NCBI GenBank assembly: GCA_024734495.1
Contig: JALMQS010000841.1
Coordinates: 1,306,233 to 1,370,232 of the forward strand
From: Forficula auricularia
Taxonomy: Eukaryota > Arthropoda > Insecta > Dermaptera > Forficulidae
DNA: 64,000 nucleotides
Direction: 5' to 3'
Shown: positions 1 through 64,000 of the stretch, piece by piece
Numbering within the stretch: the first letter of the stretch is position 1
Layout of the letters: each line of letters starts with the position of its first letter
Translations under genes and position numbers: made by a program
Notes under the pieces: generated by a model
The model's database searches: none
What the model was told of the DNA's origin: nothing
Seen by the model: the letters and a program-made list of their open reading frames with translations, nothing else

Positions 1-836
1 GGAAAGATATAAAAAAATAAATATTATATTCGAGATTTGTACATAAAATACTATTAGAATAAATAAAATCTTTTTAAAAGTAAAACTTAATTTTCTTAAA
101 AAAATCGAAAAATGAGAGGTAAGGGGGAACCCTTTGTATCACTTGAACATTTTTGAAGGGGTTTATAAATTAAATTTTTAGGAGAGATATAAAAATAAAT
201 ATTATATTCGAGCACTATATATAAAATACTATTCTTCTTCTTCGAAGTCGCATTCTTCTTTGCAGAAGTTACGTGACCCTATTGAAAATTTCTTGAAAAG
301 TACAACTTTAATATCTTAAAAAAATTGGAAAATGAGAGGTAAGGGAGGGGGCCCTTTGCATCACTTCAACATTTTTGGTGTGGTTCATAAATTTAATTTT
401 TAGGAGAGATTTAAATATAAATATAATATTCGAGATCGATATATAATTTAATATTAGAATAAATTTCTTGAAAAGTAAAACTTTATTTTCTTAAAAAAAT
501 CTGAAAATGAGAGGTAAAGGGGGGACTCTTTGTATCAATTCAGGACTTTTGAAAGGGTTCATAAATTTAATTTTTAGGAGAGATTATAAAATAAATATTA
601 TATTCGAGGTCGGTATTTAATTTACTATTCGAATAAATTAAACTTTCTTGAAAATTAAAACTTTATTTTGTTAAAAAAATCCGAAAATTAGAGTATAAGG
701 ATTATTGGAGTGGTTCATAATTTAATTTTTAGGAGAGATATAAAAATAAATATTATATTCGAGCTCGGTATATAATATAGTTTTAGAATAAATTAAAATT
801 TCTCGAAAATTTAAACTTCATTTTCTTAAGAACGGG
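1..836. repeat. Decayed tandem satellite, about 4.5 units
   Basis: An anchor of the form 'GGAGAGATATAAAAATAAAT' followed by ATTATATTCGAG recurs near 1, 181, 404, 577 and 731, so units are about 150-225 bp. Other shared blocks are 'AAAATGAGAGGTAAGG' and 'CCCTTTG.ATCACTT'. The second unit is longer because it carries about 50 bp of CTTCTTCTTCTTCGAAG-type sequence near 233-285. The array runs off the left edge. No coding potential is seen. Confidence 0.8.
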
Positions 837-2491
837 GTCTACCCAAAAGAGAAAAACATGGCCTGTGGTCATCGAGACAAAAAAGTTCTTGAATCTCGGA
901 ATTAGATCATTAAATCGCATAATACATCAAGAGAAGGAATAAAAATCAGATCTTAAATTCTCTCAAACTTATTTAAAACATTACTAAATATTTAATAATT
1001 TTTTTTTTTTATTCTAAAATAAATTTGATACAATATTCATAATAATAATATATACATAATCATATTAGTAATTTAGATATGCATCTTAGGCTCCTGTCCA
1101 TCTGCAGCCCGGCGCACCGAGTTTATTTTAATTCGGAATTGATGGTCAAATCTCTAGCATCAATAAATACCTAATAACGTTCATCAATCTTTTCCAGTCC
1201 AAAATCCCTTGCTGACTATCTAAGCATCATGTTTTTTAGTAACCCATTTATGAATGTAATTTTTAAAATTTTTACGTAAAATACGTTTTTGTCTACTGTT
1301 AGGTATGGGATGTCTATTAAGGTATTAAGAAAATTGATAGTTTTTGCTTTAATAGCTTGAGCGAAAACAAATTGTTGTCTACCCTAATCAAAGTTGAACG
1401 GAAAAATATTAAATTTATTCCGATTATGAAAAATGTAAGCAAATATTATTTTAAAATCTAATAAGTATTATATAGGGGCACGGCAGAATCCCACCCAAGT
1501 TCGGTTCGACCAGGCCTGCTCTTGAAACATGTACAATGTACATGGCTGAAATTTTTCCCTCTATACTAGTTTATAAGCTTAACTAAATTACGAAATTTTA
1601 TATTTCTGTTGCTCATACAGTCCAAGTTAGAAGAAACCAAATATAGGCTTTTTCGTCAGTTCAAAATTCTAGAGCACATAAATGCTGAAATTGGTTAGTG
1701 GTAGATTTTGGGGTACAAAGAAAGTGAAAAATCGAAAACCCAAAAATTTCCTTTCTTCATGACCTATGAAAGGGTGAAATTTATAGGCTAAATTAGCATA
1801 TTTTAGTAAAATACTCTGACCCTATTGTTGTGATATGCCTTTTCGACATTTTACATAAGTCTACGCGGAAGCAGTAGGCTTATGTATTGCTGAAATTGCA
1901 AAGCTTGACCTGATTATAATGATACTTAAACGATGCATCTCTGATAATAAGGGGCGGGTGACTTATGATCGAGAACCCTGTCACACCGTTCCTCTGTATT
2001 TATTCTCAATAAACCTTGTAGTAAATAATACATCTTGTTATAATCATTTATCCCTCACCTAGTATATTATAACACTATAATGTTGAAATTTGGCATACTA
2101 GTAGAGCATGACACATTAATAAAATAATTAAAATATCCAAGAATAATATTACGTTGTAATTATTATTGATTATGATATTTGGTCACCTTAATAACGACAC
2201 TCTCAATTCGTATTCTACACGTATCGGATGTTTCCCCGACACTGTCGGATATTATTTGGGAAAAAAAAATTCAACTTATTTAAAAACACATTTGTTTCAT
2301 CATATTAGCAATAGTAAATTATAATATTTATAAAGATAATAATAATAATAGAAATAATTTCATGCGAACAAAAGAAAGTTAATAATTAAACATTATTTTT
2401 AATGGAGATTCGGATTTATAATTTTTCTACTGGGATTCATAGGCATTAAATGTACAAAATAAATAGTCCCTGCTTTTAATAAAGAGATAAA
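837..2491. other. AT-rich sequence without recognised genes
   Basis: No ORF, domain or strong structure was recognised. Less AT-rich patches at 1090-1140, 1475-1530 and 1830-1990 may be old transposon pieces but could not be assigned. Confidence 0.4.
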
Positions 2492-2573
2492 TATAGTATG
2501 TTACATTCTTTATTTAAATAAAATTAATAAATTAATAGGTATTTTGGACAAATTTTATATTTTATTAATTTTT

Positions 2574-2611
2574 GCACAACGTTTCGTCCGTTTCCGGACT
2601 TTATCAAGTGC
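2574..2611 (-). ncRNA. Degenerate hammerhead-like motif
   Basis: The motif reads GCAC, TTGATAA, stem-loop GTCCG-GAAA-CGGAC, GAAAC, GTT, GTGC. Stem I (GCAC/GTGC) and stem II are fully paired. The core differs from CTGANGA at two positions (TTGATAA) and the cleavage triplet would be GTT, so activity is doubtful. It is the mirror partner of the motif at 2703-2740. Confidence 0.5.
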
Positions 2612-2702
2612 TGAAAAATGTGGCATATCATGTATAGTTGTATTTTGAAATATGCATTAATTTAATTTTCCCAATCTATTTTTCTTGTACTTTTGTTTTT
2701 CA

Positions 2703-2740
2703 GCACTTGATAAAGTCCGGAAACGGACGAAACGTTGTGC
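2703..2740 (+). ncRNA. Degenerate hammerhead-like motif
   Basis: Same reading as the left-arm copy: stem I GCAC (2703-2706) pairs with GTGC (2737-2740), stem II is GTCCG/CGGAC with a GAAA loop, then GAAAC and GTT. The core is TTGATAA rather than CTGATGA. Confidence 0.5.
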
Positions 2741-2806
2741 AAAAATTAATAAAATATAAAATTTGTCCAAAATACCTATTAATTTATTAATTTTATAGTA
2801 TGTTAC

Positions 2807-3954
2807 TTCCATGCAAACATTCATTCTATGTGAATTAATATGAGCTATTAGTTGTCCAGACTCACATACCTGGAGCCGTGCCTGAAAGGAGAGCAAGGAA
2901 AGATGGAATTAATCAGAACTACCAATAACTACTTAGAAATGAGTAGAAATTCGCAGAAAAGAAAAATAAACGTCTATAGTCATTGTCACATAAAAGTAGT
3001 CATAAAGGACTGCTATATTTTCCAAGCCAGATGAAATTTCGGGTTTGAACATTTTTCCAGGCCAATTGTCATTGATATTACGCCATATGCGTTGAATACA
3101 GAATAAAAATGTTTATCTGGCGGAATCTCGATGTGTTTTATTTGATAAACCAACATATTCTTTTGAGTGCAAATCATCCCTTTGTCTCATAATTTCAGAC
3201 AGAACAGATTGACGTTAATTTAATATTAATCTTACATGCCTTTTCCCTAAGCCCCTAAGGCATTCTAAACCCATCCATTTTCTATTATTGATTAAAAGTA
3301 ATTGTAAAACTTTTTCTAAACAGTAGGCTAAAAAACAAAGCATGTACCTATCTATGGAATAGAAATAAATAAAATTTTATTAAAAAAAATAGATACTTTT
3401 ATTAATCAACCACCAATAACAGATATCACCAAGAATCTTCTAGACATCTTAAAGACATACATATTACTTATCTCGTTGGTCTAGAAAACGTTTAGAAAAG
3501 CCTTGAACATATGCTTATTCTACATCTTCTAGATATACTTCTAGAGCTCTAGACACTTCTAGTCAGTGGATAGAGGGCTTATCTCAAATTTGAACTACAA
3601 TTTGATTTTAACTTATTAAGACCATTCAGAGATAGCCATAAAGCTTGGATTGACTGAAAATGTAAGAATTCGAGGGGGTATGATAAATCTTGTGAGAGGA
3701 AACTTAAATTTGATAGAATATTATATTTGACATCGAAAATACATGTTTGCAAAATTTCAAGAAAGTCTGTGAAAATGAGTGATAAATAACATCTCAGTTA
3801 ATTATTAAAAAAACAATAATAATAATAATAAAAACTAAATGCAAAAATATTAATTTTTTACATAATCTTAAATATATATTAAGACATTTTGTAGAATAAT
3901 TTTAAAGTATCTCACCAACAGCTCTAAAAGATATATTGAGAATCAAATGGCATT
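2807..3954. other. AT-rich sequence without recognised genes
   Basis: Only short ORFs without recognisable domains. The 60-codon plus-strand frame at 2852-3034 shows no family resemblance and is probably chance. Confidence 0.4.
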
Positions 3955-4068
3955 ATTTGTCGATTCTCAGATAGCAGGATCTGTTCTGGTCTTGTGATCT
4001 TACTATCTTGTGTGTTGATAGTAAGATCACAAGAATAGAGCTAGGCTCCTATCTGAGAATCGACAAAT
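3955..4068. repeat. Short foldback
   Basis: ATTTGTCGATTCTCAGATAG at the left is matched by its reverse complement at the right, and CTTGTGATCTTACTATC near the centre is likewise mirrored. The arms are interrupted by mismatched bases. No ribozyme core or TSD was found. Confidence 0.7.
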
Positions 4069-4184
4069 TATTAACAAATTTAAATATTTATATTTTATGA
4101 TTTTTCAACATCAAGGTCCGGAGTTTTCACCAATTATTGTCCTTTTTATAATTTTCAAAGATCCATTTTCATTTTCAATTCTTT

Positions 4185-4430
4185 ATATTGAGAAAGGAAT
4201 CTGATTAGCCGAGAGCTTAAAGACACTAGCCTTCTAAGCAGGAGTCCCGGGTTCGAGTCCGAGTCCCTGCATTGATATTTGACCGGCTATAATCTGATTC
4301 CTAGTCACCAATCCGTCTGGCAAGCGTGGTGACTTAATGCCAACCCCCTTCCATTTGATGGAAGAGGCCTATATTCAGCAGTGGATTGTCGCTATCGACA
4401 GGCTGATGATGATGATGATGATATTGAGAA
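4185..4430 (+). mobile_element. tRNA-derived SINE with GATGATGAT tail and 10-bp TSD
   Basis: Flanked by ATATTGAGAA at 4185-4194 and 4421-4430. The head looks tRNA-derived: an A-box-like TTAGCCGAGAG near 4206 and a perfect B box GGTTCGAGTCC at about 4249. The body runs to GAGGCCTATATTCAGCAGTGG and ends in (GAT)n. This tail type is common in insect non-autonomous retroelements. Being plus-strand with an intact B box, it could still recruit Pol III, but that is inference. Confidence 0.85.
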
Positions 4431-4809
4431 GAAACAAAAACTAGGAAAAACCGACCTTACCTTAATAAAATTATACTAAATACCTTATTAACAGAAAAGA
4501 TAAATATCCCAAGTTAAAAGATTTATCAAAAATATTTGTTATTTTGTTCATTTGCATTTGTGAATTGAAAGGATACGTTTTGAGCGTCTTCAGATATGAA
4601 TTTCGATCTAGCTTTGATCTACTTAATACAATAAAAATAATAAAATAATAAAAATGAAATAAAAATGATTCAGTCTTTGTGGATTTATCGTGGTCTGACC
4701 TAGTTTAAGACCCTTAGTGCTTATTGACCAAATCGTTCAACCCTACAACCCCTAGAGACTAGTACTCGCTTCCTGCCTTCATATTTCCCGCATACAATAA
4801 TCTTCAGTT

Positions 4810-5156
4810 GTTAATACCATAGAGTAATATAGAGTGGAAATCTCCATAAGGAGCCAATGTATTTTAGAGTATACGAGTTACAGAGCTCTCTGGCGAGACC
4901 AGGTCGGAACCATTGGGCAATAAAATGGCGGAAACCGCTCTCTTCGAGGCAAATTTTGGTGACATTCAAGAGTAAAACAGACGATTATATATATATAAGA
5001 TAAAGGGAATTTATCTTTTATCTATGATAAAGGCTTTGAATGTTCTATGTTCTTTGGATAGCTCTTAAAAACTAAGAGTTTTCGCCCTGCAGTCGCTAGA
5101 GGACGTTTTTTCTATATACGGTAGCCTTCCACTCTATATTACTCTATGGTTAATAC
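4810..5156. mobile_element. hAT-type MITE, 331 bp, 8-bp TSD
   Basis: The TSD GTTAATAC lies at 4810-4817 and 5149-5156. The element spans 4818-5148 with TIRs of about 24-30 bp beginning CATAGAGTAATATAGAGTGG. An 8-bp duplication is typical of hAT elements. There is no transposase ORF. The interior has a higher-GC block (about 4880-4960). Confidence 0.75.
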
Positions 5157-5457
5157 CCGTATCAAATACTGTATATATCAATACAGGACAGCCTGTCAAA
5201 ATCTTAGGTATCATGAAAACTGCGCACATTAGCGGGCTAGGATGAAAATACATATAGCGCATAATAGAAAATATCACATGTAAGTGGTTAATTTGAAATA
5301 GAGATTTGAAAGAAACACATGCATTGGTGCTGGGCCAGCAAGATTTCATCCTTGCCCGCATGGCGGCGCTGAAATTCGTGATGAAAAAAAGCGTTAAATT
5401 TTTTATAGGATTTTGACAGGCTGTCCTGTATTGATATATACAGTATTTGCCCGTATC
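5156..5457. mobile_element. hAT-type MITE, 286 bp, with 40-bp TIRs
   Basis: TIRs of about 40 bp (AAATACTGTATATATCAATA...) lie at 5164-5204 and 5408-5448. CCCGTATC is repeated at 5156-5163 and 5450-5457, an 8-bp TSD, or 7 bp if the terminal C belongs to the TIR. A second inner inverted pair (GCGGGCTAGGATGAAA and its complement) gives a strong fold. It abuts the preceding MITE. The small ORFs inside run through the TIRs and are not genes. Confidence 0.75.
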
Positions 5458-6299
5458 CACAGGTACCTTCCACTCCGACACACCCTCTAAAATCTCATTC
5501 TCGTTACTTTCTTTTCACGGGGTCAATCAAGGCCTATAGGATTTGCACCTTTTTGGTGTAACTCATCCTTTTCGAATCAATATCATTAGAGAAAAAATGT
5601 TTATTGGTATGAATATTTAATAAAAAATCAATCCTGCTTCTATAAGATGAATAATTCGTAGTTTTTTGAAACTTTTCTGCCAAATTTCTCCTCATTAGCT
5701 AAAACTGCTCAAGGGCTCCTCAATTAAAGAGACTATTTTTTCTAAATTTCTCAATTATTCATCAGAATGTTTTGAAGCTAGAAGATTCAAAATCTAATCA
5801 CTTTTTAATAATCATATGAATATTTTGTTAAAAGAACCAACATTTTACAAACTTTGAGTAATTATGTATATCGGCTTCCAGACAAGCAAAACTTATTTTT
5901 AAACGACTTCAAAAAAAGGAGGAGGTTCTCAATTCATCGGAATCTTTTTTTTTTAATGATTTTTGTCCACCTTACAAAATTTTATAAAAAAAAAAATTGT
6001 AAATTTTGTAGAATTCAATACTTTAGTCGCAGGATGATGTTGGCGTATTATATATCGAATATTACGAATTTTAAGCGGGGAATGTTTTCGAAATTTGAGT
6101 GAGAGGCGTCGGGTTTCAAGAAATACATTTTCAAATAATAATAGTTAATTTGGGAAGGGTGTCTCATATATATCAAAGGGAAAAAGATAATGACTACCCA
6201 TGGTAGTGGAAGATTTTTGTTGCCAGACCTATACTTAGTTGAAATTCCATAATAAATCATACGTGACAATGACTATAGTTAGAATATACATATATACAT
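5458..6299. other. Unassigned AT-rich DNA with an 'ACGACTTCAAAAA' repeat fragment
   Basis: Around 5903-5950 lies a fragment of the dispersed repeat with the pattern CGACTTCAAAAAAAGGAGG...TTCTCAATTC, seen elsewhere in the window. The rest holds short ORFs of biased composition and nothing recognisable. Confidence 0.5.
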
Positions 6300-6358
6300 A
6301 CATATATATAAAATGATTACAAATCTTTCAAAAAACAATCCTTAAAACGTTTATTGAA

Positions 6359-6393
6359 TCAGACGTTTCGGGAGAATTTCTCCCTTTAACAAT
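6359..6393 (-). ncRNA. Degenerate hammerhead-like motif
   Basis: The motif reads TTGTTAA, stem II GGGAG-AAAT-TCTCCC, GAAAC, GTC. The GAAA and GTC elements are intact, but the CTGANGA box has decayed. Confidence 0.45.
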
Positions 6394-6446
6394 GCAATTT
6401 TTAAAATGAATAAAATAAAAAAGAAAAAAAGTTGTATTCTCTAAGG

Positions 6447-7686
6447 CAGTGTTTTTCAACCTTTTTCACCCCCTTAGTATGAAAAAAAATTTCGCGACCA
6501 CTTACCCCCCCGCTGTTTGTAACCTGTATTTTATTATGTTACAAATATCAAATCCGTAGAACATTTTTATTAATATTTATAATTATTAGGTATCGGTTAA
6601 ATACACAATTAAGTACCTATAACAGACATATTGTTCTTCGATTCGTTTTCGTTGACACAGTCTTATATTGGAGAAGTGGGGTCTGAGAAATTTTCTTAAA
6701 ATAAATGGAGCATTCCACGCCAAATAGGACTGTTTGAAAATTTTTAATTTTTGATTTCCTTCATTTATCGAATTTCGGTTTTTTGATCATAAATTCTTCA
6801 AAAATGGTCCAAATTCAAAATTTTTGTTTTTTTACATATTTACTTTTTAGAAAAAAATACAAAAAATTATTTAAAGTGTTTTTATATGCGATTTTTGAGT
6901 TTGAAAATTTTAATCTTGTTTTTGAAACTGTATGTACTCTTCGATTTTTTTTTTTTTTTTTTTTTTTTGATAATTTTTAACTTCTATCAATTCTACATAT
7001 TTTAAGAGTGGGTTGATCCTATGATAATTACTATTTTATTTTTATTTTTATTTTCTTTCAACAAACTAAAATATTAATTATTTTTTTTAAACACCTGTTA
7101 ACGATAAAAATTAATTCAAAATAACTAAAAAAAGAGAACTCAATATCAAAAAGTGGTTTTAATAATGATTAATAGCAAATAAATCAAAAATCGAAAAAAT
7201 AGTAATTATCATAGGACCAGTATGAATCCAGTCTTAAAATTTGTAAAATTAATAGAAGTTTAAAATAAAAAATTATCAAAAAAATCAAAAAGTACAGTTT
7301 CAAAAACATGATTAAAATTTTCAAACTCAAAAATCTTATTTAAAAACACTTTAGATAATTTTTTAATATATTTTTCTAAAAATTATGTAAAAAAACAAAG
7401 TTTTCAAAAATAAAAAATTTGAATTTGGATTATTTTTTAAGAAGTCATGAGCGAAAAAAAGAAATTAAGCCAAGTAATCTTTTAAACAGGTGATCAAAAA
7501 AATTTCAAAATTTTCCAGGAAGAGTTTTTTGATGGGTACTAAAAAAATGAAAGAAATCAAAAATTAAAATTTTTCAAACCGTCCGATTTGGCTCAAATAT
7601 ATTTTTAAACTTTGTTTTTTTTTTCTTTTTTTACTAAGGCTTCGCGACCTCCAATGGGGTCGAGACCCACAGGTTGAAAAACACTG
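6447..7686. mobile_element. hAT-like element filled by a long palindrome
   Basis: Ends CAGTGTTTTTCAACC and GGTTGAAAAACACTG resemble hAT termini, next to TTCGCGACC-type subterminal sequence on both sides. No matching 8-bp TSD is visible; an AG-rich microsatellite has grown beside the right end (about 7686-7703). There is no transposase ORF: the interior is the palindrome at 6722-7590. Confidence 0.6.
6722..7590. repeat. Long imperfect palindrome, about 870 bp
   Basis: The two halves are inverted copies with many indels. Shared blocks include TTTGAAAATTTTTAATTTTT, TTTTTGAGTTTGAAAATTTT, GTTTTTGAAACTGTA and ATGATAATTACTATTTT, and the centre is near 7110. The left half carries a poly-T run (6945-6968). 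No ORF with recognisable similarity was found. Confidence 0.75.
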
Positions 7687-7759
7687 AGAGAGATAGAGAG
7701 AGTGTTGTTTTCTAAACCTTAGAGAAAAAAACTTTTTTCTTTTTTTCACTTTAAAAATT

Positions 7760-7795
7760 GTATTGATAAAGGGAGAAATTCTCCCAAAACGTCTG
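7760..7795 (+). ncRNA. Degenerate hammerhead-like motif
   Basis: The motif reads TTGATAA, stem II GGGAG-AAAT-TCTCCC, AAAAC, GTC. Stem II is intact, but the first base of GAAA is A and the CTGANGA box is altered, so it is probably inactive. Confidence 0.45.
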
Positions 7796-7884
7796 ATTTC
7801 TTAATCGTTTTAAGGGTTGTTTTTTAAAAGATTTGTATTCATTTTAATTTTAAAACAATCAATATTTTTTTTTACATATATATA

Positions 7885-8607
7885 ATTAATCAAAGCTATA
7901 TACAAGAGAAGGAATTTAAAAGTTTGCCTAAAAGACCTAAAAAGTTCTCTTGATAATTGTTCAATGTATCTTTATTTCCTCGTTTATTTCTATATAATGT
8001 TCTTTAGTTTTTTTTTTTATATTGAGTTTATACTTTAATTTTTATAGTAATTGAAATGGAAAATAAATAAAATTTGTTCCAGCTTAAAATATAAAATATT
8101 CCCATTTCATTCATTTGATTTTTAGATATTTTTTATTTATTCTTTCAAGTGATGGGAAAATATCAGATATTTAAATTTAAACAAAAAAAAAAATAATATT
8201 TTCTTATTATTTACTAATACAGTTTTAAATTAAACGTTTTTTACTTTATTTGGTTTGCAATGAAAAACAACAATTATTATTATCTTTGTTGTAATAGTGT
8301 TTTAAGAACCCTCCCTTTCAATGAATAAATAAAAACAAAATAAAATTTAAGATCGTGAGTTAAGCTTACATGATATTATATTATTAATAATGCCATAGTT
8401 TACATCGAAAGTAGATGTATGAAATTAGTTTGCGCCAAATTTTAAACTGCAGCGTTTACACTAGCTGGTCTTGGTGTTTACACCAAGCAAATTTTAAAAG
8501 AACATAATATAATAAGCTATTGAGCTGCCATTTGAAATGTAAATGTTAAACTTTACAAAGGAAAATATAGATAAAAGTATGATTGATTTCTTTAATATAT
8601 TGTTACA
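7885..8607. other. AT-rich sequence without recognised genes
   Basis: No ORF above background and no clear repeat structure recognised. Confidence 0.4.
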
Positions 8608-9311
8608 TACGAGGCATGTTTCTAAAGTAAGTCCGTTTTGAAATAAAAAAAAAAAAAATAAAAAAAAAAAACAAGTATACTTTTCATAAGAATTTTATTT
8701 TCACATGAAAGCCTGTATCTTAATCTACATTTTGACATAGTTTCCACCAATATTAAGGCATTTATTGTATACCCTCCTCAAAGAAGTCTGCCGCCTTATT
8801 GGACATCACTGCATCTTTCGATAATTTAGTCGTTCAGTCACAATTGCACAAAGAACACCTCTTGACATAAGAGGAAACAAATCAGATAACAACGAAATCG
8901 TAAACCGACTGTTCTCTCTCACTTTTTCGGAAACTTTATGCACCAAATCTTCAATAATGACAGAAGGTCGCCCACTTTGTTCCTCGTCATGAACATTCGT
9001 GAGGCCATCTTTAAATGTTCTAACACATTTGCGAACCATCTGATCTGTTTCCTCTAATGCCAAGAAGTGTTCTTTATGCAATTGTGACCGAACGACTAAA
9101 TTATCGAAAGTTGCAGTGGATGTCAAATCAGGCGACTTCTTTGAGGAGGGAATACAAAAGCTCTTGGAAAGATACAATAAATGCCTTAAATTGGTTGAAA
9201 CTATGCCAAAATATAGATTAAGATACAGGCCCTCATGTGAAAATAAAATTGTTATGAAAAGTTACTTTTTTCCATTTTAAAACGGTACTTACTTTAGAAA
9301 CATGCCTCATA
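8608..9311. mobile_element. Mariner inverted-dimer derivative
   Basis: TA lies at 8608-8609 and 9310-9311, with about 33-bp terminal repeats (CGAGGCATGTTTCTAAAGTA...). The inverted symmetry goes much further than TIRs. About 250 bp on each side (about 8610-8860 and 9068-9309) are inverted copies of a mariner 3' end, each encoding ...TERLNYRK joined to FFEEGIQ...KCLN-like C-terminal residues. The catalytic middle is missing. The element therefore looks like two internally deleted 3' halves joined head to head around an N-terminal fragment. Confidence 0.8.
8806..9177 (-). pseudogene. Mariner transposase remnant (N-terminal HTH region)
   Basis: The minus-strand frame reads ...KDGLTNVHDEEQSGRPSV and continues with EDLVHKVSEKVRENSRFTIS and ...GVLCAIVTERLNYRK. 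This is the linker and second helix-turn-helix of mariner transposases, which bind the TIRs. The first part of the frame (MYLSKSFCIPSSKKS...) is antisense of the other arm and not mariner protein. After TERLNYRK the sequence jumps to the C-terminal end, so all three catalytic aspartates of the DDD triad are absent. A full protein is about 340-350 residues. It is inactive, and belongs to the inverted-dimer element around it. Family assignment is secure from the SGRPSV and TERLNYRK motifs; the exact clade is not. Confidence 0.85.
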
Positions 9312-10095
9312 TTATTATTTTGATTTAATTTTTATATATTTAAGTTTCCAAGACAATATATGAACCGTTTATTTAGAAAGTGGTGTAATTTCATTTTTTT
9401 GTTATTTCGAGATATTTATATATTTTTATAATTAAATATGTTTATATAAATTTCGATATTTTTATTTTGACGAATTCATGCGCATATTGTATTCAATTGA
9501 CTGAGATATTATATAATAAATATGAAAAGAAGATATCTATGTCTAAATAAAACTGATATTAACTAATTTTTTTCAAAATTGGACTTCATCACTTTCAAAA
9601 TAAACGGTCCATATATAATTAATTGAAAAAATTAATTTTTTGTTTCAAAATATTTTAACCAGAAAATTTATAAAGTAAATAAATTAATGGAAAAGGAAAT
9701 ATAATAAATAAATTAGAACAAAGAGAAAATGCTTACCTGAGGTCTCTGCTAAAAGAAAACAAAATAGTGAACGTTAATATAAATAATAATTGCTCATAAA
9801 CATTCATTAACATACCAAAATATTTCGCTAAATGCTTCTTTAATCTACATACTAAACACCTTTTAAAAATATTGAAATATTTAATAAATAATTTAATACT
9901 CATGTATTTACAACACTTGTTGAGTGTTTAATTCGCGTAGATGTTTAATACGATATGCCGTCTTAGAGCGTATCGTACCAAGCTAATACAGTATCGGTTA
10001 CAATTGAAATGGTCTAATGGTTTACAGCATACTAAGACTACAGTGTCAACTACATAAATCTAATACATTTATATCCGAACGTGTTTAATCTTATA
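9312..10095. other. AT-rich sequence without recognised genes
   Basis: Nothing recognised. A slightly less AT-rich patch at 9940-10030 has no ORF. Confidence 0.4.
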
Positions 10096-10096
10096 T

Positions 10097-10412
10097 TTGC
10101 TCTAGACTACTCTCTAAAACTGAATCAGTGGATATCCACTGAATAACAGTGACTATTCACTTATCCAAACAGTCACAATCATACCACTGCTAATCAGTGG
10201 ATAGTCACTGAATGTATTAGTGGATTTTTAAAATTCACTGATTCATTAGTGGCTAAGCCGTCAGACAACCTCTGTTTGAATCAGTGAAAATTAAAAACCA
10301 CTGTTGAATCTGTTGAAATTAATACAAATGATTGATTTTTCACTGACGTATATGATCGCTGGAGAAACAGCTGAAATTCCACTGATTCATTTTAAGAGAG
10401 TACTATATTTGG
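10097..10412. mobile_element. MITE with 27-bp TIRs and TCAGTGG subterminal repeats
   Basis: The terminal repeats pair TAGACTACTCTCTAAAACTG at the left with the complement of TAAGAGAGTACTA at the right. Inside, TCAGTGG or its complement CCACTGA occurs many times in both orientations, typical of transposase-binding subterminal repeats. No ORF is seen. The TSD could not be fixed, so the superfamily stays open. Confidence 0.7.
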
Positions 10413-10504
10413 TGAACGTTTAATTTTTTTTAATGAATCAATTTTATATGAATTAAAGAGTATCTCTTCTGCTCGAAAAACAAATTTTTTAATATATTTA
10501 TAAA

Positions 10505-10540
10505 GAGACTATAGCTTCGAGGACTTTGCCCTCTTCAGCC
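10505..10540 (-). ncRNA. Hammerhead-like motif, one core change
   Basis: The motif reads CTGAAGA, stem II GGG/TCC with CAAAG loop, TCGAAGC, TATA, GTC. The box CTGAAGA and GTC are intact, but GAAA reads GAAG. Confidence 0.6.
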
Positions 10541-10573
10541 TATTACAATTTATTCACAGGAATTGATGTGTGA

Positions 10574-10616
10574 AAGTCTGATGAAGGGGACAAAGCCCTC
10601 GAAACTATAGTCTCGT
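10574..10616 (+). ncRNA. Hammerhead ribozyme motif, intact core
   Basis: CTGATGA (10578-10584), stem II AGGG...CCCT, CGAAA, short stem III AC-TATA-GT, then C, giving a GTC cleavage triplet at 10610-10612. All conserved core bases are present. Stem I is poorly paired in this copy, so self-cleavage in isolation is uncertain. Very short stem III is a known trait of hammerheads in Penelope-like elements, where dimers are thought to be active. Confidence 0.7.
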
Positions 10617-10793
10617 TATAAATCTATTAACAAATTTATTTTTTCAACAGAAGACACACTTTTTTATTGTCTCTTTAATTTATAAAAATTATGCTACTCT
10701 CGTCAAAAATAAACTTTTTCAATTTAATTTTATATGAATTCTGGTAACCAATATAAAAATTCAAACTTTTAAAACGACAGTTTACGATTAAAA

Positions 10794-11119
10794 CGAGGGG
10801 TGATCCACAATTGGAAGTAGGTGTACACCTCTTTGGAAGTATTTTGGAAGTATTTGGAAATATTTTGAAGTACTTGGAAATATTTGGAAGTACTTGGAAA
10901 TATTTGTAAGTACTTGGAAATATTTGAAAGTACTTGGGAATATTTGGAAGTACTTGGAAATATTTGGAAGCACTTGGAAATATTTGGAAGTAATTGGCAA
11001 TATTTGGAATTACTTGGAAATATTTGGAAGTACTTGGAAATATTTGGAAGTACTTGGAAATATTTCGAAGTACAAGTGGAAGTAGGTGTACAGCATATTA
11101 GGTCGCGGTTCACCCCTCG
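10794..11119. repeat. 20-bp minisatellite within matched inverted ends
   Basis: About 12-13 copies of the 20-bp unit TATTTGGAAGTACTTGGAAA fill about 10830-11080. The array is bracketed by CGAGGGGTGA (10794-10803) and TCACCCCTCG (11110-11119). Just inside both ends sits a direct copy of GGAAGTAGGTGTACA. The open frames across it on both strands are repeat artefacts, since a 20-bp unit free of stops stays open. Confidence 0.9.
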
Positions 11120-11621
11120 GATTTAATGAATTCGTAATAATAGAAAGTTTGGAATGTAATTTTCCTTTTGACTATTCAAGGTGAAAATATAATGTCGATC
11201 AACATGAAATGATAGATGTGAATTACGAAGATGCCTTTTATATTTAACTATTAAATTTTTGTGCGTTCAGCTTAAAATGGGAAGAAAGAATTAATCTTTG
11301 AGATGATCTCAGTCCGAACAAAGGACAAATTTATGAACAATTTTTTTGAAAAAGACAATATCAGAGAACTTTCCCGACTCCGGAAAAGTGCAATTGTATA
11401 GATCGAAAATAATTTTAATTTGAATAATTTTTCAAGTCTCGAGATGAATAGTAAGTGGTCTAGGCGAGCTATTTAAAGATAATTAAACATATTCGTATGT
11501 ACCATTCATTCATAAAATTAATTATAATGTAAAACTTAAAATAATTAAACACACCAAATCAAACTTCTCCTTTGAATATATATTAATATTAATAATATTT
11601 GAATAAATTATATATATTATG
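11120..11621. other. AT-rich sequence without recognised genes
   Basis: No ORF or repeat recognised. Confidence 0.35.
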
Positions 11622-11718
11622 TCCCCTGGAAATAGATGGTCATTATAGAATAATATACATAATTAATTTTTCAATTACGCAATTTCCAAGATATTAAATG
11701 ACCATCTAATTCCAGGGA
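11622..11718. repeat. Short foldback
   Basis: TCCCCTGGAAATAGATGGTC at the left is mirrored, with one mismatch and small differences, by GACCATCTAATTCCAGGGA at the right, around an AT-rich loop of about 55 nt. Confidence 0.7.
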
Positions 11719-11930
11719 TCAAAATAACCTATACTTAACATGTAAGATTTTAAAATAAAATATGTAATGAAAATATTAATAGCTTTAATTATGTTTTTTA
11801 AGTTTGTGGAAAATGTCTTTGTATTTCCTAGAGAAGAAGAGAATATAGTCTTATAAAATCAGTGTTGTAAATATAAACAACAGAGACATAAAAACTAAAA
11901 ACTTTTTCCTATTATATTAGTAAGTATGAG

Positions 11931-13160
11931 AAAAATAGATTAGATTTTCAAACAAAAGTAAAGTTAAATATATACATGTTCTTCATGTATTCAAAGTTAA
12001 AAAACTTTAAATAAGATAAGAATCTACCTATAGCATGAGCTGTTGTAATTTTTTGAGCGTATCATAAAAAAATATTTAACACACAATCAATCAATAAAAA
12101 CTAGACAATTAATTAATTCTATCTTTCAACTAGCGAGTATTCGTAGTATAGGAAAAGACAGGGGGGAGGTAACGTTAGTAAAAATGCAAAAATATCTTAT
12201 GAATTCAACTATGAACCCCTGTTATATGTATTTCTTGATACTGAACGTGTTAAAAATTTTATTATTTCTCTAATTAAATCACAATTTGAAAAAAAGCTTA
12301 AAATCAATCGGTAAAACTAGATTTTCGATTTGTAGAACTATTTTAGCTTTTATACAAATATTCTGCAAATTGTTTGTCAATAATTTAATCTCTTAAGTAC
12401 ACCACTATGAGCCTACTTTGCCGACACTCATGTTCTATCGTTGTGCAAAACTTATTTAAGTTCTCTCTCAAACACAAACAATCGAGCTTATAAGATTTTT
12501 AAAAAATTTCTGAAATTTTTTTTGTCTTTAAAATCATTAAACGTCTCTATCTCCGTAAATATTGGTCCAAGAGCCTTAAAACAATCGAATTTATAAGATT
12601 TTTGAAAATTTCTGAAAATTTGTTTGTCTTTAAAATCTTTAAACGTCTCTATCTCAGTAAATAATGGTCTGAGAGCCTTAAAACAATCAAATTTATAAGA
12701 TTTTTTTGTTTTTAAAATCTTTAAACGTCTCCATCTCCGTAAATAATGGTCTGAGAGCCTTAAAACAATCAAATTTATAAGATTTTTAAAAAATGGAGAA
12801 AAATAGATTAGATTTTCAAACAAAAATAAAATTAAATATATACATGTTCTTCATGTATTCAAAGTTAAAAAACTTTAAATAAGATAAGAATCTACCTATA
12901 ACATAAGCTGTTAAAATTTTATTATTTCTCTAATTAAATCCCAATTTGAAAAAAAAACTTAAAATCAATCGGTAAAACGAGATTTCCGATTTGTAGAACT
13001 ACTTATTTGTCAAGTTACGAATTTTAACTTTTATACAAATATTCTAAAAATTATTTGTCAATAATATAATCTCTTAAGTACACCACTATGAGCCTACTTT
13101 CCCGAGACTCATGTTCAGTCGTTGTGCAATACTTATTTAAGTTCTCTCTTTCTCAAAGCA
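11931..13160. repeat. Duplicated segment enclosing a 3-copy minisatellite
   Basis: Blocks at about 11931-12045 and 12240-12480 recur in order at about 12797-12912 and 12912-13155. Examples are ACATGTTCTTCATGTATTCA and CACTATGAGCCTACTTT. Between them, 12480-12790 holds three copies of an approximately 90-100 bp unit (GTCTTTAAAATC, AAACGTCTCTATCTC, GAGAGCCTTAAAACAATC). The minus-strand ORF at 12488-12823 is the translated minisatellite, not a gene. Confidence 0.8.
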
Positions 13161-13660
13161 TACAACTAACAGTTCACTTAAAACCCTGGCACTCAAGAAC
13201 AATTTAAAAGTTCTTATGAAAACGTTAAAATACGTATGCAATTCCAATATGTTAACTAGAGTTTAGTATAATGGATAATTATTGTGACCCTAACGAATTT
13301 ATATCTCAGCTAATGTTCTGAATATTTTGAGATTAACTTTTCGTTTGTTTGTTTTTTTCGTTTATATGTAAAAAAAAAAAGATTTGGATTTTTGTTAGCT
13401 CTTTCTCAAACAAATCTAGAATGTGTGGAGGTTAGGAGGAATGTATAGATCAAAGTTCGGTTGATACCAGTAACGTAAGTTTGTTTAAATTGGCTAATGG
13501 TAAAATAACTTCGAAATTAGTGAGTTAAAAATGCCGAGAGTTTGATTTTATTGAAAAAATCACTCAGAGTGATCTCTACTTAATCCAAGATGTAATGAAT
13601 CATATTTTTTTGTCAGATGAGTTATATTTACCCCCTCGGAAATCGTACCCAAATACTAAG
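13161..13660. other. AT-rich sequence without recognised genes
   Basis: Nothing recognised in this stretch. Confidence 0.35.
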
Positions 13661-13669
13661 CTAGAAGGG

Positions 13670-13985
13670 CCATTTTTTTTTTTTTTTTTTTAATGCAATC
13701 GAATGCAAGAAGGGGCGCAGCAGTAAAGATACAGCCCCTATGGATCTCGAAAGACCCTTGCATTACTGAAGAGAAGGAAAAGTTGATTAAGTGAGACGTA
13801 GGTGTTTATGCCCTCGGGTTTTGAAGGTTTGAAGATTATAAGTGCTGGGAAAGATGGAGGCTGGGAGAGACTTCCAGTTCCTTGAAGTCATGGGGATATA
13901 CGTATTGGCGAATGATGTGTTCCGACACTTTTCTAATTTGACCGCGAAAGAGTGTTCGGAGTCGGCAAAACGCGTGCTATAGCTT
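13670..13985. mobile_element. Fragment of an unassigned dispersed repeat
   Basis: After a poly-T run the sequence reads AATGCAATCGAATGCAAGAA, ...GGATCTCGAAAGACCCTTGC... and continues through AGACTTCCAGTTCC. The first part recurs at about 50450-50570 and the second part, diverged, at about 57430-57665. It is less AT-rich than its surroundings. Non-LTR retrotransposon origin is a guess; no reverse transcriptase is visible. Confidence 0.55.
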
Positions 13986-14194
13986 TCGAATGAAAAACCA
14001 CAATGACATAATTATATATTTATAACCAGCTTATAACTTAACTTTTTTGCAACGAAATTTTCTCTGGAGAGAAACGGACTGGTAGAAATTTTAATTGAAA
14101 GTAATGGAAGGCAGCCCAGAGGTAGTGAGGAACGAAAAAATTAACACATATCAAATAAGGTGTAGTTTATTGGAATCCTTCCTCCTTTCCTTTC

Positions 14195-14237
14195 AAACCG
14201 ACGTTTCGGAGGATTTTTCTCTCCTTCTTCAGGGTTT
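14195..14237 (-). ncRNA. Hammerhead ribozyme motif, intact core
   Basis: Stem I AAACC/GGTTT, CTGAAGA, stem II GGAG...CTCC, GAAAC, GTC. The predicted cleavage site is just after the C at 14200 (minus strand). All core bases fit the CTGANGA / GAAA / NUH consensus. Stem III is only AC/GT, as in known Penelope-type hammerheads. Confidence 0.75.
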
Positions 14238-14468
14238 CAATGGGTCAATGAATGAAACAAATAAAATGTTTCCTTCTTCTCTCCACAGTAGTGTTCAAAA
14301 AATTTTTTCTTTTTTAACAAAGGCATAGAAAAACAATTTTTTTTCCTCCTTTTCTTAATTAGAATTCCATTTATCTATCTAATTAAGAAAAGGAGGGAAG
14401 AAAATTTTTGAAAACTACTGTGGAGAGAAGAAGGAAACATTTTATTTGTTTCATTCATTGACCCTTTG

Positions 14469-14511
14469 AAACCTTGAAGAAGGAGGGAAAAATCATCCGA
14501 AACGTCGGTTT
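14469..14511 (+). ncRNA. Hammerhead-like motif, one core change
   Basis: Stem I AAACC/GGTTT, TTGAAGA (first C changed to T), stem II GGAGG...ATCC, GAAAC, GTC (14504-14506). Confidence 0.6.
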
Positions 14512-14626
14512 GAAAGGAAAGGAGGAAGGATTCCAATAAATTACACCTTATTTGATATGTGTTAATTTTTTCTTTCCTCACTACCTCTGGGCTGCCTTCC
14601 ATTACTTTCAATTATAACTTAACTTT

Positions 14627-15689
14627 GACCAAAAAAATATCCATAACATCTCAGATTAAGTACGGAGTATTCTCAGTCATTTTTCCAAAAAGTTGAATTA
14701 TTAAATTCGGCGAACATTTAAGTTTACCTGAAAAATGTAAAGATTAATGATGGAAGCAATATGTATCCTAATTCCCTAATCAGAGTAGTTCATATCTTTA
14801 GTCGAAGATACAGGAAAAATAAAGGAAAATAGTTATGTATTTTTTGAGAAATTATTGATTTTAGAAGAATTAGAAAACTTGTTCGAATTAAAGAAATAAG
14901 TTTTAAAATTACTAACCATAAAGATCAAGAGAAAATAACAATTTTGTGGTTGAGGGTCATATTTAAATATAAATATATTGTTCAAATATTTTTTGTAGAC
15001 TATACCATATTCTTAACTAAAAAAATGAAATTAAAATATTCTTGTTTTCAAACTTCAATGGTTTTTGTCATGAAATAAAGTTAATAATTTAGATAAATTA
15101 TTTTTTATTTATTTATATTAATTTAATAAAGAGTTTTGTTCACCACTGTTTAATCATCTTCAGTATTAATAAGCAGTATTTGGTTGTGGGGAATATTAAG
15201 AATGAAATATTTTTAGTGACTAAAATAAATAATTCAATGAGTTTGCGAGCTGGGAGCCCCGTGAATATATGCAACCTATACAATCTGTCTGGTGATGGAT
15301 CGACTACCCACTAGGAGGATGTGGAAAATTAAATTTAATGAATTGAGCAGGCATGGAACTTTAGCTTCAAAAGACAAAACTTTAATTCAAGTTGTGATTG
15401 CTTTAGGGAGTAGTTTTCGAAATAAGGTAAGAGGTGTATCATCAGTAGTATAGAAAGAGAAGTTGGTGGTGTTTTTTAACCGACTTCAAAAAAGGAGGAG
15501 GTTCTCTATTCGACTGAATTTTTTTTTTTTCATATTCAGGGTTTTTTTTAACGATATTGATGTGAGGAGGAGATACACCAGAAGGCGCATCTCCTAAAGG
15601 CCTGTATGGGATGGCCCCTTCATCGTGAAAAGAACAGAGTAGAAAGAAAGAAGCCGTAATCACGAGCCAAATCTCAGAAAGTTAGATAC
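14627..15689. other. Mostly unassigned; includes an 'ACCGACTTCAAAAAA' repeat fragment
   Basis: A fragment of the dispersed repeat (ACCGACTTCAAAAAAGGAGG, then TTCTCTATTCGACTG) lies at 15477-15520. A decayed hammerhead-like stretch on the minus strand may lie at 15130-15160 (CTGAAGATG...). The short ORFs look like noise. Confidence 0.45.
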
Positions 15690-16715
15690 AATCCAATTTA
15701 CCAAGTTTCTAAATTAATGCGAAATATTTTTAAGGGTGATTTTTCAGCAAAAATTAAGGGGGTCTTTCATATAATTTTTTGTTCAAATCCTCTTGCCCTC
15801 CAAGTTACAGCCCTCTAAATTCAGCGGGGAAATTGTTTTTATTTAATATATCCACTATGGAAAAATTTAGAAGAATGACATTTAGCCGATAACTGATGTT
15901 AATAAAATGACAGTTTTTCACTCTATAATGTTATCACAAGAGGATGAAAAAATCAACCCCTATAATAATAATAGTTTGCATGAAAACTTTTTAATGGGTC
16001 TAAATTTCCCTATTTAAAAACTTGGTTTAAAAAGAAGTATTCCATCTGCAACTTTTTCAATTATATCTTGACCTTTTCTCATAAAATTGTTTGTTTGATC
16101 ACAGAAAAATAAAATAATACTCAAACCCTTTTTCCATAAATTCATAGATTGAAAAGTTTTTGTTTTGCCGAGAGTAGCAGAGTTGTTGATTCACAAAGAG
16201 AAACAAAGAGGTTGTCCTCTGCTTGATGCAAATAAACATATACACATATATCTCAAGATGATATATCTGTATATATATTATTTATTTGTTTGAACAAATA
16301 AATAATATATATACAGATATATCATCTTGAGATATATGTGTATATGTTTATTTGCATCAAGCAGAGGACAACCTCTTTGTTTCTCTTTGTGAATTCATAG
16401 ATTGGTTATTATTTGTTAAAAAAATCAAGTGGGGTGATGTTAAATGAAGTCATAATGACAAATATTTTTATTGATATGAATCGTCAACAACTGCCATTTT
16501 ATTAGCATAAGTTATCTGTCAAATTTCATTCTTCTATAATAAATTCCTCCATAATGGATATATTAAATAAAATCAATTCCCCCCAACTAAATTTAGAGGC
16601 CTCCAACTTGGAGGGAAAGAGGTTTTGAACAAAAAATTATATGAACGACCTCCCATTAATTTTTGCTGAAAAATCACCCTTTAAAATATTTCGGATCAAT
16701 TTAGAAACACTCTGT
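15690..16715. repeat. Large palindrome interrupted by a younger insertion
   Basis: The left arm (about 15690-15920) and right arm (about 16480-16715) are inverted copies with roughly 80-85% identity by eye. Shared blocks are GGTGATTTTTCAGCAAAAAT, ATAATTTTTTGTTCAAA and GTTAATAAAATGACAG. The element at 16152-16391 is inserted in the spacer. No ribozyme core or ORF was recognised, and the outer TSD is not clear. Confidence 0.7.
16139..16404. mobile_element. Near-perfect palindrome with 13-bp TSD, centred near a ribozyme cleavage position
   Basis: TSD AATTCATAGATTG at 16139-16151 and 16392-16404. The element (16152-16391) has a left-only tail (AAAAGTTTTTGTTTTGCCGA...) and then a nearly perfect 200-bp palindrome. 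At the centre the left arm, read on the minus strand, begins TCAAACAAATAAATAAT. That is the sequence that follows the predicted cleavage point GTC/TCAAAC in the single-arm copy at 54456. The right arm starts 3-4 nt further in. No hammerhead remains in this element. Confidence 0.85.
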
Positions 16716-16728
16716 TTATAGGTATACA

Positions 16729-17940
16729 TACCGGGTGAATTTTTTTATCTTGAGACAGTCTTATAACTCAAAAACAGTGCATTATATGGGAAAAAGTTTC
16801 AAATAAAAGTTTATTTATATCAAGGTGAAAACTAAATTACGCTATTATTTGTTGACGTAGAACAAGCTTTCAAGGGTATTTCGAGGTCAAGTTCTGTTTT
16901 TTAAATGGAACCCTATATTTTTATTTACGTCTCCTTAATCTACAAAAAAAACTGAACAACTTTCATAAGAACTATTTTTTATACGACATCAAATAAACAA
17001 AATACATGATTCAATTAGAACTCTAAAAAAACTTAATAATTATTTTTAACACTTATTTAACTTAATTATCAAATAATAATGATTACATAATTAATTATTA
17101 AATAAATAATTATTAAATTGAAATGTCACAATAATGAAAATAAGGGTTTATAATGATATGAAAACTTCGTTACTTATACTCAGATTTAAGAGATTAGTAC
17201 ATAAGTACATAAAATTCTTGAGTTTAAAAAAGTTTATTTCTCGTAGATAGTTATATTGTAATTCTATAATAAAAATGGAGCATTTTTTGTTGAAGATAGA
17301 ATTCAAATGGTCTTAATTTATGCGGTGAATGTGGAAAAAGTGTTATGGAGCTGTCATTGATAGATGCCGAGCATTTTCCTGACAGAGATACACCCTCAGG
17401 AGCTTCATTTTGTCGTGTTGTAAAAAACAGGAAATGGAAAGGCTACCAAGTAACTGAATCAGGCCAAGATAACGAAATTGGAACTGGAATTCATCTAGAA
17501 GACTTGCAATAACACTCTGGATCTGGAATGTCACAGAACAGTATCGAAAAATTATTAAATTATTTATTTAATAATTAATTATTTATTCATCATTATTTGT
17601 TAATTAAATAAAATAATTGTTAAAAATAATTATAATATATATTTTTTTCTAAGATATAATTGATTCAATATTTTGTTTATTTGATGTCGTATAAAAAAAT
17701 AGTTCTAATCAAAGTTCAGTTTTTTTTGTAGATTACATAGACGTATAGAAAAATATAGGGTTCCATTTAAAAAACAGAACTCGACCTCGAAATACCCTTG
17801 AAAGCTTGTTCTACGTCGAACAACAATAACGTAGTATAGTTTCCCCCTCAATATAAATAAACTTTTCTTTGAAACTTTCTTCATATAATGCATTGTTTTT
17901 GAGTTATAAGACTGTCTCAATATAAAAAACTCTCCCGGTA
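16729..17940 (+). mobile_element. Tc1/mariner-type element with about 370-430 bp TIRs
   Basis: The ends CCGGGTGAATTTTTTTATC and the complement of GATA(T)TTGAG-type right end (…ACTCTCCCGG) are flanked by TA. Element 16731-17938, 1.2 kb. The inverted repeats are unusually long, from both ends to about 17060 and 17560, including GACAGTCTTATAACTCAAAA and AAATACCCTTGAAAGCTTG. The middle holds the transposase remnant below. The ORF at 17705-17920 lies within the TIR. Confidence 0.7.
17307..17512 (+). pseudogene. DUF4817-like HTH remnant of a transposase
   Basis: Starting at ATG 17307 the frame reads MVLIYAVNVEK-like residues. After a one-base frameshift the frame at 17345-17512 reads ...LIDAEHFPDRDTPSGASF and then CRVVKN. 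The pattern 'MvLiYgec...A..lYaerFPdR..PS..tF.rvv' is that of the DUF4817 helix-turn-helix, an arthropod-rich DNA-binding domain at the N terminus of IS630/Tc1-mariner-type transposases. Only this domain is left; the DDE catalytic part has been lost and the reading frame ends at a stop at 17510. Position between long TIRs supports a transposase origin. The link rests on motif memory, not a profile search. Confidence 0.55.
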
Positions 17941-19126
17941 TATATAAATTAATTTCTGAAATTTAAAATTTTTTTTAACCATTATAATGTTTATCAGCAA
18001 TCGCCCGAGTCTCAAAGTGTATCCTACTATCTTAGAATCTAAATTCTTTGGATTGTAATATTCTTCCTCATTTAACCTACAATATTTGACTTAAGCACCA
18101 CATTTTAAAGGATTCCAGTCCTTTTTTCTCTATCTCTATTTTTTTTCTTCAAATTTTTACACCGTGATGCTTCAGCAAAATTTTTATATTTTCTAGGATA
18201 TTTAATGAGAGCCATAATAATTTTTGTTTTGAATTAGATCCTGTTTTATAATCTAGACTTGCTTTTTGACTTTTCAGTTTAAAGATAGCTAAAGATAGCT
18301 AAAATAAAATAAATAAGTAAAAGCATGATTTGTTTTATAAGAATAAATTAAAAACGCTCTTTGAGACATGACTCCACACTCTAATTACCTAAATGTTTCA
18401 AGTTTCTTTCTCCCGAGCTAAAACAAAGAATGAATAGACATTATCTATAGGCCTTGCCACTGCTTTTTATTCTAAACAACCCTACATACTCACTAACATT
18501 CAGAGTCCAATGTGAAATAAGTTTTTTGTATCTGGAGTAAACTATATATCTATACTAATACGAATAGCCAGCACACCATACATGATGTATTCTTGTTGTA
18601 GTGTGACGAATGATAGATTATGGGAAATTAATTTAAAAATACTCGAAGAAGCATTAAACCGCAGAGGCATAATCTCTTAAAAATGAATAAATAAATAATA
18701 TTCCAAAACTTAGAAATGTGACAGATCATTTGTTGTAATGTCAGCTAGATTGAGGAAACATTGTAAATATTAATTCCTTTATCTCTATGAACATACGAGT
18801 TGGTCACGGGTAGATACTTGTTCTTTTGGAGGAAAGTGAAAGAGAGGGAGAGTGTCTGTATTTGTGTCTAGTATTAGTCTGTGTCTTATAACAAATTATG
18901 TGAAACCAAATTTTCTACTCAAAAATCAGTCAGAGCATTAATATTTTAAATTGCAAACACAGCGCGGATAAGCGCCGCGAACTTATTTGGATATAAATAA
19001 ATTTGAAACTCTTTTAGATGTATTTAGATGATAAATATGGTCGATCTAATTTCAACCTCAATCCTAAGAATTTTCATGAATCTGTGTCCATTTTTTGAAT
19101 GGATAAAATTGCTAAACAAATATAAG
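17941..19126. other. AT-rich sequence without recognised genes
   Basis: No coding region recognised. A short GC-richer motif near 18958-18985 (GCGCGGATAAGCGCCGCG) stands out from its surroundings but has no ORF. Confidence 0.4.
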
Positions 19127-19128
19127 TA

Positions 19129-20078
19129 TAGGGGAGGCCGGGTCTAGTTGATACAGGGTCAAGTTGATACAGGCCAAAACACTTCCTAATGCGTAGACGA
19201 ACACAAGTGGCGACTGGCTTATCTAGACAACCGATTGGTACTCTGCAATCAGGCGTGATCACTTGGAGGAGGTTGCTTCCCTTTGTTAGTTGTGAACTAA
19301 AAACTTTTTTTCATCGTCGAATATAAATTTTCACTACTGTTTTTCAATTATTATTATAAGTTAATTTGTTCATAAATTGTGTTATCGACGACATCCGTTG
19401 TTACATGTTATAAAGGTAAGAATTTTAACTTTGTTCTAACTGTTTCATGTTTCACGTATTTTTGAGTTTAGTGTAATGGCGACGTTTGGGTCAAGTTGAT
19501 AAGCTCATTTTGGGTCAAATTGATACGGTGTATCAACTTAACTCACAAGCGTTTCAAGAGTTATTCTTCATCCAAACCTGGCCAAGATTGGATCCTGTAT
19601 TTCCTGCAAGAAGTGGGCGCACATCGCCTGTGCAGAGAACAACCCCTTATACACTGTCAATCAGATCCAAATTCTTCTTCAGAGTCGGAGTAATCGGTCA
19701 CAATCAATGATTGTTTCAGCTTTCATTTTTCCCAAAATGTTAAAATATCTGTTATAGTTACAATAAAACTTTTTCATATTTCTGTTTTGTCTATTATTTT
19801 ATTAATTCCTGACACCGTATTAGCTTACTCAGCAGTGAGAATTTAACTTGACCAATCTGGGTCAAGTTGATACATCTTGCAAATTTTAAAACTTTTTTTG
19901 ACAAAACAAATTTATAATTTTATAAAGAATTTAAATATCACAAGTTATAGCGAAATAGTTATAGTTACGAATTACACCTACTTTAGTTCAAAATGATGGC
20001 GGAAAAAATTACAAAAATCAAGTAAAAAAATTACAAAAATCAAGTAAAAAGTGTATCAACTAGACCCGGTCTCCCCTA
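19129..20078. mobile_element. pogo-like element, deleted, 946 bp
   Basis: TA flanks at 19129-19130 and 20077-20078. The TIRs (GGGGAGGCCGGGTCTAGTTG and its near complement) are about 27 bp. The unit GGGTCAAGTTGATAC recurs inside near 19155, 19487, 19508 and 19857, as subterminal transposase-binding repeats would. TA duplication and this repeat type fit pogo-like elements. Confidence 0.7.
19530..19705 (+). pseudogene. C-terminal zinc-finger-like remnant of a transposase
   Basis: Three frames must be combined. One gives KPGQDW, the next CISCKKWAHIACAENNPLYT, and the last QSDPNSSSESE before a stop at about 19693. Together they resemble the C-x2-C...WAH..C (PHD-type) tail ending in acidic/serine residues found at the end of some insect pogo-like transposases. 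At least two frameshifts separate the parts, so it is dead. The catalytic DDE domain is absent. Known: such zinc-finger tails occur in this group. Inferred: identity of this copy. Confidence 0.45.
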
Positions 20079-21462
20079 TAACTTATTTTATAAATATTTA
20101 AAATAAGAAACTCACTAAAATACTTTTGATAACTTGAAACTTAGAAAGTGAACGTTACGAATACAGGGAGTTTTGCCAAAATGTCATTTAAGATGTTTTA
20201 GCGTATGTAATTAGACTTTTTTTCGAAAATTTGTATAGTTACTTATAGTTATATAAATTTTTATCGTTAAGTATAATCATGATCGAATTTTATATTTTGC
20301 TATTTTAGTCACCAAATGAGCAAAAGCCGACTTTAAGCAGTATGTACAGCGAACTAACCAACTCAATATAAATATAAGCTAAATAATTGCGTTAGCCAAA
20401 AGCGCCCAGGGGTTTAAATCTGAAAAATATTGCTATTTAGTGTTGAATTAAAAAAATAAATGCGATTCGTTTATTACTTAATTTATAAGGGAATGTTATA
20501 GTTATTTGACAGGTTATTTAAATGATGGAATAAAACATCAATGGAATGGATAATATTTATTTGAAGTTAATTAAATATATGTAGGTATATACAAAAGTTA
20601 GAAAAACAATCCTCTTACATAATAGTTTAATTTTTTTCTTTTTATAATATATATTTATTTATTTATATTTATTATTATATCTTAGAATAGTTTATTAAAC
20701 AAGAAATATAATATTTATAATGTAAAAGAATGTATAGAAGAGAATATAGCTTTTGTGCTTTCCAGGATCAAGGTAGGTGTAGAGCTCGGATTTGCAAAAT
20801 CTACGATTTCAATTTCACACAAAACATTTCTTATGACATATAATAGAAAGGTTTTAATCGTTGACTTTTTCTTCATTTTTTTTTTTAATTGCATTTGCTT
20901 GCATATTTCGCGAGACTAAACATTAAGCTGAAATTGCCATGATTTCAATATGTATATTGTATAATATATATTATTTTATTCAGAGGCAAAACCACAAATA
21001 AAAGACAATAAACATTTTTCGAGGATGATATTTTAAAATGGTCCAAATTTGTATATCTTAACTTGTATCTTATTTTATCTATATCACAAATTCTGTATAT
21101 ATTTTTCTATTGGAGTTAATTTAGAATTTAATTCAATATAGCTTGATGCACATGGACGTTAACTGATCTGCGTTAATCGTTGTTTTTAAAATATAATTCT
21201 TCCAAACCAGACGGGTAACACAGATGGGTTAACTATCGTGTATATCCTATAGATATTATGATTTTAATATGCATGATTTCATTTTGTCAAATTAATTTAA
21301 TCTATCGGTAAAGTTTTTTACATATTTTGGAAATAAAACCATAATAAAAAAAGTATACTCATTTTTTTGTTTATTTTTTTTAATTTAAATTTATATGTAT
21401 AATTAAACAAAAATATGCTAAATTTTAGTTATATATTAGATATTACATTTAAATGAAAATAA
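20079..21462. other. AT-rich sequence without recognised genes
   Basis: Nothing supported. A patch at 20755-20815 is less AT-rich without an ORF. Confidence 0.4.
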
Positions 21463-21531
21463 ATATTAATTAATAAAGTAAAGGGAGTGTAGTTTCACAG
21501 TGAATAGAATAAAACTCAAAGAGGTTTATAC

Positions 21532-21573
21532 AAACTCAATTATTTCGGATAATTAGTTCATCATCAGGAGTTT
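21532..21573 (-). ncRNA. Hammerhead ribozyme motif with ATT cleavage triplet
   Basis: Stem I AAACTC/GAGTTT (6 bp), CTGATGA, then a weak stem II (TGAACTAATTATCC), GAAA, TAATT. The core boxes are intact. The cleavage triplet would be ATT, allowed by the NUH rule but usually slower than GTC. Confidence 0.6.
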
Positions 21574-21599
21574 ACAGATTAAAACTGTTTTTAATCTGT

Positions 21600-21638
21600 A
21601 AACTCCTGATGACTAATAATCCGAAATATATTGAGTTT
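21600..21638 (+). ncRNA. Hammerhead ribozyme motif with ATT cleavage triplet
   Basis: Stem I AAACTC (21600-21605) pairs with GAGTTT (21633-21638). CTGATGA is at 21606-21612, GAAA at 21623-21626, then TATATT. Stem II (CTAATAATCC) is very weak in this copy. Confidence 0.55.
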
Positions 21639-22089
21639 GTATAAACCTCTTTGAGTTTTATTTCATTCACTGTGAAACTACACTCCCTTTACTTTATTAA
21701 TTAATATCATGTTTTACCTAAAACCTACACCACTTTCCCTAAATAAAAAAATAAATATGGATGATTAGAAGGTAAAACAGCAACCTATATGGTTCTAATT
21801 TCATAGCCTTAAAAAAAAGATATACGTGTATAGTTGTATGTGATGTTTGAAATGAGGCGTAATTGATTAAAAAAAAGTATTTCTTCTTTTTAATTTTCAT
21901 ATGTGGTGATATGTTGAATAGTATGGAAAATTTTTTAGTGCAAATAATTTGAAGTCATATTCTTAACTCATTTTATATATGTATTTGCAATACTTTTCTA
22001 ATTAAATAAATTAAATAATATAATTTAAAAGATTAAAAATTCACAGTTCATTGGACAATGTTTTTTATTGAAGCTCTTATTCAACCTTT

Positions 22090-22127
22090 GTACAACGTTT
22101 CATCTCTCTCGAGACCCCTTCAAGCAC
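22090..22127 (-). ncRNA. Degenerate hammerhead-like motif
   Basis: Minus-strand copy of the motif at 22279-22316. Stem I is GTGC/GTAC with a G-U pair, stem II GTCTC/GAGAG. The GAAA box reads GAAAC in part only (TGAAACGTT). The CTGANGA box is decayed. Confidence 0.4.
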
Positions 22128-22278
22128 TCAATTGGTTAGAGCAACATTGGTTGAGATAACAATAAAAAATAAAAATCCATCTAGACTTATTTTATTGTAT
22201 CAATCTAGAAAGAAAAAATTCTACTATGTCTCAATTATTTTTATTGTTATCTCAACCAATGTTGCTCTAACCAATTGA

Positions 22279-22316
22279 GTGCTTGAAAAAGTCTCGAGAG
22301 AGACGAAACGTTGTAC
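22279..22316 (+). ncRNA. Degenerate hammerhead-like motif
   Basis: Stem I GTGC/GTAC, TTGAAAA in place of CTGANGA, stem II GTCTC-GA-GAGAGAC, GAAAC, GTT. Same subfamily as the motifs at 2574 and 2703. Confidence 0.45.
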
Positions 22317-22370
22317 AAAAATTGAATAAGAGCTTCAATAAAAAACATTGTCCAATGAAGTGTGAATTTT

Positions 22371-24690
22371 GAATCTACTAATTATAATGAACATTAATCA
22401 ACATAATAATTTAAAAGGTTTTCCAGTATTTTATTTCATTCCTAAAAATGGATGTGAAAAGAAGAAATAAAATATGCACAAATTCCTGTTTCTTTTTTTA
22501 TTTTGCAATTTTCATTATTTAATTAATATCACAAAAAATATTTTGAAAAAAGAAAATGTAATTAAAGAGATGAAATGGATATTTTTTCATTTAAATCTAA
22601 TAAACGTAACTAAATTGATGTTTAATTTAATTATACAAATAAATTAAAATTTTCAGGTGATTTCCGTTCATTCGTCAATGATATTTTTGAAGAAAATTTA
22701 ATAAAATAAAAACAAATGAAAACACGTTTTGTTTTTTGTTTTTTCAATTTTTTGTGGTTACTTTCAAATGTAATAGTAAAAGACTTTCAATTACTAAATT
22801 ATAATTGTGTTCAATTGAACGAATAGAATTTATTTTGAAGAATGTTATGCATAAAATGTCAATATAATTTAATTTTGTAAGCCCTTAGGAACTCAATGAG
22901 AAGTGTCTCGAAAAGTTATTTCTTCAAAATAAACTCGATTCTTCTCAAGTTTATCAGATCTTAACGTTGCGTCTATTAAATTATATACTTCATATTAAAT
23001 AAAAAAAAAGTATATATTAAATTGTTGAAAATATATAAATATATCTACTATATACATTTTCAACAATTTTACCAAAGCTTTAACCAACATTTTTTCCTGG
23101 GATAAAATTTCGCCTCTGAATTATCATATTCAATAAAATATTCATAAGATTTCTTTATGCATCCTGATTTATGTTTATATTGTATTATAAATAATTCTTA
23201 AATGCGATTGCGGGAAGGAATCAGAGATTAGAAGAGATATCACTCATTTATAGTATATATATAAAAATATCATATTTTTTTTTTTTATAAATTTTACCAT
23301 TTTTTATTTTTTATTATGTTTTTTTTTTGTCTTAGTTAATTTTTTTCTTAAGATATGTCAACGGAAGGGGCAGGTTTAAGTGTGCCTTTTCAAGCGTTTT
23401 CTGGCAAAGTGCAATTTTGCATTTAGAAAGGGAGGGCAGAAATTTTCAACTTTTTTTGGCTTTATCCTAATGTCAAGTTTCTCACTTTTATTAGCATTAG
23501 AAATATCATTTAGCCGACAGTTTTCAAAGCGTATATTATAAGAAAAATATTTTTAAACGAAATGTCAAATGAAAAAATATCTATAAAAATCATATAAGTA
23601 ATAATAATAATACTATATTACAATATATTGCTAGCATTCTTTGCCCAAGCAGTAAAACGAGGGTCAAAAGAGTGAGCTTGGCAGACTTTGACCGTTACCC
23701 GCTTATACATTTTTTGCTTATAAAAATAAATAGATATTTTCAAATGAAATTACATTTAAGTATGGTAATTTATACCAGTTAGCAATAAATGCTAATCAAT
23801 GAAGGTTTCGCTCAATGTAATGTGGAAACGAGATAGAGAGCTATATATAGTCTGCATCGGAATATTTTTACCCGTTTTACATTTATATGAAAACCCAAAG
23901 CGTTTTATTATCATTATCAATATTTTAATTAATATCTATTATAGCGAAAATTTAATAATACTAGTAAAGGCAGTGAAAGTAAAGAATAATTTCTCTTGGT
24001 TGATGAATTTTCGTTAAGAGAAAATATTCTCTAAATTGAAATAAAAATACGTCAATGGCCTCGTAGCCTACACGTCAATAAACCGAAATAAAAATACAAA
24101 AAATAAAAATGTTTAAACAATAAAAGTTAAATGTTTTGGATTCAAAATTTAATATATGAAATTATGAGAAAATATTTTAATTTTATTGAGTGTGAAGAAA
24201 GAGTAACGAGTCAAAAAGTACTAATCAAACATAGTTTGTAGGTTGTGAACAGTATTATTATTTTTCTATTTCTATTTTGGTATAAATTCATGCAATGTAT
24301 AAAAATTTAAATGTTTGAGCGACTTCAGATACATTTTTGATAAAGGATAGTAGATATTAAAAAATGGTTAGAATTCCCAATAGCTAAATTAATCTCTAAT
24401 TTATGAAATGCAAAGTACTAGAATATAAAGTCAATATTTAGTTTTTCAGAAGAAAGAATGTAAAATGTTCAAAAGTCTTTTATATCTATGTTAAATACAG
24501 AGTACCCACTACAAAACCCAACCATTTAAATAATATTGTATAAAATAATAATAGCCTGCTCAATATCCGACAAAACACAAGAATCTACTCGTCTACATGT
24601 AGCCAACACGCACAGTATAATATAACAAGAACAAATATAGCTACTCAAGCATTAAAAGACAGAGGATCACAGCTTAGGCCCATGCCTCTG
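22371..24690. other. AT-rich sequence without recognised genes
   Basis: No gene supported. The 72-codon plus-strand frame at 23799-24017 has no recognisable domain. A short direct repeat (GAAATAAAAATAC) flanks 24040-24098. Confidence 0.4.
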
Positions 24691-24699
24691 CATTTTCTT

Positions 24700-25020
24700 A
24701 ATTTCTAAAAGTCTCAAATCTGCCTCTGTCTAAATTACGCCTTCATCCTGTATGCAATTCAGAATCGAGCTATTAAAATTGTAAATAACTCGACACCTAC
24801 TGACTCTTTTGACTCGCTGGCCCATCGTAGAAGCGTCTTCATTCTTTTCCTATGTTATAGATACTATCACATCATATGCCTAGACATAATCCCTTTTAAA
24901 GTTTGCTTTGCTCTTCGCCAACTCTAACAACGGAACGTGGTCAATTTGGAGAAGTGGCGAACCACTTCATCGTCAAAACGATTATCCCAACTACCTACTA
25001 AGAACTCTTCCCCTGCCTCC
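24700..25020 (+). pseudogene. Non-LTR retrotransposon ORF2 C-terminal fragment
   Basis: From 24748 an open stretch of 59 codons (stop at 24925) reads LYAIQNRAIKIVNNS, then TPTDSFDSLAHRRSV and FLCYRYYH. This matches the region after the reverse-transcriptase core in LINE proteins of the Jockey/CR1-like group, where 'iQnRAirii' and 'l.sLahRR....l.lfYr' are common. Downstream, another frame gives RSGEPLHRQNDYPNY...RTLPLP, resembling the terminal 'R..R.WN.LP' segment. The catalytic domain is missing, consistent with 5' truncation. Dead copy; strand plus; clade uncertain. Confidence 0.6.
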
Positions 25021-25200
25021 TTTATAGAGTCTTAAAACCTTAAGTCCTTTAGGACTCGGCTACTAAGAACTCTTCCCCTGCCTCCTTCTGTACAGAGTCT
25101 TAAAACCTTACCTTCAGGACTCCGCTACTAAGAACTCTTCCACTGCCTCCTTCTTTACAGAATCTTAAAACCTTAAGACCTTTAGGACTCGGGTGGTCAG
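25005..25200. repeat. Tandem repeat, about 3 copies of 62-66 bp
   Basis: CTACTAAGAACTCTTCC, CTGCCTCCTT and AGAGTCTTAAAACCTTA recur three times, with GTCCTTTAGGACTCGG between units. The array seems to have grown from the 3' end of the LINE fragment. Confidence 0.85.
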
Positions 25201-25357
25201 ACACTTTAGTCTTCACCACTTCCCTAAACAAAACTTAGATAAAGTGATGTAGGCTGATGTTGAAACATTTTGCTAAATTATAATTAGTTGGAAGTTTATG
25301 GTGTTTCACGGTAAGGAAAACTAAAAGTATAAATAGAGTTAAAACATATAGCTAAAT

Positions 25358-25399
25358 ATCTCAATATATTTCGGGTGATTAGCCCATTATCAAGAGTTT
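25358..25399 (-). ncRNA. Degenerate hammerhead-like motif
   Basis: AAACTC, TTGATAA, stem II TGGG-CTAAT-CACCC, GAAA, TATATT, GAG. Stems I and II pair; the first box has two changes. Confidence 0.45.
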
Positions 25400-25445
25400 A
25401 TATTGACAAACACAGTCAATGTAAACTCCTGATGATAACTCAAAA

Positions 25446-27040
25446 TACGAGGGGCTCCCATCTCAATTGGCCCAGGATTATTTTTTCTTTTTAAATAAAA
25501 TTATGCTAATTCACGGTAAATTTAATTGAAATATTTATTTTTATTATCATTTGGAACAACATTTTAAACAATTTAAAACATTTTATTGTAACATTTAATT
25601 TTTTAATTGTTAAAAACAAGGAAAACATACAAAATTCAAACCCTTTACCACTGTGTGACGTCGCCTTTATTTTTAATTACGGCTTGAATTCTTTTGGCCA
25701 ACGTACTTATTAAGTTTTGACACTTATCTTGAGTGAAAGTATCCCAAATATTTTGAAGTTTGTGTTTTAATTCGACTACGTTTCTAACTGGTTGTTTTCG
25801 TAATAGCTTTTTCATTGTGTGTCAAAGAGTTTCTATTGGTGACAAGTCGGTACTGTTTGCCACCCACTCCAAAAGTGGAACATTATGATCAGAAAGTCAT
25901 TTTAAAGATTTTCTTGATGTATGGCAGACCGCCCCGTCTTGTTGGAACACAAAATTATTATTATTCTGCAATGCATCTGCCATTGTTGGAAGTAGCTATT
26001 TTTTAAAATCTCTAAATATTTATTGGTGTTTACAATTCCATCAATGAAGTGAAGTTTTTCAACACCTCTAGCAGACATTGAACCCCATACCATAACTGAA
26101 GCAGGAAATTTTACTTTCTTTTTTAAACAATCTGAATTGAAAGCTTCATTTTTCTGACGAATAACTCTGTTTCGATTGTCCCCAAGACAAACTTCAAAAC
26201 GAGACTCATCACTCCAATGGGCACTATTCCATTCATCACTCTTCCAATTAATGTGACTTTTTGCCCATTTAAGCCGGTTTTTCTTTTGTTTTAATGTCAA
26301 GAGTGGCTTTTCTTTCGCCTAAAAAAAATTAGTAAAATTACAAAAAAAATTTGGAATAAGTTGCAATAAAATTACCTTGTAAGTTTTAAAACCTAACTTA
26401 AGGGATTCTCTATGGCACGTGGATCTTGAAACACCACAGCATTGTTCCAAAGAACAGATAATTCACCATAGTTCGAACTCCTGGTTTTTCTAATAATCTT
26501 CTTCAATGCCCGTCTATCAGCATCTGATATTTTGGATTTCGACGCTTACCTAGGTTTTGTAGCTATTGTACCCGTTGTTTTATAAACTCGAATAATATTT
26601 AATATTTCTGACAGTAAATTTTGATAAATTAACTAGATCGCCAATTTCCGCGTTTGATTTTCCCTTTTTAAATAAATTGATAATAATTGAGCGAATTTTT
26701 TCATCAACAACCTTCCACGAGTCATTTTTACTAATAATAAACAAAACAAACTTTCTTTTGTTGGAAAAAGGCAAAGCCTACTTGATTATTTCACATATTC
26801 AAAGATTCTTAAAAAAAAATCGTGAAAAGCAAAGAACTATTTTTTATATAAAAATATGTTTTTAACATTTAAAAAATAATTTTAAGTTAAATGTTACAAT
26901 AAAATGTTTTAAATTGTTTAAAATGTTGTTCCAAATGATAATAAAAATAAATATTTAAATTAAATTTACCGTGAATTAGCATAATTTTATTTAAAAAGAA
27001 AAAATATTGGTGGGCCAATTGAGATGGGATGGGGCTCGTA
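25446..27040 (-). mobile_element. Tc1-like transposon, 1591 bp, about 150-bp TIRs
   Basis: TA lies at 25446-25447 and 27039-27040. The ends CGAGGGGCTCCCATCTCAAT and the complement of the right end match for about 25 bp. The mirrored similarity runs on to about 25600 and 26880 (ATCATTTGGAACAACATTTT and others). It carries one minus-strand transposase pseudogene. It is inserted inside a ribozyme-type palindrome. Confidence 0.9.
25645..26728 (-). pseudogene. Tc1-like transposase (DD34E) with an apparent intron
   Basis: Minus strand. The N terminus has MTRG and then, one frame over, IIINLFKKGKSNAEIG, the first helix-turn-helix. KISDADRRALKKIIRKT follows (second HTH), then ...LKTYK to 26376. GT at 26375 and AG at 26319 bound a 57-bp AT-rich intron; splicing joins ...KTYK to AKEKPLLTLKQKK in frame. 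The catalytic part shows WSDESRF (first D), VMVWGSMSARG, FQQDGAVCHTS (second D) and STDLSPIETL (E), and ends ...KNKGDVTQW at the stop 25645-25647. Defects: frameshifts near the N terminus and near 25960-26000, a stop in PR.AS and two TGA stops. Length is about 330 codons, normal for the family. It cuts and pastes DNA at TA in active relatives; this copy is dead. Confidence 0.85.
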
Positions 27041-27094
27041 TATTGAGATTTTTTCTTTTTTATATTGAGATATTTAACTATACGTATGTTTTAC

Positions 27095-29090
27095 TTCTGT
27101 TTATTTTTTATTTTTCGTTACGGTGAAGCACCACCAACCTCTTTCCTTGATCACTCTTCGGTAATGCATCTTCACAGTGAATCCCTTCTTGCATTTTATT
27201 GTATTAAAAAACATAGATTATTCTCCTAAAGTTTTACTACAGAACGAACTATTTTGATAAATATCCATACATGAACTTGAAAAAAAGGCAGTAAAAAGCT
27301 TACAAGCCTATAGTGAGAAAGATGGCGACCAAGCATTTTCCCTAACAATTTTGTGATTCGTGTGTTTTTTCAGTATTCCATTACTATTACTGTTATCTTT
27401 TCATTTATCTAAGGACTATAGCAGAGGCCTGATTGATAGGTCGTGTTTTATATGCAACACCCTGTATAAAAATTATGAGATAAAGAACTTTAACCTTTAA
27501 GGACTCTAGAGAAGGGCTTACTTAATTTTTTGCTAAATCTGATTCATATGACCTACAGTCCAAAAGAACTTTGTATTTGATTAGAAATAGCAACTTGACT
27601 TGACCCTCTTTTCACACCCATTCCATAAATACTGATAGTAATGTTTGAAAATGTATCACTTATATCAAAAATAATAAAAAAATATTGATAACAATCTTAA
27701 CATATATAGTTTAATTAACATTACTCATGATGGATGAGTTAGTTTAGTTTCTGAGAAATCGATACATATCATCATCATAAGTATATCCGTTCAACTTAAT
27801 AATTTTCAACTTATAAGCTGAACGCATGTAATTATTTAATTAATTAATTAATTTTTATTAAATTTTAGCTCTCCACGAAGAAATATACAAATGTACAAAG
27901 AAATTTATGTGTGAAACAAATTCATTCGCTACAAGATAAATTAAATAATGTTTTGGTCTTTTTTATCTTATTATATTGACAATTAATTAGGGAAATTTCG
28001 AATTTTTAAAAATGATATTCAACCTGCGCAATACTTAAAATTACAGTCCTCACTGATGTGTCATTTACTAAATTTCCTCAGACATATTTAAGAACAAATT
28101 CTAATACGGTTTCTTTTAGAAAACGTTTACATACCTTAACTCATAATTATTCATTTGTATTTTAAAAAATATATATATATTACTCAGTATTCCAAATCTA
28201 GTGTGTGTTAGGTATCGTGAATAAATATTCATTGAATAATAAATTAATGTTTTCACTCAAATGTAATATTTAATAATTAATAAATTTATTCTAATTCTTA
28301 GAATTATGTAATAGAAATAAGTGATGAGAAATTTAAAGTGAAAATAAATTTATTTTAGTGGAACAACCTCCCAAAAGATATAAGAAATGTTTTTCAAGAA
28401 GAAAAATTTAACCTTAGTCGGATTTAATATAAATGGATGAAAATAAAATTTTGAACTTCTAGTAAATAGTTGTTTAAACTTTAAACTATGGAGGTATGCA
28501 GGTATGATAAGATATTCGAATGACCTTAAGCGACCCATTTTCATTGATAAGTTTACTGGCGGCCATTTGCAGAATTTTAAAAACATCCTCAAACTTATGA
28601 GAAGGAGAAGCTATGTTAGTTTTATCTTAATTCATCAAACACTTAATGATCTAAATAATTAAAATGGTTATAGTTGAAATTATATTAATTTATTATCCTG
28701 AGTCTTTCTTACTTTAAATTGCTTTTTCTGAAAACAACTACTTCACATAAAACGAATCAGTTTTTTACGTAAAATATGAAACCAACCGTTACTATATTCC
28801 GCTCAAGAAATGTGAGGCTTTCTTTGATGAAATGCATTGAAATCATCTGAAGAACGCATCTTCAATGAATGGGGTAAGATAATCGGAAATGTAAAATACT
28901 GCCAAGTTTTCCTTTTAATATTCCAAACTTATTTCGCTTATGCAGAACGCCATGCTGAAATAAATTAATACGTTGCACGCCTATGTCTTTTGGGCCGTTC
29001 TGTATTTGTAAATATACTTAAGTATAAGTAGGGTTATATAAAAAAAGAATCAATTTTCTAATCCAACCTTTTAAATGGCGATACTACTAG
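27095..29090. other. AT-rich sequence without recognised genes
   Basis: No gene supported. 28790-28990 is less AT-rich and of higher complexity but shows no ORF; it could be an old conserved or unique segment. ACACCCTGTATA near 27460 looks like a transposon end. Confidence 0.4.
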
Positions 29091-29397
29091 TATATTAATA
29101 TTTTTTCTTTAGTGCCATATCAGGTCTCCCTGATGTTTCTGCATTTCTCCACATATACCTGTGCTGAGTGTGTTTGGCTGTTTTACACAGATATACGGGA
29201 CCTACTTTTTAACGCCGGTTCCCAACTGCTAGTTTGGAGATGTTAACGAGGCAATTACACTCTTGGTAGTTTGCCATTGCTTTCCAAGAGGAGGCGGCTG
29301 CAAATATCTGCCGATACTCTGTAGCGAACCAGCATACTTCAGGACAGCGGCCCGGCACTCTAACCACTGACCCACAGTCGCCTTTTTATATTAATAT
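29091..29397 (-). mobile_element. tRNA-derived SINE (family B), 11-bp TSD
   Basis: TSD TATATTAATAT at 29091-29101 and 29387-29397. On the minus strand the head begins GGCGACTGTGGGTCAGTGG with an A-box-like GTCAGTGGTTAGAGTG; the B box region is decayed (GGTTCGCTAC). The body contains AACCGGCGTTAAAAAGTAGG and ends near CATCAGGGAGACCTGATATG. It is one of three copies here; compare 40942 and 48699. Confidence 0.85.
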
Positions 29398-30634
29398 AGA
29401 AGGCATAAATTATGTTGTATCCATACCTGCATTGTCCATGTAATGCCTGTCTACTTTGATTGACTTACATTTATAGAGCATTTGTTAGTAGAGTTTATGA
29501 TTTTTAAAAATGACACATTTTTTAAAAAAATATAATAACTTGTTTGTTTTACATTTATATTTTATAATTTTGAAACCTCTAAAGGGGCCCATTTAATCCG
29601 CCATTTATATTATTTTTTTTTCTTTTAATAAATGGTATAAAATAAAAATCATAATTCAAAATTTCCCGAATTTATTCCCTGTCATCACTTAACACTAAAT
29701 TACATTTAATACCTCTATTCGATCCTTATCAAAAAAAGATCTTTAATCAAAGTAAGTAGTCCATTAAGAACAAAATTATCATGTGTATGTTATAAAATAA
29801 TCAAGAGATATAAATATATCTGGTCTCTTTATACATTTGACTTTCATTCGTTTGCTCAGTCTTTTTATATAAAAGCCAAAAAATCAAATCCAAAGTGCTC
29901 AAGATATTCTTTTTTCAAAATTCTGAATCGACTATAATGGAGCGATGCTAAAGCTATAGGAATTGGATAGTGATTTCGAAATAGATAAAAACTTTCACTA
30001 ATCATAGATAACAATAAAAGGAAAAAAACAATAACAATAAGTAGAGTAGAGAAAAATGTCAAAATTTCTTATGTACAGAGAGTATATACAAATACATAAT
30101 ATAATATTTTGTATATGGTATGATTTTATTTATAAATTATTTATATTGTATTCGACTTCTTAAATTGATTAACAAGCTAATTGTCTATATAAAGTGAAAA
30201 CCGTCCATCAAGAGTGGCTTCTCTTTGCATTTTCGTCCTTTTTAAGGCAGTTTCTAAAGTTTATCTCGTGGTAATTTACCATTAATCCGAATTATTTGTA
30301 AAATAATATAAAAAAACAAAAACAAAAAAAAACAGAGAAAATAAAATATATCAATCAATTGAATTTTTATGTTAAATAGTATTAATTGATATGAATAATA
30401 AAGGAGCTATTTGGAAGATTTTTTAGGATTCCACTAGCTATGAAGTTTTTAATTTAGTTTCAACTTTTATTTTTGTAACTTTTTCCAAGTATTGATAGAT
30501 GAAGCGGAAATCAATCAAGTGAGTAGATTACAGAAACAGCCATTGATATTTTAGTCTTTTTTGAATGATGACCTGACGTCTCTCATCAAAAACATTTCAT
30601 ATTATTAATTAAATAAAAAAAAGATGCCAAAAAT
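29398..30634. other. AT-rich sequence without recognised genes
   Basis: The 65-codon minus frame at 29865-30062 is hydrophobic but has no family signature. Nothing else seen. Confidence 0.4.
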
Positions 30635-30742
30635 ATAAATGATAATTATTAAAGTCCATAACATCCATATTATTTAATTAATCAAGTACGTTGGCAGGTA
30701 CTTGGACAGGTATGAAGCAAATCAAAAAATTGTTATTGATTT

Positions 30743-30783
30743 ACGCGACGTTTCGCCAGCTTTATTTTGGCTTCATCAGGCGT
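30743..30783 (-). ncRNA. Hammerhead ribozyme motif, intact core (best copy)
   Basis: Stem I ACGC/GCGT (4 perfect pairs), CTGATGA, stem II GCC...GGC with loop, CGAAAC, GTC. Every conserved core position fits. Stem III is AC/GT without loop. Confidence 0.8.
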
Positions 30784-30966
30784 CTCAATGATTATGATTA
30801 ATACCAAGATATAACAGATGTGCACATATTTATGAATAAAATGAATTGTAATCTTTTTTTTTAATATAAATTGGATCATTGTTCAAACAATAAAAATAAT
30901 TAATTATATATAATATCATAAATATATGCACATCTGTTATATCCCAATATTAATCATAATTATTGA

Positions 30967-31003
30967 GACGCCTGATGAAAAATAAAGTTGGCGAAACGTC
31001 GCG
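30967..31003 (+). ncRNA. Hammerhead ribozyme motif, intact core but weak stem II
   Basis: Stem I ACGC (30967-30970)/GCGT (31000-31003), CTGATGA (30971-30977), CGAAAC, GTC. Stem II has lost its 5' GCC (reads AAAAATAAAGTTGG), so folding is impaired compared with the left copy. Confidence 0.65.
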
Positions 31004-31085
31004 TAAATCAATGACACTTTTTTGATTTGCTACCTACCTGTCCAAATACCTGCCAACGTACTTGATAAAATAAATGATAATAATT

Positions 31086-31433
31086 ACAAGATGGAAATGT
31101 CAATTCAAATCCTGTTAGTGAGACACTTTTTCCGGGGGGTCGTAAATGTAATTCAAGTAAAAAGTCGTGATAGGAGCTACCTACTCGGCTAACTCTTTGT
31201 GCTATAAAACAGCCAGTTTACTCAATGACAGCCGGATATGATAGTTACTGCCATCATACCTATCACATCTAATGATTTTGTAAATAGCGTGACTGTGACC
31301 GTCGTACTCTGGTACAATAATACCGACCCACTATCTCGCTTAGCCAGATAGTTGCAGAAGTTCATATTTGGTTTGAATAAATTATTTGAAAATGTGTTGT
31401 TGCCATTTTGATCACCTATAGATTTATTATCAC
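31086..31433. other. Unassigned unique-looking sequence
   Basis: Less AT-rich than most of the window (31120-31350) with no ORF or repeat partner here. Confidence 0.35.
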
Positions 31434-31539
31434 TTAAGCCTAGTTCACATTAGTCAAGTAGCACGGCCTAGTGAACTGGGCCCAGTACTCGACTTGCCCT
31501 AGATTTGTGTGGAGGTATTTACACGGTGCTAGTGTTAGT

Positions 31540-31985
31540 ATGACTTTAGAAGAAATGTCGTATGCTTTTCAACGTCGTAGGCTTAAAATTTTTTTAACAA
31601 AAGTGTATAATGTTTTATTGGATCAAGTACATGATGCTATTGAAGAGGAAAAAACAGAAGAAAAAGGTTGTGGGTACGAGGGTGGATAGGAAGGAGAGGC
31701 CAATTATGTGCCTCTGCACTTCTTCTCAAGGAACTTGCAACTGAGGACGTTAAGGAGTAAGTACAGAATGTATTTAAGTATGACTCCACGCCAATTTGAC
31801 ACTCTTTTAGGTATGGTTGCTACTAAAATTCAAAAACAAGACACTCAAATGAGAGATGCAATTCCCCCACAATTAAAGTTGGAAGTGACCTTGAATTTTT
31901 TGGCTACTGGAATTAACTATTGTTTTCTGCAACAATTTTTCAGAGTTTCAAAGCCCGCAATATCCAACTTTATACCAGAGGTTGA
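31540..31985 (+). pseudogene. Harbinger transposase, N-terminal part
   Basis: From ATG 31540 the frame reads MTLEEMSYAFQRRRLKIFLT and onward to a stop at about 31687. A second frame then reads PLHFFSRNLQLRTLRSKYR, MYLSMTPRQFDTLLGMVATK, IQKQDTQMRDAIPPQLKLEV, TLNFLATGINYCFLQQFFRV and SKPAISNFIPEV. This is the HARBI1-type N-terminal helical region ahead of the DDE nuclease ('R..ysmtp..FD.LL..v...I.kqdT.mR.aI.p...L.vtLrfLATG..y..l...FriskstIs.iipEv'). The sequence breaks off there, before any of the catalytic acidic residues. At least one stop or frameshift separates the two frames. The full protein would be about 350-400 residues. Non-functional. Confidence 0.85.
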
Positions 31986-31989
31986 AGTT

Positions 31990-32279
31990 GTTTCCCATGC
32001 TTCCGATATAAGATTGGAAATCGATACTACATCAGTACCCTGTTCATTAGAATAAGTATTACTCGTATTGGAAGTACTTGGTGATGGCGAAGGCAAAACT
32101 GAGGACGACGAGTAGCTTTGTTGTATGTTGCTTGAAGTTGGTGAAATGTAGATTCTCTGAGGTGGTAAAATATTTACTCTGTACCGTGTCAAGATGATCT
32201 GTATATCATTTTGTGCCGAAATGGCTTCTCTCGGTGGGAGAGTTACTATACTCTCCGCTCGACCACTCGACTCCCCCAT
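31990..32279 (-). pseudogene. Harbinger accessory (MADF/Myb-like) protein, C-terminal fragment
   Basis: A minus-strand frame inside the TIRs and convergent to the transposase reads ...RIYISPTSSNIQQSY, SSSSVLPSPSPSTSNTSNT and YSNEQGTD. Its serine/proline-rich low-complexity linker, position and orientation fit the second protein of Harbinger elements, which helps import the transposase and bind DNA through a MADF or Myb/SANT domain. That domain is not visible here, so the assignment is from context. The last 20 or so codons of the frame are antisense transposase, marking the deletion junction near 31985. Confidence 0.5.
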
Positions 32280-32384
32280 TTACTCGACTTTTTACTTGAC
32301 CAACTGTTTACACTAGTCGAGGTGTACATGCTTTTTTAAACTCGCCTCTCTACCGTTTACTTGACTAATGTGAACTAGGCTTTA

Positions 32385-34740
32385 CTGTCAATAAATAAGA
32401 AATCATTCAATTAGCATAACTTTTACCAGAGCACTGTCACCTGGCATTGTCACGTGAATCTCAGCCTTTAGGCCCTGACGGTCGTTTCTTCAAGAAGTTG
32501 CAAACGTGAGATAAACTATTAGTAGTATGGCTGAACTGCCTTATTTATACAATTAAAATAAATAAATAATAAAATTAATTATAATAATAATAAAGACAAA
32601 AAGAAATGACTGCTTGAATGAAGAAAGTAGTACGATTGCTGAATATCGCAAATATGATTCGTAAATCTGTCAACACTTGATAAAAGAAGATATAGGAGTT
32701 GAAACCTATTAAACTATTAGGAAAATTAATTTTCAAATTGCACTCATTATTAGTCTGGCCCACAAAAAACTTTCCAAATAATCGCGTTTACCTATACTTA
32801 AAATAGTAGAAGAGTTAATTTCACACATAAGCCACTCAACACATCTTCGCTTTTCAAATATTTAAAATATATCTTAAATTTAAATAGAAAATTATTTCAT
32901 TCTGACTCATATATATATATATATATATATATATGTATAATACAGTATAGAATATTCATATATTTAATTTTATTCATAAATGCCATAGTTTTGTATATTG
33001 ATTAGAAGCTTTCCGCAATAGCTAACAATTTCTATTAGAAAGAAACAATGAATAAACTATTTATTTTTTTCTTTATTTTTTTAATTTAATTTTTTTATTT
33101 TATAGATCAGAATTAAATTTTAGTGTTTTGTGCTTTGAATGTGTGATTTGTCTTCATAATGTTACTTCGCTTTGATAATTTTATTTGTTACATCTATGAG
33201 AGAAAGACTTATAAATCGGAGTTGACAATACTAAATATAATTAATATAAATATCTTTTATCTCTGATTTAAAACAAATGTTGCAGTTGAAAAAAAAAATT
33301 ATAAGTAAGGATTGGAGATGTATTTCTCCTTTCAGATGTAGGTATAAAATTTCCAAAAGTCAAATATAATAAAATTTGCAATATAATATATATTTCGACT
33401 ATCAACCGTAAAATTGCGTCAAAAACAATGATTTATTAGTGATGTGAATATAGTCATTGTATATATGATCTTTGTTTATTACAATCACAAATTTTATGGT
33501 TGATTTAGAAGTGTATTTCAAATAAATGCTGGATCGTTTAATTTAATTTAAAATGGTAATGTACAGTGATTATTATTTTTAATTATAGTTTATAAAACGT
33601 TTCTTAAGAGAAATAAGTTAAAAAGGGGGAAAATATGAGATAGTAGTAAAAGCAATGCCACATTTTAGGTCGCTTAACCACCAATGTCACAGGTTTGAGC
33701 AGAAAAATAAATTAGAAATATATAAGAATACGATTTAATATCTCTCCTTCCTAAATATGACTTAATTACTCAATTATCGTGGTTCTTTTTTGAAAAGACG
33801 TTAATCGAGGTCTCGTCTTCACAGAAGTTTAGTTGCTTTGATGTTTCTGATGAGGAACATCAAACTTGTGAGATGATTATATTTTTAATGCCAGGGATAG
33901 GAATAATTGATCTGAGGTGGATTAGATTTTAGTTAGTCGAGCAGGCTAACAATTAACTTTAATTTTTCATTTGTTTTTATAAATTATATGTTGTCTCCGA
34001 AGTGAAGTTGATTGATTAAGGAACAAATAATTAATTCGATAAAAATGTAATAAACCCAAGTTGATATTTTCAGAATATATATAATCAACCAGAGTTACAG
34101 GTCACATGGATGAATGTAACCTGTCCTCTATGAAATCTTCATTGCTATGGTTATAGCTTGTAACTATTCCAGGAATTTTCTTGATTCAACTTAGGTTATA
34201 AGCGACCCAAAAACAGTTTCTATATCAAGTCTTCGATGACATAAAAAGAGATAAATTTTAGTCTACGATAACCAATTTTATCCCCGAAAGGTTGAAATCC
34301 GATAAAAGTACACCCTATTGTATTATATTACAATATAATTAAAGAAGTTCTGGAAGAAATTTAATAAATAATTAAAGAAATAAGTTGAAAAATATTTATA
34401 AGAATTAATCAAAGAATGTGTATCTTTTGCTTGATGTAAATAAATGGACAAAATTAGATCTGAACCTTTTGCCATTAAATTGTTATGGTTGCAAGGAAAC
34501 AAAATCCCACATAGCTTGAGTATGCTATAGGTATAGATAAACTAAAAAGAGCACCAAGTAGGATACCTATGGTAAATAAATAATAGAGACTTTTTCTGTT
34601 TCGACAGAGAATATGAATTTTCTATTTCTATCTGAACGGGTATTCAATTAGGAATTAATTAATACTCATACAGTCAGGGAAAATAGATAACTATAAGTCA
34701 TAATCGTGGTTGTGGTACATCTAGACCGAGTTCTACTTGA
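32385..34740. other. AT-rich sequence without recognised genes
   Basis: Contains a (TA)n microsatellite at about 32911-32938. A CTGATGAGGAACATC stretch at 33847 recalls a hammerhead box but lacks GAAA. Short hairpins (ACAGGT...ACCTGT, 34097-34124) occur. No gene supported. Confidence 0.4.
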
Positions 34741-34754
34741 TGGCATTTGTTGTT

Positions 34755-34937
34755 TGTTTTGTGGCAATGTGAAGGGGAGCATCCTGGGACTCTGGAATCC
34801 ACTCTGTCTAAGTTCGAGTTCGAATGGGTAGCAAGTGAAAAATCCAGCATTATACTATTATAGATCGGTGTTCCGCGAGTACCTTGGGCCTCAAAAGGCT
34901 ATACTCCGAAATAGGTGATGGTTTATTATTATTATTT
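34755..34937 (+). mobile_element. Probable SINE with TTATTATTA tail
   Basis: A moderately GC-rich block contains a B-box-like AGTTCGAGTTCGAATGGG (near 34812), then GCGAGTACCTTGGGCCTC and a terminal (TTA)n at 34922-34936. Layout fits a tRNA-derived SINE on the plus strand. No clear TSD was found. Confidence 0.5.
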
Positions 34938-35220
34938 CTTTTTTAATTAAATATGTTCGACTTGTGACGAATTTTATTCGAGTCTACCCAGGCTTGAAAA
35001 GTAATAAATATTAAATAGCTGATGCTCTTCACCATATATTTCTATTTTTAGCTGAAGTTTTATGTTCAACCGTTCTTATTAAAAAATTACCAGTGTTTGA
35101 ATTAGTTTGATTAATTTGCAGACACTACTTGGCCACGACTCGCAACTTTGATCGGTATAAAAATGACAGTTAATAAAAGATTGAAAAAGAGAGAAAAGAT
35201 TTTTTTTCGAAAAAACTTCA

Positions 35221-35871
35221 TTAAGGACGTTTCCTAATAAATCGATTTTCTTGTAATCGTTTTAAAACTTTGAATACACATATTTATAAGTGTCCTTTAT
35301 ACGTATATTTTTTTTCAATAGTCCTTGCGGCACTAAATTTGTAAATATTGACAATTGAAATTTGCATATTTAACCCTATCCCGATTAATGTTAAAGCAAC
35401 TGTTTCATTAAATAACAATGGTAATTTTCTTGAAATTATTTTGAAAAACTGAGAATCATTAACTGAAGATATAACAAATATTTTTTCTGTTAAAATAATT
35501 GTATCAAGCGGTATTCGTTTTGTATAGAAAATGTTAAAAGTTAGGTACTTTTGATGGTTTTCATTTATTCTCTCATGGCATGGCAAGTGAGAGATGCCGA
35601 CTTGACAACGTCGCACTGAAACGACTCAATTTTTCCATATCTAAAAAACTTCTGCAGCTGGTGCATTTGAGATTTTTAGCTAATTCTCTCAACCTAATTA
35701 TACTATTCTCATCTAGAATTTCGCATTGAGCTGTTTCAATAGGTGTTTTTTTTATCCTTTGTCTTTTAGCGTCGGTAAGAATGCAATGTTGCCAGATCCG
35801 AGAAACGACGCGCATGTGAGAGTAGGGGAAAGAGCGAATTGCAACTGAGCTATATTAAGGAACGTCCTTAA
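35221..35871 (-). mobile_element. TTAA-flanked element, 643 bp, with ORF remnant
   Basis: TTAA at 35221-35224 and 35868-35871 encloses ends GGACGTTTCCTAATA and the complement of TATTAAGGAACGTCC (13 of 15 match). TTAA duplication recalls piggyBac, but the termini are not typical, so this is only suggestive. Confidence 0.5.
35284..35815 (-). pseudogene. Broken protein-coding remnant, possibly transposase N terminus
   Basis: Two overlapping minus frames (35573-35815, then 35284-35616) read through each other with a frameshift near 35600. The first has KRQRIKKTPIETAQC, then ENSIIRLRELAKNLKCTSCR with a single C-x2-C pair. This resembles the start of a family of repeat-borne arthropod proteins with a zinc-binding N terminus ('...L..la..L.C..C...L.l'), often linked to Mutator-like elements. 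The second frame (VNDSQFFKIISRKLPLL... ) was not recognised. It lies between the TTAA-flanked inverted ends, so it is probably the element's own gene, now dead. Identity is tentative. Confidence 0.35.
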
Positions 35872-37155
35872 GGATAAACAAAGGTTTAAATAAATGTACC
35901 TTTGAAAAAAGTAGTGACATTTGGGCGTTTTATTAAAATTTTATGAAATAAACCACATTATAATGTGTGTACTGTTTTATATATTTATTAAAATTTATTA
36001 AACAATGTATAATATGATTTATTTAATAAAGTTCGAATCTTCAACAACCAAGGCTTTAATCACTTTGTAAAATGTCCGCATTATTTTATTCTTTTGATCA
36101 GATTATTTTAGACATAAACAATATTTTCGATATTGTAGATTTAATGGCTTAAGAAATAATTTTTAAACAGTTTAACACTATTGTTCAAATATATTGACTG
36201 ACTCATTCATTTAACATATAGGTATATGTATAAAATAGTATTTTGAGCTTTCCGTTTTCATAAAACATTTTTCTTTTAATAAAAATAAAAATTTTAAATT
36301 TTGTTTGATTTGAATTGGATTTATGGAGAATTATTACTGTCTTGCAAAACCCGTAAAATTTGTTATAGCTAATAATTTTTTATTAAATATCTAATGATTG
36401 ATTAATTGAATCCGTGATAGAATCTGGTACACAGGCTACCTATGTAATATCACTGCCGGGTTCAATATTTATAATTAAACCTAAGACGAAAGCTAAATCT
36501 TCGAAACTATACATAGTCTTAATTAAATAAAATAATTTATATGTATTTATTTATGTAGGAATGTAGGAATATAATATTATAATCATTTAGGTACAAACAA
36601 GCATCACAATCTTTGATTTATTTATTATAAATTCATCAGCTTTCCGGCAAAAAACCTTTCTAATTTTAATAATATTATCAAAGATCATTTATACAAAATA
36701 ACCATATTATAAAAATCAAAAAGTGGTAACGTTAATTCCATTTTTGTAAATTTTTTTTTCAAATTTAACCTCATAATTTTAATGAAATCTAATTTCTCTA
36801 GATATTAATTTGTTTATCTATTAGATTTTAATGAGAAAATTCAAAGATTATTTAGACGATTTGTTTAATTTTCAAAAATTGCTATTCTATCGGGTAATTT
36901 TTGTAGTTAGGTATTTATTTTAATTAGCACAAAAGATTATGAGATTCAATTTGAAATTCTAAATAGTAATAGTAGAAATATACAACGTTTTGTTTTGTTT
37001 TATATATCATAAATTAGAAATATTAAAAAAATGTATTTATAAATAAATTTAATATGTGTATATATATTTTTTTTATTTGTATATTATATATTTTGGAAGC
37101 CATTGTAAAAAAGAGCACTGAAGCTTCATCAAACTAGATCTAATAGAAATATTTT
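35872..37155. other. AT-rich sequence without recognised genes
   Basis: Nothing recognised. Confidence 0.4.
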
Positions 37156-37951
37156 AGAGAAATTTATTATTCGAAAAATAATAAATTTCGAAAGAGAAGT
37201 ATTTCTCGTTTTCGAAGAGTGCTTGCGAAAAATTTCGTTTTAGAAAAAAAACAATAACTATGTGTGTGTAGTCTACGAGTAACAGGCAGATTTCCTGGGT
37301 GAGCAAATGAATCCGTTTGTTCTCGGTTTATGTGGACTGTTCGAGTGGAGACGACCATTGCGATCGGAGGGCTCTAGACGTTGATCAAGAGGACCACTTC
37401 ATTTTCCTCCTGTCACGTGACGATCTCTGCTCGCTGCTGTTGGCATTGATTTATTCTAGTGGACCAGCCACCCAAACCATCTGTCAATCGCGAGTTCTTC
37501 TTTTGATCTCACCAGTTGTTAGCTGTCATAAATATTATGCAGCCACACCGTTTGCATCCGTTCAAAAAGACCATAATTCTGTTCTCATTTCGTAAAACAA
37601 TAGACTGTTTACCTCGAATTCTTTCTTTATACGTTATATAAAAAAAAGGAATACTTATTTTTCGGCAAATTTTATTTTCAAATAATTTCCCTACTATTAC
37701 TAAAGAAAAAACGTTAATCGTCCATTGGGCGGTGTTTTTATTTATTTTTTAATTAGTCCTATTGAATAAGTTTTTGCTTCAATAGTTAATTGAAATTACC
37801 CATAATTCGTAGACCACTATAGTATTGAACAATAAAAAATGTATTTCGTCACACTTGAAAGAGTTCATATTCTGGAAGTCTTCATGGTTGCCAGAGCTCG
37901 ATATTCATCAAGTGGGATATAGGGGTCGTAATCTTCGACCCCCGCCTCCCC
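37156..37951 (-). other. Probable 3' UTR of the membrane-protein gene
   Basis: Downstream (minus strand) of the stop at 37952. 37270-37600 is clearly less AT-rich and of high complexity but shows no convincing frame, as a long 3' UTR might. Candidate AATAAA signals on the minus strand lie near 37450 and at 37163-37168. The latter sits in a hairpin (GAAATTTATTATTCG mirrored, 37157-37193). The boundaries are guesses. Confidence 0.3.
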
Positions 37952-38731
37952 TCAAATCGCTTTTCGAGTTCCCGGTGGGGGATAAAAGCGTAGCAATTCT
38001 TGAGTCTCGCATGGCGATGTAGGACTTCCTGTAGTCGAAATTGAGATTTCATCTCGACTAAGAGTTTCCTTGCTCTCGCATTCTTCCACAATTTTTTCTA
38101 ATTGGACGGCGCCAGTGGCCGGTGGACTATTAATGTGAATCTCTGGGTTGGAATTGACCAATCCTGGAGAGATGGGTCCGTCTTCGAGATTTGCCAAGTC
38201 ATGCGACGAACCTGGAGTTGAACGACGTTCGTCCCTCTGTCTGACAGTTGTCAGACAGCCCGTTTCTACATCCCGAACCAATCGATGTCCCGATTTCGAA
38301 CGCGTCAACTGTCTCTGAACGTACTCAGACAAATCTTGGTCCTCTTGTTTACTTATGATTTGATTTAAAACTAAAAGGAATATGCCAACGAAAAGCGCGA
38401 AACTTCCAGTCATAACGAGCTCATTGAACCAGCCTCCCCATGAAGCGAGATCTCCGGGAAGAAGCCCAGCAACGAGTAGAAATGCTCCAAGGACCAAGAA
38501 AACAACTCCAATGTGAACCATTCCGATACTGGTCTCAGGATTGAGAGGAGGCCGATTTCGACGGCTGCTTCGCGTACCCCGGTCCAGTGATCCAATGGAA
38601 TTCCGAGGTGAAGTCATGTAGGATTCCGTTGACTGGACACTGAAACGCCTCTCACGAGCACGGCGAGCATCATCGCGCCTCTTGCGCTGGCGCTTGATGG
38701 CCAGCGCAGAATGGATCCCCACACTATGCAT
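37952..38731 (-). CDS. Two-pass membrane protein, 259 aa, unnamed (host gene)
   Basis: The only convincing host gene. I chose ATG 38731 because a polypyrimidine-AG acceptor (AG at 38733-38734) lies just before it. The frame continues upstream, but as AT-rich, hydrophobic, intron-like sequence. Residues 1-30 are strongly basic (KRQRKRRDDARRARERR), 31-68 serine/arginine-rich. Segments at about 71-92 (GMVHIGVVFLVLGAFLLVAG) and 104-126 (ELVMTGSFALFVGIFLLVL) are hydrophobic with a short loop containing GDLASWGGW. An acidic, then basic and Ser/Pro-rich tail (EYVQRQLTRSKSGHR...) ends PPPGTRKAI. By charge, both ends probably face the cytosol. No signal peptide or enzyme motif. It resembles conserved insect two-TM proteins that I cannot name. 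Codon use is GC-richer than anything nearby. The 5' exon(s) and promoter lie beyond 38734, not located. Confidence 0.85.
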   Translation of the reverse strand: MHSVGIHSALAIKRQRKRRDDARRARERRFSVQSTESYMTSPRNSIGSLDRGTRSSRRNRPPLNPETSIGMVHIGVVFLVLGAFLLVAGLLPGDLASWGGWFNELVMTGSFALFVGIFLLVLNQIISKQEDQDLSEYVQRQLTRSKSGHRLVRDVETGCLTTVRQRDERRSTPGSSHDLANLEDGPISPGLVNSNPEIHINSPPATGAVQLEKIVEECESKETLSRDEISISTTGSPTSPCETQELLRFYPPPGTRKAI

Positions 38732-38738
38732 CCTGGCA
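38732..38738 (-). promoter_or_regulatory. Splice acceptor before the start codon
   Basis: On the minus strand the sequence reads TTTGTTGCCAG/GATGC, a good 3' splice site placed one base before ATG 38731. It implies a 5' UTR exon upstream at coordinates above 38740. Confidence 0.6.
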
Positions 38739-38739
38739 A

Positions 38740-40932
38740 CAAAACAATCCTTGAAAATCGTCAAACAATACAAAAAAAAAATAACAAATATCAGTAGCAA
38801 TATCATACATATCCTCAAACTTTTGAGCCTAATCACTTTTCAATGGGAAAATAATTAATATTTGATATATCGTATATTTATTTCGATTATAAAACAAATA
38901 TAAATGATAATTGATTATTGATCTTGCTCAATACCTATAATTTATTTATTATCTATAAATCTATTCTATAATCGATTTCATTTTGACAAGAAGAAACATT
39001 TTAGCCAAGTTGGAATTGTAGAAAACAGGAAAATTAAAATTAAAAACAGAATTTTACTTACTTTTAATGAGTCATTAAAAGTAAGTAAAACTCTGTTTTT
39101 CATTTCCCAGTTTCCTTTGATTCCAACTAACAATTATAAATATGGATACGATTAACCAAACATTCTAGATAAGATCTGTTTTAGTGAATGGAGCAAAGCA
39201 TTATTCTACCCTGTGACATGAAGATTTTTTTCATGCCCCCCTGATGTTCTTTTTGATCAGGACAAATGATGATTTTGTGTAAAGTTTAGTTTTTGTATCT
39301 GTTTATCTAGGTGTAATAGCAATACCCAAGATAAATATGTAGACAGTGTGCGTTGGACTTGAATTCTAGTCTAAGCTGTGGAAATTTTTAATGTAGCTTC
39401 TAGAAGGAAGCAAGGGGCTGCTAGGCTTAGTTTAGAATTAAAAATGATCTTAAAATTTATAAATTTACTGTAGCTAGAAATTTTAAAAAACAACAACATA
39501 TTTACATGTTATTCTGCTTATTATATAAGTTTGTTTCCTCTTAAAAAAATCAAATTTATAATAATTTTAAGGAGCTGTTCAAAATTTGGTTTAAATCAGG
39601 AAACGGATCAAATATTTACTCCCCCATCCCCACCCAATTTTCAATTTCAACCAATCTAATCAGCTCTTAATTTGAGTACAGAATATGTTTGTATGATGTA
39701 TAATATTAGATATCTTGAATGGTTTTTGAGCTAGGGCGAATACAAAATTTGATAACCTACACAATAAAAGAAATTTTGACAAAATTATTAATATCTCTTA
39801 AAATATACTTTTTTGGATATTCACTATAAAATATTAAAATATTTTACTGTGGACCACAAGGCCATGAATTCGTTCAATTTTTTTTTTATCAAAATAGTCT
39901 TAGCTATTTTTTATTTGAAAATACGAAAAAAAACACTTTTTCATGCACTTTTACAATAATATGGTACTTCACCATTCTCGAATGGTAAAATAAAAAGATT
40001 GGATACTTGTTGGATTTTTTTTGTTGTTTTTAAATGTCAAAGAACGATGACTGAATTGTTTTTATATTAGAATTTTGTGATGGCCAAAATATATATAGGT
40101 ATATATTAATTAAATATTAATATTACTTTATGAAAGCAAAATAGATTGAAATATAAATTTAATTGGAAGAAGATTCATGGACATATAAAGGACCTTTTAA
40201 CAGATCAATGAATCTCCGACGTTAACTTGATTACAGAACATTAAAGTAAAGTCAAAACTCGAAAGCTCTAAACTTTAACCTCGAACATCGTTTAAAGTTG
40301 AAGACTAATGAAAACAAAATGAACCAGGTTAATCAAGTCTATAATAATTTTAATATCTTATATTATGTTATTTATATATTATTTTATAACAAATTTTTTT
40401 CAAAAAGTCTGCCTCTCGGACGGGTTGAAGTAATGGATCCACTTGAATTTTTTAAACGTGTTTAACAATGCTCAAAACGTTGAGTAAAATCATTTCCAAG
40501 CAATTGTTTTCCGAATATGGGTCTGTTTGTTTGTATTGATATACCTATGATAAGACAAGAACTACTATATGTCTTTAAAATTTCGTTCTGGGGCCAATAT
40601 AATTATAATTTTATTTAGGCCCTCTAGGACTTAAATTTAAAAATGCAGAAAAAAAATCGAATTGTCATATGGAAAACCATCGAACGGCTGTATAATGATG
40701 AAATTTGGCACATGTGTTTATGTCAATAAAGTGCGTCTGCAAAGTTTCAAGTTTCTAATCCAAATCAATTGCTGGCAAAAAGTTGCCGAATCACAAAAAG
40801 CTTTATCCTTTATAAATGAGATTTTTGGATTTATATGGGTATAAGTCAGTGGTCTTCAATTGGTGGTATCGAGAGAAGCCTTGTGTTACGAATCACATAT
40901 GGATGTTTTTCTTGCCATTTATTGGACACTAG
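38740..40932. other. Putative 5' intron and AT-rich flank; one foldback
   Basis: Upstream of the gene's acceptor. No upstream exon could be identified. Contains the foldback at 39008-39128. The 60-codon frame at 40662-40844 has no recognisable domain. Confidence 0.35.
39008..39128. repeat. Foldback, 121 bp
   Basis: AGTTGGAA...AAAACAGAATTTTACTTACT is mirrored by AGTAAGTAAAACTCTGTTTTT...TTCCAACT. The centre is TTTTAATGAGTCATTAAAAG. No ribozyme core. Confidence 0.75.
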
Positions 40933-41237
40933 TCGTCTAATCTTCTTCTTTAAGTGCCATATCAGGCCTTCCTGACGTTTAGACTCCTCTCCACATATAC
41001 CTGTGCTGAGTGTGTTTAGCTGTTTTTACACAGATATACGAGATCTACTTTTAACGCCGGTTCCGTACGGCTAGTTTGGAGAGGTTACTAGGCAATTATA
41101 CTTTTGGTAGGTTGCCATTGCTTTCCAAGAGGAGGCGACTCCAAATATCTGCCGAGACTCGGTTTTGAACCAGCGTATTTCAGGCCAGCGGGCCGACACT
41201 CTAACCACTGACCCACAGTCTCCTTTAATCGTCTAAT
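40933..41237 (-). mobile_element. tRNA-derived SINE (family B), 9-bp TSD
   Basis: TSD TCGTCTAAT at 40933-40941 and 41229-41237. Read on the minus strand it starts GGAGACTGTGGGTCAGTGG. It shares the B-box region, the AACCGGCGTTAAAAGTAG core and the ACACACTCAGCACAGGTATA 3' part with the copies at 29102 and 48699. Confidence 0.85.
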
Positions 41238-42780
41238 ATAAATATTTATTTAATGGAGTTTTAGTCAAAATTAATTGAATGAATTTGTTTACGAGTTTAC
41301 TTTTTCACTAAGCTTATTTCCGAAAGAAGTAAGCAAATTCATTTTGTATAAAACTCTAATACATATTCATGTTGAATATTCATATTAGTATGAAGATGAA
41401 GGTAGGCAAGCCATTTGAAATTATAATTATTTTCTTTTAGGGCGTATTTTTAACTTTTTATTCATCCCTAGTCGAGGTATATTTTTTGTTAATCGGAATT
41501 ATTATACTTATAGGATAAAATTCGGGGAGAAACCATAAGAAAAAAAGGTGGAATTCAGTACATTTTCGAATGGTCCAAGACAAGTCCAAAGAATCGGGCT
41601 GCTCAAATTGAAGATGGATAACGAGCTTCTCCTTAAAATTGTAACAAAAAATCGTCCAGAGGCTGTTCGATAGAGGTCGAAAGCAGTGAAAAGAAAGCTA
41701 GCTACAGCTAACCTTTTTGAAGAAAACTGGCTTTAAGACAATTAAATATTATTATATTAAAAATAAAAAGAAGAAATTTTATCCGTTAGCAAAATTTATT
41801 TTGATCATAGAATTTTGTTAGTCGTAATTTCTTTATCATTTTCCAATGCGAAGCGCGACTACAAAGGGTTCTCAAGTAAAGACTACGGAACCCTTGTCTC
41901 AAAGAACGTCACAAATTGGTTGAATTTCGGCACGTGACGATTTTGCCAAAAATTACATGGGGTCTCACCCAAAGGTCAAAAAGTGCGATTTTTTCATTTA
42001 GAATTTAAGCTTGATTTAGACGCCTGTATTTAGGCAACAAATTGAGCGCAGAAGCATGAAAGCTGCGTAAGAGCTAGGAGAGTCCAGTCGTTGAGTGATA
42101 TATGGTAAAATATAAATAAATAAATATTTATATTAATATACATCATGGATGGATGGATGAATGTTACCTTTTTTTTCGACGAGGATTTTTTTCCACACTG
42201 TCCAATCGATTGAAATGAAATTGAAAACAGCATTACTTTAACAAAATGAAGCGCTGATTAGTTTTTGATATATATCTTACTCTAGGACAAAATTTACTGA
42301 AATAAAGTACTAATGTTGTTGTGCCGATATGTATCAAAGCACTTTTTTTCATTCTTTAAAATTTATTTGATCGGTTTAACACAGCTCATCATGCTTCCAG
42401 TTCTTGGTCCATTACCCCATTGTATAATAGTAAATAATAGCCGGAAATGAACAAATCCAGGTTCAAGAAATAAAAGTTTACAAATGTTGTTGAACAGCTC
42501 GGGTCGAAACGACTACAGATACACTTACATCTTACCTGAGTTTATTAGAGTATCATAAGCATTCATATAAGGTTCGGAAATACCAGTAATATGGACTCTT
42601 TGGCGACTGGCTGGTCGCTTCCGGTCTCTGATTTCAGTAAAAGAAGCTGACGAGAGGTGTACATCTGTACATTCATATTGATAAAATAGCTTAACTTTGG
42701 CTTTTTTTATCTTGGACATTATAAACAATAGATAATAGATACTACATTATAATTCTGCTGAGAACGATATAAAATATATT
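41238..42780. other. Unassigned; includes a repeated GCCTGTATTTAGGCAAC block
   Basis: 42020-42100 (GACGCCTGTATTTAGGCAAC...ATGAAAGCTGCGTAAGAGCT) recurs at 44365-44440 with about 80% identity. GCCTGTATTTAGGC is itself a hairpin. Nothing else recognised. Confidence 0.45.
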
Positions 42781-42784
42781 ATTG

Positions 42785-42978
42785 TTACAGCCACTGAAAG
42801 AGGAGACAGAGGGGAATGTCGCATTGGATTTCCTTCACTGACTTTTCAAAACCATGAAGAAGGAAGGAATAGCCTCCGAAACGTCGGTTTTATGAATAAA
42901 AAGATAGTGTAAATTATCTTCTTTTTTTGGACTGCCTTATCGATATCCACTTAATTCACTTAACAGTCCGTCTCCAAA
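42785..42978 (+). mobile_element. Single-arm ribozyme retroelement copy
   Basis: Holds one hammerhead-like motif and a full 3' end (...ACTTAACAGTCCGTCTCC). The 3' end matches the one-sided tails of the palindromes at 14046 and 61778 (GGACTGGT, with GGAGA before it, in antisense). No inverted partner arm, so it shows the unit in non-palindromic form. Confidence 0.6.
42848..42891 (+). ncRNA. Hammerhead-like motif, one core change
   Basis: Stem I AAAACC/GGTTTT (6 bp), ATGAAGA (C changed to A), stem II GGAAGG...CCTCC (partly paired), GAAAC, GTC (42883-42885). Confidence 0.55.
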
Positions 42979-43146
42979 TATTACTCCAATCTTAATAGAT
43001 AATACAAATAAGAAAAATATTTAGTATTTTTGAGTGAATTTTTGAATAAATTCAATATTCCGGGCGTCTGAAGAACTTCACCCTAGTTAGCAAAAAGAGC
43101 AATAATTTTCTATTTCAATTTATCAGCAAATAGTCAATTATTTTTA

Positions 43147-43500
43147 ACCGACTTCATAAAAGGAAGAGGTTCTCTATTCGACTGATTTTTTTTTTATTTA
43201 TTGATTTTTTTTGTGTGTATGTTACTCATATCTCCGCCAATCGTGAACCGATTTTGATGATTTTTTTTTTGCATTGGGTTCAGTCTAGCTTCCGATTGGT
43301 CCCGTTTTTTCATTGGTATTAGACCTTTTTTGTTAGGTCTGTTCAGGCCTAACTTCTTTGTATATGAACCGATTTCGATGATTCTTTTTTTTATTGGAAA
43401 GGGGGTATATCTTAGGGATGGAACCATATTAATTTGGTGAAGTTCTGAAGATATGATCAATGACGAAATAACGTAAATCTCCAATTCTTATGACCAAATA
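43147..43500. mobile_element. 'ACCGACTTC' dispersed repeat, part 1
   Basis: Starts AACCGACTTCATAAAAGGAA..., with ACCGATTTTGATGATTTTT and CGATTGGTCCCGTTTTTTCA. The same order of blocks appears at 52860-53380 and, reversed, at 60650-61005. Insects carry a widespread repeat of this sort. The 96-codon minus frame is a by-product of it. Confidence 0.6.
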
Positions 43501-43692
43501 ATCGAAATTATAATAAATCAAATCTTTTATAAAAAAATCTTAAAACATTCATTTAAAACCCGCAAACGTTTTGAGAGAATTTCTATATTTATGAATTGAA
43601 TTTTATTATCAGTTTCTGATTCATTCGCCTGACGCTTTCTCTTACGAGATGCATACAAAGTATTATCTTAAGTCACTATTAATAACATCACT

Positions 43693-44163
43693 AAAAAGAT
43701 AAAAATAAAAATTATTTTTATAAAAAAAAATAAAACCGACTTCAAAAAAATAATAATAAATAATAAATAATAAAATAATAAGAACTTAAAAAATAAAATA
43801 AAATACACTAAAAGGTATAAAATAATTATCTTATTTAGTTACAACTAAACGACGAAATATTAACATGAAATTACTTTTTGAAGTCGGTGCCAAACATATA
43901 CCTTTTATGAATCGCACTCGACGGATCTTACTTAGTAAGTTTGGCGGGTACGCTCGCTTATAGGTATAGTTTATTTGGCACCGACTTCAAAAAGTAATTT
44001 CATTTTAATATTTCGTCGTTTAGTTGTAACTAAATAAGATAATTATTTTATACCTTTTAGTGTATTTTATTTTATTTTTTAAGTTCTTATTATTTTATTT
44101 GTTGCATTTAATTTTTTTGAAGTCGGTTTTATTTTTCTTTATAAAAATTATTTTTATCTTTTA
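43693..44163. mobile_element. 'ACCGACTTC' palindrome, 470 bp
   Basis: Two arms of about 220 bp mirror each other. Each has AAAACCGACTTCAAAAAAAT (or near copies) at its outer end and GGCACCGACTTCAAAAAGTA near the centre. The non-mirrored middle (43911-43968) is GC-richer with GTTTGGCGGGTACGCTCGC. A decayed hammerhead-like stretch precedes it at 43565-43600 (minus strand). Confidence 0.7.
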
Positions 44164-45413
44164 CAATCACGAATGAAAAAAAATTGAAAATTGTGGCTCT
44201 TGTCCGAAATCGAACTTAAATTTGAATTATTATTTCATTTAAACCTTTTTAACTAGTTCAATTAAAAAAAAATATTTAATTATAAAATATAAATAAATAA
44301 CTGTTCTAATTAAAAACTTCAAAATGTAGCCTGAATTTAAACTACTTGATTTATAACGTTAGGGCGCCTGTATTTAGGCAACGAATAGCGCGCACAAGAA
44401 TGAAAGCTGCGTATGAGCTGGGCGAGTCAAGTCGTTGGTGGAATGAATGCTCCAGAGCTTATGGCATATAACCCATCAAGCATATACCATATGAAAGGAC
44501 AATTTTTACATAAGCTTTAAATAGGCAGAGAAGCATTGCAATTTCTTCAAAAATTCAAATTCTAAATTTCAACAGAAATACAGGTTTTGAATCATTATTT
44601 AGGTGAACTGCATCTACTTTCTAAAGCCATCCATGGGTATAACTAATACGGTTGACGATACATCAGTATTCATAAAAAAATTTCTAAAATACTTTTCCTT
44701 AAATATGTTTTTTTTAAGTTTTTATATACTTTACTGCAATTTTTTATCTGCCTATTGCATATTACCCTCATTTATATTGTATACAGTTATTTAGTTAATA
44801 CATTTAGGTGAGCTGCATCTACTTTCTAAAGCTGCTCGTAATCCATAATAATACTAATATCGTAATCCATAATAATACTAATATTTAATAAATACACTGC
44901 AAAGCGTACTTGCGACTTCTCACATTTCCTCTTTCTTTTTTCTTTCTATTTACTTTTTTACCGTTCACTATGAATAAATTATTTATAAAATTATTTGATA
45001 AAAAAAAATGTTTCACCAAGTACCAACACCAAATTGCATCTTAATTAAACGATCGATACAGATATTATGGTATATTTTAAGTATGATTATAATTATACGT
45101 TCTCAAAGTGTCATTAATTTTAATTATCGCATGAAATGAAGACAGAAGATAATTTTAAACAAACAACTAGGATGTCAATTATTGACGGTTATCCAATCAA
45201 AAAAAAAAAATCGAATGGATATCCTTCTCTTGATTATTTTCGAAAAACTCGGCTCATTAAACACACAAACAGGAAATTTCCCACTCTATAAGTATAAGAG
45301 TAGCAACTTTAATTGGGAATATAATACAACACCTATATTTAGTCGAAAATATAAAAATAGCGAGTCCAATTAGTACTCTCAAATTTAAGTGTAAACATCG
45401 TAGATATGCTATG
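44164..45413. other. AT-rich sequence without recognised genes
   Basis: Includes the 44365-44440 copy of the GCCTGTATTTAGGCAAC block and a short direct repeat (GTGAACTGCATCTACTTTCT, 44601 and 44808 with one change). No gene. Confidence 0.4.
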
Positions 45414-46168
45414 TACGAGGATAAGTAAAAAATTACTTACACTTTTCGTTCTACAACTTTATTAAACTAAGATAGGTATGCAACAAATACATTATCTTTC
45501 GATATAGTCTCCACCTTTAGCAATGCACTTGGTCCAGCGTGCCAAAAGCTTCCGGATGCCTTCATTGTAGAAGGTTTTCGGTTGGTCATGAAGCCACTTT
45601 TGCACGGCATTCTGAACGACCATGTCTGAGGAAGAAATCGACGACCTCTCAAAGCTTCCTTGAGCGGTCCAAAGAGATGAAAGTCTGAGGGAGCGAGATC
45701 TGGGTTGTAAGGAGGATGTTTCAAGGTCTCAAAGCTCAACCTGTTTATTGTTTCTATGGTGTGATGGGCCGTGTGATGCTGGGCGTTGTCTTGAAACAAC
45801 AAAACCCCTCTTTTGTGTTACGCTCGTTCGGCCACTTTTAAACATTTCGATCTATAAAAAACGGTTTTACGAGATAAATCACTTTCCCCTTATTGTAACA
45901 AAAGTCTCTGGTGAATTTCAGCACCTTTCACACCCCCTGACCACAAAAATCTGACCAATCCTCGTTGCTCCTCTTTAGTGCAATCGGATAGCGGAGCTGA
46001 CATGCTTATGCTGTTGTAGCTAGACGACAACTGACGCGATCGCGATTAAATTCCGCACAAGTGACCAGAGACGTGCCAACTGAACTCATGCCCATGCGGC
46101 CGCCTCCTATCTTAGTTTAATAAAGTTGTAGAAGGAAAAGTAGAGGTAATTTTTGACTTATCTTCGTA
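45414..46168 (-). mobile_element. Mariner element, internally deleted, 751 bp
   Basis: TA at 45414-45415 and 46167-46168. TIRs CGAGGATAAGTAAAAAATTA and the matching right end share further identity (CTACAACTTTATTAAACTAA), for about 60 bp in all. The element keeps the 5' and 3' ends of the transposase gene but lost about 0.5 kb from the middle. Confidence 0.9.
45480..46003 (-). pseudogene. Mariner transposase, deleted in the middle
   Basis: Minus strand from ATG 46003: MSAPLSDCTKEEQRGLVRFL and WSGGVKGAEIHQRLL, the N-terminal HTH, then TAA at 45891-45893. After the deletion, an open frame from about 45802 reads LLFQDNAQHHTAHHTIETIN, RLSFETLKHPPYNPDLAPSD and FHLFGPLKEALRGRRF. These hold the second (FQDNA) and third (PDLAPSDFH) aspartates of the DD34D triad. 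A frameshift follows; the other frame continues ...WLHDQPKTFYNEGIRKLLAR and ...KGGDYIE. The first catalytic aspartate is lost. Intact relatives have about 350 residues. The family call is certain; the copy cannot be active. Confidence 0.9.
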
Positions 46169-46490
46169 CATATACACTAGATGGAAAGAATATGCTTATA
46201 CAATATATCGGTCTATTGTATATATAAGCTGTTCGGGTTTTCGTCACATTTTTTTGGAGAATTTGTTTGAGGAGGAGTTAAGATATTTGCACATCGTTAA
46301 AATATTACTTAAAATCTTTTTATGATAAAATATGTTTGATTTTTATTTACCTGGTAGATATATGTAAGGTTAAAATTGTTTGGATCTTCACTCTCTTTTG
46401 TTCTCTATATTTATTAATGAATGATGGCTCTTTACGTTCTCAATACGCTTTCTAAGATTTTCACCTGTACTAAAAGCGGATTAGAGCATA

Positions 46491-47300
46491 TTTCTTATAT
46501 CAGTTTTTCTCAACCTTTTGTAGACCGAGGAACCTTAGAGCACTTATATTTATTTCTGAGGAACCCCCTAGCTCTAAAATATGAGATATTTAATTTTTCG
46601 TCAAAATAACAACATCATGGTACTTTTATAGCTTCTAAATATAACATACCACCGACGATGACAGACATTTTAAAAATTTGCTTGATTTTGGAGAAATTGG
46701 GTACTAAAAACGTGCATTTTAAATTAACATACAATACATACAATTTTTATTTTCATGAATAATAGTAGGTATTATTAATTTTTTTTGATAATGTCATTGG
46801 GATACCTATATGCCCCTTTCGGATCGGACAGGTTTTTTTTTTTATATTTCAATGTATACTCATAAATATTTGAAAAGCAATAATATTTCATACGTCATTA
46901 ATAGCAAAATATAATAATAAAACAATTTAAATGATGTTTTTCATTAAAACGCTTTTTTATTACTAATATACTAATGTAATGTAATCGTTGTATTATAATA
47001 TAAGAAGGTTAAGTAACTTTAGAGCAACAAAATGGTATCACTGGGAGAATAATAGTGATGTTCGCCGCATTCTTAAGTATCACTGGTTTTATTTGACTAT
47101 AAGGTAATTCTTAGACTCTATATTTAGTATTTTTTTTCTTTACCTACATGACAAATATTTTGAGGGGTGATACTACTAACTACTATTTTTGTTTTTCTAT
47201 TTTTTTCTTTTAATAACCTTAGGCGCGGGGAACTACAAACCTCCCTTTGTGGAACTCTGGGGTTCCGGGGAAACCAGGTTGAGTATCACTGTCCTATATC
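46491..47300. mobile_element. hAT-like non-autonomous element
   Basis: Ends CAGTTTTTCTCAACCTTTTG (46500) and CCAGGTTGAGTATCACTG (47291) are of hAT type. Flanks TCTTATAT and TCCTATAT agree at 7 of 8 bases, as an 8-bp TSD. Next to the ends sit GAGGAACC and GGTTCC inverted blocks. There is no transposase. Confidence 0.7.
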
Positions 47301-47592
47301 CTAACTTTAGAGCAACAAAATGGTATCACTGGGACAATAATAGTGATGTTCACTGCATTGTTTAGTATCACTGGTTTTATGTGATTATAAGGTAATTCTT
47401 AGACTCTATATTTAGTATTTTTTTCTTTACCTACATGACAAATTTTTTGAAGGGTGATACTACTAACTAACTACTATTTTTGTTTTTCTATTTTTTTTCT
47501 TTTATTGACCTTAGGCTCGGGGAATTCCAAACCTCTCTTTGTGGAACTCTGGGGTTCCGCGGAACCCAGGTTGAGTATCACTGTCCTATATC
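47014..47592. repeat. Tandem duplication, 2 x 288 bp
   Basis: 47014-47301 (TAACTTTAGAGCAACAAAAT ... GTATCACTGTCCTATATC) is repeated at 47302-47592 with about 95% identity. The unit covers the right part of the hAT-like element and its right flank, so the duplication came after the insertion. Confidence 0.9.
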
Positions 47593-48624
47593 ATCAGATA
47601 GAAATATTTTTGCAGTGAACGGGGTTTGAACTTAAGTCTCCCGCTTCGTTGACAGAGATGCTATCCTGCCCCTCCACTAGTAACTAAATTAAATATAATG
47701 AACTATAAAAATGTATTTATTGAGTCATCTGTTTGTTTGTTGATTAATTTTTCCATGAGAAAGGATTAAAATCTCATAATCAGTTTTTTTCTGAATTTTT
47801 GAACGTTTATTTCTGAAGTAGAAGTGCAGAATCAAATCACTTCTTCGTTATGAAAATACAAACATTGTACCAGAATGAGCTTTCCAATGCTTCCTATTCT
47901 TGACTGATTGTGTGTATATACTAAAAAATATGGTTGTATATTATTTTTCTCCTCCGGTCATACAAGCAGAAATAAGCAAAAGAAGTCGACTTGATTCAAT
48001 ATTTTGATCTGCGCGGTATGCAGATCGCATTTTTCTTCCGGGTGAAACGAGTAATAATATTTTGCAAATATTTAACCCCAAAAGAGAATGAATGGTTTGA
48101 TGATCTTAAATTAATTAAAATTATTTATTTGACAATAATTTTTACAAAATTCCTATTTTAATTTATAAAATATTCTGAATCATTGGCTGCCAGTTAATAA
48201 ACAGAAAGGAATAATTAAATCGGTTTATTCATTATCTGAAATATCCTCAATTCCTAGAATATCTATGGTAAAATATTTTTTAATTAGAAAACAAATGGGT
48301 TCTATTCGGCGGCATTGCTATACAAAAGGGGCTGCTTTGGAAAGAAGAAAATGGGAATATTAAACGAAAAAATTAAAGGACGCCATTCCATTCTTGTTTT
48401 GAATAAATCCTTAAAAAACATTTTATTGTTTATTAAATTAAAATAAATTAAAAACAATAATATTAAAGACCTGTTTCAGCAACAAAAATTAAATTATATA
48501 TAAAAATTAAAAGAGAATGTCATCTGCTTGCTATAGATAATAATTTTGCTTATAAGGCTGTTATCCCCATGTAATTGGTCAAGACGAACATATCTATCTT
48601 GAATAGTTTTTTTAATTAAGTATT
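47593..48624. other. AT-rich sequence without recognised genes
   Basis: Nothing recognised apart from a less AT-rich patch at 47620-47690. Confidence 0.35.
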
Positions 48625-49535
48625 CTTTAATATATTAATTAGAAAACTATTTAAATTCATTATTTCTTACACAGAAATATATAAATTCAGATATTATTCT
48701 TCTTCGAGTGCCATACCCGAAACGGGTGTCGGCGCCTCTCCACATATACCTGTGCTGAGTGTGTTTAGTTGTTTTACACAGATATACGGGACCTACTTTT
48801 TAACGCCGGTTACGAACGGCTAATTTGGAGGGGTCACTTGGCAATTATACTCTTGGTTGGTTGCCATTACTTTCCAAGAGGAGGCGACTGCAAATATCTA
48901 TCTGCCGAGACTCGGTCTCGAACCAGCGATCTCCGAGTCAGAGACCCAACACTCTAACCACTGACCCGCAGTCGCCCCCAGATATTATTATTACTTAATA
49001 TCTGACAAAAAATCACCTGCATTCGATTCGCAGATTGAATCAAATATAGGAAACTCATGATTAATTGATAGCAACACCTTACACACGTGTTAACAGATTG
49101 AGCGCGCTGGACTGTGGGATTGAATAAATAACGTCTCAGATTACAAATCCACTAGGTGATCCATATCAGTGTTTGGTAAAAAGCGTCATGCGGGCTAATC
49201 GCGAAACGATGCTGGATCATACCTAGATGGATCACATCCTTTTCATTCTCTCATGGTCCAGACTTAAGATTCAGCTGACTCCAATAGCCTCAACCAGCAG
49301 TAGTCTAGCGATATATATATCTTGTTTAAAAAACGCGGTCAAAACAACTCTATTTGATATATTAATTATTCTTTAATATATTAATTAGAAAACTATTTAA
49401 ATTAATTATTTCATATACAGAAATATATAAATTCAGATATTATTATTACTTAATATCTGACAAAAATCAGCTGCATTCGAATCGCGATTGAATCAAATTT
49501 AGGAAACTCATGATTAATATCTATCTTGAAATGCT
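48625..49535. repeat. Segment duplication: filled and empty SINE sites
   Basis: 48625-49060 and 49365-49535 are duplicates (TTCTTTAATATATTAATTAG, ...AGGAAACTCATGATTAAT). The first contains a SINE; the second has the same site without it. The spacer 49060-49330 is unrelated and GC-richer, with GCGGGCTAATCGCGAAACGA at 49190, a possible relic of a ribozyme motif. Confidence 0.85.
48688..48989 (-). mobile_element. tRNA-derived SINE (family B), 11-bp TSD, best-preserved copy
   Basis: TSD CAGATATTATT at 48688-48698 and 48979-48989. On the minus strand: GGCGACTGCGGGTCAGTGG, A-box region GTCAGTGGTTAGAGTG, then GATCGCTGGTTCGAGACCGA with a clear B box (GGTTCGAGACC). The body follows with TCCTCTTGGAAAGTAATGGC and AACCGGCGTTAAAAAGTAGG. 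The 62-codon plus frame inside it is not a gene. Confidence 0.9.
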
Positions 49536-50449
49536 GGGCAAAGTGAGTAATAAAAAATTAACATATTATCGAGATTAATTTAATCTGGATTAAATAAAAA
49601 TTAATCTTTGTTGTTGAAACCAGTCCTAAATAATGAAAAATACTTATAAATTTTCAAAAATTAAAATTTCTTATAAATAATTATAAATTGAAGTGACTAG
49701 GGTGAGTTGTTAGTATTTTTTAAAGTATGTTTTTTCTGACCTATAAAAATTCATGTTTATTCAGCCAATATAAAATTACTTTAGTTTATAGCCTCCAATG
49801 GAATATCGTTTCATATATTTTCTCTTTCTTATTGAATGCGCATTAAGTTGCTACCGTAACATATGATTTGAAATACAATTTTTTTTTTTAAAAACTAGAA
49901 CGTATAAAATATGACTTATATAGAAGGAACATATTATGTCTGGTAGGAAATTATTGCCAAAGTGAACAAAAAATCTAACCGAATAAGAAATATTATTCTA
50001 CTTCCTTTCGGATGGCCATAGAACAATATAAATCTTTGATTGGGATTTGTTCCAACAAAATCTGCCGCAGGCGCTCATAAAATTTTTTGATTAATTATTC
50101 ACCCTTTCAAAAACAACTTTTAAGAGATTCCCAACTTCAGCAAAGTTGGAAAATGATTCTACCCTTAAATTTAAATAAGTTTTACCAGTGTTTATTTTAT
50201 AAGAATATACGCTTTACTTATTTTTGAAAGAACAAAAATTTACTTTAAGAGATAATTATAATTAAATCGCAAATATTTTTTATTTTTTTTATTTTTCAGT
50301 GAATTTGAATTTAAAAATTGTTAAGAGTTAATTCAAAAATATCTTAGAAATTAAAATTGATCATTTTAAAAGATGTATACAGCAAATACACTAATTTTCA
50401 ACTATTTAGTTTTCTATTGAGAAGGTGGGCCTGATTGGTTCATTTTTAC
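49536..50449. other. AT-rich sequence without recognised genes
   Basis: No gene or repeat recognised. Confidence 0.35.
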
Positions 50450-50570
50450 TTTTTTTTTAATGCAATCGAATGCAAGAAGGGGCGCACCAGTAAAGATGCA
50501 GCCCCTATGGATCTCGAAAGACCCTTGCATTACCGAAGAGAAAGGAAAGTTGATTAAGTGAGAGGGTGGA
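50450..50570. mobile_element. Fragment of the 13.7-kb dispersed repeat
   Basis: TTTAATGCAATCGAATGCAA through TTGATTAAGTGAG matches 13680-13795 with very few differences. Confidence 0.75.
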
Positions 50571-50583
50571 CTTGGCTTAGACT

Positions 50584-51276
50584 AGTAATAATAAATAACT
50601 TTTAAGGAGTTAGGTGTTGGTTCTAGGTGAAATATTTTAATATAATAATAAAACTTGAGCAAGATGCGAGGTAGGTTTCACAAAAAATCATTCGACCGCT
50701 AATAATAACCCTATCCCCATTCATTTCGAAAGAAATGGCCTTAAATTGGATCTCTTAGAATCCACAGAAATTAAAATAGCGCTATCAAATAATTCAAATA
50801 TTTTAAATAACCAATTAGAAGTGCATAAAAATACAATTATTGATTATATATTATAATAAATTAACTAAAAATTCCATCTATTGTTCGCACATTGAATGTA
50901 TTAAGGTAATTGTACTCTCTCAGTCACTTTTCCAGTTGTACCCTGTCAGGTACGTTCCCATTCTTTAATATAATAGTAGGTAGAGCTTCCCTTCAGCTGG
51001 TTCAAAACTCAATTTTTTCATTTGTCGAAAATATTAATTCTTAGAAGAACTTCCCTTCTTACCCCTACTTTCCCCTCACCACATACATTTCAAAAAATAT
51101 TAAAAAAATTGTTATTTGTAAAATTATTTTTCCATTGTAAAATCAATTTACTTTGACTCCTGATGATGGGCTCACCCCCGAAATATATCGAATTCAAAAC
51201 TCAATTTTGTTTTATTTCTTTTTTGTGAAACCTACCTCGCATCCTGCTCAAGTTTTAATATTATAGTAATAATAAA
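50584..51276 (+). mobile_element. Ribozyme-type element with truncated inverted arm, 12-bp TSD
   Basis: AGTAATAATAAA at 50584-50595 and 51265-51276. The left part is an antisense 3' end: a tail, then AACTTGAGCAAGATGCGAGG...GTTTCACAAAAAA. The right end is its mirror (51220-51264). Only the last 50 or so nt are mirrored, so the left arm is a short partial copy and the right arm is the unit with its hammerhead. Confidence 0.75.
51152..51198 (+). ncRNA. Hammerhead ribozyme motif with ATC cleavage triplet
   Basis: CTGATGA at 51160-51166, stem II GGG-CTCA-CCC, CGAAA at 51179-51183, TATATC, then GAATTC. Stem I is TC/GA plus TTTGA/TCAAA around a small internal loop. Core boxes intact; ATC satisfies the NUH rule. 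Confidence 0.65.
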
Positions 51277-51640
51277 ATTATTCATAGTTAATTACATTTT
51301 TCTAGTTTTAAATTAAGTTTTAGATTTCAATTTTGAATCTATTTTCAAGAGTTGATTTATTTGATAGAGCTACTCGAATTAAAAAAAACAGATTAATAAG
51401 ATGGTCTAAAAGGTTTCATATTAAGCATTCCTACTCATTTAATTGATAAGATTTTGTTTTACCGAGCGTAGAAGAGTGGTGATATATATTTCTACTCTCC
51501 ACAATGATTAAATGAACTTAAAAACTCTGAATTTCAGGGCCAGGAGATAACTCTGACAATTTAGACGAAAGTTTTATATAATTTCCTAAAGTGTAAAACA
51601 CAAAAAAAACTCCTAAATTTTTTAGGAATTTAGAAAATAT
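51277..51640. other. Unassigned; contains an antisense 3'-tail match
   Basis: 51448-51480 (AAGATTTTGTTTTACCGAGC...) resembles the one-sided tail of the element at 16152 (TTTTTGTTTTGCCGAGAG), so a truncated insertion may lie here. Confidence 0.35.
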
Positions 51641-51649
51641 CAAACTTTT

Positions 51650-52410
51650 GAATCAGAAAGAACAGAAGAATTAAGGGAGTTGTTTCACCATATGGATTTT
51701 CTCAGGATTTTTTTGAAATTTAGGCAGATTATTATTTAAATACTTCTGCATCGATTGGTGCCAAAAATAAATTTATGAACAATATAGATCCGGAGATATT
51801 AAATTCCAAAAATAGAGTTTTTCAGACTCTTATACATTGCACTATACGGGATATCGAAAACTTTAAATACATATTTAATTATAATTAAGTAACTCTTCTT
51901 AGCATTGTTATAAAAAACTAAACCAACATTGAACAATAACTAATACATTTTTTAAGAAAATTTTAATTCATAGTTACAACACTATTTCTGAGATAATAAT
52001 GAATAAATAATGAAAAATTTATATTGAAAAATTTACGCTAAAAACAAGCTGGTAACAACGCATTTATTTAACCTAAAAAGTGGGTTAACTTTAGTACTTT
52101 TTTTGACTTTTTTCGCTTCAGCCATTGCCGCAACAGCTTTCAATCGCTTATTAAGAACAAATTGTTTTATAAATCTACCTTCATAATATACTTTATCTGA
52201 CATTTCCATGATAAAATATATACAAGCTCGACAGTGTTGCAAAATTTGTCAAACGAGCAATGGATTGGGTAGAAGTGGTAGATAAACAGCAAAAAGTTTT
52301 GGATTTATGAATTATGAATCCTTATTGTCTGTTCTATATACTCTAGCATTAACTTTTTGTTAGTATTGTCGCGAAACAAGTACCTTAAGAAGTCTGATGA
52401 TGCTCCTGGA
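51650..52410 (-). repeat. Dispersed repeat, copy 1 (about 750 bp)
   Basis: GTTGTTTCACCATATGG... to ...GCGAAACAAGTACCTTAAG recurs at 57243-58245 with about 85-90% identity. Minus-strand frames (52033-52242, 52305-52541) are not open in the same way in the second copy and match nothing I know. May be an old transposon. Confidence 0.7.
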
Positions 52411-52624
52411 TCATAATATTGTGAGAAAACTTGGATAATAGCAATCTTGAATCTTCGGAATCCAATTTTATAGTTTGCTAATGACGCTTTAAATATTCTC
52501 AAGAAACTTAAAAAGAATCGATTATAAAATAAACTTATCAAACGTTTTATTTTTATTAATTTTTTATTATTAACAATAAAATGAATTCTCTTGAAAATGT
52601 AACATATTGATTAAAAAAATGAAT

Positions 52625-52770
52625 GAAATAAACGTCGGCGCCAAGTAATTATTTATAATTAGGCAGAAGCGGAAGAGGAAATTTTTAATTAGCATTGCGT
52701 TTAATAATTTTACAAATGTTGCTCCGAGCGACGTGTAATTAAATTGATATATGCTCTACTAGTACTTCCA
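52625..52770. other. Higher-complexity block, possible conserved non-coding element
   Basis: AACGTCGGCGCCAAGTAAT, AGGCAGAAGCGGAAGAGG, AATTAGCATTGCGTTTAAT and GCTCCGAGCGACGTGTAATT stand in otherwise AT-rich repeat DNA, with TAATTA homeodomain-type sites. No frame fits. Inference only. Confidence 0.3.
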
Positions 52771-52857
52771 AAACAACCTGGTTTCAAATAAGAAACAAAA
52801 TCTAAAGCAAAATGTTGTGATATCAAATAACAAAGTTCCATTTAAGAATTGAAATTT

Positions 52858-53560
52858 TTAACCGACTTTGAAAAAAAGGAGGAGGTTATCAATTCAACCG
52901 AATGTCTGTTTTTTCTTCTGTGATTGAACATTTATTTCTCTTTACCATGTGGGCCGATTTGGATGATTTTTTTGCATTGAGTTCAGTCTCGTACCCGATT
53001 GGTCCCGTTTTTTTTCATTAGTATTGGACCTTTTTGTTATGTATGTTAACGCATAACTTATTTATAGACCGATTTCGATGATTCTTTTTTTATTGGAAAG
53101 GGGATACCTTAGAGGTGGTCACATATTTATTTAGTCAAGTTAGAATGATGTTTGTTTGTCGATTTCTCTTGACCATGTGGACCGATTTGCATGATTTTTT
53201 TTGCCTTGGGCTCAGTCTTCGTACCCGATTGGTCCCGTTTTTTTTTCATTGGTATTGGACCTTTTTGATATGAATGTTCACGCATAACTTATTTATAGAC
53301 CGATTTCGATGATTCTTTTTTTATTGGAAAGGGGATACCTTAGGGGTGGTCCCATATTAATTTGGTCAAGTTTGTTGTCTTTAAATCTTTAAACGTCTCT
53401 ATCACCGTAAATAATGGTCTGAGAGCCTTAAAACAATCTGATGATATGATCAATGAAAAAATAACGGAAATCTCCAAATCTTATGAGCAAATAATCAAAA
53501 TTATAATAAATAAAATCTTTTATAAAAAAAAAACAATCTTAAAACGTTCATTTAAAGCCC
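52858..53560. mobile_element. 'ACCGACTTC' dispersed repeat with internal tandem duplication
   Basis: Starts AACCGACTTTGAAAAAAAGG. A unit of about 230-240 bp (ACCATGTGG.CCGATTTG.AT, CGATTGGTCCCGTTTTTTTT, TTATAGACCGATTTCGATGA) occurs twice, at about 52930-53150 and 53160-53360. At 53376-53440 sits a piece of the 12.5-kb minisatellite unit. Confidence 0.65.
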
Positions 53561-54345
53561 GCTAACGTTTCGAGATAATTTCTCTATTACTGAATTTTAT
53601 TATCAATTTCTGATTCCTTAGCTTGGATTTTTCTCTTACGAGATGCATGGAAGGTATTATCATATCACGATTCTAAAATCACTAAAAGAGAAAAACAAAT
53701 AATTTTAGAAAAAACCGACTTGCAAAATAAATGCAACAAAAAATAATAAGAACTCAAAAATAAAAAAACACACAAAGATATGAAATATCGATTAATTTAC
53801 ATAACTAAACGATGAAATTTGTTATGAAATCATTTTTGAAGTTTCTACTAAATCAAACTATATAAAAAGTTATGATGTTGTTTTCATCTCAATGGAGAGA
53901 AGATCCAGAGGTATCAGAGAATACACACAGAATTGTCCCATAAAAGCGGATTCGAACGCCAATCAACCCCATCCCACCGAATAACCAAATTGTTATCAAC
54001 GACTTCAACTCTAGAGTGCATTTTATTTTATTTTGAGTTCTATTATTTCATCTTTTGTTGCATTTAATTTTTTGAAGTTGTTTTTTCAAACCTATATTAA
54101 ACCATAATATAACTGATTTTACTTTACTTTTTTATCTTCGTCTTTCAGCTAACAGTCAAATTTACGATACTATTATATTTTTAAATTTTTCTTCTATCCA
54201 AAATCAGATTTTAACCATTATAATTGATACTTCTAAACCAACGAATAAACACAATAAACTACTATTTTCGTGTTCACAAATAATTTATAACTAATTATGT
54301 GTGATTTTAATAAAATTAACTTTATTAGTTCCTAGCCCTCCAGCA
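53561..54345. repeat. Diverged 'ACCGACTTC' palindrome-type sequence
   Basis: 53570-53720 parallels 43560-43740 (CTCTTACGAGATGCAT, then AAAACCGACTT...). A decayed hammerhead-like stretch lies on the minus strand at 53570-53605 (GAGAAATTATCTC, GAAAC, GTT). AAAACCGACTT at 53710 and TTGAAGTTG at 54073 mark eroded ends. Confidence 0.45.
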
Positions 54346-54546
54346 GTGACGAAAGAACACCAAGTTTTCAATATCCATATGATATTGACTCCATGAAAAA
54401 CATTTATAATTGAAGAAAGACTGATGATGAAGACCAAGTCTTCGAAACTATAGTCTCAAACAAATAAATAATATATATACAGATATATCATCTCGATATA
54501 TATGTGTGTATGTTTATTTGCATCAAGCAGAGGACAACCTCTTTGT
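54346..54546 (+). mobile_element. Single-arm ribozyme retroelement copy
   Basis: Contains the hammerhead at 54419-54457 and, right after its cleavage point, the full arm sequence of the 16152 palindrome (TCAAACAAATAAATAATATA ... CAACCTCTTTGTTTCTCTTTG). It ends in CATAAAATG, next to ACCGACTTC repeat material. The 5' part (about 54346-54418) is unit sequence that the palindrome lacks. The left boundary is approximate. Confidence 0.7.
54419..54457 (+). ncRNA. Hammerhead ribozyme motif, intact core
   Basis: CTGATGA (54421-54427), strong stem II GAAGAC-CAA-GTCTTC, GAAA (54444-54447), stem III AC-TATA-GT, GTC ending at 54455. Stem I is only GA/TC. Predicted 5' product starts TCAAAC at 54456, the sequence found at the centre of the 16152 palindrome. 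Confidence 0.75.
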
Positions 54547-54735
54547 TTCTCTTTGTCATAAAATGTATATGTTTGCCACCGACTTCAAAAAGTGATTTCA
54601 TGTAACAATTTCATCGTTTAGTTGTAACTAAATTAGATAATTACTTTATACCTTTTAGTGCAGTTTATTTTATTTTTGAGTTCTTATTATTTTATTTGTT
54701 GCGTTTAATTTTTTTGTTTGAAGTTGGTTTTTTCA
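54547..54735. mobile_element. 'ACCGACTTC' palindrome, single arm
   Basis: GCCACCGACTTCAAAAAGTG ... TTGTTTGAAGTTGG parallels the right arm of 43693-44163 (AGTTGTAACTAAAT.AGATAA, TTTATACCTTTTAGTG). Confidence 0.65.
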
Positions 54736-55780
54736 AAAAATTATATTAAAATCACACATAATTGATATTTTTTTTACTTTTCATCCTTTCTAGCCATCAG
54801 TCAATTTACGATACTATTATATTTTAAAATTTTGTCTTCTATCTAGGGATCAGATTTTAACACATAATTGATATTGAACACGAATAAATAATACAATAAA
54901 CTACTATTTTTCGTGTTCAATGAATAATTATAATTAATTATGTGTGATTTTAATAAAATTTCAACTCTTAATAAAATTAATTACAAAAATAAAAGCTACA
55001 ACAGCTTCATTTCCAAAGTTCAATTTATTTATTTTATTGGAAATTTTTGAAAAGAAAGGATGAGGAGAGAGGGGGAGAGATACCAATCGATTTGATTGGG
55101 GAATAATGGAATTGAAATAATTATCGGAAAAGAGTTTTTTTTATCTAATTAGATTTTTCCTCTTATTAAAAACAAGGACTAAAGATTAATAAGGACACTC
55201 GATGGTGGAGAAGCAATCTCCGAAATCGAAGCTAAAATACAAGGTATACATTAATTAATGTAAAATAATTGGTTTAATAAAATTTATAAAAAAAAAAAAA
55301 AAAAAAAAATTTTGAAAAGAATCCATATTTTTTAAATTTACAAATTACATGAAAGATAATTTTTTTAGCTATTATTTAATTCAATATCAGAAGAATCAAA
55401 AGAGATTAAAATTTATACAACATAAAATGGATTCATGTTTGTTATTTGAACGCTCTCAAATGCTCTAAAGTGTTTGAAATAGCAAACTCTCTTTTCTTTT
55501 CGTAGAGTATCTCTTCTAATTCTTTGGAATTGATTATATTGTGTTAAACTAGTAGGCCTAAAGTTAGAAATAAAGCAATACCTTTGGTAAGAAGTTTTAG
55601 AGTAAGCCTACCGTTATTCCTCTATTTGAAAGTGGTCAGCTTGTGTAACTAAATAAATCAATTATTCGACTAGTTTACTTAGGTGAACAGTTATTTACTG
55701 ATTCTAAATAAACGAGGTCTTTTTCTTTATATTTTCAAACAATTATAAAAATAGCTTTTCAGAAATGTATTCCTACAAAT
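54736..55780. other. AT-rich sequence with direct repeats and a poly-A run
   Basis: Segments near 54760-54960 repeat 54110-54310 (TTTACGATACTATTATATTT, AATTATGTGTGATTTTAATA). A run of 21 or so A lies at 55289-55309. No gene. Confidence 0.4.
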
Positions 55781-55785
55781 TGATA

Positions 55786-55975
55786 GAGTTTTTCTTTAGG
55801 AGACGGACTGGTATAAATATGCAATTGGATGTTGATGAAAGCAGTCCACGGTGGTTGTAAAAAAATAAGACTATAGAGGTTTTATTATTTTACATTTATT
55901 TGTTAAACCGACGTTTCGGAGATTTATTCTCTCCTTCTTCAGGGTAACAAAAAGTCAATGAAAGTAGTTCAAATC
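55786..55975 (-). mobile_element. Single-arm ribozyme retroelement copy
   Basis: Minus-strand unit with an intact hammerhead. Its 3' end (left side, TTTAGGAGACGGACTGGT) matches the shared 3' tail of the 14046/61778 family. No mirrored arm follows, and the right boundary near AGTCAATGAAAGTAG is approximate. Confidence 0.65.
55905..55947 (-). ncRNA. Hammerhead ribozyme motif, intact core
   Basis: Stem I ACC/GGT, CTGAAGA, stem II GGAGA...TCTCC, GAAAC, GTC. All core bases are present. Confidence 0.7.
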
Positions 55976-56680
55976 ATAATTCCTACAAATTTCACCCTAT
56001 GAATACTCTGTAATCCTTAGATATTACAGGGGTGTCCACAGGGGGGAAGCCAAGAAGCAAAGTGCGTCATTAAAATTTCCGCGGGGCTGGGGTTGAAAAT
56101 ATTTGCATTTTATTATTTTATGCTAAAAATAAAAGCAGTTTAGTCTTATAACTTCAACAAAAGGTAATAAAAAGCTTTTCTAATATCTCTACTATCTCAC
56201 AAAGCTGCCATTTTAAATCATGAGCGCTAAATGCCAATGGAGGATCTGGCATTGATTTGTAGAACAGTCTATACTATCTATCTATTTATTACTACTTGGT
56301 ATTTTAGTCCTCTGTCACCTATGATTAAATCAATTATAAATTTTGTCAAAGTCCTAGAGTTGTACAAAATTTTATTTAGTTCTCACAAGCAGAGATTAGT
56401 TGAGGTAGAGAGAGGTCCTACCATTCTTGTTAAGGTTTTGATCAGGTTTCCTTAACAAATGGCGAGATGGCTAATGCGTCGTTTGCTCCTGATATCGGGT
56501 TTTTACACAGAATTTTTAAATTACTTTTTGTCTTATGATGGAAATTTATGGTCATGTTATTTGTTAATGAGCATCCATTTCTATTTTTTTTTCTTTTTTT
56601 TGTATTTGTTTATTATTTGTTAAATTTTTGTAGTTAATTTGTATTGATGTTTATTAATGTATTGTAGCTAGATTGTATTG
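55976..56680. other. Unassigned sequence
   Basis: The 74-codon plus frame at 56231-56455 matches no family known to me. Nothing else recognised. Confidence 0.35.
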
Positions 56681-56684
56681 ATGT

Positions 56685-56765
56685 TTATAGGACCTAGCCA
56701 CCGAGGACTTGTGCCTCTAAGCAGGTCGAGGAATATAGATTTATTTATTTATATTTATTTTGAAT
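56685..56765 (+). mobile_element. Probable retrotransposon 3' end
   Basis: GGACCTAGCCACCGAGGACT, then GTGCCTCTAAGCAGGTCGAG followed by (TTTAT)n. I recall insect non-LTR elements ending with 'tgcctctaagcaggccga' plus a TTTAT tail. The upstream extent was not resolved. Confidence 0.45.
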
Positions 56766-57004
56766 TTATATATTTTAGCTTGTAAAATGAATCGCTTTAG
56801 ATTTATTTGGATAATATTTATACTATAATGTATATTTCAACTTAAATGAGATCAAATTTCCATTTACTTACAAGTACTTCTGAAAATTCTTTATTTTTTA
56901 CTTTTGAGAATTTGAGATGATATGTTCGTACTTGTTTACCCCGGAATTCTATCTTAGCTATCAAATTGGTGGCCTATTTCTATTTATTTGTTTTTTATTT
57001 TCTG

Positions 57005-57180
57005 GATTCCGTAATGCCGTACGTGCCATGAGTGGTCGGTCGTCTTGCAGAAATCAGGCCTCACGTTGCTAGGCTACTAAAAGCTCGTGGCGAATAAATA
57101 TGCATGGGCTCAGGAAGAGAGGGACAAGAAAAGAAGGACGAACGATCCCGGCAAATTTATTCAATCATTGGAAAACACGG
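57005..57180. other. Higher-complexity block, possible conserved non-coding element
   Basis: GTAATGCCGTACGTGCCATG, GGTCGGTCGTCTTGCAG and GCGAATAAATATGCATGGGC contrast with the AT-rich surroundings. No frame is convincing. It could be a regulatory element, an unknown RNA, or an exon not recognised here. Confidence 0.3.
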
Positions 57181-57242
57181 ATTTGGATTTAATTTCGAAC
57201 CCAAGTCATCATTAATCCCAAATGGACAAGGTTTTTAAGGTA

Positions 57243-58250
57243 GTTAGTTGTTTCACCATATGGGTTTTCATAAAATTTTTTTGAAATTTAGACAGATTAT
57301 TATTTAAATACTTCTGCATCGAATGGTGGCAAAACAAAATTTATGAACAATTTAGTTCTGGAAATATTAAATTCCAAAGATAGAGTTTTTTATAATGATA
57401 TTGATACAAGAAGATGTTGCACCAAGAAGGTACAACCTCTGAAGTCCGTGGTGGACCCTTGTAAAGTGAAGATAAGGGGAGATTTAGGGATTGGATAGCA
57501 GTCGAAGGTATCTGTGGATGCTGGTCTTGAAAGATTGAAGGTTATAAGTAGCTGGAAAGACGGTCGGGGGAAGAGAGTTCCAGTCTCTAGATGTCATAGG
57601 GATAAATGAATTGGCGGATGCGTTTGTTCGATTAGTATCTAGTTTAAGCGCGTAGGGGTGTTGAATTTTAGTTTTTCAGGCTCTTATACATTGCACTATA
57701 CTGAATATCGGAAAGTTTACATACATATTTAATTATAATTAAGAAACTCTTCTTACCATTGTTATAAAAAACTAAACCAACATTAAACAATAACTAATGC
57801 ATTTTTTAAGAAAATTTTAATTCATAATTAAAACACAGTTTGTGAGATAATAATGAACAAATAATGAAAAATGTATAATGAAAAATTTACACTAAAAACA
57901 AGCTGGCAAAAACGCATATATTTAACCTAAAAAGTGGATTAACTTTAGTACTTTTTTGAAGTTTTTTCGCTTCAGCCATTGTCGCAATAGCTTTTAATCG
58001 TTTATTAAGAACTTTTTGTTTAATAAATCTCCCTTTATAATGTACTTAATCTGAAATTTCTATGATAAAATATATACAAGCTCGGACAGTGTTGCCAGAT
58101 TTATCAAAGGAGCACGGGATTGCCTAGAAGTGGTTCATAAACAGCAAAAAGTTTTGGTCTTATGAATTATGAATCTTTATTATCTGTTCTATATACTCTA
58201 GCATTAACTTTTTGCTAGTATTGTCGCGAAACAACTACCTTAAGATTAAT
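57243..58250 (-). repeat. Dispersed repeat, copy 2, split by an insertion
   Basis: 57243-57388 and 57665-58245 together match 51650-52400. The break carries about 275 bp of the 13.7-kb-type repeat (GTGGACCCTTGTAAAG..., AGAGTTCCAGTC). A short duplication AGTTTTT at both junctions suggests target duplication. Confidence 0.75.
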
Positions 58251-58983
58251 TCAACATTTTTTTATTCTTTAACATTATTTGAGTTGTTAAATGAAATGAA
58301 AAAAATGAACAACGTCAAGGTTGAATTATTAATTCCGCATGATTTATCTAATTATATCTTTCAATTTATAAAAAAAAAAAAGATTATTGATTCATTGCAC
58401 ATACCTTGATAAGAGATTATTAAGCATTCGACCGGAAAAGAGGTAATATTTAATTCACCTTGAGTCAGATAAAAAGCTTCTTTTTTTCTTCTAAAAATCA
58501 ATTTCTTAGTAAACTTTCCCATTAGTGAAAAAAAGAATAGAGAATAGAAAACACTAGAAAGTCTATTATTTTTTTAAGATGAGGACTCAAATGATATCAA
58601 TTTTAGATAAGCCAGAAAAAAACGAATGAAAGAGCCGTTTTGGGGAATCAATTAAATTCTAAACAACGGCCTAGTACCAGTGGGAATTACCCAAGTTTTC
58701 GTAGTTTTTTTTCATCTGACATCTAAACTAATTATTTTATAACAAGCGAAATAATTTTCCATTGAACTAATTTAATTGATTTCATATGGACTATGAAATT
58801 AGGAGAAATATTAAGCTAGCGATTTATCATGACGCAGCTGAAAAAAAAAATTATATTACAAAAACATATTTAATGTGCCTTTAAACACCTATTCAATGGA
58901 AACCCCCACTCAATAAACAGAGGGATTTTAATTCCAATAATATCAATATGACTTTCACTTTTGTAATATTAAATATTTTTAAA
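58251..58983. other. AT-rich sequence without recognised genes
   Basis: The 65-codon plus frame at 58212-58409 begins inside the dispersed repeat and shows no domain. Confidence 0.35.
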
Positions 58984-59882
58984 ATAGAAAGAATTTATTG
59001 ATTAGTTTTTTGAGAATTTTTTTATATAACTATATATAACCAAACTTCTTGAGGATACAAATTCTCATTTAAATAGGTGTTGGTTTTATAAGTAACACGT
59101 TCAAAAGAAAATTTTATGAATCAATCTTTATAAGAAAGAACTTAACTGAAACTGTGAATTTTAAGGTAGACATGGGAAATAATAGTAAATATTACTCGGG
59201 AATTTTAAAGAAAATTAAAATTTAAACTCATTTAGATAATTGAAATATGTTTGGGGGGATTTGGTGTGTTGAGTTGGCAATAAGTTCAGTTGTCAAATAG
59301 GATTTGAATCTAACGGTCAGAGATGTATGAAAGAGCCTTTAACCTTAAAGTAGACACGGAAAATAATAGTAAATATTACTCTGAAATTTTAAATAAAATT
59401 AAAAATCATTTAGTTAATTTAAATATGTTTCGGGGATTTGTTGTGTTGAGTTGGCAATAAGTTCAGTTGTCAAATAGAATTTGAATCTAACAAACGGTCA
59501 GAGATTTATGAGTCTTTAACCTTGAAACTTTATACACAAATAATTGTTAAACAAAAGAATAATGTTACATACTCTAATAATTTTGATGTGAGGGAATTTT
59601 TTCCCATCTTTAGATTGTTCCAAGGAATGTCATTTTGTTGTTATTTTTAAGTTGTTGTTGTGTGGAGAAATTGTCATTGTAGAAAAATTATGTAATGATT
59701 GAAATGTTTTAGGATGATAATGACATACTTGAAAATGTCGAAACGTTCCTGGTAACAATAACATAAAATAAAGAAAATTAATTGATAAAAATGTGTTTTT
59801 TGTCATAAAAGAATAAAACCAACACCTATTTAAATGAGAATTTGTATCCTCAAGAAGTTTGGTTATATATAGAAAGAATTTA
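58984..59882 (+). mobile_element. Ribozyme-type element, partial inverted arm, 14-bp TSD
   Basis: ATAGAAAGAATTTA at 58984-58997 and 59869-59882. A left-only tail (TTGATTAGTTTTTTGAG...), then a 60-bp inverted 3' end (TATATAACCAAACTTCTTGA...TTGGTTTTAT), mirrored at 59811-59868. Inside, a 178-bp unit is tandemly duplicated (about 59165-59340 and 59341-59520; TTGAGTTGGCAATAAGTTCA). The hammerhead-like motif is near the right end. Confidence 0.8.
59711..59750 (+). ncRNA. Degenerate hammerhead-like motif
   Basis: Stem I AGG/CCT, ATGATAA in place of CTGATGA, stem II GACAT-ACTTGAAA-ATGTC, GAAAC, GTT. Stems pair well; two core changes. Confidence 0.45.
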
Positions 59883-60375
59883 ATTTTTTAGGACAAATTC
59901 TCGGATTTTAGTAGAAAAGATGCTCAAATCTTTTGATTTATGTTTTAAATATTTTTTTCCATGTACATTTATTTACTTAGCGTATGGTTTTTCACATAAT
60001 TGTACATACATCATATATATACATCAGCAATTAGAAAGACAATCACATAGGTCAAGGGAAAGATAAAAAAAATTGAATATTTATAAAAGTAAAAATAAAG
60101 TATAGAGTAAAAAGCAGGCATCTAGTTCTAAATGATTAGGTTAAAATAGCTATTTGTACATTTGTACATACGATAGCTTTTATAGTTTTTCTAAAAAAAT
60201 AGCTGGCGTTTTGTGGTCTGCAAAGCTGAAAAGAAGCTCCAAAAGCCATTGACTTGTGTGTAGAAATAACGTAAAAAGGTAAATTTTACTCAAATGAAAT
60301 TTAAATCTTAAGTTATTTTTCAGCTCAATATATCACAGCCAATTTTAAGTTAATATCTCCAGATGTAGCTCTTTC
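59883..60375. other. AT-rich sequence without recognised genes
   Basis: Nothing recognised. Confidence 0.35.
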
Positions 60376-60489
60376 CAAGGTAGCAAAATGTTTCAAACTA
60401 TATAGTAACTATATAGTGCCTATATAGATTTAAAATCTATATAGGCACTATGTAGTTACTCTATAGTTTGAAACATTGTGCTACTAGGG
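60376..60489. repeat. Foldback, 114 bp
   Basis: GTAGCAAAATGTTTCAAACT and TAGTAACTATATAGTGCC are mirrored around the centre GATTTAAAATC. No ribozyme core. Confidence 0.8.
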
Positions 60490-60649
60490 TTACTTCTGGT
60501 GTTTTTAAGTTTTCGAAAAATTGTCTAAGCAAAATATATAAATTTACAAGATTGGATATTGAGAATATTTTAAATTTATTTTCAAGGAATTTTATGAAGA
60601 TGCTTTATTTATTATTATAATTTTTTGATTTTCTTCAACAAAACAACAC

Positions 60650-61005
60650 AGGAACCTTTTGCAAAAAGAAATCGGTCCACGTGGCAAAAAGTTCTCGCTG
60701 AACATAGATAAAATAAATAAATATTTAGGTACCTTGACTATATTGGAGCTATACTGATCCAAACGGAGAAAGAATCATTAAAATCGGTTCATAAACTAAG
60801 AAGTTATGCATGAACAAACATAACAAAAAAGGTCCAATACCAATGAAATTTATAGTTTTACCAATCGGAAACTAGACTGAATCCAAAGCAAAAAAAATCA
60901 TCAAAATCGGAACACGATTGGTGAAGAAATCAGGTAACATAGACACACAAAAAAATGCAGTCGAATTGAGAACCTTCTCTTTTTTTGAATTCGGTTAAAA
61001 AAGGC
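60650..61005. mobile_element. 'ACCGACTTC' dispersed repeat, reversed copy
   Basis: Reverse complement of the blocks at 43147 and 52858: AATCATTAAAATCGGTTCAT, CCAATCGGAAACTAGACTGA, then CAGTCGAATTGAGAACCTTC to GAATTCGGTTAAAAA. Confidence 0.6.
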
Positions 61006-61765
61006 TGCAGGTTTGACAATGAATGTATCCTAAGATATTGGTATCAATTGGGTTAAAAATAAAAATAACTTTTCTTTTAATTTAATTAACTTTGATGATT
61101 GTTTTTAATTAATTTTAATTTATTTATTTTAATTGTGGTTTGTTATTAATGCAGGCTATAAAATAATTTTGTTTGAGTAGTACCTCGATTTTTTTGCGAT
61201 TTATCTACACATGAGGCATTGTGAATATTAAAATCATGTGCCTTTTATATATACTAGTATTTCAACAATATAGGTCAAAAATTCTAGGAGATATGAAGCT
61301 GTGATAGTAGAACGGACATGACGAATTATATGGGCTTCTAGTTAGTATAGAATCCTAAAATTGGAATGATGCAAATTTGGAGAAATCTTTTATTCTTTTA
61401 TTTAACATAGGGTTAAAAGATATTAATCTTAGATAGGCGAATGAAAATGAATGAAAGAGGCGTTTAGAGGAATCTACTTTACTATAAAAATAAAGTACAT
61501 AAAGAGATTTACAGGAGATTAGGAATGTGAAGAGGTCAAAGATTAGATCCTTTTGCACTGGTCCCAGTTGAAAGACTAGTTAACAATGGTATTCTGATTA
61601 AGGAAGAAGGACGAACTTTTGAAAACGCCGAGAATTAATTGAAATTTCTTTAAATTATTTATACAAGATGTGTCTAGAACTTCACCCTCAAAAAACAATT
61701 CACCAAATAATTTAGATTAATTGGGCTTTTATGAGAAAAAAAAACTAAAATATACAGACAGAAAG
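61006..61765. other. AT-rich sequence without recognised genes
   Basis: The 67-codon minus frame at 61355-61558 has no family signature. Confidence 0.35.
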
Positions 61766-61905
61766 ACATTTTATAATGCAACGAAATTTTCTCTGGAGAA
61801 ACGGACTGGTGGAAATTTTAATTGAATGTAATGGAAGGCAGCCCAGAGGTAGTGAGAAAAGAAAAAATTAACACATATCAAATAAGGTGGTTCCTCCTTT
61901 CCTTT

Positions 61906-61948
61906 CAAAGCGACGTTTCGGAGGAATTTTCCCTCCTTCTTCAGGGTT
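61906..61948 (-). ncRNA. Hammerhead ribozyme motif, intact core, mismatched stem I
   Basis: CTGAAGA, stem II GGAGG...CCTCC, GAAAC, GTC, all intact. Stem I AAACC/GCTTT has one mismatch. Confidence 0.65.
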
Positions 61949-62160
61949 TCAAAGGGTCAATGAATGAAACAAATAAAATGTTTCCTTCTCCTCTCCACAG
62001 CAGTGTTTATAACTTTCTTCTTTTTTAACAAAGGCATAGAAAAACAATTTTTTTTCCTCCTTTTCTTAATTAATGCCTTTGTTAAAAAAGAAGAAAGTTT
62101 TAAAAACTGCTGTGGAGAGAAGAAGGAAACATTTTATTTGTTTCATTCATTGACCCTTTG

Positions 62161-62200
62161 AAACCCTGAAGGAGGGAAAAATCCTCCGAAACGTCGGTTT
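62161..62200 (+). ncRNA. Broken hammerhead motif
   Basis: Stem I AAACC/GGTTT and GAAAC-GTC are intact, but a 3-nt deletion turns CTGAAGAAGG into CTGAAGG, destroying the A of the first box and shortening stem II. Confidence 0.5.
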
Positions 62201-62315
62201 GAAAGGAAAGGAGGAAGGATTCCAATAAATTACACCTTATTTGATATGTGTTAATTTTCTCCCTCCTCACCACCTTTGGGCTGCCTTCCATTACATTCAA
62301 TTAACATTTTATAAT

Positions 62316-62874
62316 ATATTTATTGTTATCAAAAGTGAAATCACCTAAATGCCAAGCCCTGAATGAAATCGTCAATTTGATGTTATTAATTACAAGAATG
62401 TCCTGATGACATTTGAATTTTCTTGTCCTTTTTATTAAGGGTGTGTCATTTACAAAATTAATGTAAAGTTAGATAATGCCAAAAAATTATAATTAAATAC
62501 ACGTGTTGAAGCAAAGTTTGTTTAATCTAATTGAAAACATAATTAAGTTAGAAACATCCTCTGCAAACCTGTGAAATGAAAACTTTGAGAACAATTCTCG
62601 ATTAAGAAACAAGAGAGCTCGAAATAACTATTTAAAAGAGCAGGGTGAAATCCAAGACATTCTTAAATGGGCAAAATCTCGACAATTGGAATAGAAAATC
62701 TTTCGGGTATTTAGTCTTGAAGATAAAGATTTCACAAAATTCAATATTTTATTATAGAAATTAATGAAAAACAGTTATATTTTATCTTAGTAAATCAAAA
62801 ATCAATAATGAAAAAAATAGACAAATCAATTTATTCTATCGGCCAGAGCCTGCACAAGCTGAAAGAGTTTAAAT
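62316..62874. other. AT-rich sequence without recognised genes
   Basis: Nothing recognised. Confidence 0.35.
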
Positions 62875-63260
62875 CAGCATTTTCCAAACTATGGATCGCG
62901 AGGCCAATTTTGGTGGGTCGCGGGAAGGACAGCCAGTTGAATAAAAATATATGAAATTTGTCAGCTATATAAATTTTTAAGAAATAGGATTAAATTTTGG
63001 CAATCCCTGGGGGCTAAACTACAGGAGTAAAATATGTATAATTTAGCTATAATTAATGATATTTTAATTATGTAAAATAAATCAATAAAATTGGTGATAT
63101 CCTTTGATCAAATGGATTTGTAAAAAGGAGGATCGTTGAAATCGCAGTTGACATGAAAGAAGAGATTATTGCAATGCTTAAGGATAAATGTTATTCCAAT
63201 TTTTACTTTATCCTATGCGAAGCATGGCATCTACTGAAAACATGGAAGCATTGACTTAAA
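62875..63260 (+). mobile_element. hAT-like 5' end with transposase remnant
   Basis: CAGCATTTTCCAAACTATGG followed by ATCGCGAGG and GGTGGGTCGCGGG is of the hAT-terminus type. The transposase remnant lies 250 bp downstream. The right end was not found; a tandem repeat follows. Confidence 0.5.
63123..63254 (+). pseudogene. hAT-type (ZBED-like) transposase fragment
   Basis: A 43-codon open stretch reads KRRIVEIAVDMKEEIIAMLK and DKCYSNFYFILCEAWHLLKT, then a stop at 63252. The pattern 'RRI.eMa.Dike.li..lk...yfaLq.DEst' is the helix and beta strand leading into the first catalytic aspartate of hAT transposases of the ZBED5/SCAND3-like group. In this copy the expected DEST region reads CEAWH, so the catalytic residue is gone. 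The short length and stop show a dead fragment. Family by motif recall only. Confidence 0.45.
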
Positions 63261-63296
63261 ATCAAAAAGACTTGAGGTTGCCATTAATAGTCAAAA

Positions 63297-63612
63297 AATC
63301 AAAAATGAATAGCAATAAGGTTTCCTCTAGTTTTAGATAAGAATCGATTGTTATTTTTGATTTTAAGTCGATTCCTCCATGTCTTCAGCAATGGCTACCA
63401 ATAATAATCGAATCGTCAAAAATCCAATGTAGAATTGTTATCCTCAAGTATTAGATGAGAATCGATCACTATTTTTGAATTTAACTCGATTCCTCCATGT
63501 CTTCCGCAATGGTTACCAATGATAACCGAAACGTTTAAAATCCAATGTAGAATTGTTATTCCTTTAGTATTACATGAGAATCGATCACTATTTTTGAATT
63601 TAAGTCAACATG
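63297..63612. repeat. Tandem repeat, about 2.7 copies of 118 bp
   Basis: ATGAGAATCGATCACTATTT, GATTCCTCCATGTCTTC and AATGGTTACCAATGATAA recur three times, the last copy incomplete. Copies 2 and 3 are closer to each other than to copy 1. An inverted related piece (CATGGAAGCATTGACTTAAA) lies at 63241. Confidence 0.85.
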
Positions 63613-63864
63613 GCCTGCAAATAGCAAGTGGTATCTGATTTAATAATAAAGGAATAAAAATATCAATATTTCAAATGACTTTGGATAAAGTTTAACAACG
63701 ATCCGTTGCACTTTATTTTAAATGAGTTCATTAATTAGAAATAATAAAAGAATGAAAAATTGTCTACTTTTGCTACAAAAGATAAACGATTATATGAATC
63801 AAATCTAACAGTATTTTTCAATATGTGGAGAATCGATTTCAACATAGTTGTCTAATTTATATTA

Positions 63865-64000
63865 AACTAGCTGCAAGGCCCGCCTTCGGCGTCCCTCTTG
63901 CTAGCCAAGGGTCACGCCCCCTGGACCCCCAGCCCTCGAACCCCACCCTCACGACCCACCACACACCCCGAAACCCACCCAGCACCCCCCCCCCCCCCCC
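63865..64000. other. Abrupt GC-rich, C-rich window edge
   Basis: From CTAGCTGCAAGGCCCGCCTT onward the composition jumps from AT-rich to C-rich, ending in a long C run (about 63987-64000). CTAGCTGCAAGGCCCGCC resembles the start of a dispersed repeat I know from other arthropod sequences. The homopolymer may be an assembly artefact or a contig end. Confidence 0.5.

Follow-up and report, generated by a model that had tools for sequence, protein, structure and literature searches.

The palindromic insertions in a 64,000-nt stretch of the Forficula auricularia genome (contig JALMQS010000841.1; hereafter the window) are very probably insertions of several families of Penelope-like elements (PLEs), counted in the literature as a third class among eukaryotic retroelements, in most cases of the pLTR alone, copied into both cut strands of the target. 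As read from the sequence, the evidence comprises the geometry of the arms, their TSDs, a single tailed arm per insertion, a subfamily shared by both arms, truncation without polarity, and an autonomous partner, PLE-A. The palindromes look like 5′-truncated products of PLE retrotransposition, and head-to-head pLTRs, tails, TSDs, and minimal hammerheads have already been published for PLEs. All samples came from this one genome.

Results

Palindromic insertions in the window

An inverted-repeat search of the window returned 138 arm pairs, of which the 25 longest were examined. A preliminary description had named 11 sites with inverted arms, and the search recovered eight of these (2505, 6311, 10455, 14046, 21463, 22036, 30651, and 61778). 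At 25338, the arms listed by the search belong to a nested element (25456-27029); the palindromes there and at 50596 and 58998 were read by eye. Wherever two arms were seen, the left lay on the minus strand and the right on the plus strand, as had been described. The features were as follows.

2493-2806: F1 insertion, head-to-head; TSD ATAGTATGTTAC at 2493-2504 and 2795-2806; left arm's 3′ end 13 nt longer (TSD and tail by eye); core UUGAUAA in both arms (2607, minus; 2707, plus)
6309-7846: F2 insertion; arms 6309-6423 and 7732-7846, 1.3 kb apart; cores UUGAUAA and UUGUUAA
10451-10668: F3 insertion; hammerhead CUGAUGA..GAAACUAUAGUC; distant PLE-A relative (83.7% over 43 nt)
14031-14626: F4 insertion; TSD TTATAACTTAACTTT at 14031-14045 and 14612-14626; left arm tailed, right untailed; core CUGAAGA (left)
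16139-16404: PLE-A insertion; TSD AATTCATAGATTG, read by eye, at 16139-16151 and 16392-16404; tailed left arm covering pLTR 279-424, which opens, with 1 nt of ambiguity, on the base that follows the hammerhead cleavage site; untailed right arm covering pLTR 282-383
21448-21722: F8 palindrome; CUGAUGA..GAAAUAUAUU-type motif, by eye
22025-22381: F5 insertion; cores UUGAAGG (left) and UUGAAAA (right), GAAACGUU
25340-27080: F7 palindrome; left motif UUGAUAA..GAAAUAUAUU, right CUGAUGA, by eye; split by a nested element whose own inverted arms lie at 25456-25601 and 26884-27029
30635-31081: F6 insertion; TSD ATAAATGATAAT at 30635-30646 and 31070-31081; left arm tailed, right untailed; hammerhead CUGAUGAAGCC..GGCGAAACGUC^GCG
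50600-51270: palindrome; single hammerhead-like motif at ~51157-51190, plus strand, CUGAUGA..GAAAUAUAUC, by eye
54320-54557: single PLE-A pLTR arm, plus strand; CUGAUGA..GAAACUAUAGUC; untailed end; 98.7% identical to the autonomous PLE-A pLTR
55780-55962: single F4-like arm, minus strand; hammerhead CUGAAGA..GAAACGUC; bounds by eye
58998-59870: palindrome; single hammerhead-like motif at 59714, plus strand, core AUGAUAA; bounds by eye
61766-62315: F4 insertion; TSD ACATTTTATAAT at 61766-61777 and 62304-62315; left arm tailed, right untailed

The palindrome at 16139-16404, whose arms begin just 3′ of the hammerhead, and the single-arm copies at 54320-54557 and 55780-55962 were absent from the preliminary description.

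Minimal hammerhead motifs

Judged by their letters, the palindromes carry minimal hammerhead motifs, in which the conserved core and stems I and II are present and the stem III segment is a loop-less palindrome. A first descriptor (YUGANRA, stem II, GAAA, short stem III, NUH, stem I) matched six times in the window, compared to a mean of 0.4 and a maximum of 3 in 40 dinucleotide shuffles, and the strict CUGANGA form matched three times, compared to 0.025 in shuffles. A second descriptor, which demands a palindromic stem III segment, matched 74 times in 311,715 bases (the window plus fetched loci, most of them picked by the F6 hammerhead), with F6 contributing 51 of the matches, whereas 10 block shuffles gave 0.4 matches on average. 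With this descriptor, U3-A8 was found to replace C3-G8 in the ribozyme core of several families. The reported presence of the motif in nearly every arm needs qualifying: the motifs are well above shuffled expectation, but at 50596 and 58998 only one arm has one.

No Rfam hammerhead family matched the window, either at the gathering threshold or with E values as high as 10, probably because these models expect a real stem III. What the Rfam scan did list was mostly miRNA models, hit by long hairpins. The preliminary description had staked its reading on hammerhead-model hits above noise; no Rfam model matched and no stable monomer stem III was seen, but suitable descriptors matched far above shuffles. 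The open two-stem fold was the MFE structure for three of eight folded sequences (F1, F4, and F5), and folding as dimers gained −1.8 to −12.6 kcal/mol over two monomers, which is no proof of dimeric action.

An autonomous partner, PLE-A

The PLE-A ORF encodes an 827-aa protein with RVT_1 (E 1.9e-15) and GIY-YIG (E 7.6e-6) domains, whose best named relatives in a homology search were insect proteins. At locus L089, a single ORF (RVT_1 at 359-558, C-terminal GIY-YIG at 720-759) is accompanied by direct pLTRs (1-379 and 3429-3806) that are 99.7% identical, each with a putative CTGATGA..GAAACTATAGTC hammerhead motif, and the ORF begins ~200 nt after the hammerhead. At L090 and L091, an inverted arm adjoins a truncated ORF. 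PLE-A thus has the RT and C-terminal GIY-YIG ORF, direct and inverted pLTRs, and hammerhead motif of EN-containing Penelope-like elements, and two window insertions match its pLTR at 98.7-100% identity. The proposed link to PLEs was therefore borne out, and among the loci looked at a full element with RT and GIY-YIG sharing these ends was found for PLE-A only.

F4 and F6 have the TSDs, tails, head-to-head pLTR-like pairs, and A+T-rich targets of PLEs. A regular-expression screen of the window's six frames for RT and GIY-YIG motifs returned two weak strings and nothing convincing, and no autonomous partner of F1, F2, F4, F5, F6, or F8 appeared among the loci looked at, which were not a systematic sample. 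Locus L011 was considered as a pLTR-ORF-pLTR element of F6, but its 956-aa ORF is, by eye, an APE-type LINE, and L011 is therefore not F6's autonomous partner.

Orientation, TSDs, and one tailed arm per insertion

Beyond the window, neighbouring arms were overwhelmingly head-to-head in F6, where pairs within 3 kb were 61 minus-plus, 2 minus-minus, 0 plus-minus, and 0 plus-plus, with no minus-plus pair at 25 of 86 loci. F4 neighbours within 2 kb were 21 minus-plus and 1 plus-plus (98 of the 100 matches listed, of 7013), GIY-YIG neighbours within 6 kb were 11 minus-plus, 2 minus-minus, and 0 plus-minus (150 scored of 3423 candidates), and PLE-A neighbours within 1.6 kb were 13 minus-plus, 5 minus-minus, 1 plus-minus, and 1 plus-plus, some of which are split matches or neighbouring insertions. 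TSDs of at least 10 bp flanked 34 of 49 F6 pairs, compared to 3.7% of mismatched flanks, and 37 of 61 pairs in a larger set.

Exactly one arm was tailed in 74 of 76 callable insertions from three families: 56 of 58 called F6 pairs (3 more were ambiguous), 10 of 10 F4 insertions (8 fetched of 21 pairs listed, plus the window's 2), and all 8 called PLE-A pairs (of 13 pairs seen, 4 could not be called and another lay at the edge of a locus). The exceptions were L066, with two tailed arms, and L086, with two untailed arms, and neither has a TSD of 10 bp. Thus, the two strands of an insertion seem to use different reverse-transcription start sites. As something that can be counted, the rule places a strong constraint on how PLEs integrate, and because under it about half of all arms carry a tail, the tail could have looked optional. 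One 21-mer used to find F4 loci has 7013 exact matches genome-wide, so that the genome holds thousands of arms on which both this rule and the cleavage footprints described below are computationally testable.

These ends bear on whether the palindromes are MITEs mobilised by a DNA transposase, a reading that their long inverted arms and small size would fit. Under it the terminal inverted repeats should be identical, whereas the ends differ by a tail in the 74 insertions; TSD length varies, and the fixed length that the preliminary description had named as pointing to MITEs was not seen. The arms are also often unequal at the centre, and the same pLTR flanks an RT/GIY-YIG ORF. We consider MITEs extremely improbable.

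The two arms share a subfamily and are often unequal, without polarity

For 29 F6 pairs spanning 300-580 nt, the two arms agreed on subfamily at 231 of 246 diagnostic cells, compared to 64.5% when permuted (maximum 0.811 in 2000 permutations). Subfamily succession in time, or gene conversion between arms, could also produce shared subfamilies. If two separate RNAs from the pool were copied, one per strand, by a protein dimer, the choice of start site on one strand being unconnected to that on the other and only discordant products joining or surviving, one tail per insertion would likewise result, and the anole PLE enzyme uses both start sites on both strands in vitro (PMC11167929, in the part of that report compared here). 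The agreement between arms speaks against separate RNAs, though subfamily succession could mimic it, and we regard them as unlikely.

At the centre, F6 arms were equal within 15 nt in 24 of 47 pairs and unequal in 23, the untailed arm being longer in 12 and the tailed arm in 10. Several F6 arms start at consensus position 93, which probably marks a diverged subfamily rather than true ends. F4 arms begin at differing element positions, and head-to-head PLE-A ORF copies were unequal at their 5′ ends in seven of eight cases, L092 meeting at one position. The preliminary description had seen inverted dimers of ribozyme retroelements; the head-to-head double insertions stand, but because the arms differ at the 3′ end and often in 5′ extent, they do not represent one fixed unit inserted twice, and a separate retrozyme-like class inserted as unit dimers is not supported.

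A cDNA whose 3′ end snapped back, at a palindrome in the element's 5′ end, and copied itself, the hairpin then being inserted, would account for arms of one subfamily, for the equal pairs, and for the 27 of 49 F6 pairs whose sequence matches its own reverse complement across the centre; self-priming has been proposed for Adineta PLEs, with an antisense template in that case (PMC3846280, in the portion compared). Such fold-back predicts that the copied arm is regularly both untailed and shorter, whereas either arm may be the longer one, and the differing starts of F4 arms and PLE-A ORF copies do not fit it. We therefore find fold-back quite unlikely.

Some PLE-A arms begin at the predicted hammerhead cleavage site

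Four of 21 PLE-A arms, in three insertions, begin at position 279, the first base after the cleavage site, with a 1-nt ambiguity in two of the three insertions; at L014, both arms do so. By a rough hand estimate, 3 of ~11 insertions starting within 1 nt of a pre-set position would occur by chance a few times in a thousand. The PLE-A arms at L090 and L091 begin 10-12 nt upstream of the cleavage site, which resembles a pause at stem II. These sampled copies suggest that the PLE-A ribozyme may work in the animal, in which case arm ends at the cleavage site would be genomic evidence of in vivo cutting whose product is still copied.

F6 and F4 loci were retrieved through exact matches to strings running across the cleavage site, a choice biased against arms beginning there. 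Among six F6 arms near the site, three retain the hammerhead (indel offset) and three break there; the latter (L046 and L080 within ~3 nt, L055 a few nt later) are too few and too diverged to count as footprints.

Hammerhead-cut monomers circularised as retrozyme-type RNAs and inserted as inverted dimers by PLE machinery could yield two arms beginning at the cleavage site, as at L014. Most measured arms start elsewhere, many of them upstream of the site, direct tandem neighbours are rare (2 minus-minus versus 61 minus-plus in F6), and the hammerheads have no stem III loop. Retrozyme circles are thus very improbable.

Discussion

A two-strand copying model

In the model that we propose, a PLE protein would cut both strands of an A+T-rich target, ~ten bases apart, and each cut 3′ end would prime reverse transcription of PLE RNA, one strand from an internal start site S and the other from a second, L, ~28-45 nt further 3′. 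Both arms would be copied from a single RNA molecule or from sister RNAs made at the same locus, some templates would be cut by the hammerhead before copying, and the two cDNAs would extend toward the RNA 5′ end and be joined at the centre. The resulting insertion would have head-to-head arms with their 3′ ends outermost, flanked by a TSD; exactly one arm would be tailed, each would be 5′-truncated on its own, and where they meet the arms would overlap slightly or leave a small gap. The full combination (obligately asymmetric two-strand integration, one RNA or sister pair copied twice, two start sites, hammerhead cutting of part of the templates in the animal, and a U3-A8 switch) is tentative, and we hold it at slightly below an even chance.

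Comparison with known systems

One related system is Poseidon PAc of Anolis carolinensis (PMC11167929; the comparisons hold for the parts of each source used here). Its protein cuts and extends both strands in vitro from two adjacent internal start sites, and the later integration steps are said there to remain to be validated. PAc and the elements here share RT and GIY-YIG, a hammerhead lacking stem III near the pLTR-ORF junction, two adjacent start sites that explain the tail, and A+T-rich targets. In PAc, the start site did not differ between strands, whereas insertions here seem to use both sites; no RNA ends were reported at the PAc hammerhead site, whereas three PLE-A insertions end there; and the PAc ORF starts inside the hammerhead rather than ~200 nt past it.

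In the Adineta vaga account (PMC3846280), the tail is called optional and inverted repeats are put down to self-priming, whereas nearly every insertion sampled here, in three families, has one tail, and arms of unequal length do not show the polarity expected from simple fold-back. Minimal type I hammerheads, as reviewed in PMC7761336, likewise lack non-conserved helix III nucleotides, are dispersed in metazoan genomes and found in PLE pLTRs, and are thought to act as dimers; several families here have U3-A8 in place of C3-G8. The same review calls the activity and role of PLE hammerheads "still a mystery" and notes a suggestion that PLEs mobilise retrozymes. Metazoan retrozymes (PMC7229834) are small non-autonomous repeats, likewise with type I hammerheads. 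They are arranged in direct tandem, and most of their hammerheads have a stem III and loop-loop contacts, in contrast to the inverted pairs here without a stem III loop. What goes beyond the published PLE accounts, in the parts compared here, is the one-tail rule, the subfamily shared by both arms, the truncation without polarity, the starts at position 279, and U3-A8.

Inverted arms share one orientation

The window lies in an A+T-rich genome (1.06 Gb in 845 contigs; C751:1306233-1370232). The preliminary description had named 11 sites with inverted arms. All were recovered, eight in a repeat search (25 longest of 138 pairs) and three, the palindromes at 25338, 50596 and 58998, by eye, and wherever both arms were seen the left arm was minus and the right arm plus, as that description had stated.

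We counted the orientations of neighbouring arms genome-wide. For F6, one of the window families of palindromic, hammerhead-bearing insertions, we used 86 loci (fetched loci L001-L088 minus three repeats of others, plus the window) and found 61 '-+', 2 '--' and 0 '+-' neighbours within 3 kb, with no '-+' pair at 25 of the 86 loci. A 21-mer from family F4 had 7013 exact genome matches and its reversal had 0; 98 of the 100 listed among these matches gave 21 '-+' and 1 '++' neighbours within 2 kb. GIY-YIG matches within 6 kb of each other were 11 '-+' and 2 '--' (150 scored of 3423 candidates). Matches to the pLTR of PLE-A, the autonomous Penelope-like element (PLE) described below, were 13 '-+', 5 '--', 1 '+-' and 1 '++' within 1.6 kb, counts that take in split matches and adjoining insertions.

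Beyond the 3-kb limit, loci L009 and L010 (contigs C96 and C490) have inward-facing F6 arms (+/-) separated by ~9.5 kb, the order at one locus mirroring that at the other, as though one stretch existed in two copies. At L011:737-5325, an APE-type LINE ORF (956 aa, identified by eye) comes after the right arm of an F6 palindrome; the arrangement is a 3.28-kb direct tandem, which puts an F6 arm before each LINE copy.

Hammerhead motifs

The proposal that the arms carry hammerhead motifs was supported: the Rfam hammerhead families were silent, but descriptor matches were well above shuffles. The window contained 6 descriptor matches, whereas 40 dinucleotide shuffles averaged 0.4 and never exceeded 3; strict-core matches numbered 3, compared to an average of 0.025 in the shuffles. 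A descriptor with an obligatory palindromic stem III segment gave 74 matches in 311,715 bases (window plus fetched loci); 10 block shuffles averaged 0.4. Of the 74, 51 were in F6, the family used to fetch most loci. The stretch from GAA to the cleavage base was loop-less and read ACGT, ACTATAGT or ATAT-like.

When the descriptor put no constraint on positions 3 and 8, the 51 F6 matches comprised 47 C3-G8, 2 C3-A8 and 2 U3-G8 pairs, and the 23 others comprised 13 C3-G8 (one, in L001, an F6 variant), 6 U3-A8, 2 A3-A8, 2 U3-G8 (one, in L042, apparently spurious) and 0 C3-A8, a small sample in which same-family copies are not independent. The descriptor placed U3-A8 in F1 and F5 and, outside the window, in two further families (L076, L085); reading by eye added F2 and the motif at 25390. 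Because a C3G/G8C double mutation partly restores cleavage by the anole PLE hammerhead (PMC11167929), coupled change at positions 3 and 8 fits retention of the fold. A literature search for C3U/G8A together with hammerhead found no hammerhead paper.

PLE-A has insertions in the window

Searching the genome for GIY-YIG yielded 3423 first-look candidates; all of the 150 scored were above the cut-off, and several had open frames of ~858-864 aa. One of them is a full PLE that shares ends seen in the window, PLE-A: locus L089 encodes RT and GIY-YIG flanked by two direct pLTRs of 379 nt, 99.7% identical to each other and each with the hammerhead CTGATGATGAAGACCAAGTCTTCGAAACTATAGTC. The L089 pLTR matched window 54320-54557 at 98.7% identity and each arm of the 16139-16404 palindrome at 100%, which, judged by sequence, places insertions of this autonomous element in the window. 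The best named relatives of the PLE-A protein were insect proteins, and F3 (10451) was a distant PLE-A relative; a non-systematic search found no autonomous partner for the other window families. On the gene strand of L089, the start of the ORF occurs twice in tandem (436-959 and 957-1475, 98%).

Other elements in the window are as follows.
5150-5450: ~0.27-kb element with inverted ends of nearly 40 nt including CAATACAGGACAGCCTGTCAAAATC; perhaps a DNA-transposon derivative (by eye)
8679-9262: mariner-like transposase gene as two inverted pieces face to face (named by eye)
25446-27040, within the 25338 palindrome: nested element; inverted arms of 146 nt (97%) and, by eye, a Tc1/mariner-like transposase frame
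37952-38839: open frame of 295 aa with apparent membrane segments, perhaps a TMEM200-type host gene
43752-44116: 143-nt palindrome starting TTTGGCACCGACTTCAAAA, no hammerhead seen in it; relatives at 54570-54731 (adjoining a PLE-A arm) and L090:1-260 (gene strand)
60393-60471: near-perfect 79-nt hairpin matching a miRNA model with a score under the cut-off

Nearly every called insertion has exactly one tailed arm

F6 arms ended either in ..ACTTGATTAATT (untailed, S) or 28 nt further on in ..GGACTTTAAT (tailed, L), with a bimodal distribution of tail scores. The 58 pairs with both arms called, from which 3 ambiguous pairs are excluded, comprised 31 LS, 25 SL, 1 LL and 1 SS. All 35 called pairs with a target-site duplication (TSD) of at least 10 bp kept the one-tail rule; both exceptions were without such a TSD. 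The rule was also kept in 10/10 F4 pairs (8 fetched of 21 listed, short ones being picked, plus 2 from the window) and in 8/8 called PLE-A pairs (of 13 observed, 4 were uncalled and 1 lay at a locus edge; of the eight, one is in the window and seven are beside a GIY-YIG match or in flanks of otherwise-fetched loci), for a total of 74/76.

Direct repeats of at least 10 bp flanked 34/49 F6 pairs, compared to 3.7% when the left flank of one insertion was paired with the right flank of another. In a larger set, 37/61 F6 pairs had such TSDs, which were 93% A+T; 9/10 F4 pairs had them as well. TSD lengths were 9 to 16 in 39 F6 pairs (minimum 9 required; overlap with element ends counted).

Arms of one insertion match in subfamily and often differ in length

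The two arms of an F6 insertion agreed in 231/246 diagnostic cells, compared to 64.5% after permutation (sd 4.3%, maximum 81.1% of 2000; 13 diagnostic columns, 29 insertions of 300-580 nt span). Their 5' starts were >15 nt apart in 23/47 measured pairs (2/49 were not measurable). If a single cDNA primed and copied itself to yield a hairpin for insertion, the simple version of this fold-back would couple the absent tail to the shorter arm, but no such coupling was seen: among unequal F6 pairs with tails called, 12 had the longer arm untailed and 10 had it tailed. The equal arms in half of F6 pairs are also compatible with fold-back.

F4 arms at the 8 fetched loci started 4-35 nt apart (blast ends). 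Eight head-to-head PLE-A ORF copies, from 11 GIY-YIG '-+' pairs, were examined (a ninth stretch, L093, has one arm only); the arms began at different ORF positions in 7/8, 15 to about 1300 nt apart, and at the same position in L092. Arm junctions overlapped by 1-10 nt in 4 copies and had gaps of 1-8 nt in 4. The 5' end of F6 arms, where full-length arms meet, is near-palindromic (AATTAAA..TTTAATT), as has been reported for Adineta pLTRs.

Some PLE-A arms begin at the predicted cleavage site

Cleavage of PLE-A is predicted 3' of pLTR position 278, and 4/21 arms (identity at least 89%, 3' end called) started exactly at 279.
L014: both arms
L013: plus arm (start ambiguous by one base)
window 16293: left arm (start ambiguous by one base)

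At the centre of L014, TTTGTTTGA abuts TCAAACAAA, and a 10-11-bp repeat that ends in AGATAAAGTC lies on either side (by eye); in the head-to-head junction pattern GTATATATATTATTTATN{0,30}ATAAATAATATATATAC, a gap of 16 corresponds to both arms at position 279. The remaining 17 starts all differed, one being the reference end and one lying at a locus edge. Starts in L090 and L091 were 10-12 nt upstream of the cleavage site, at the foot of stem II, where the polymerase could have paused. These three insertions with arms at 279 provide sequence-level evidence that hammerhead-cut RNA is reverse transcribed.

Comparison with known PLEs

The novelty lies in the one-tail rule and the ribozyme footprints; in the portions of the PLE literature searched, neither a one-tail-per-insertion rule nor insertions that end at the hammerhead site were mentioned. 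Head-to-head order, inverted pLTRs, TSDs and an 'optional' tail have been published for PLEs (PMC3846280), as have two start sites and cutting of both strands (PMC11167929), and PLE hammerheads without stem III have been reviewed (PMC7761336). In PMC11167929, hammerhead cleavage of the anole PLE was dispensable in vitro and RNA-seq reads with ends at the hammerhead site were not found, whereas arms of three PLE-A insertions begin there.
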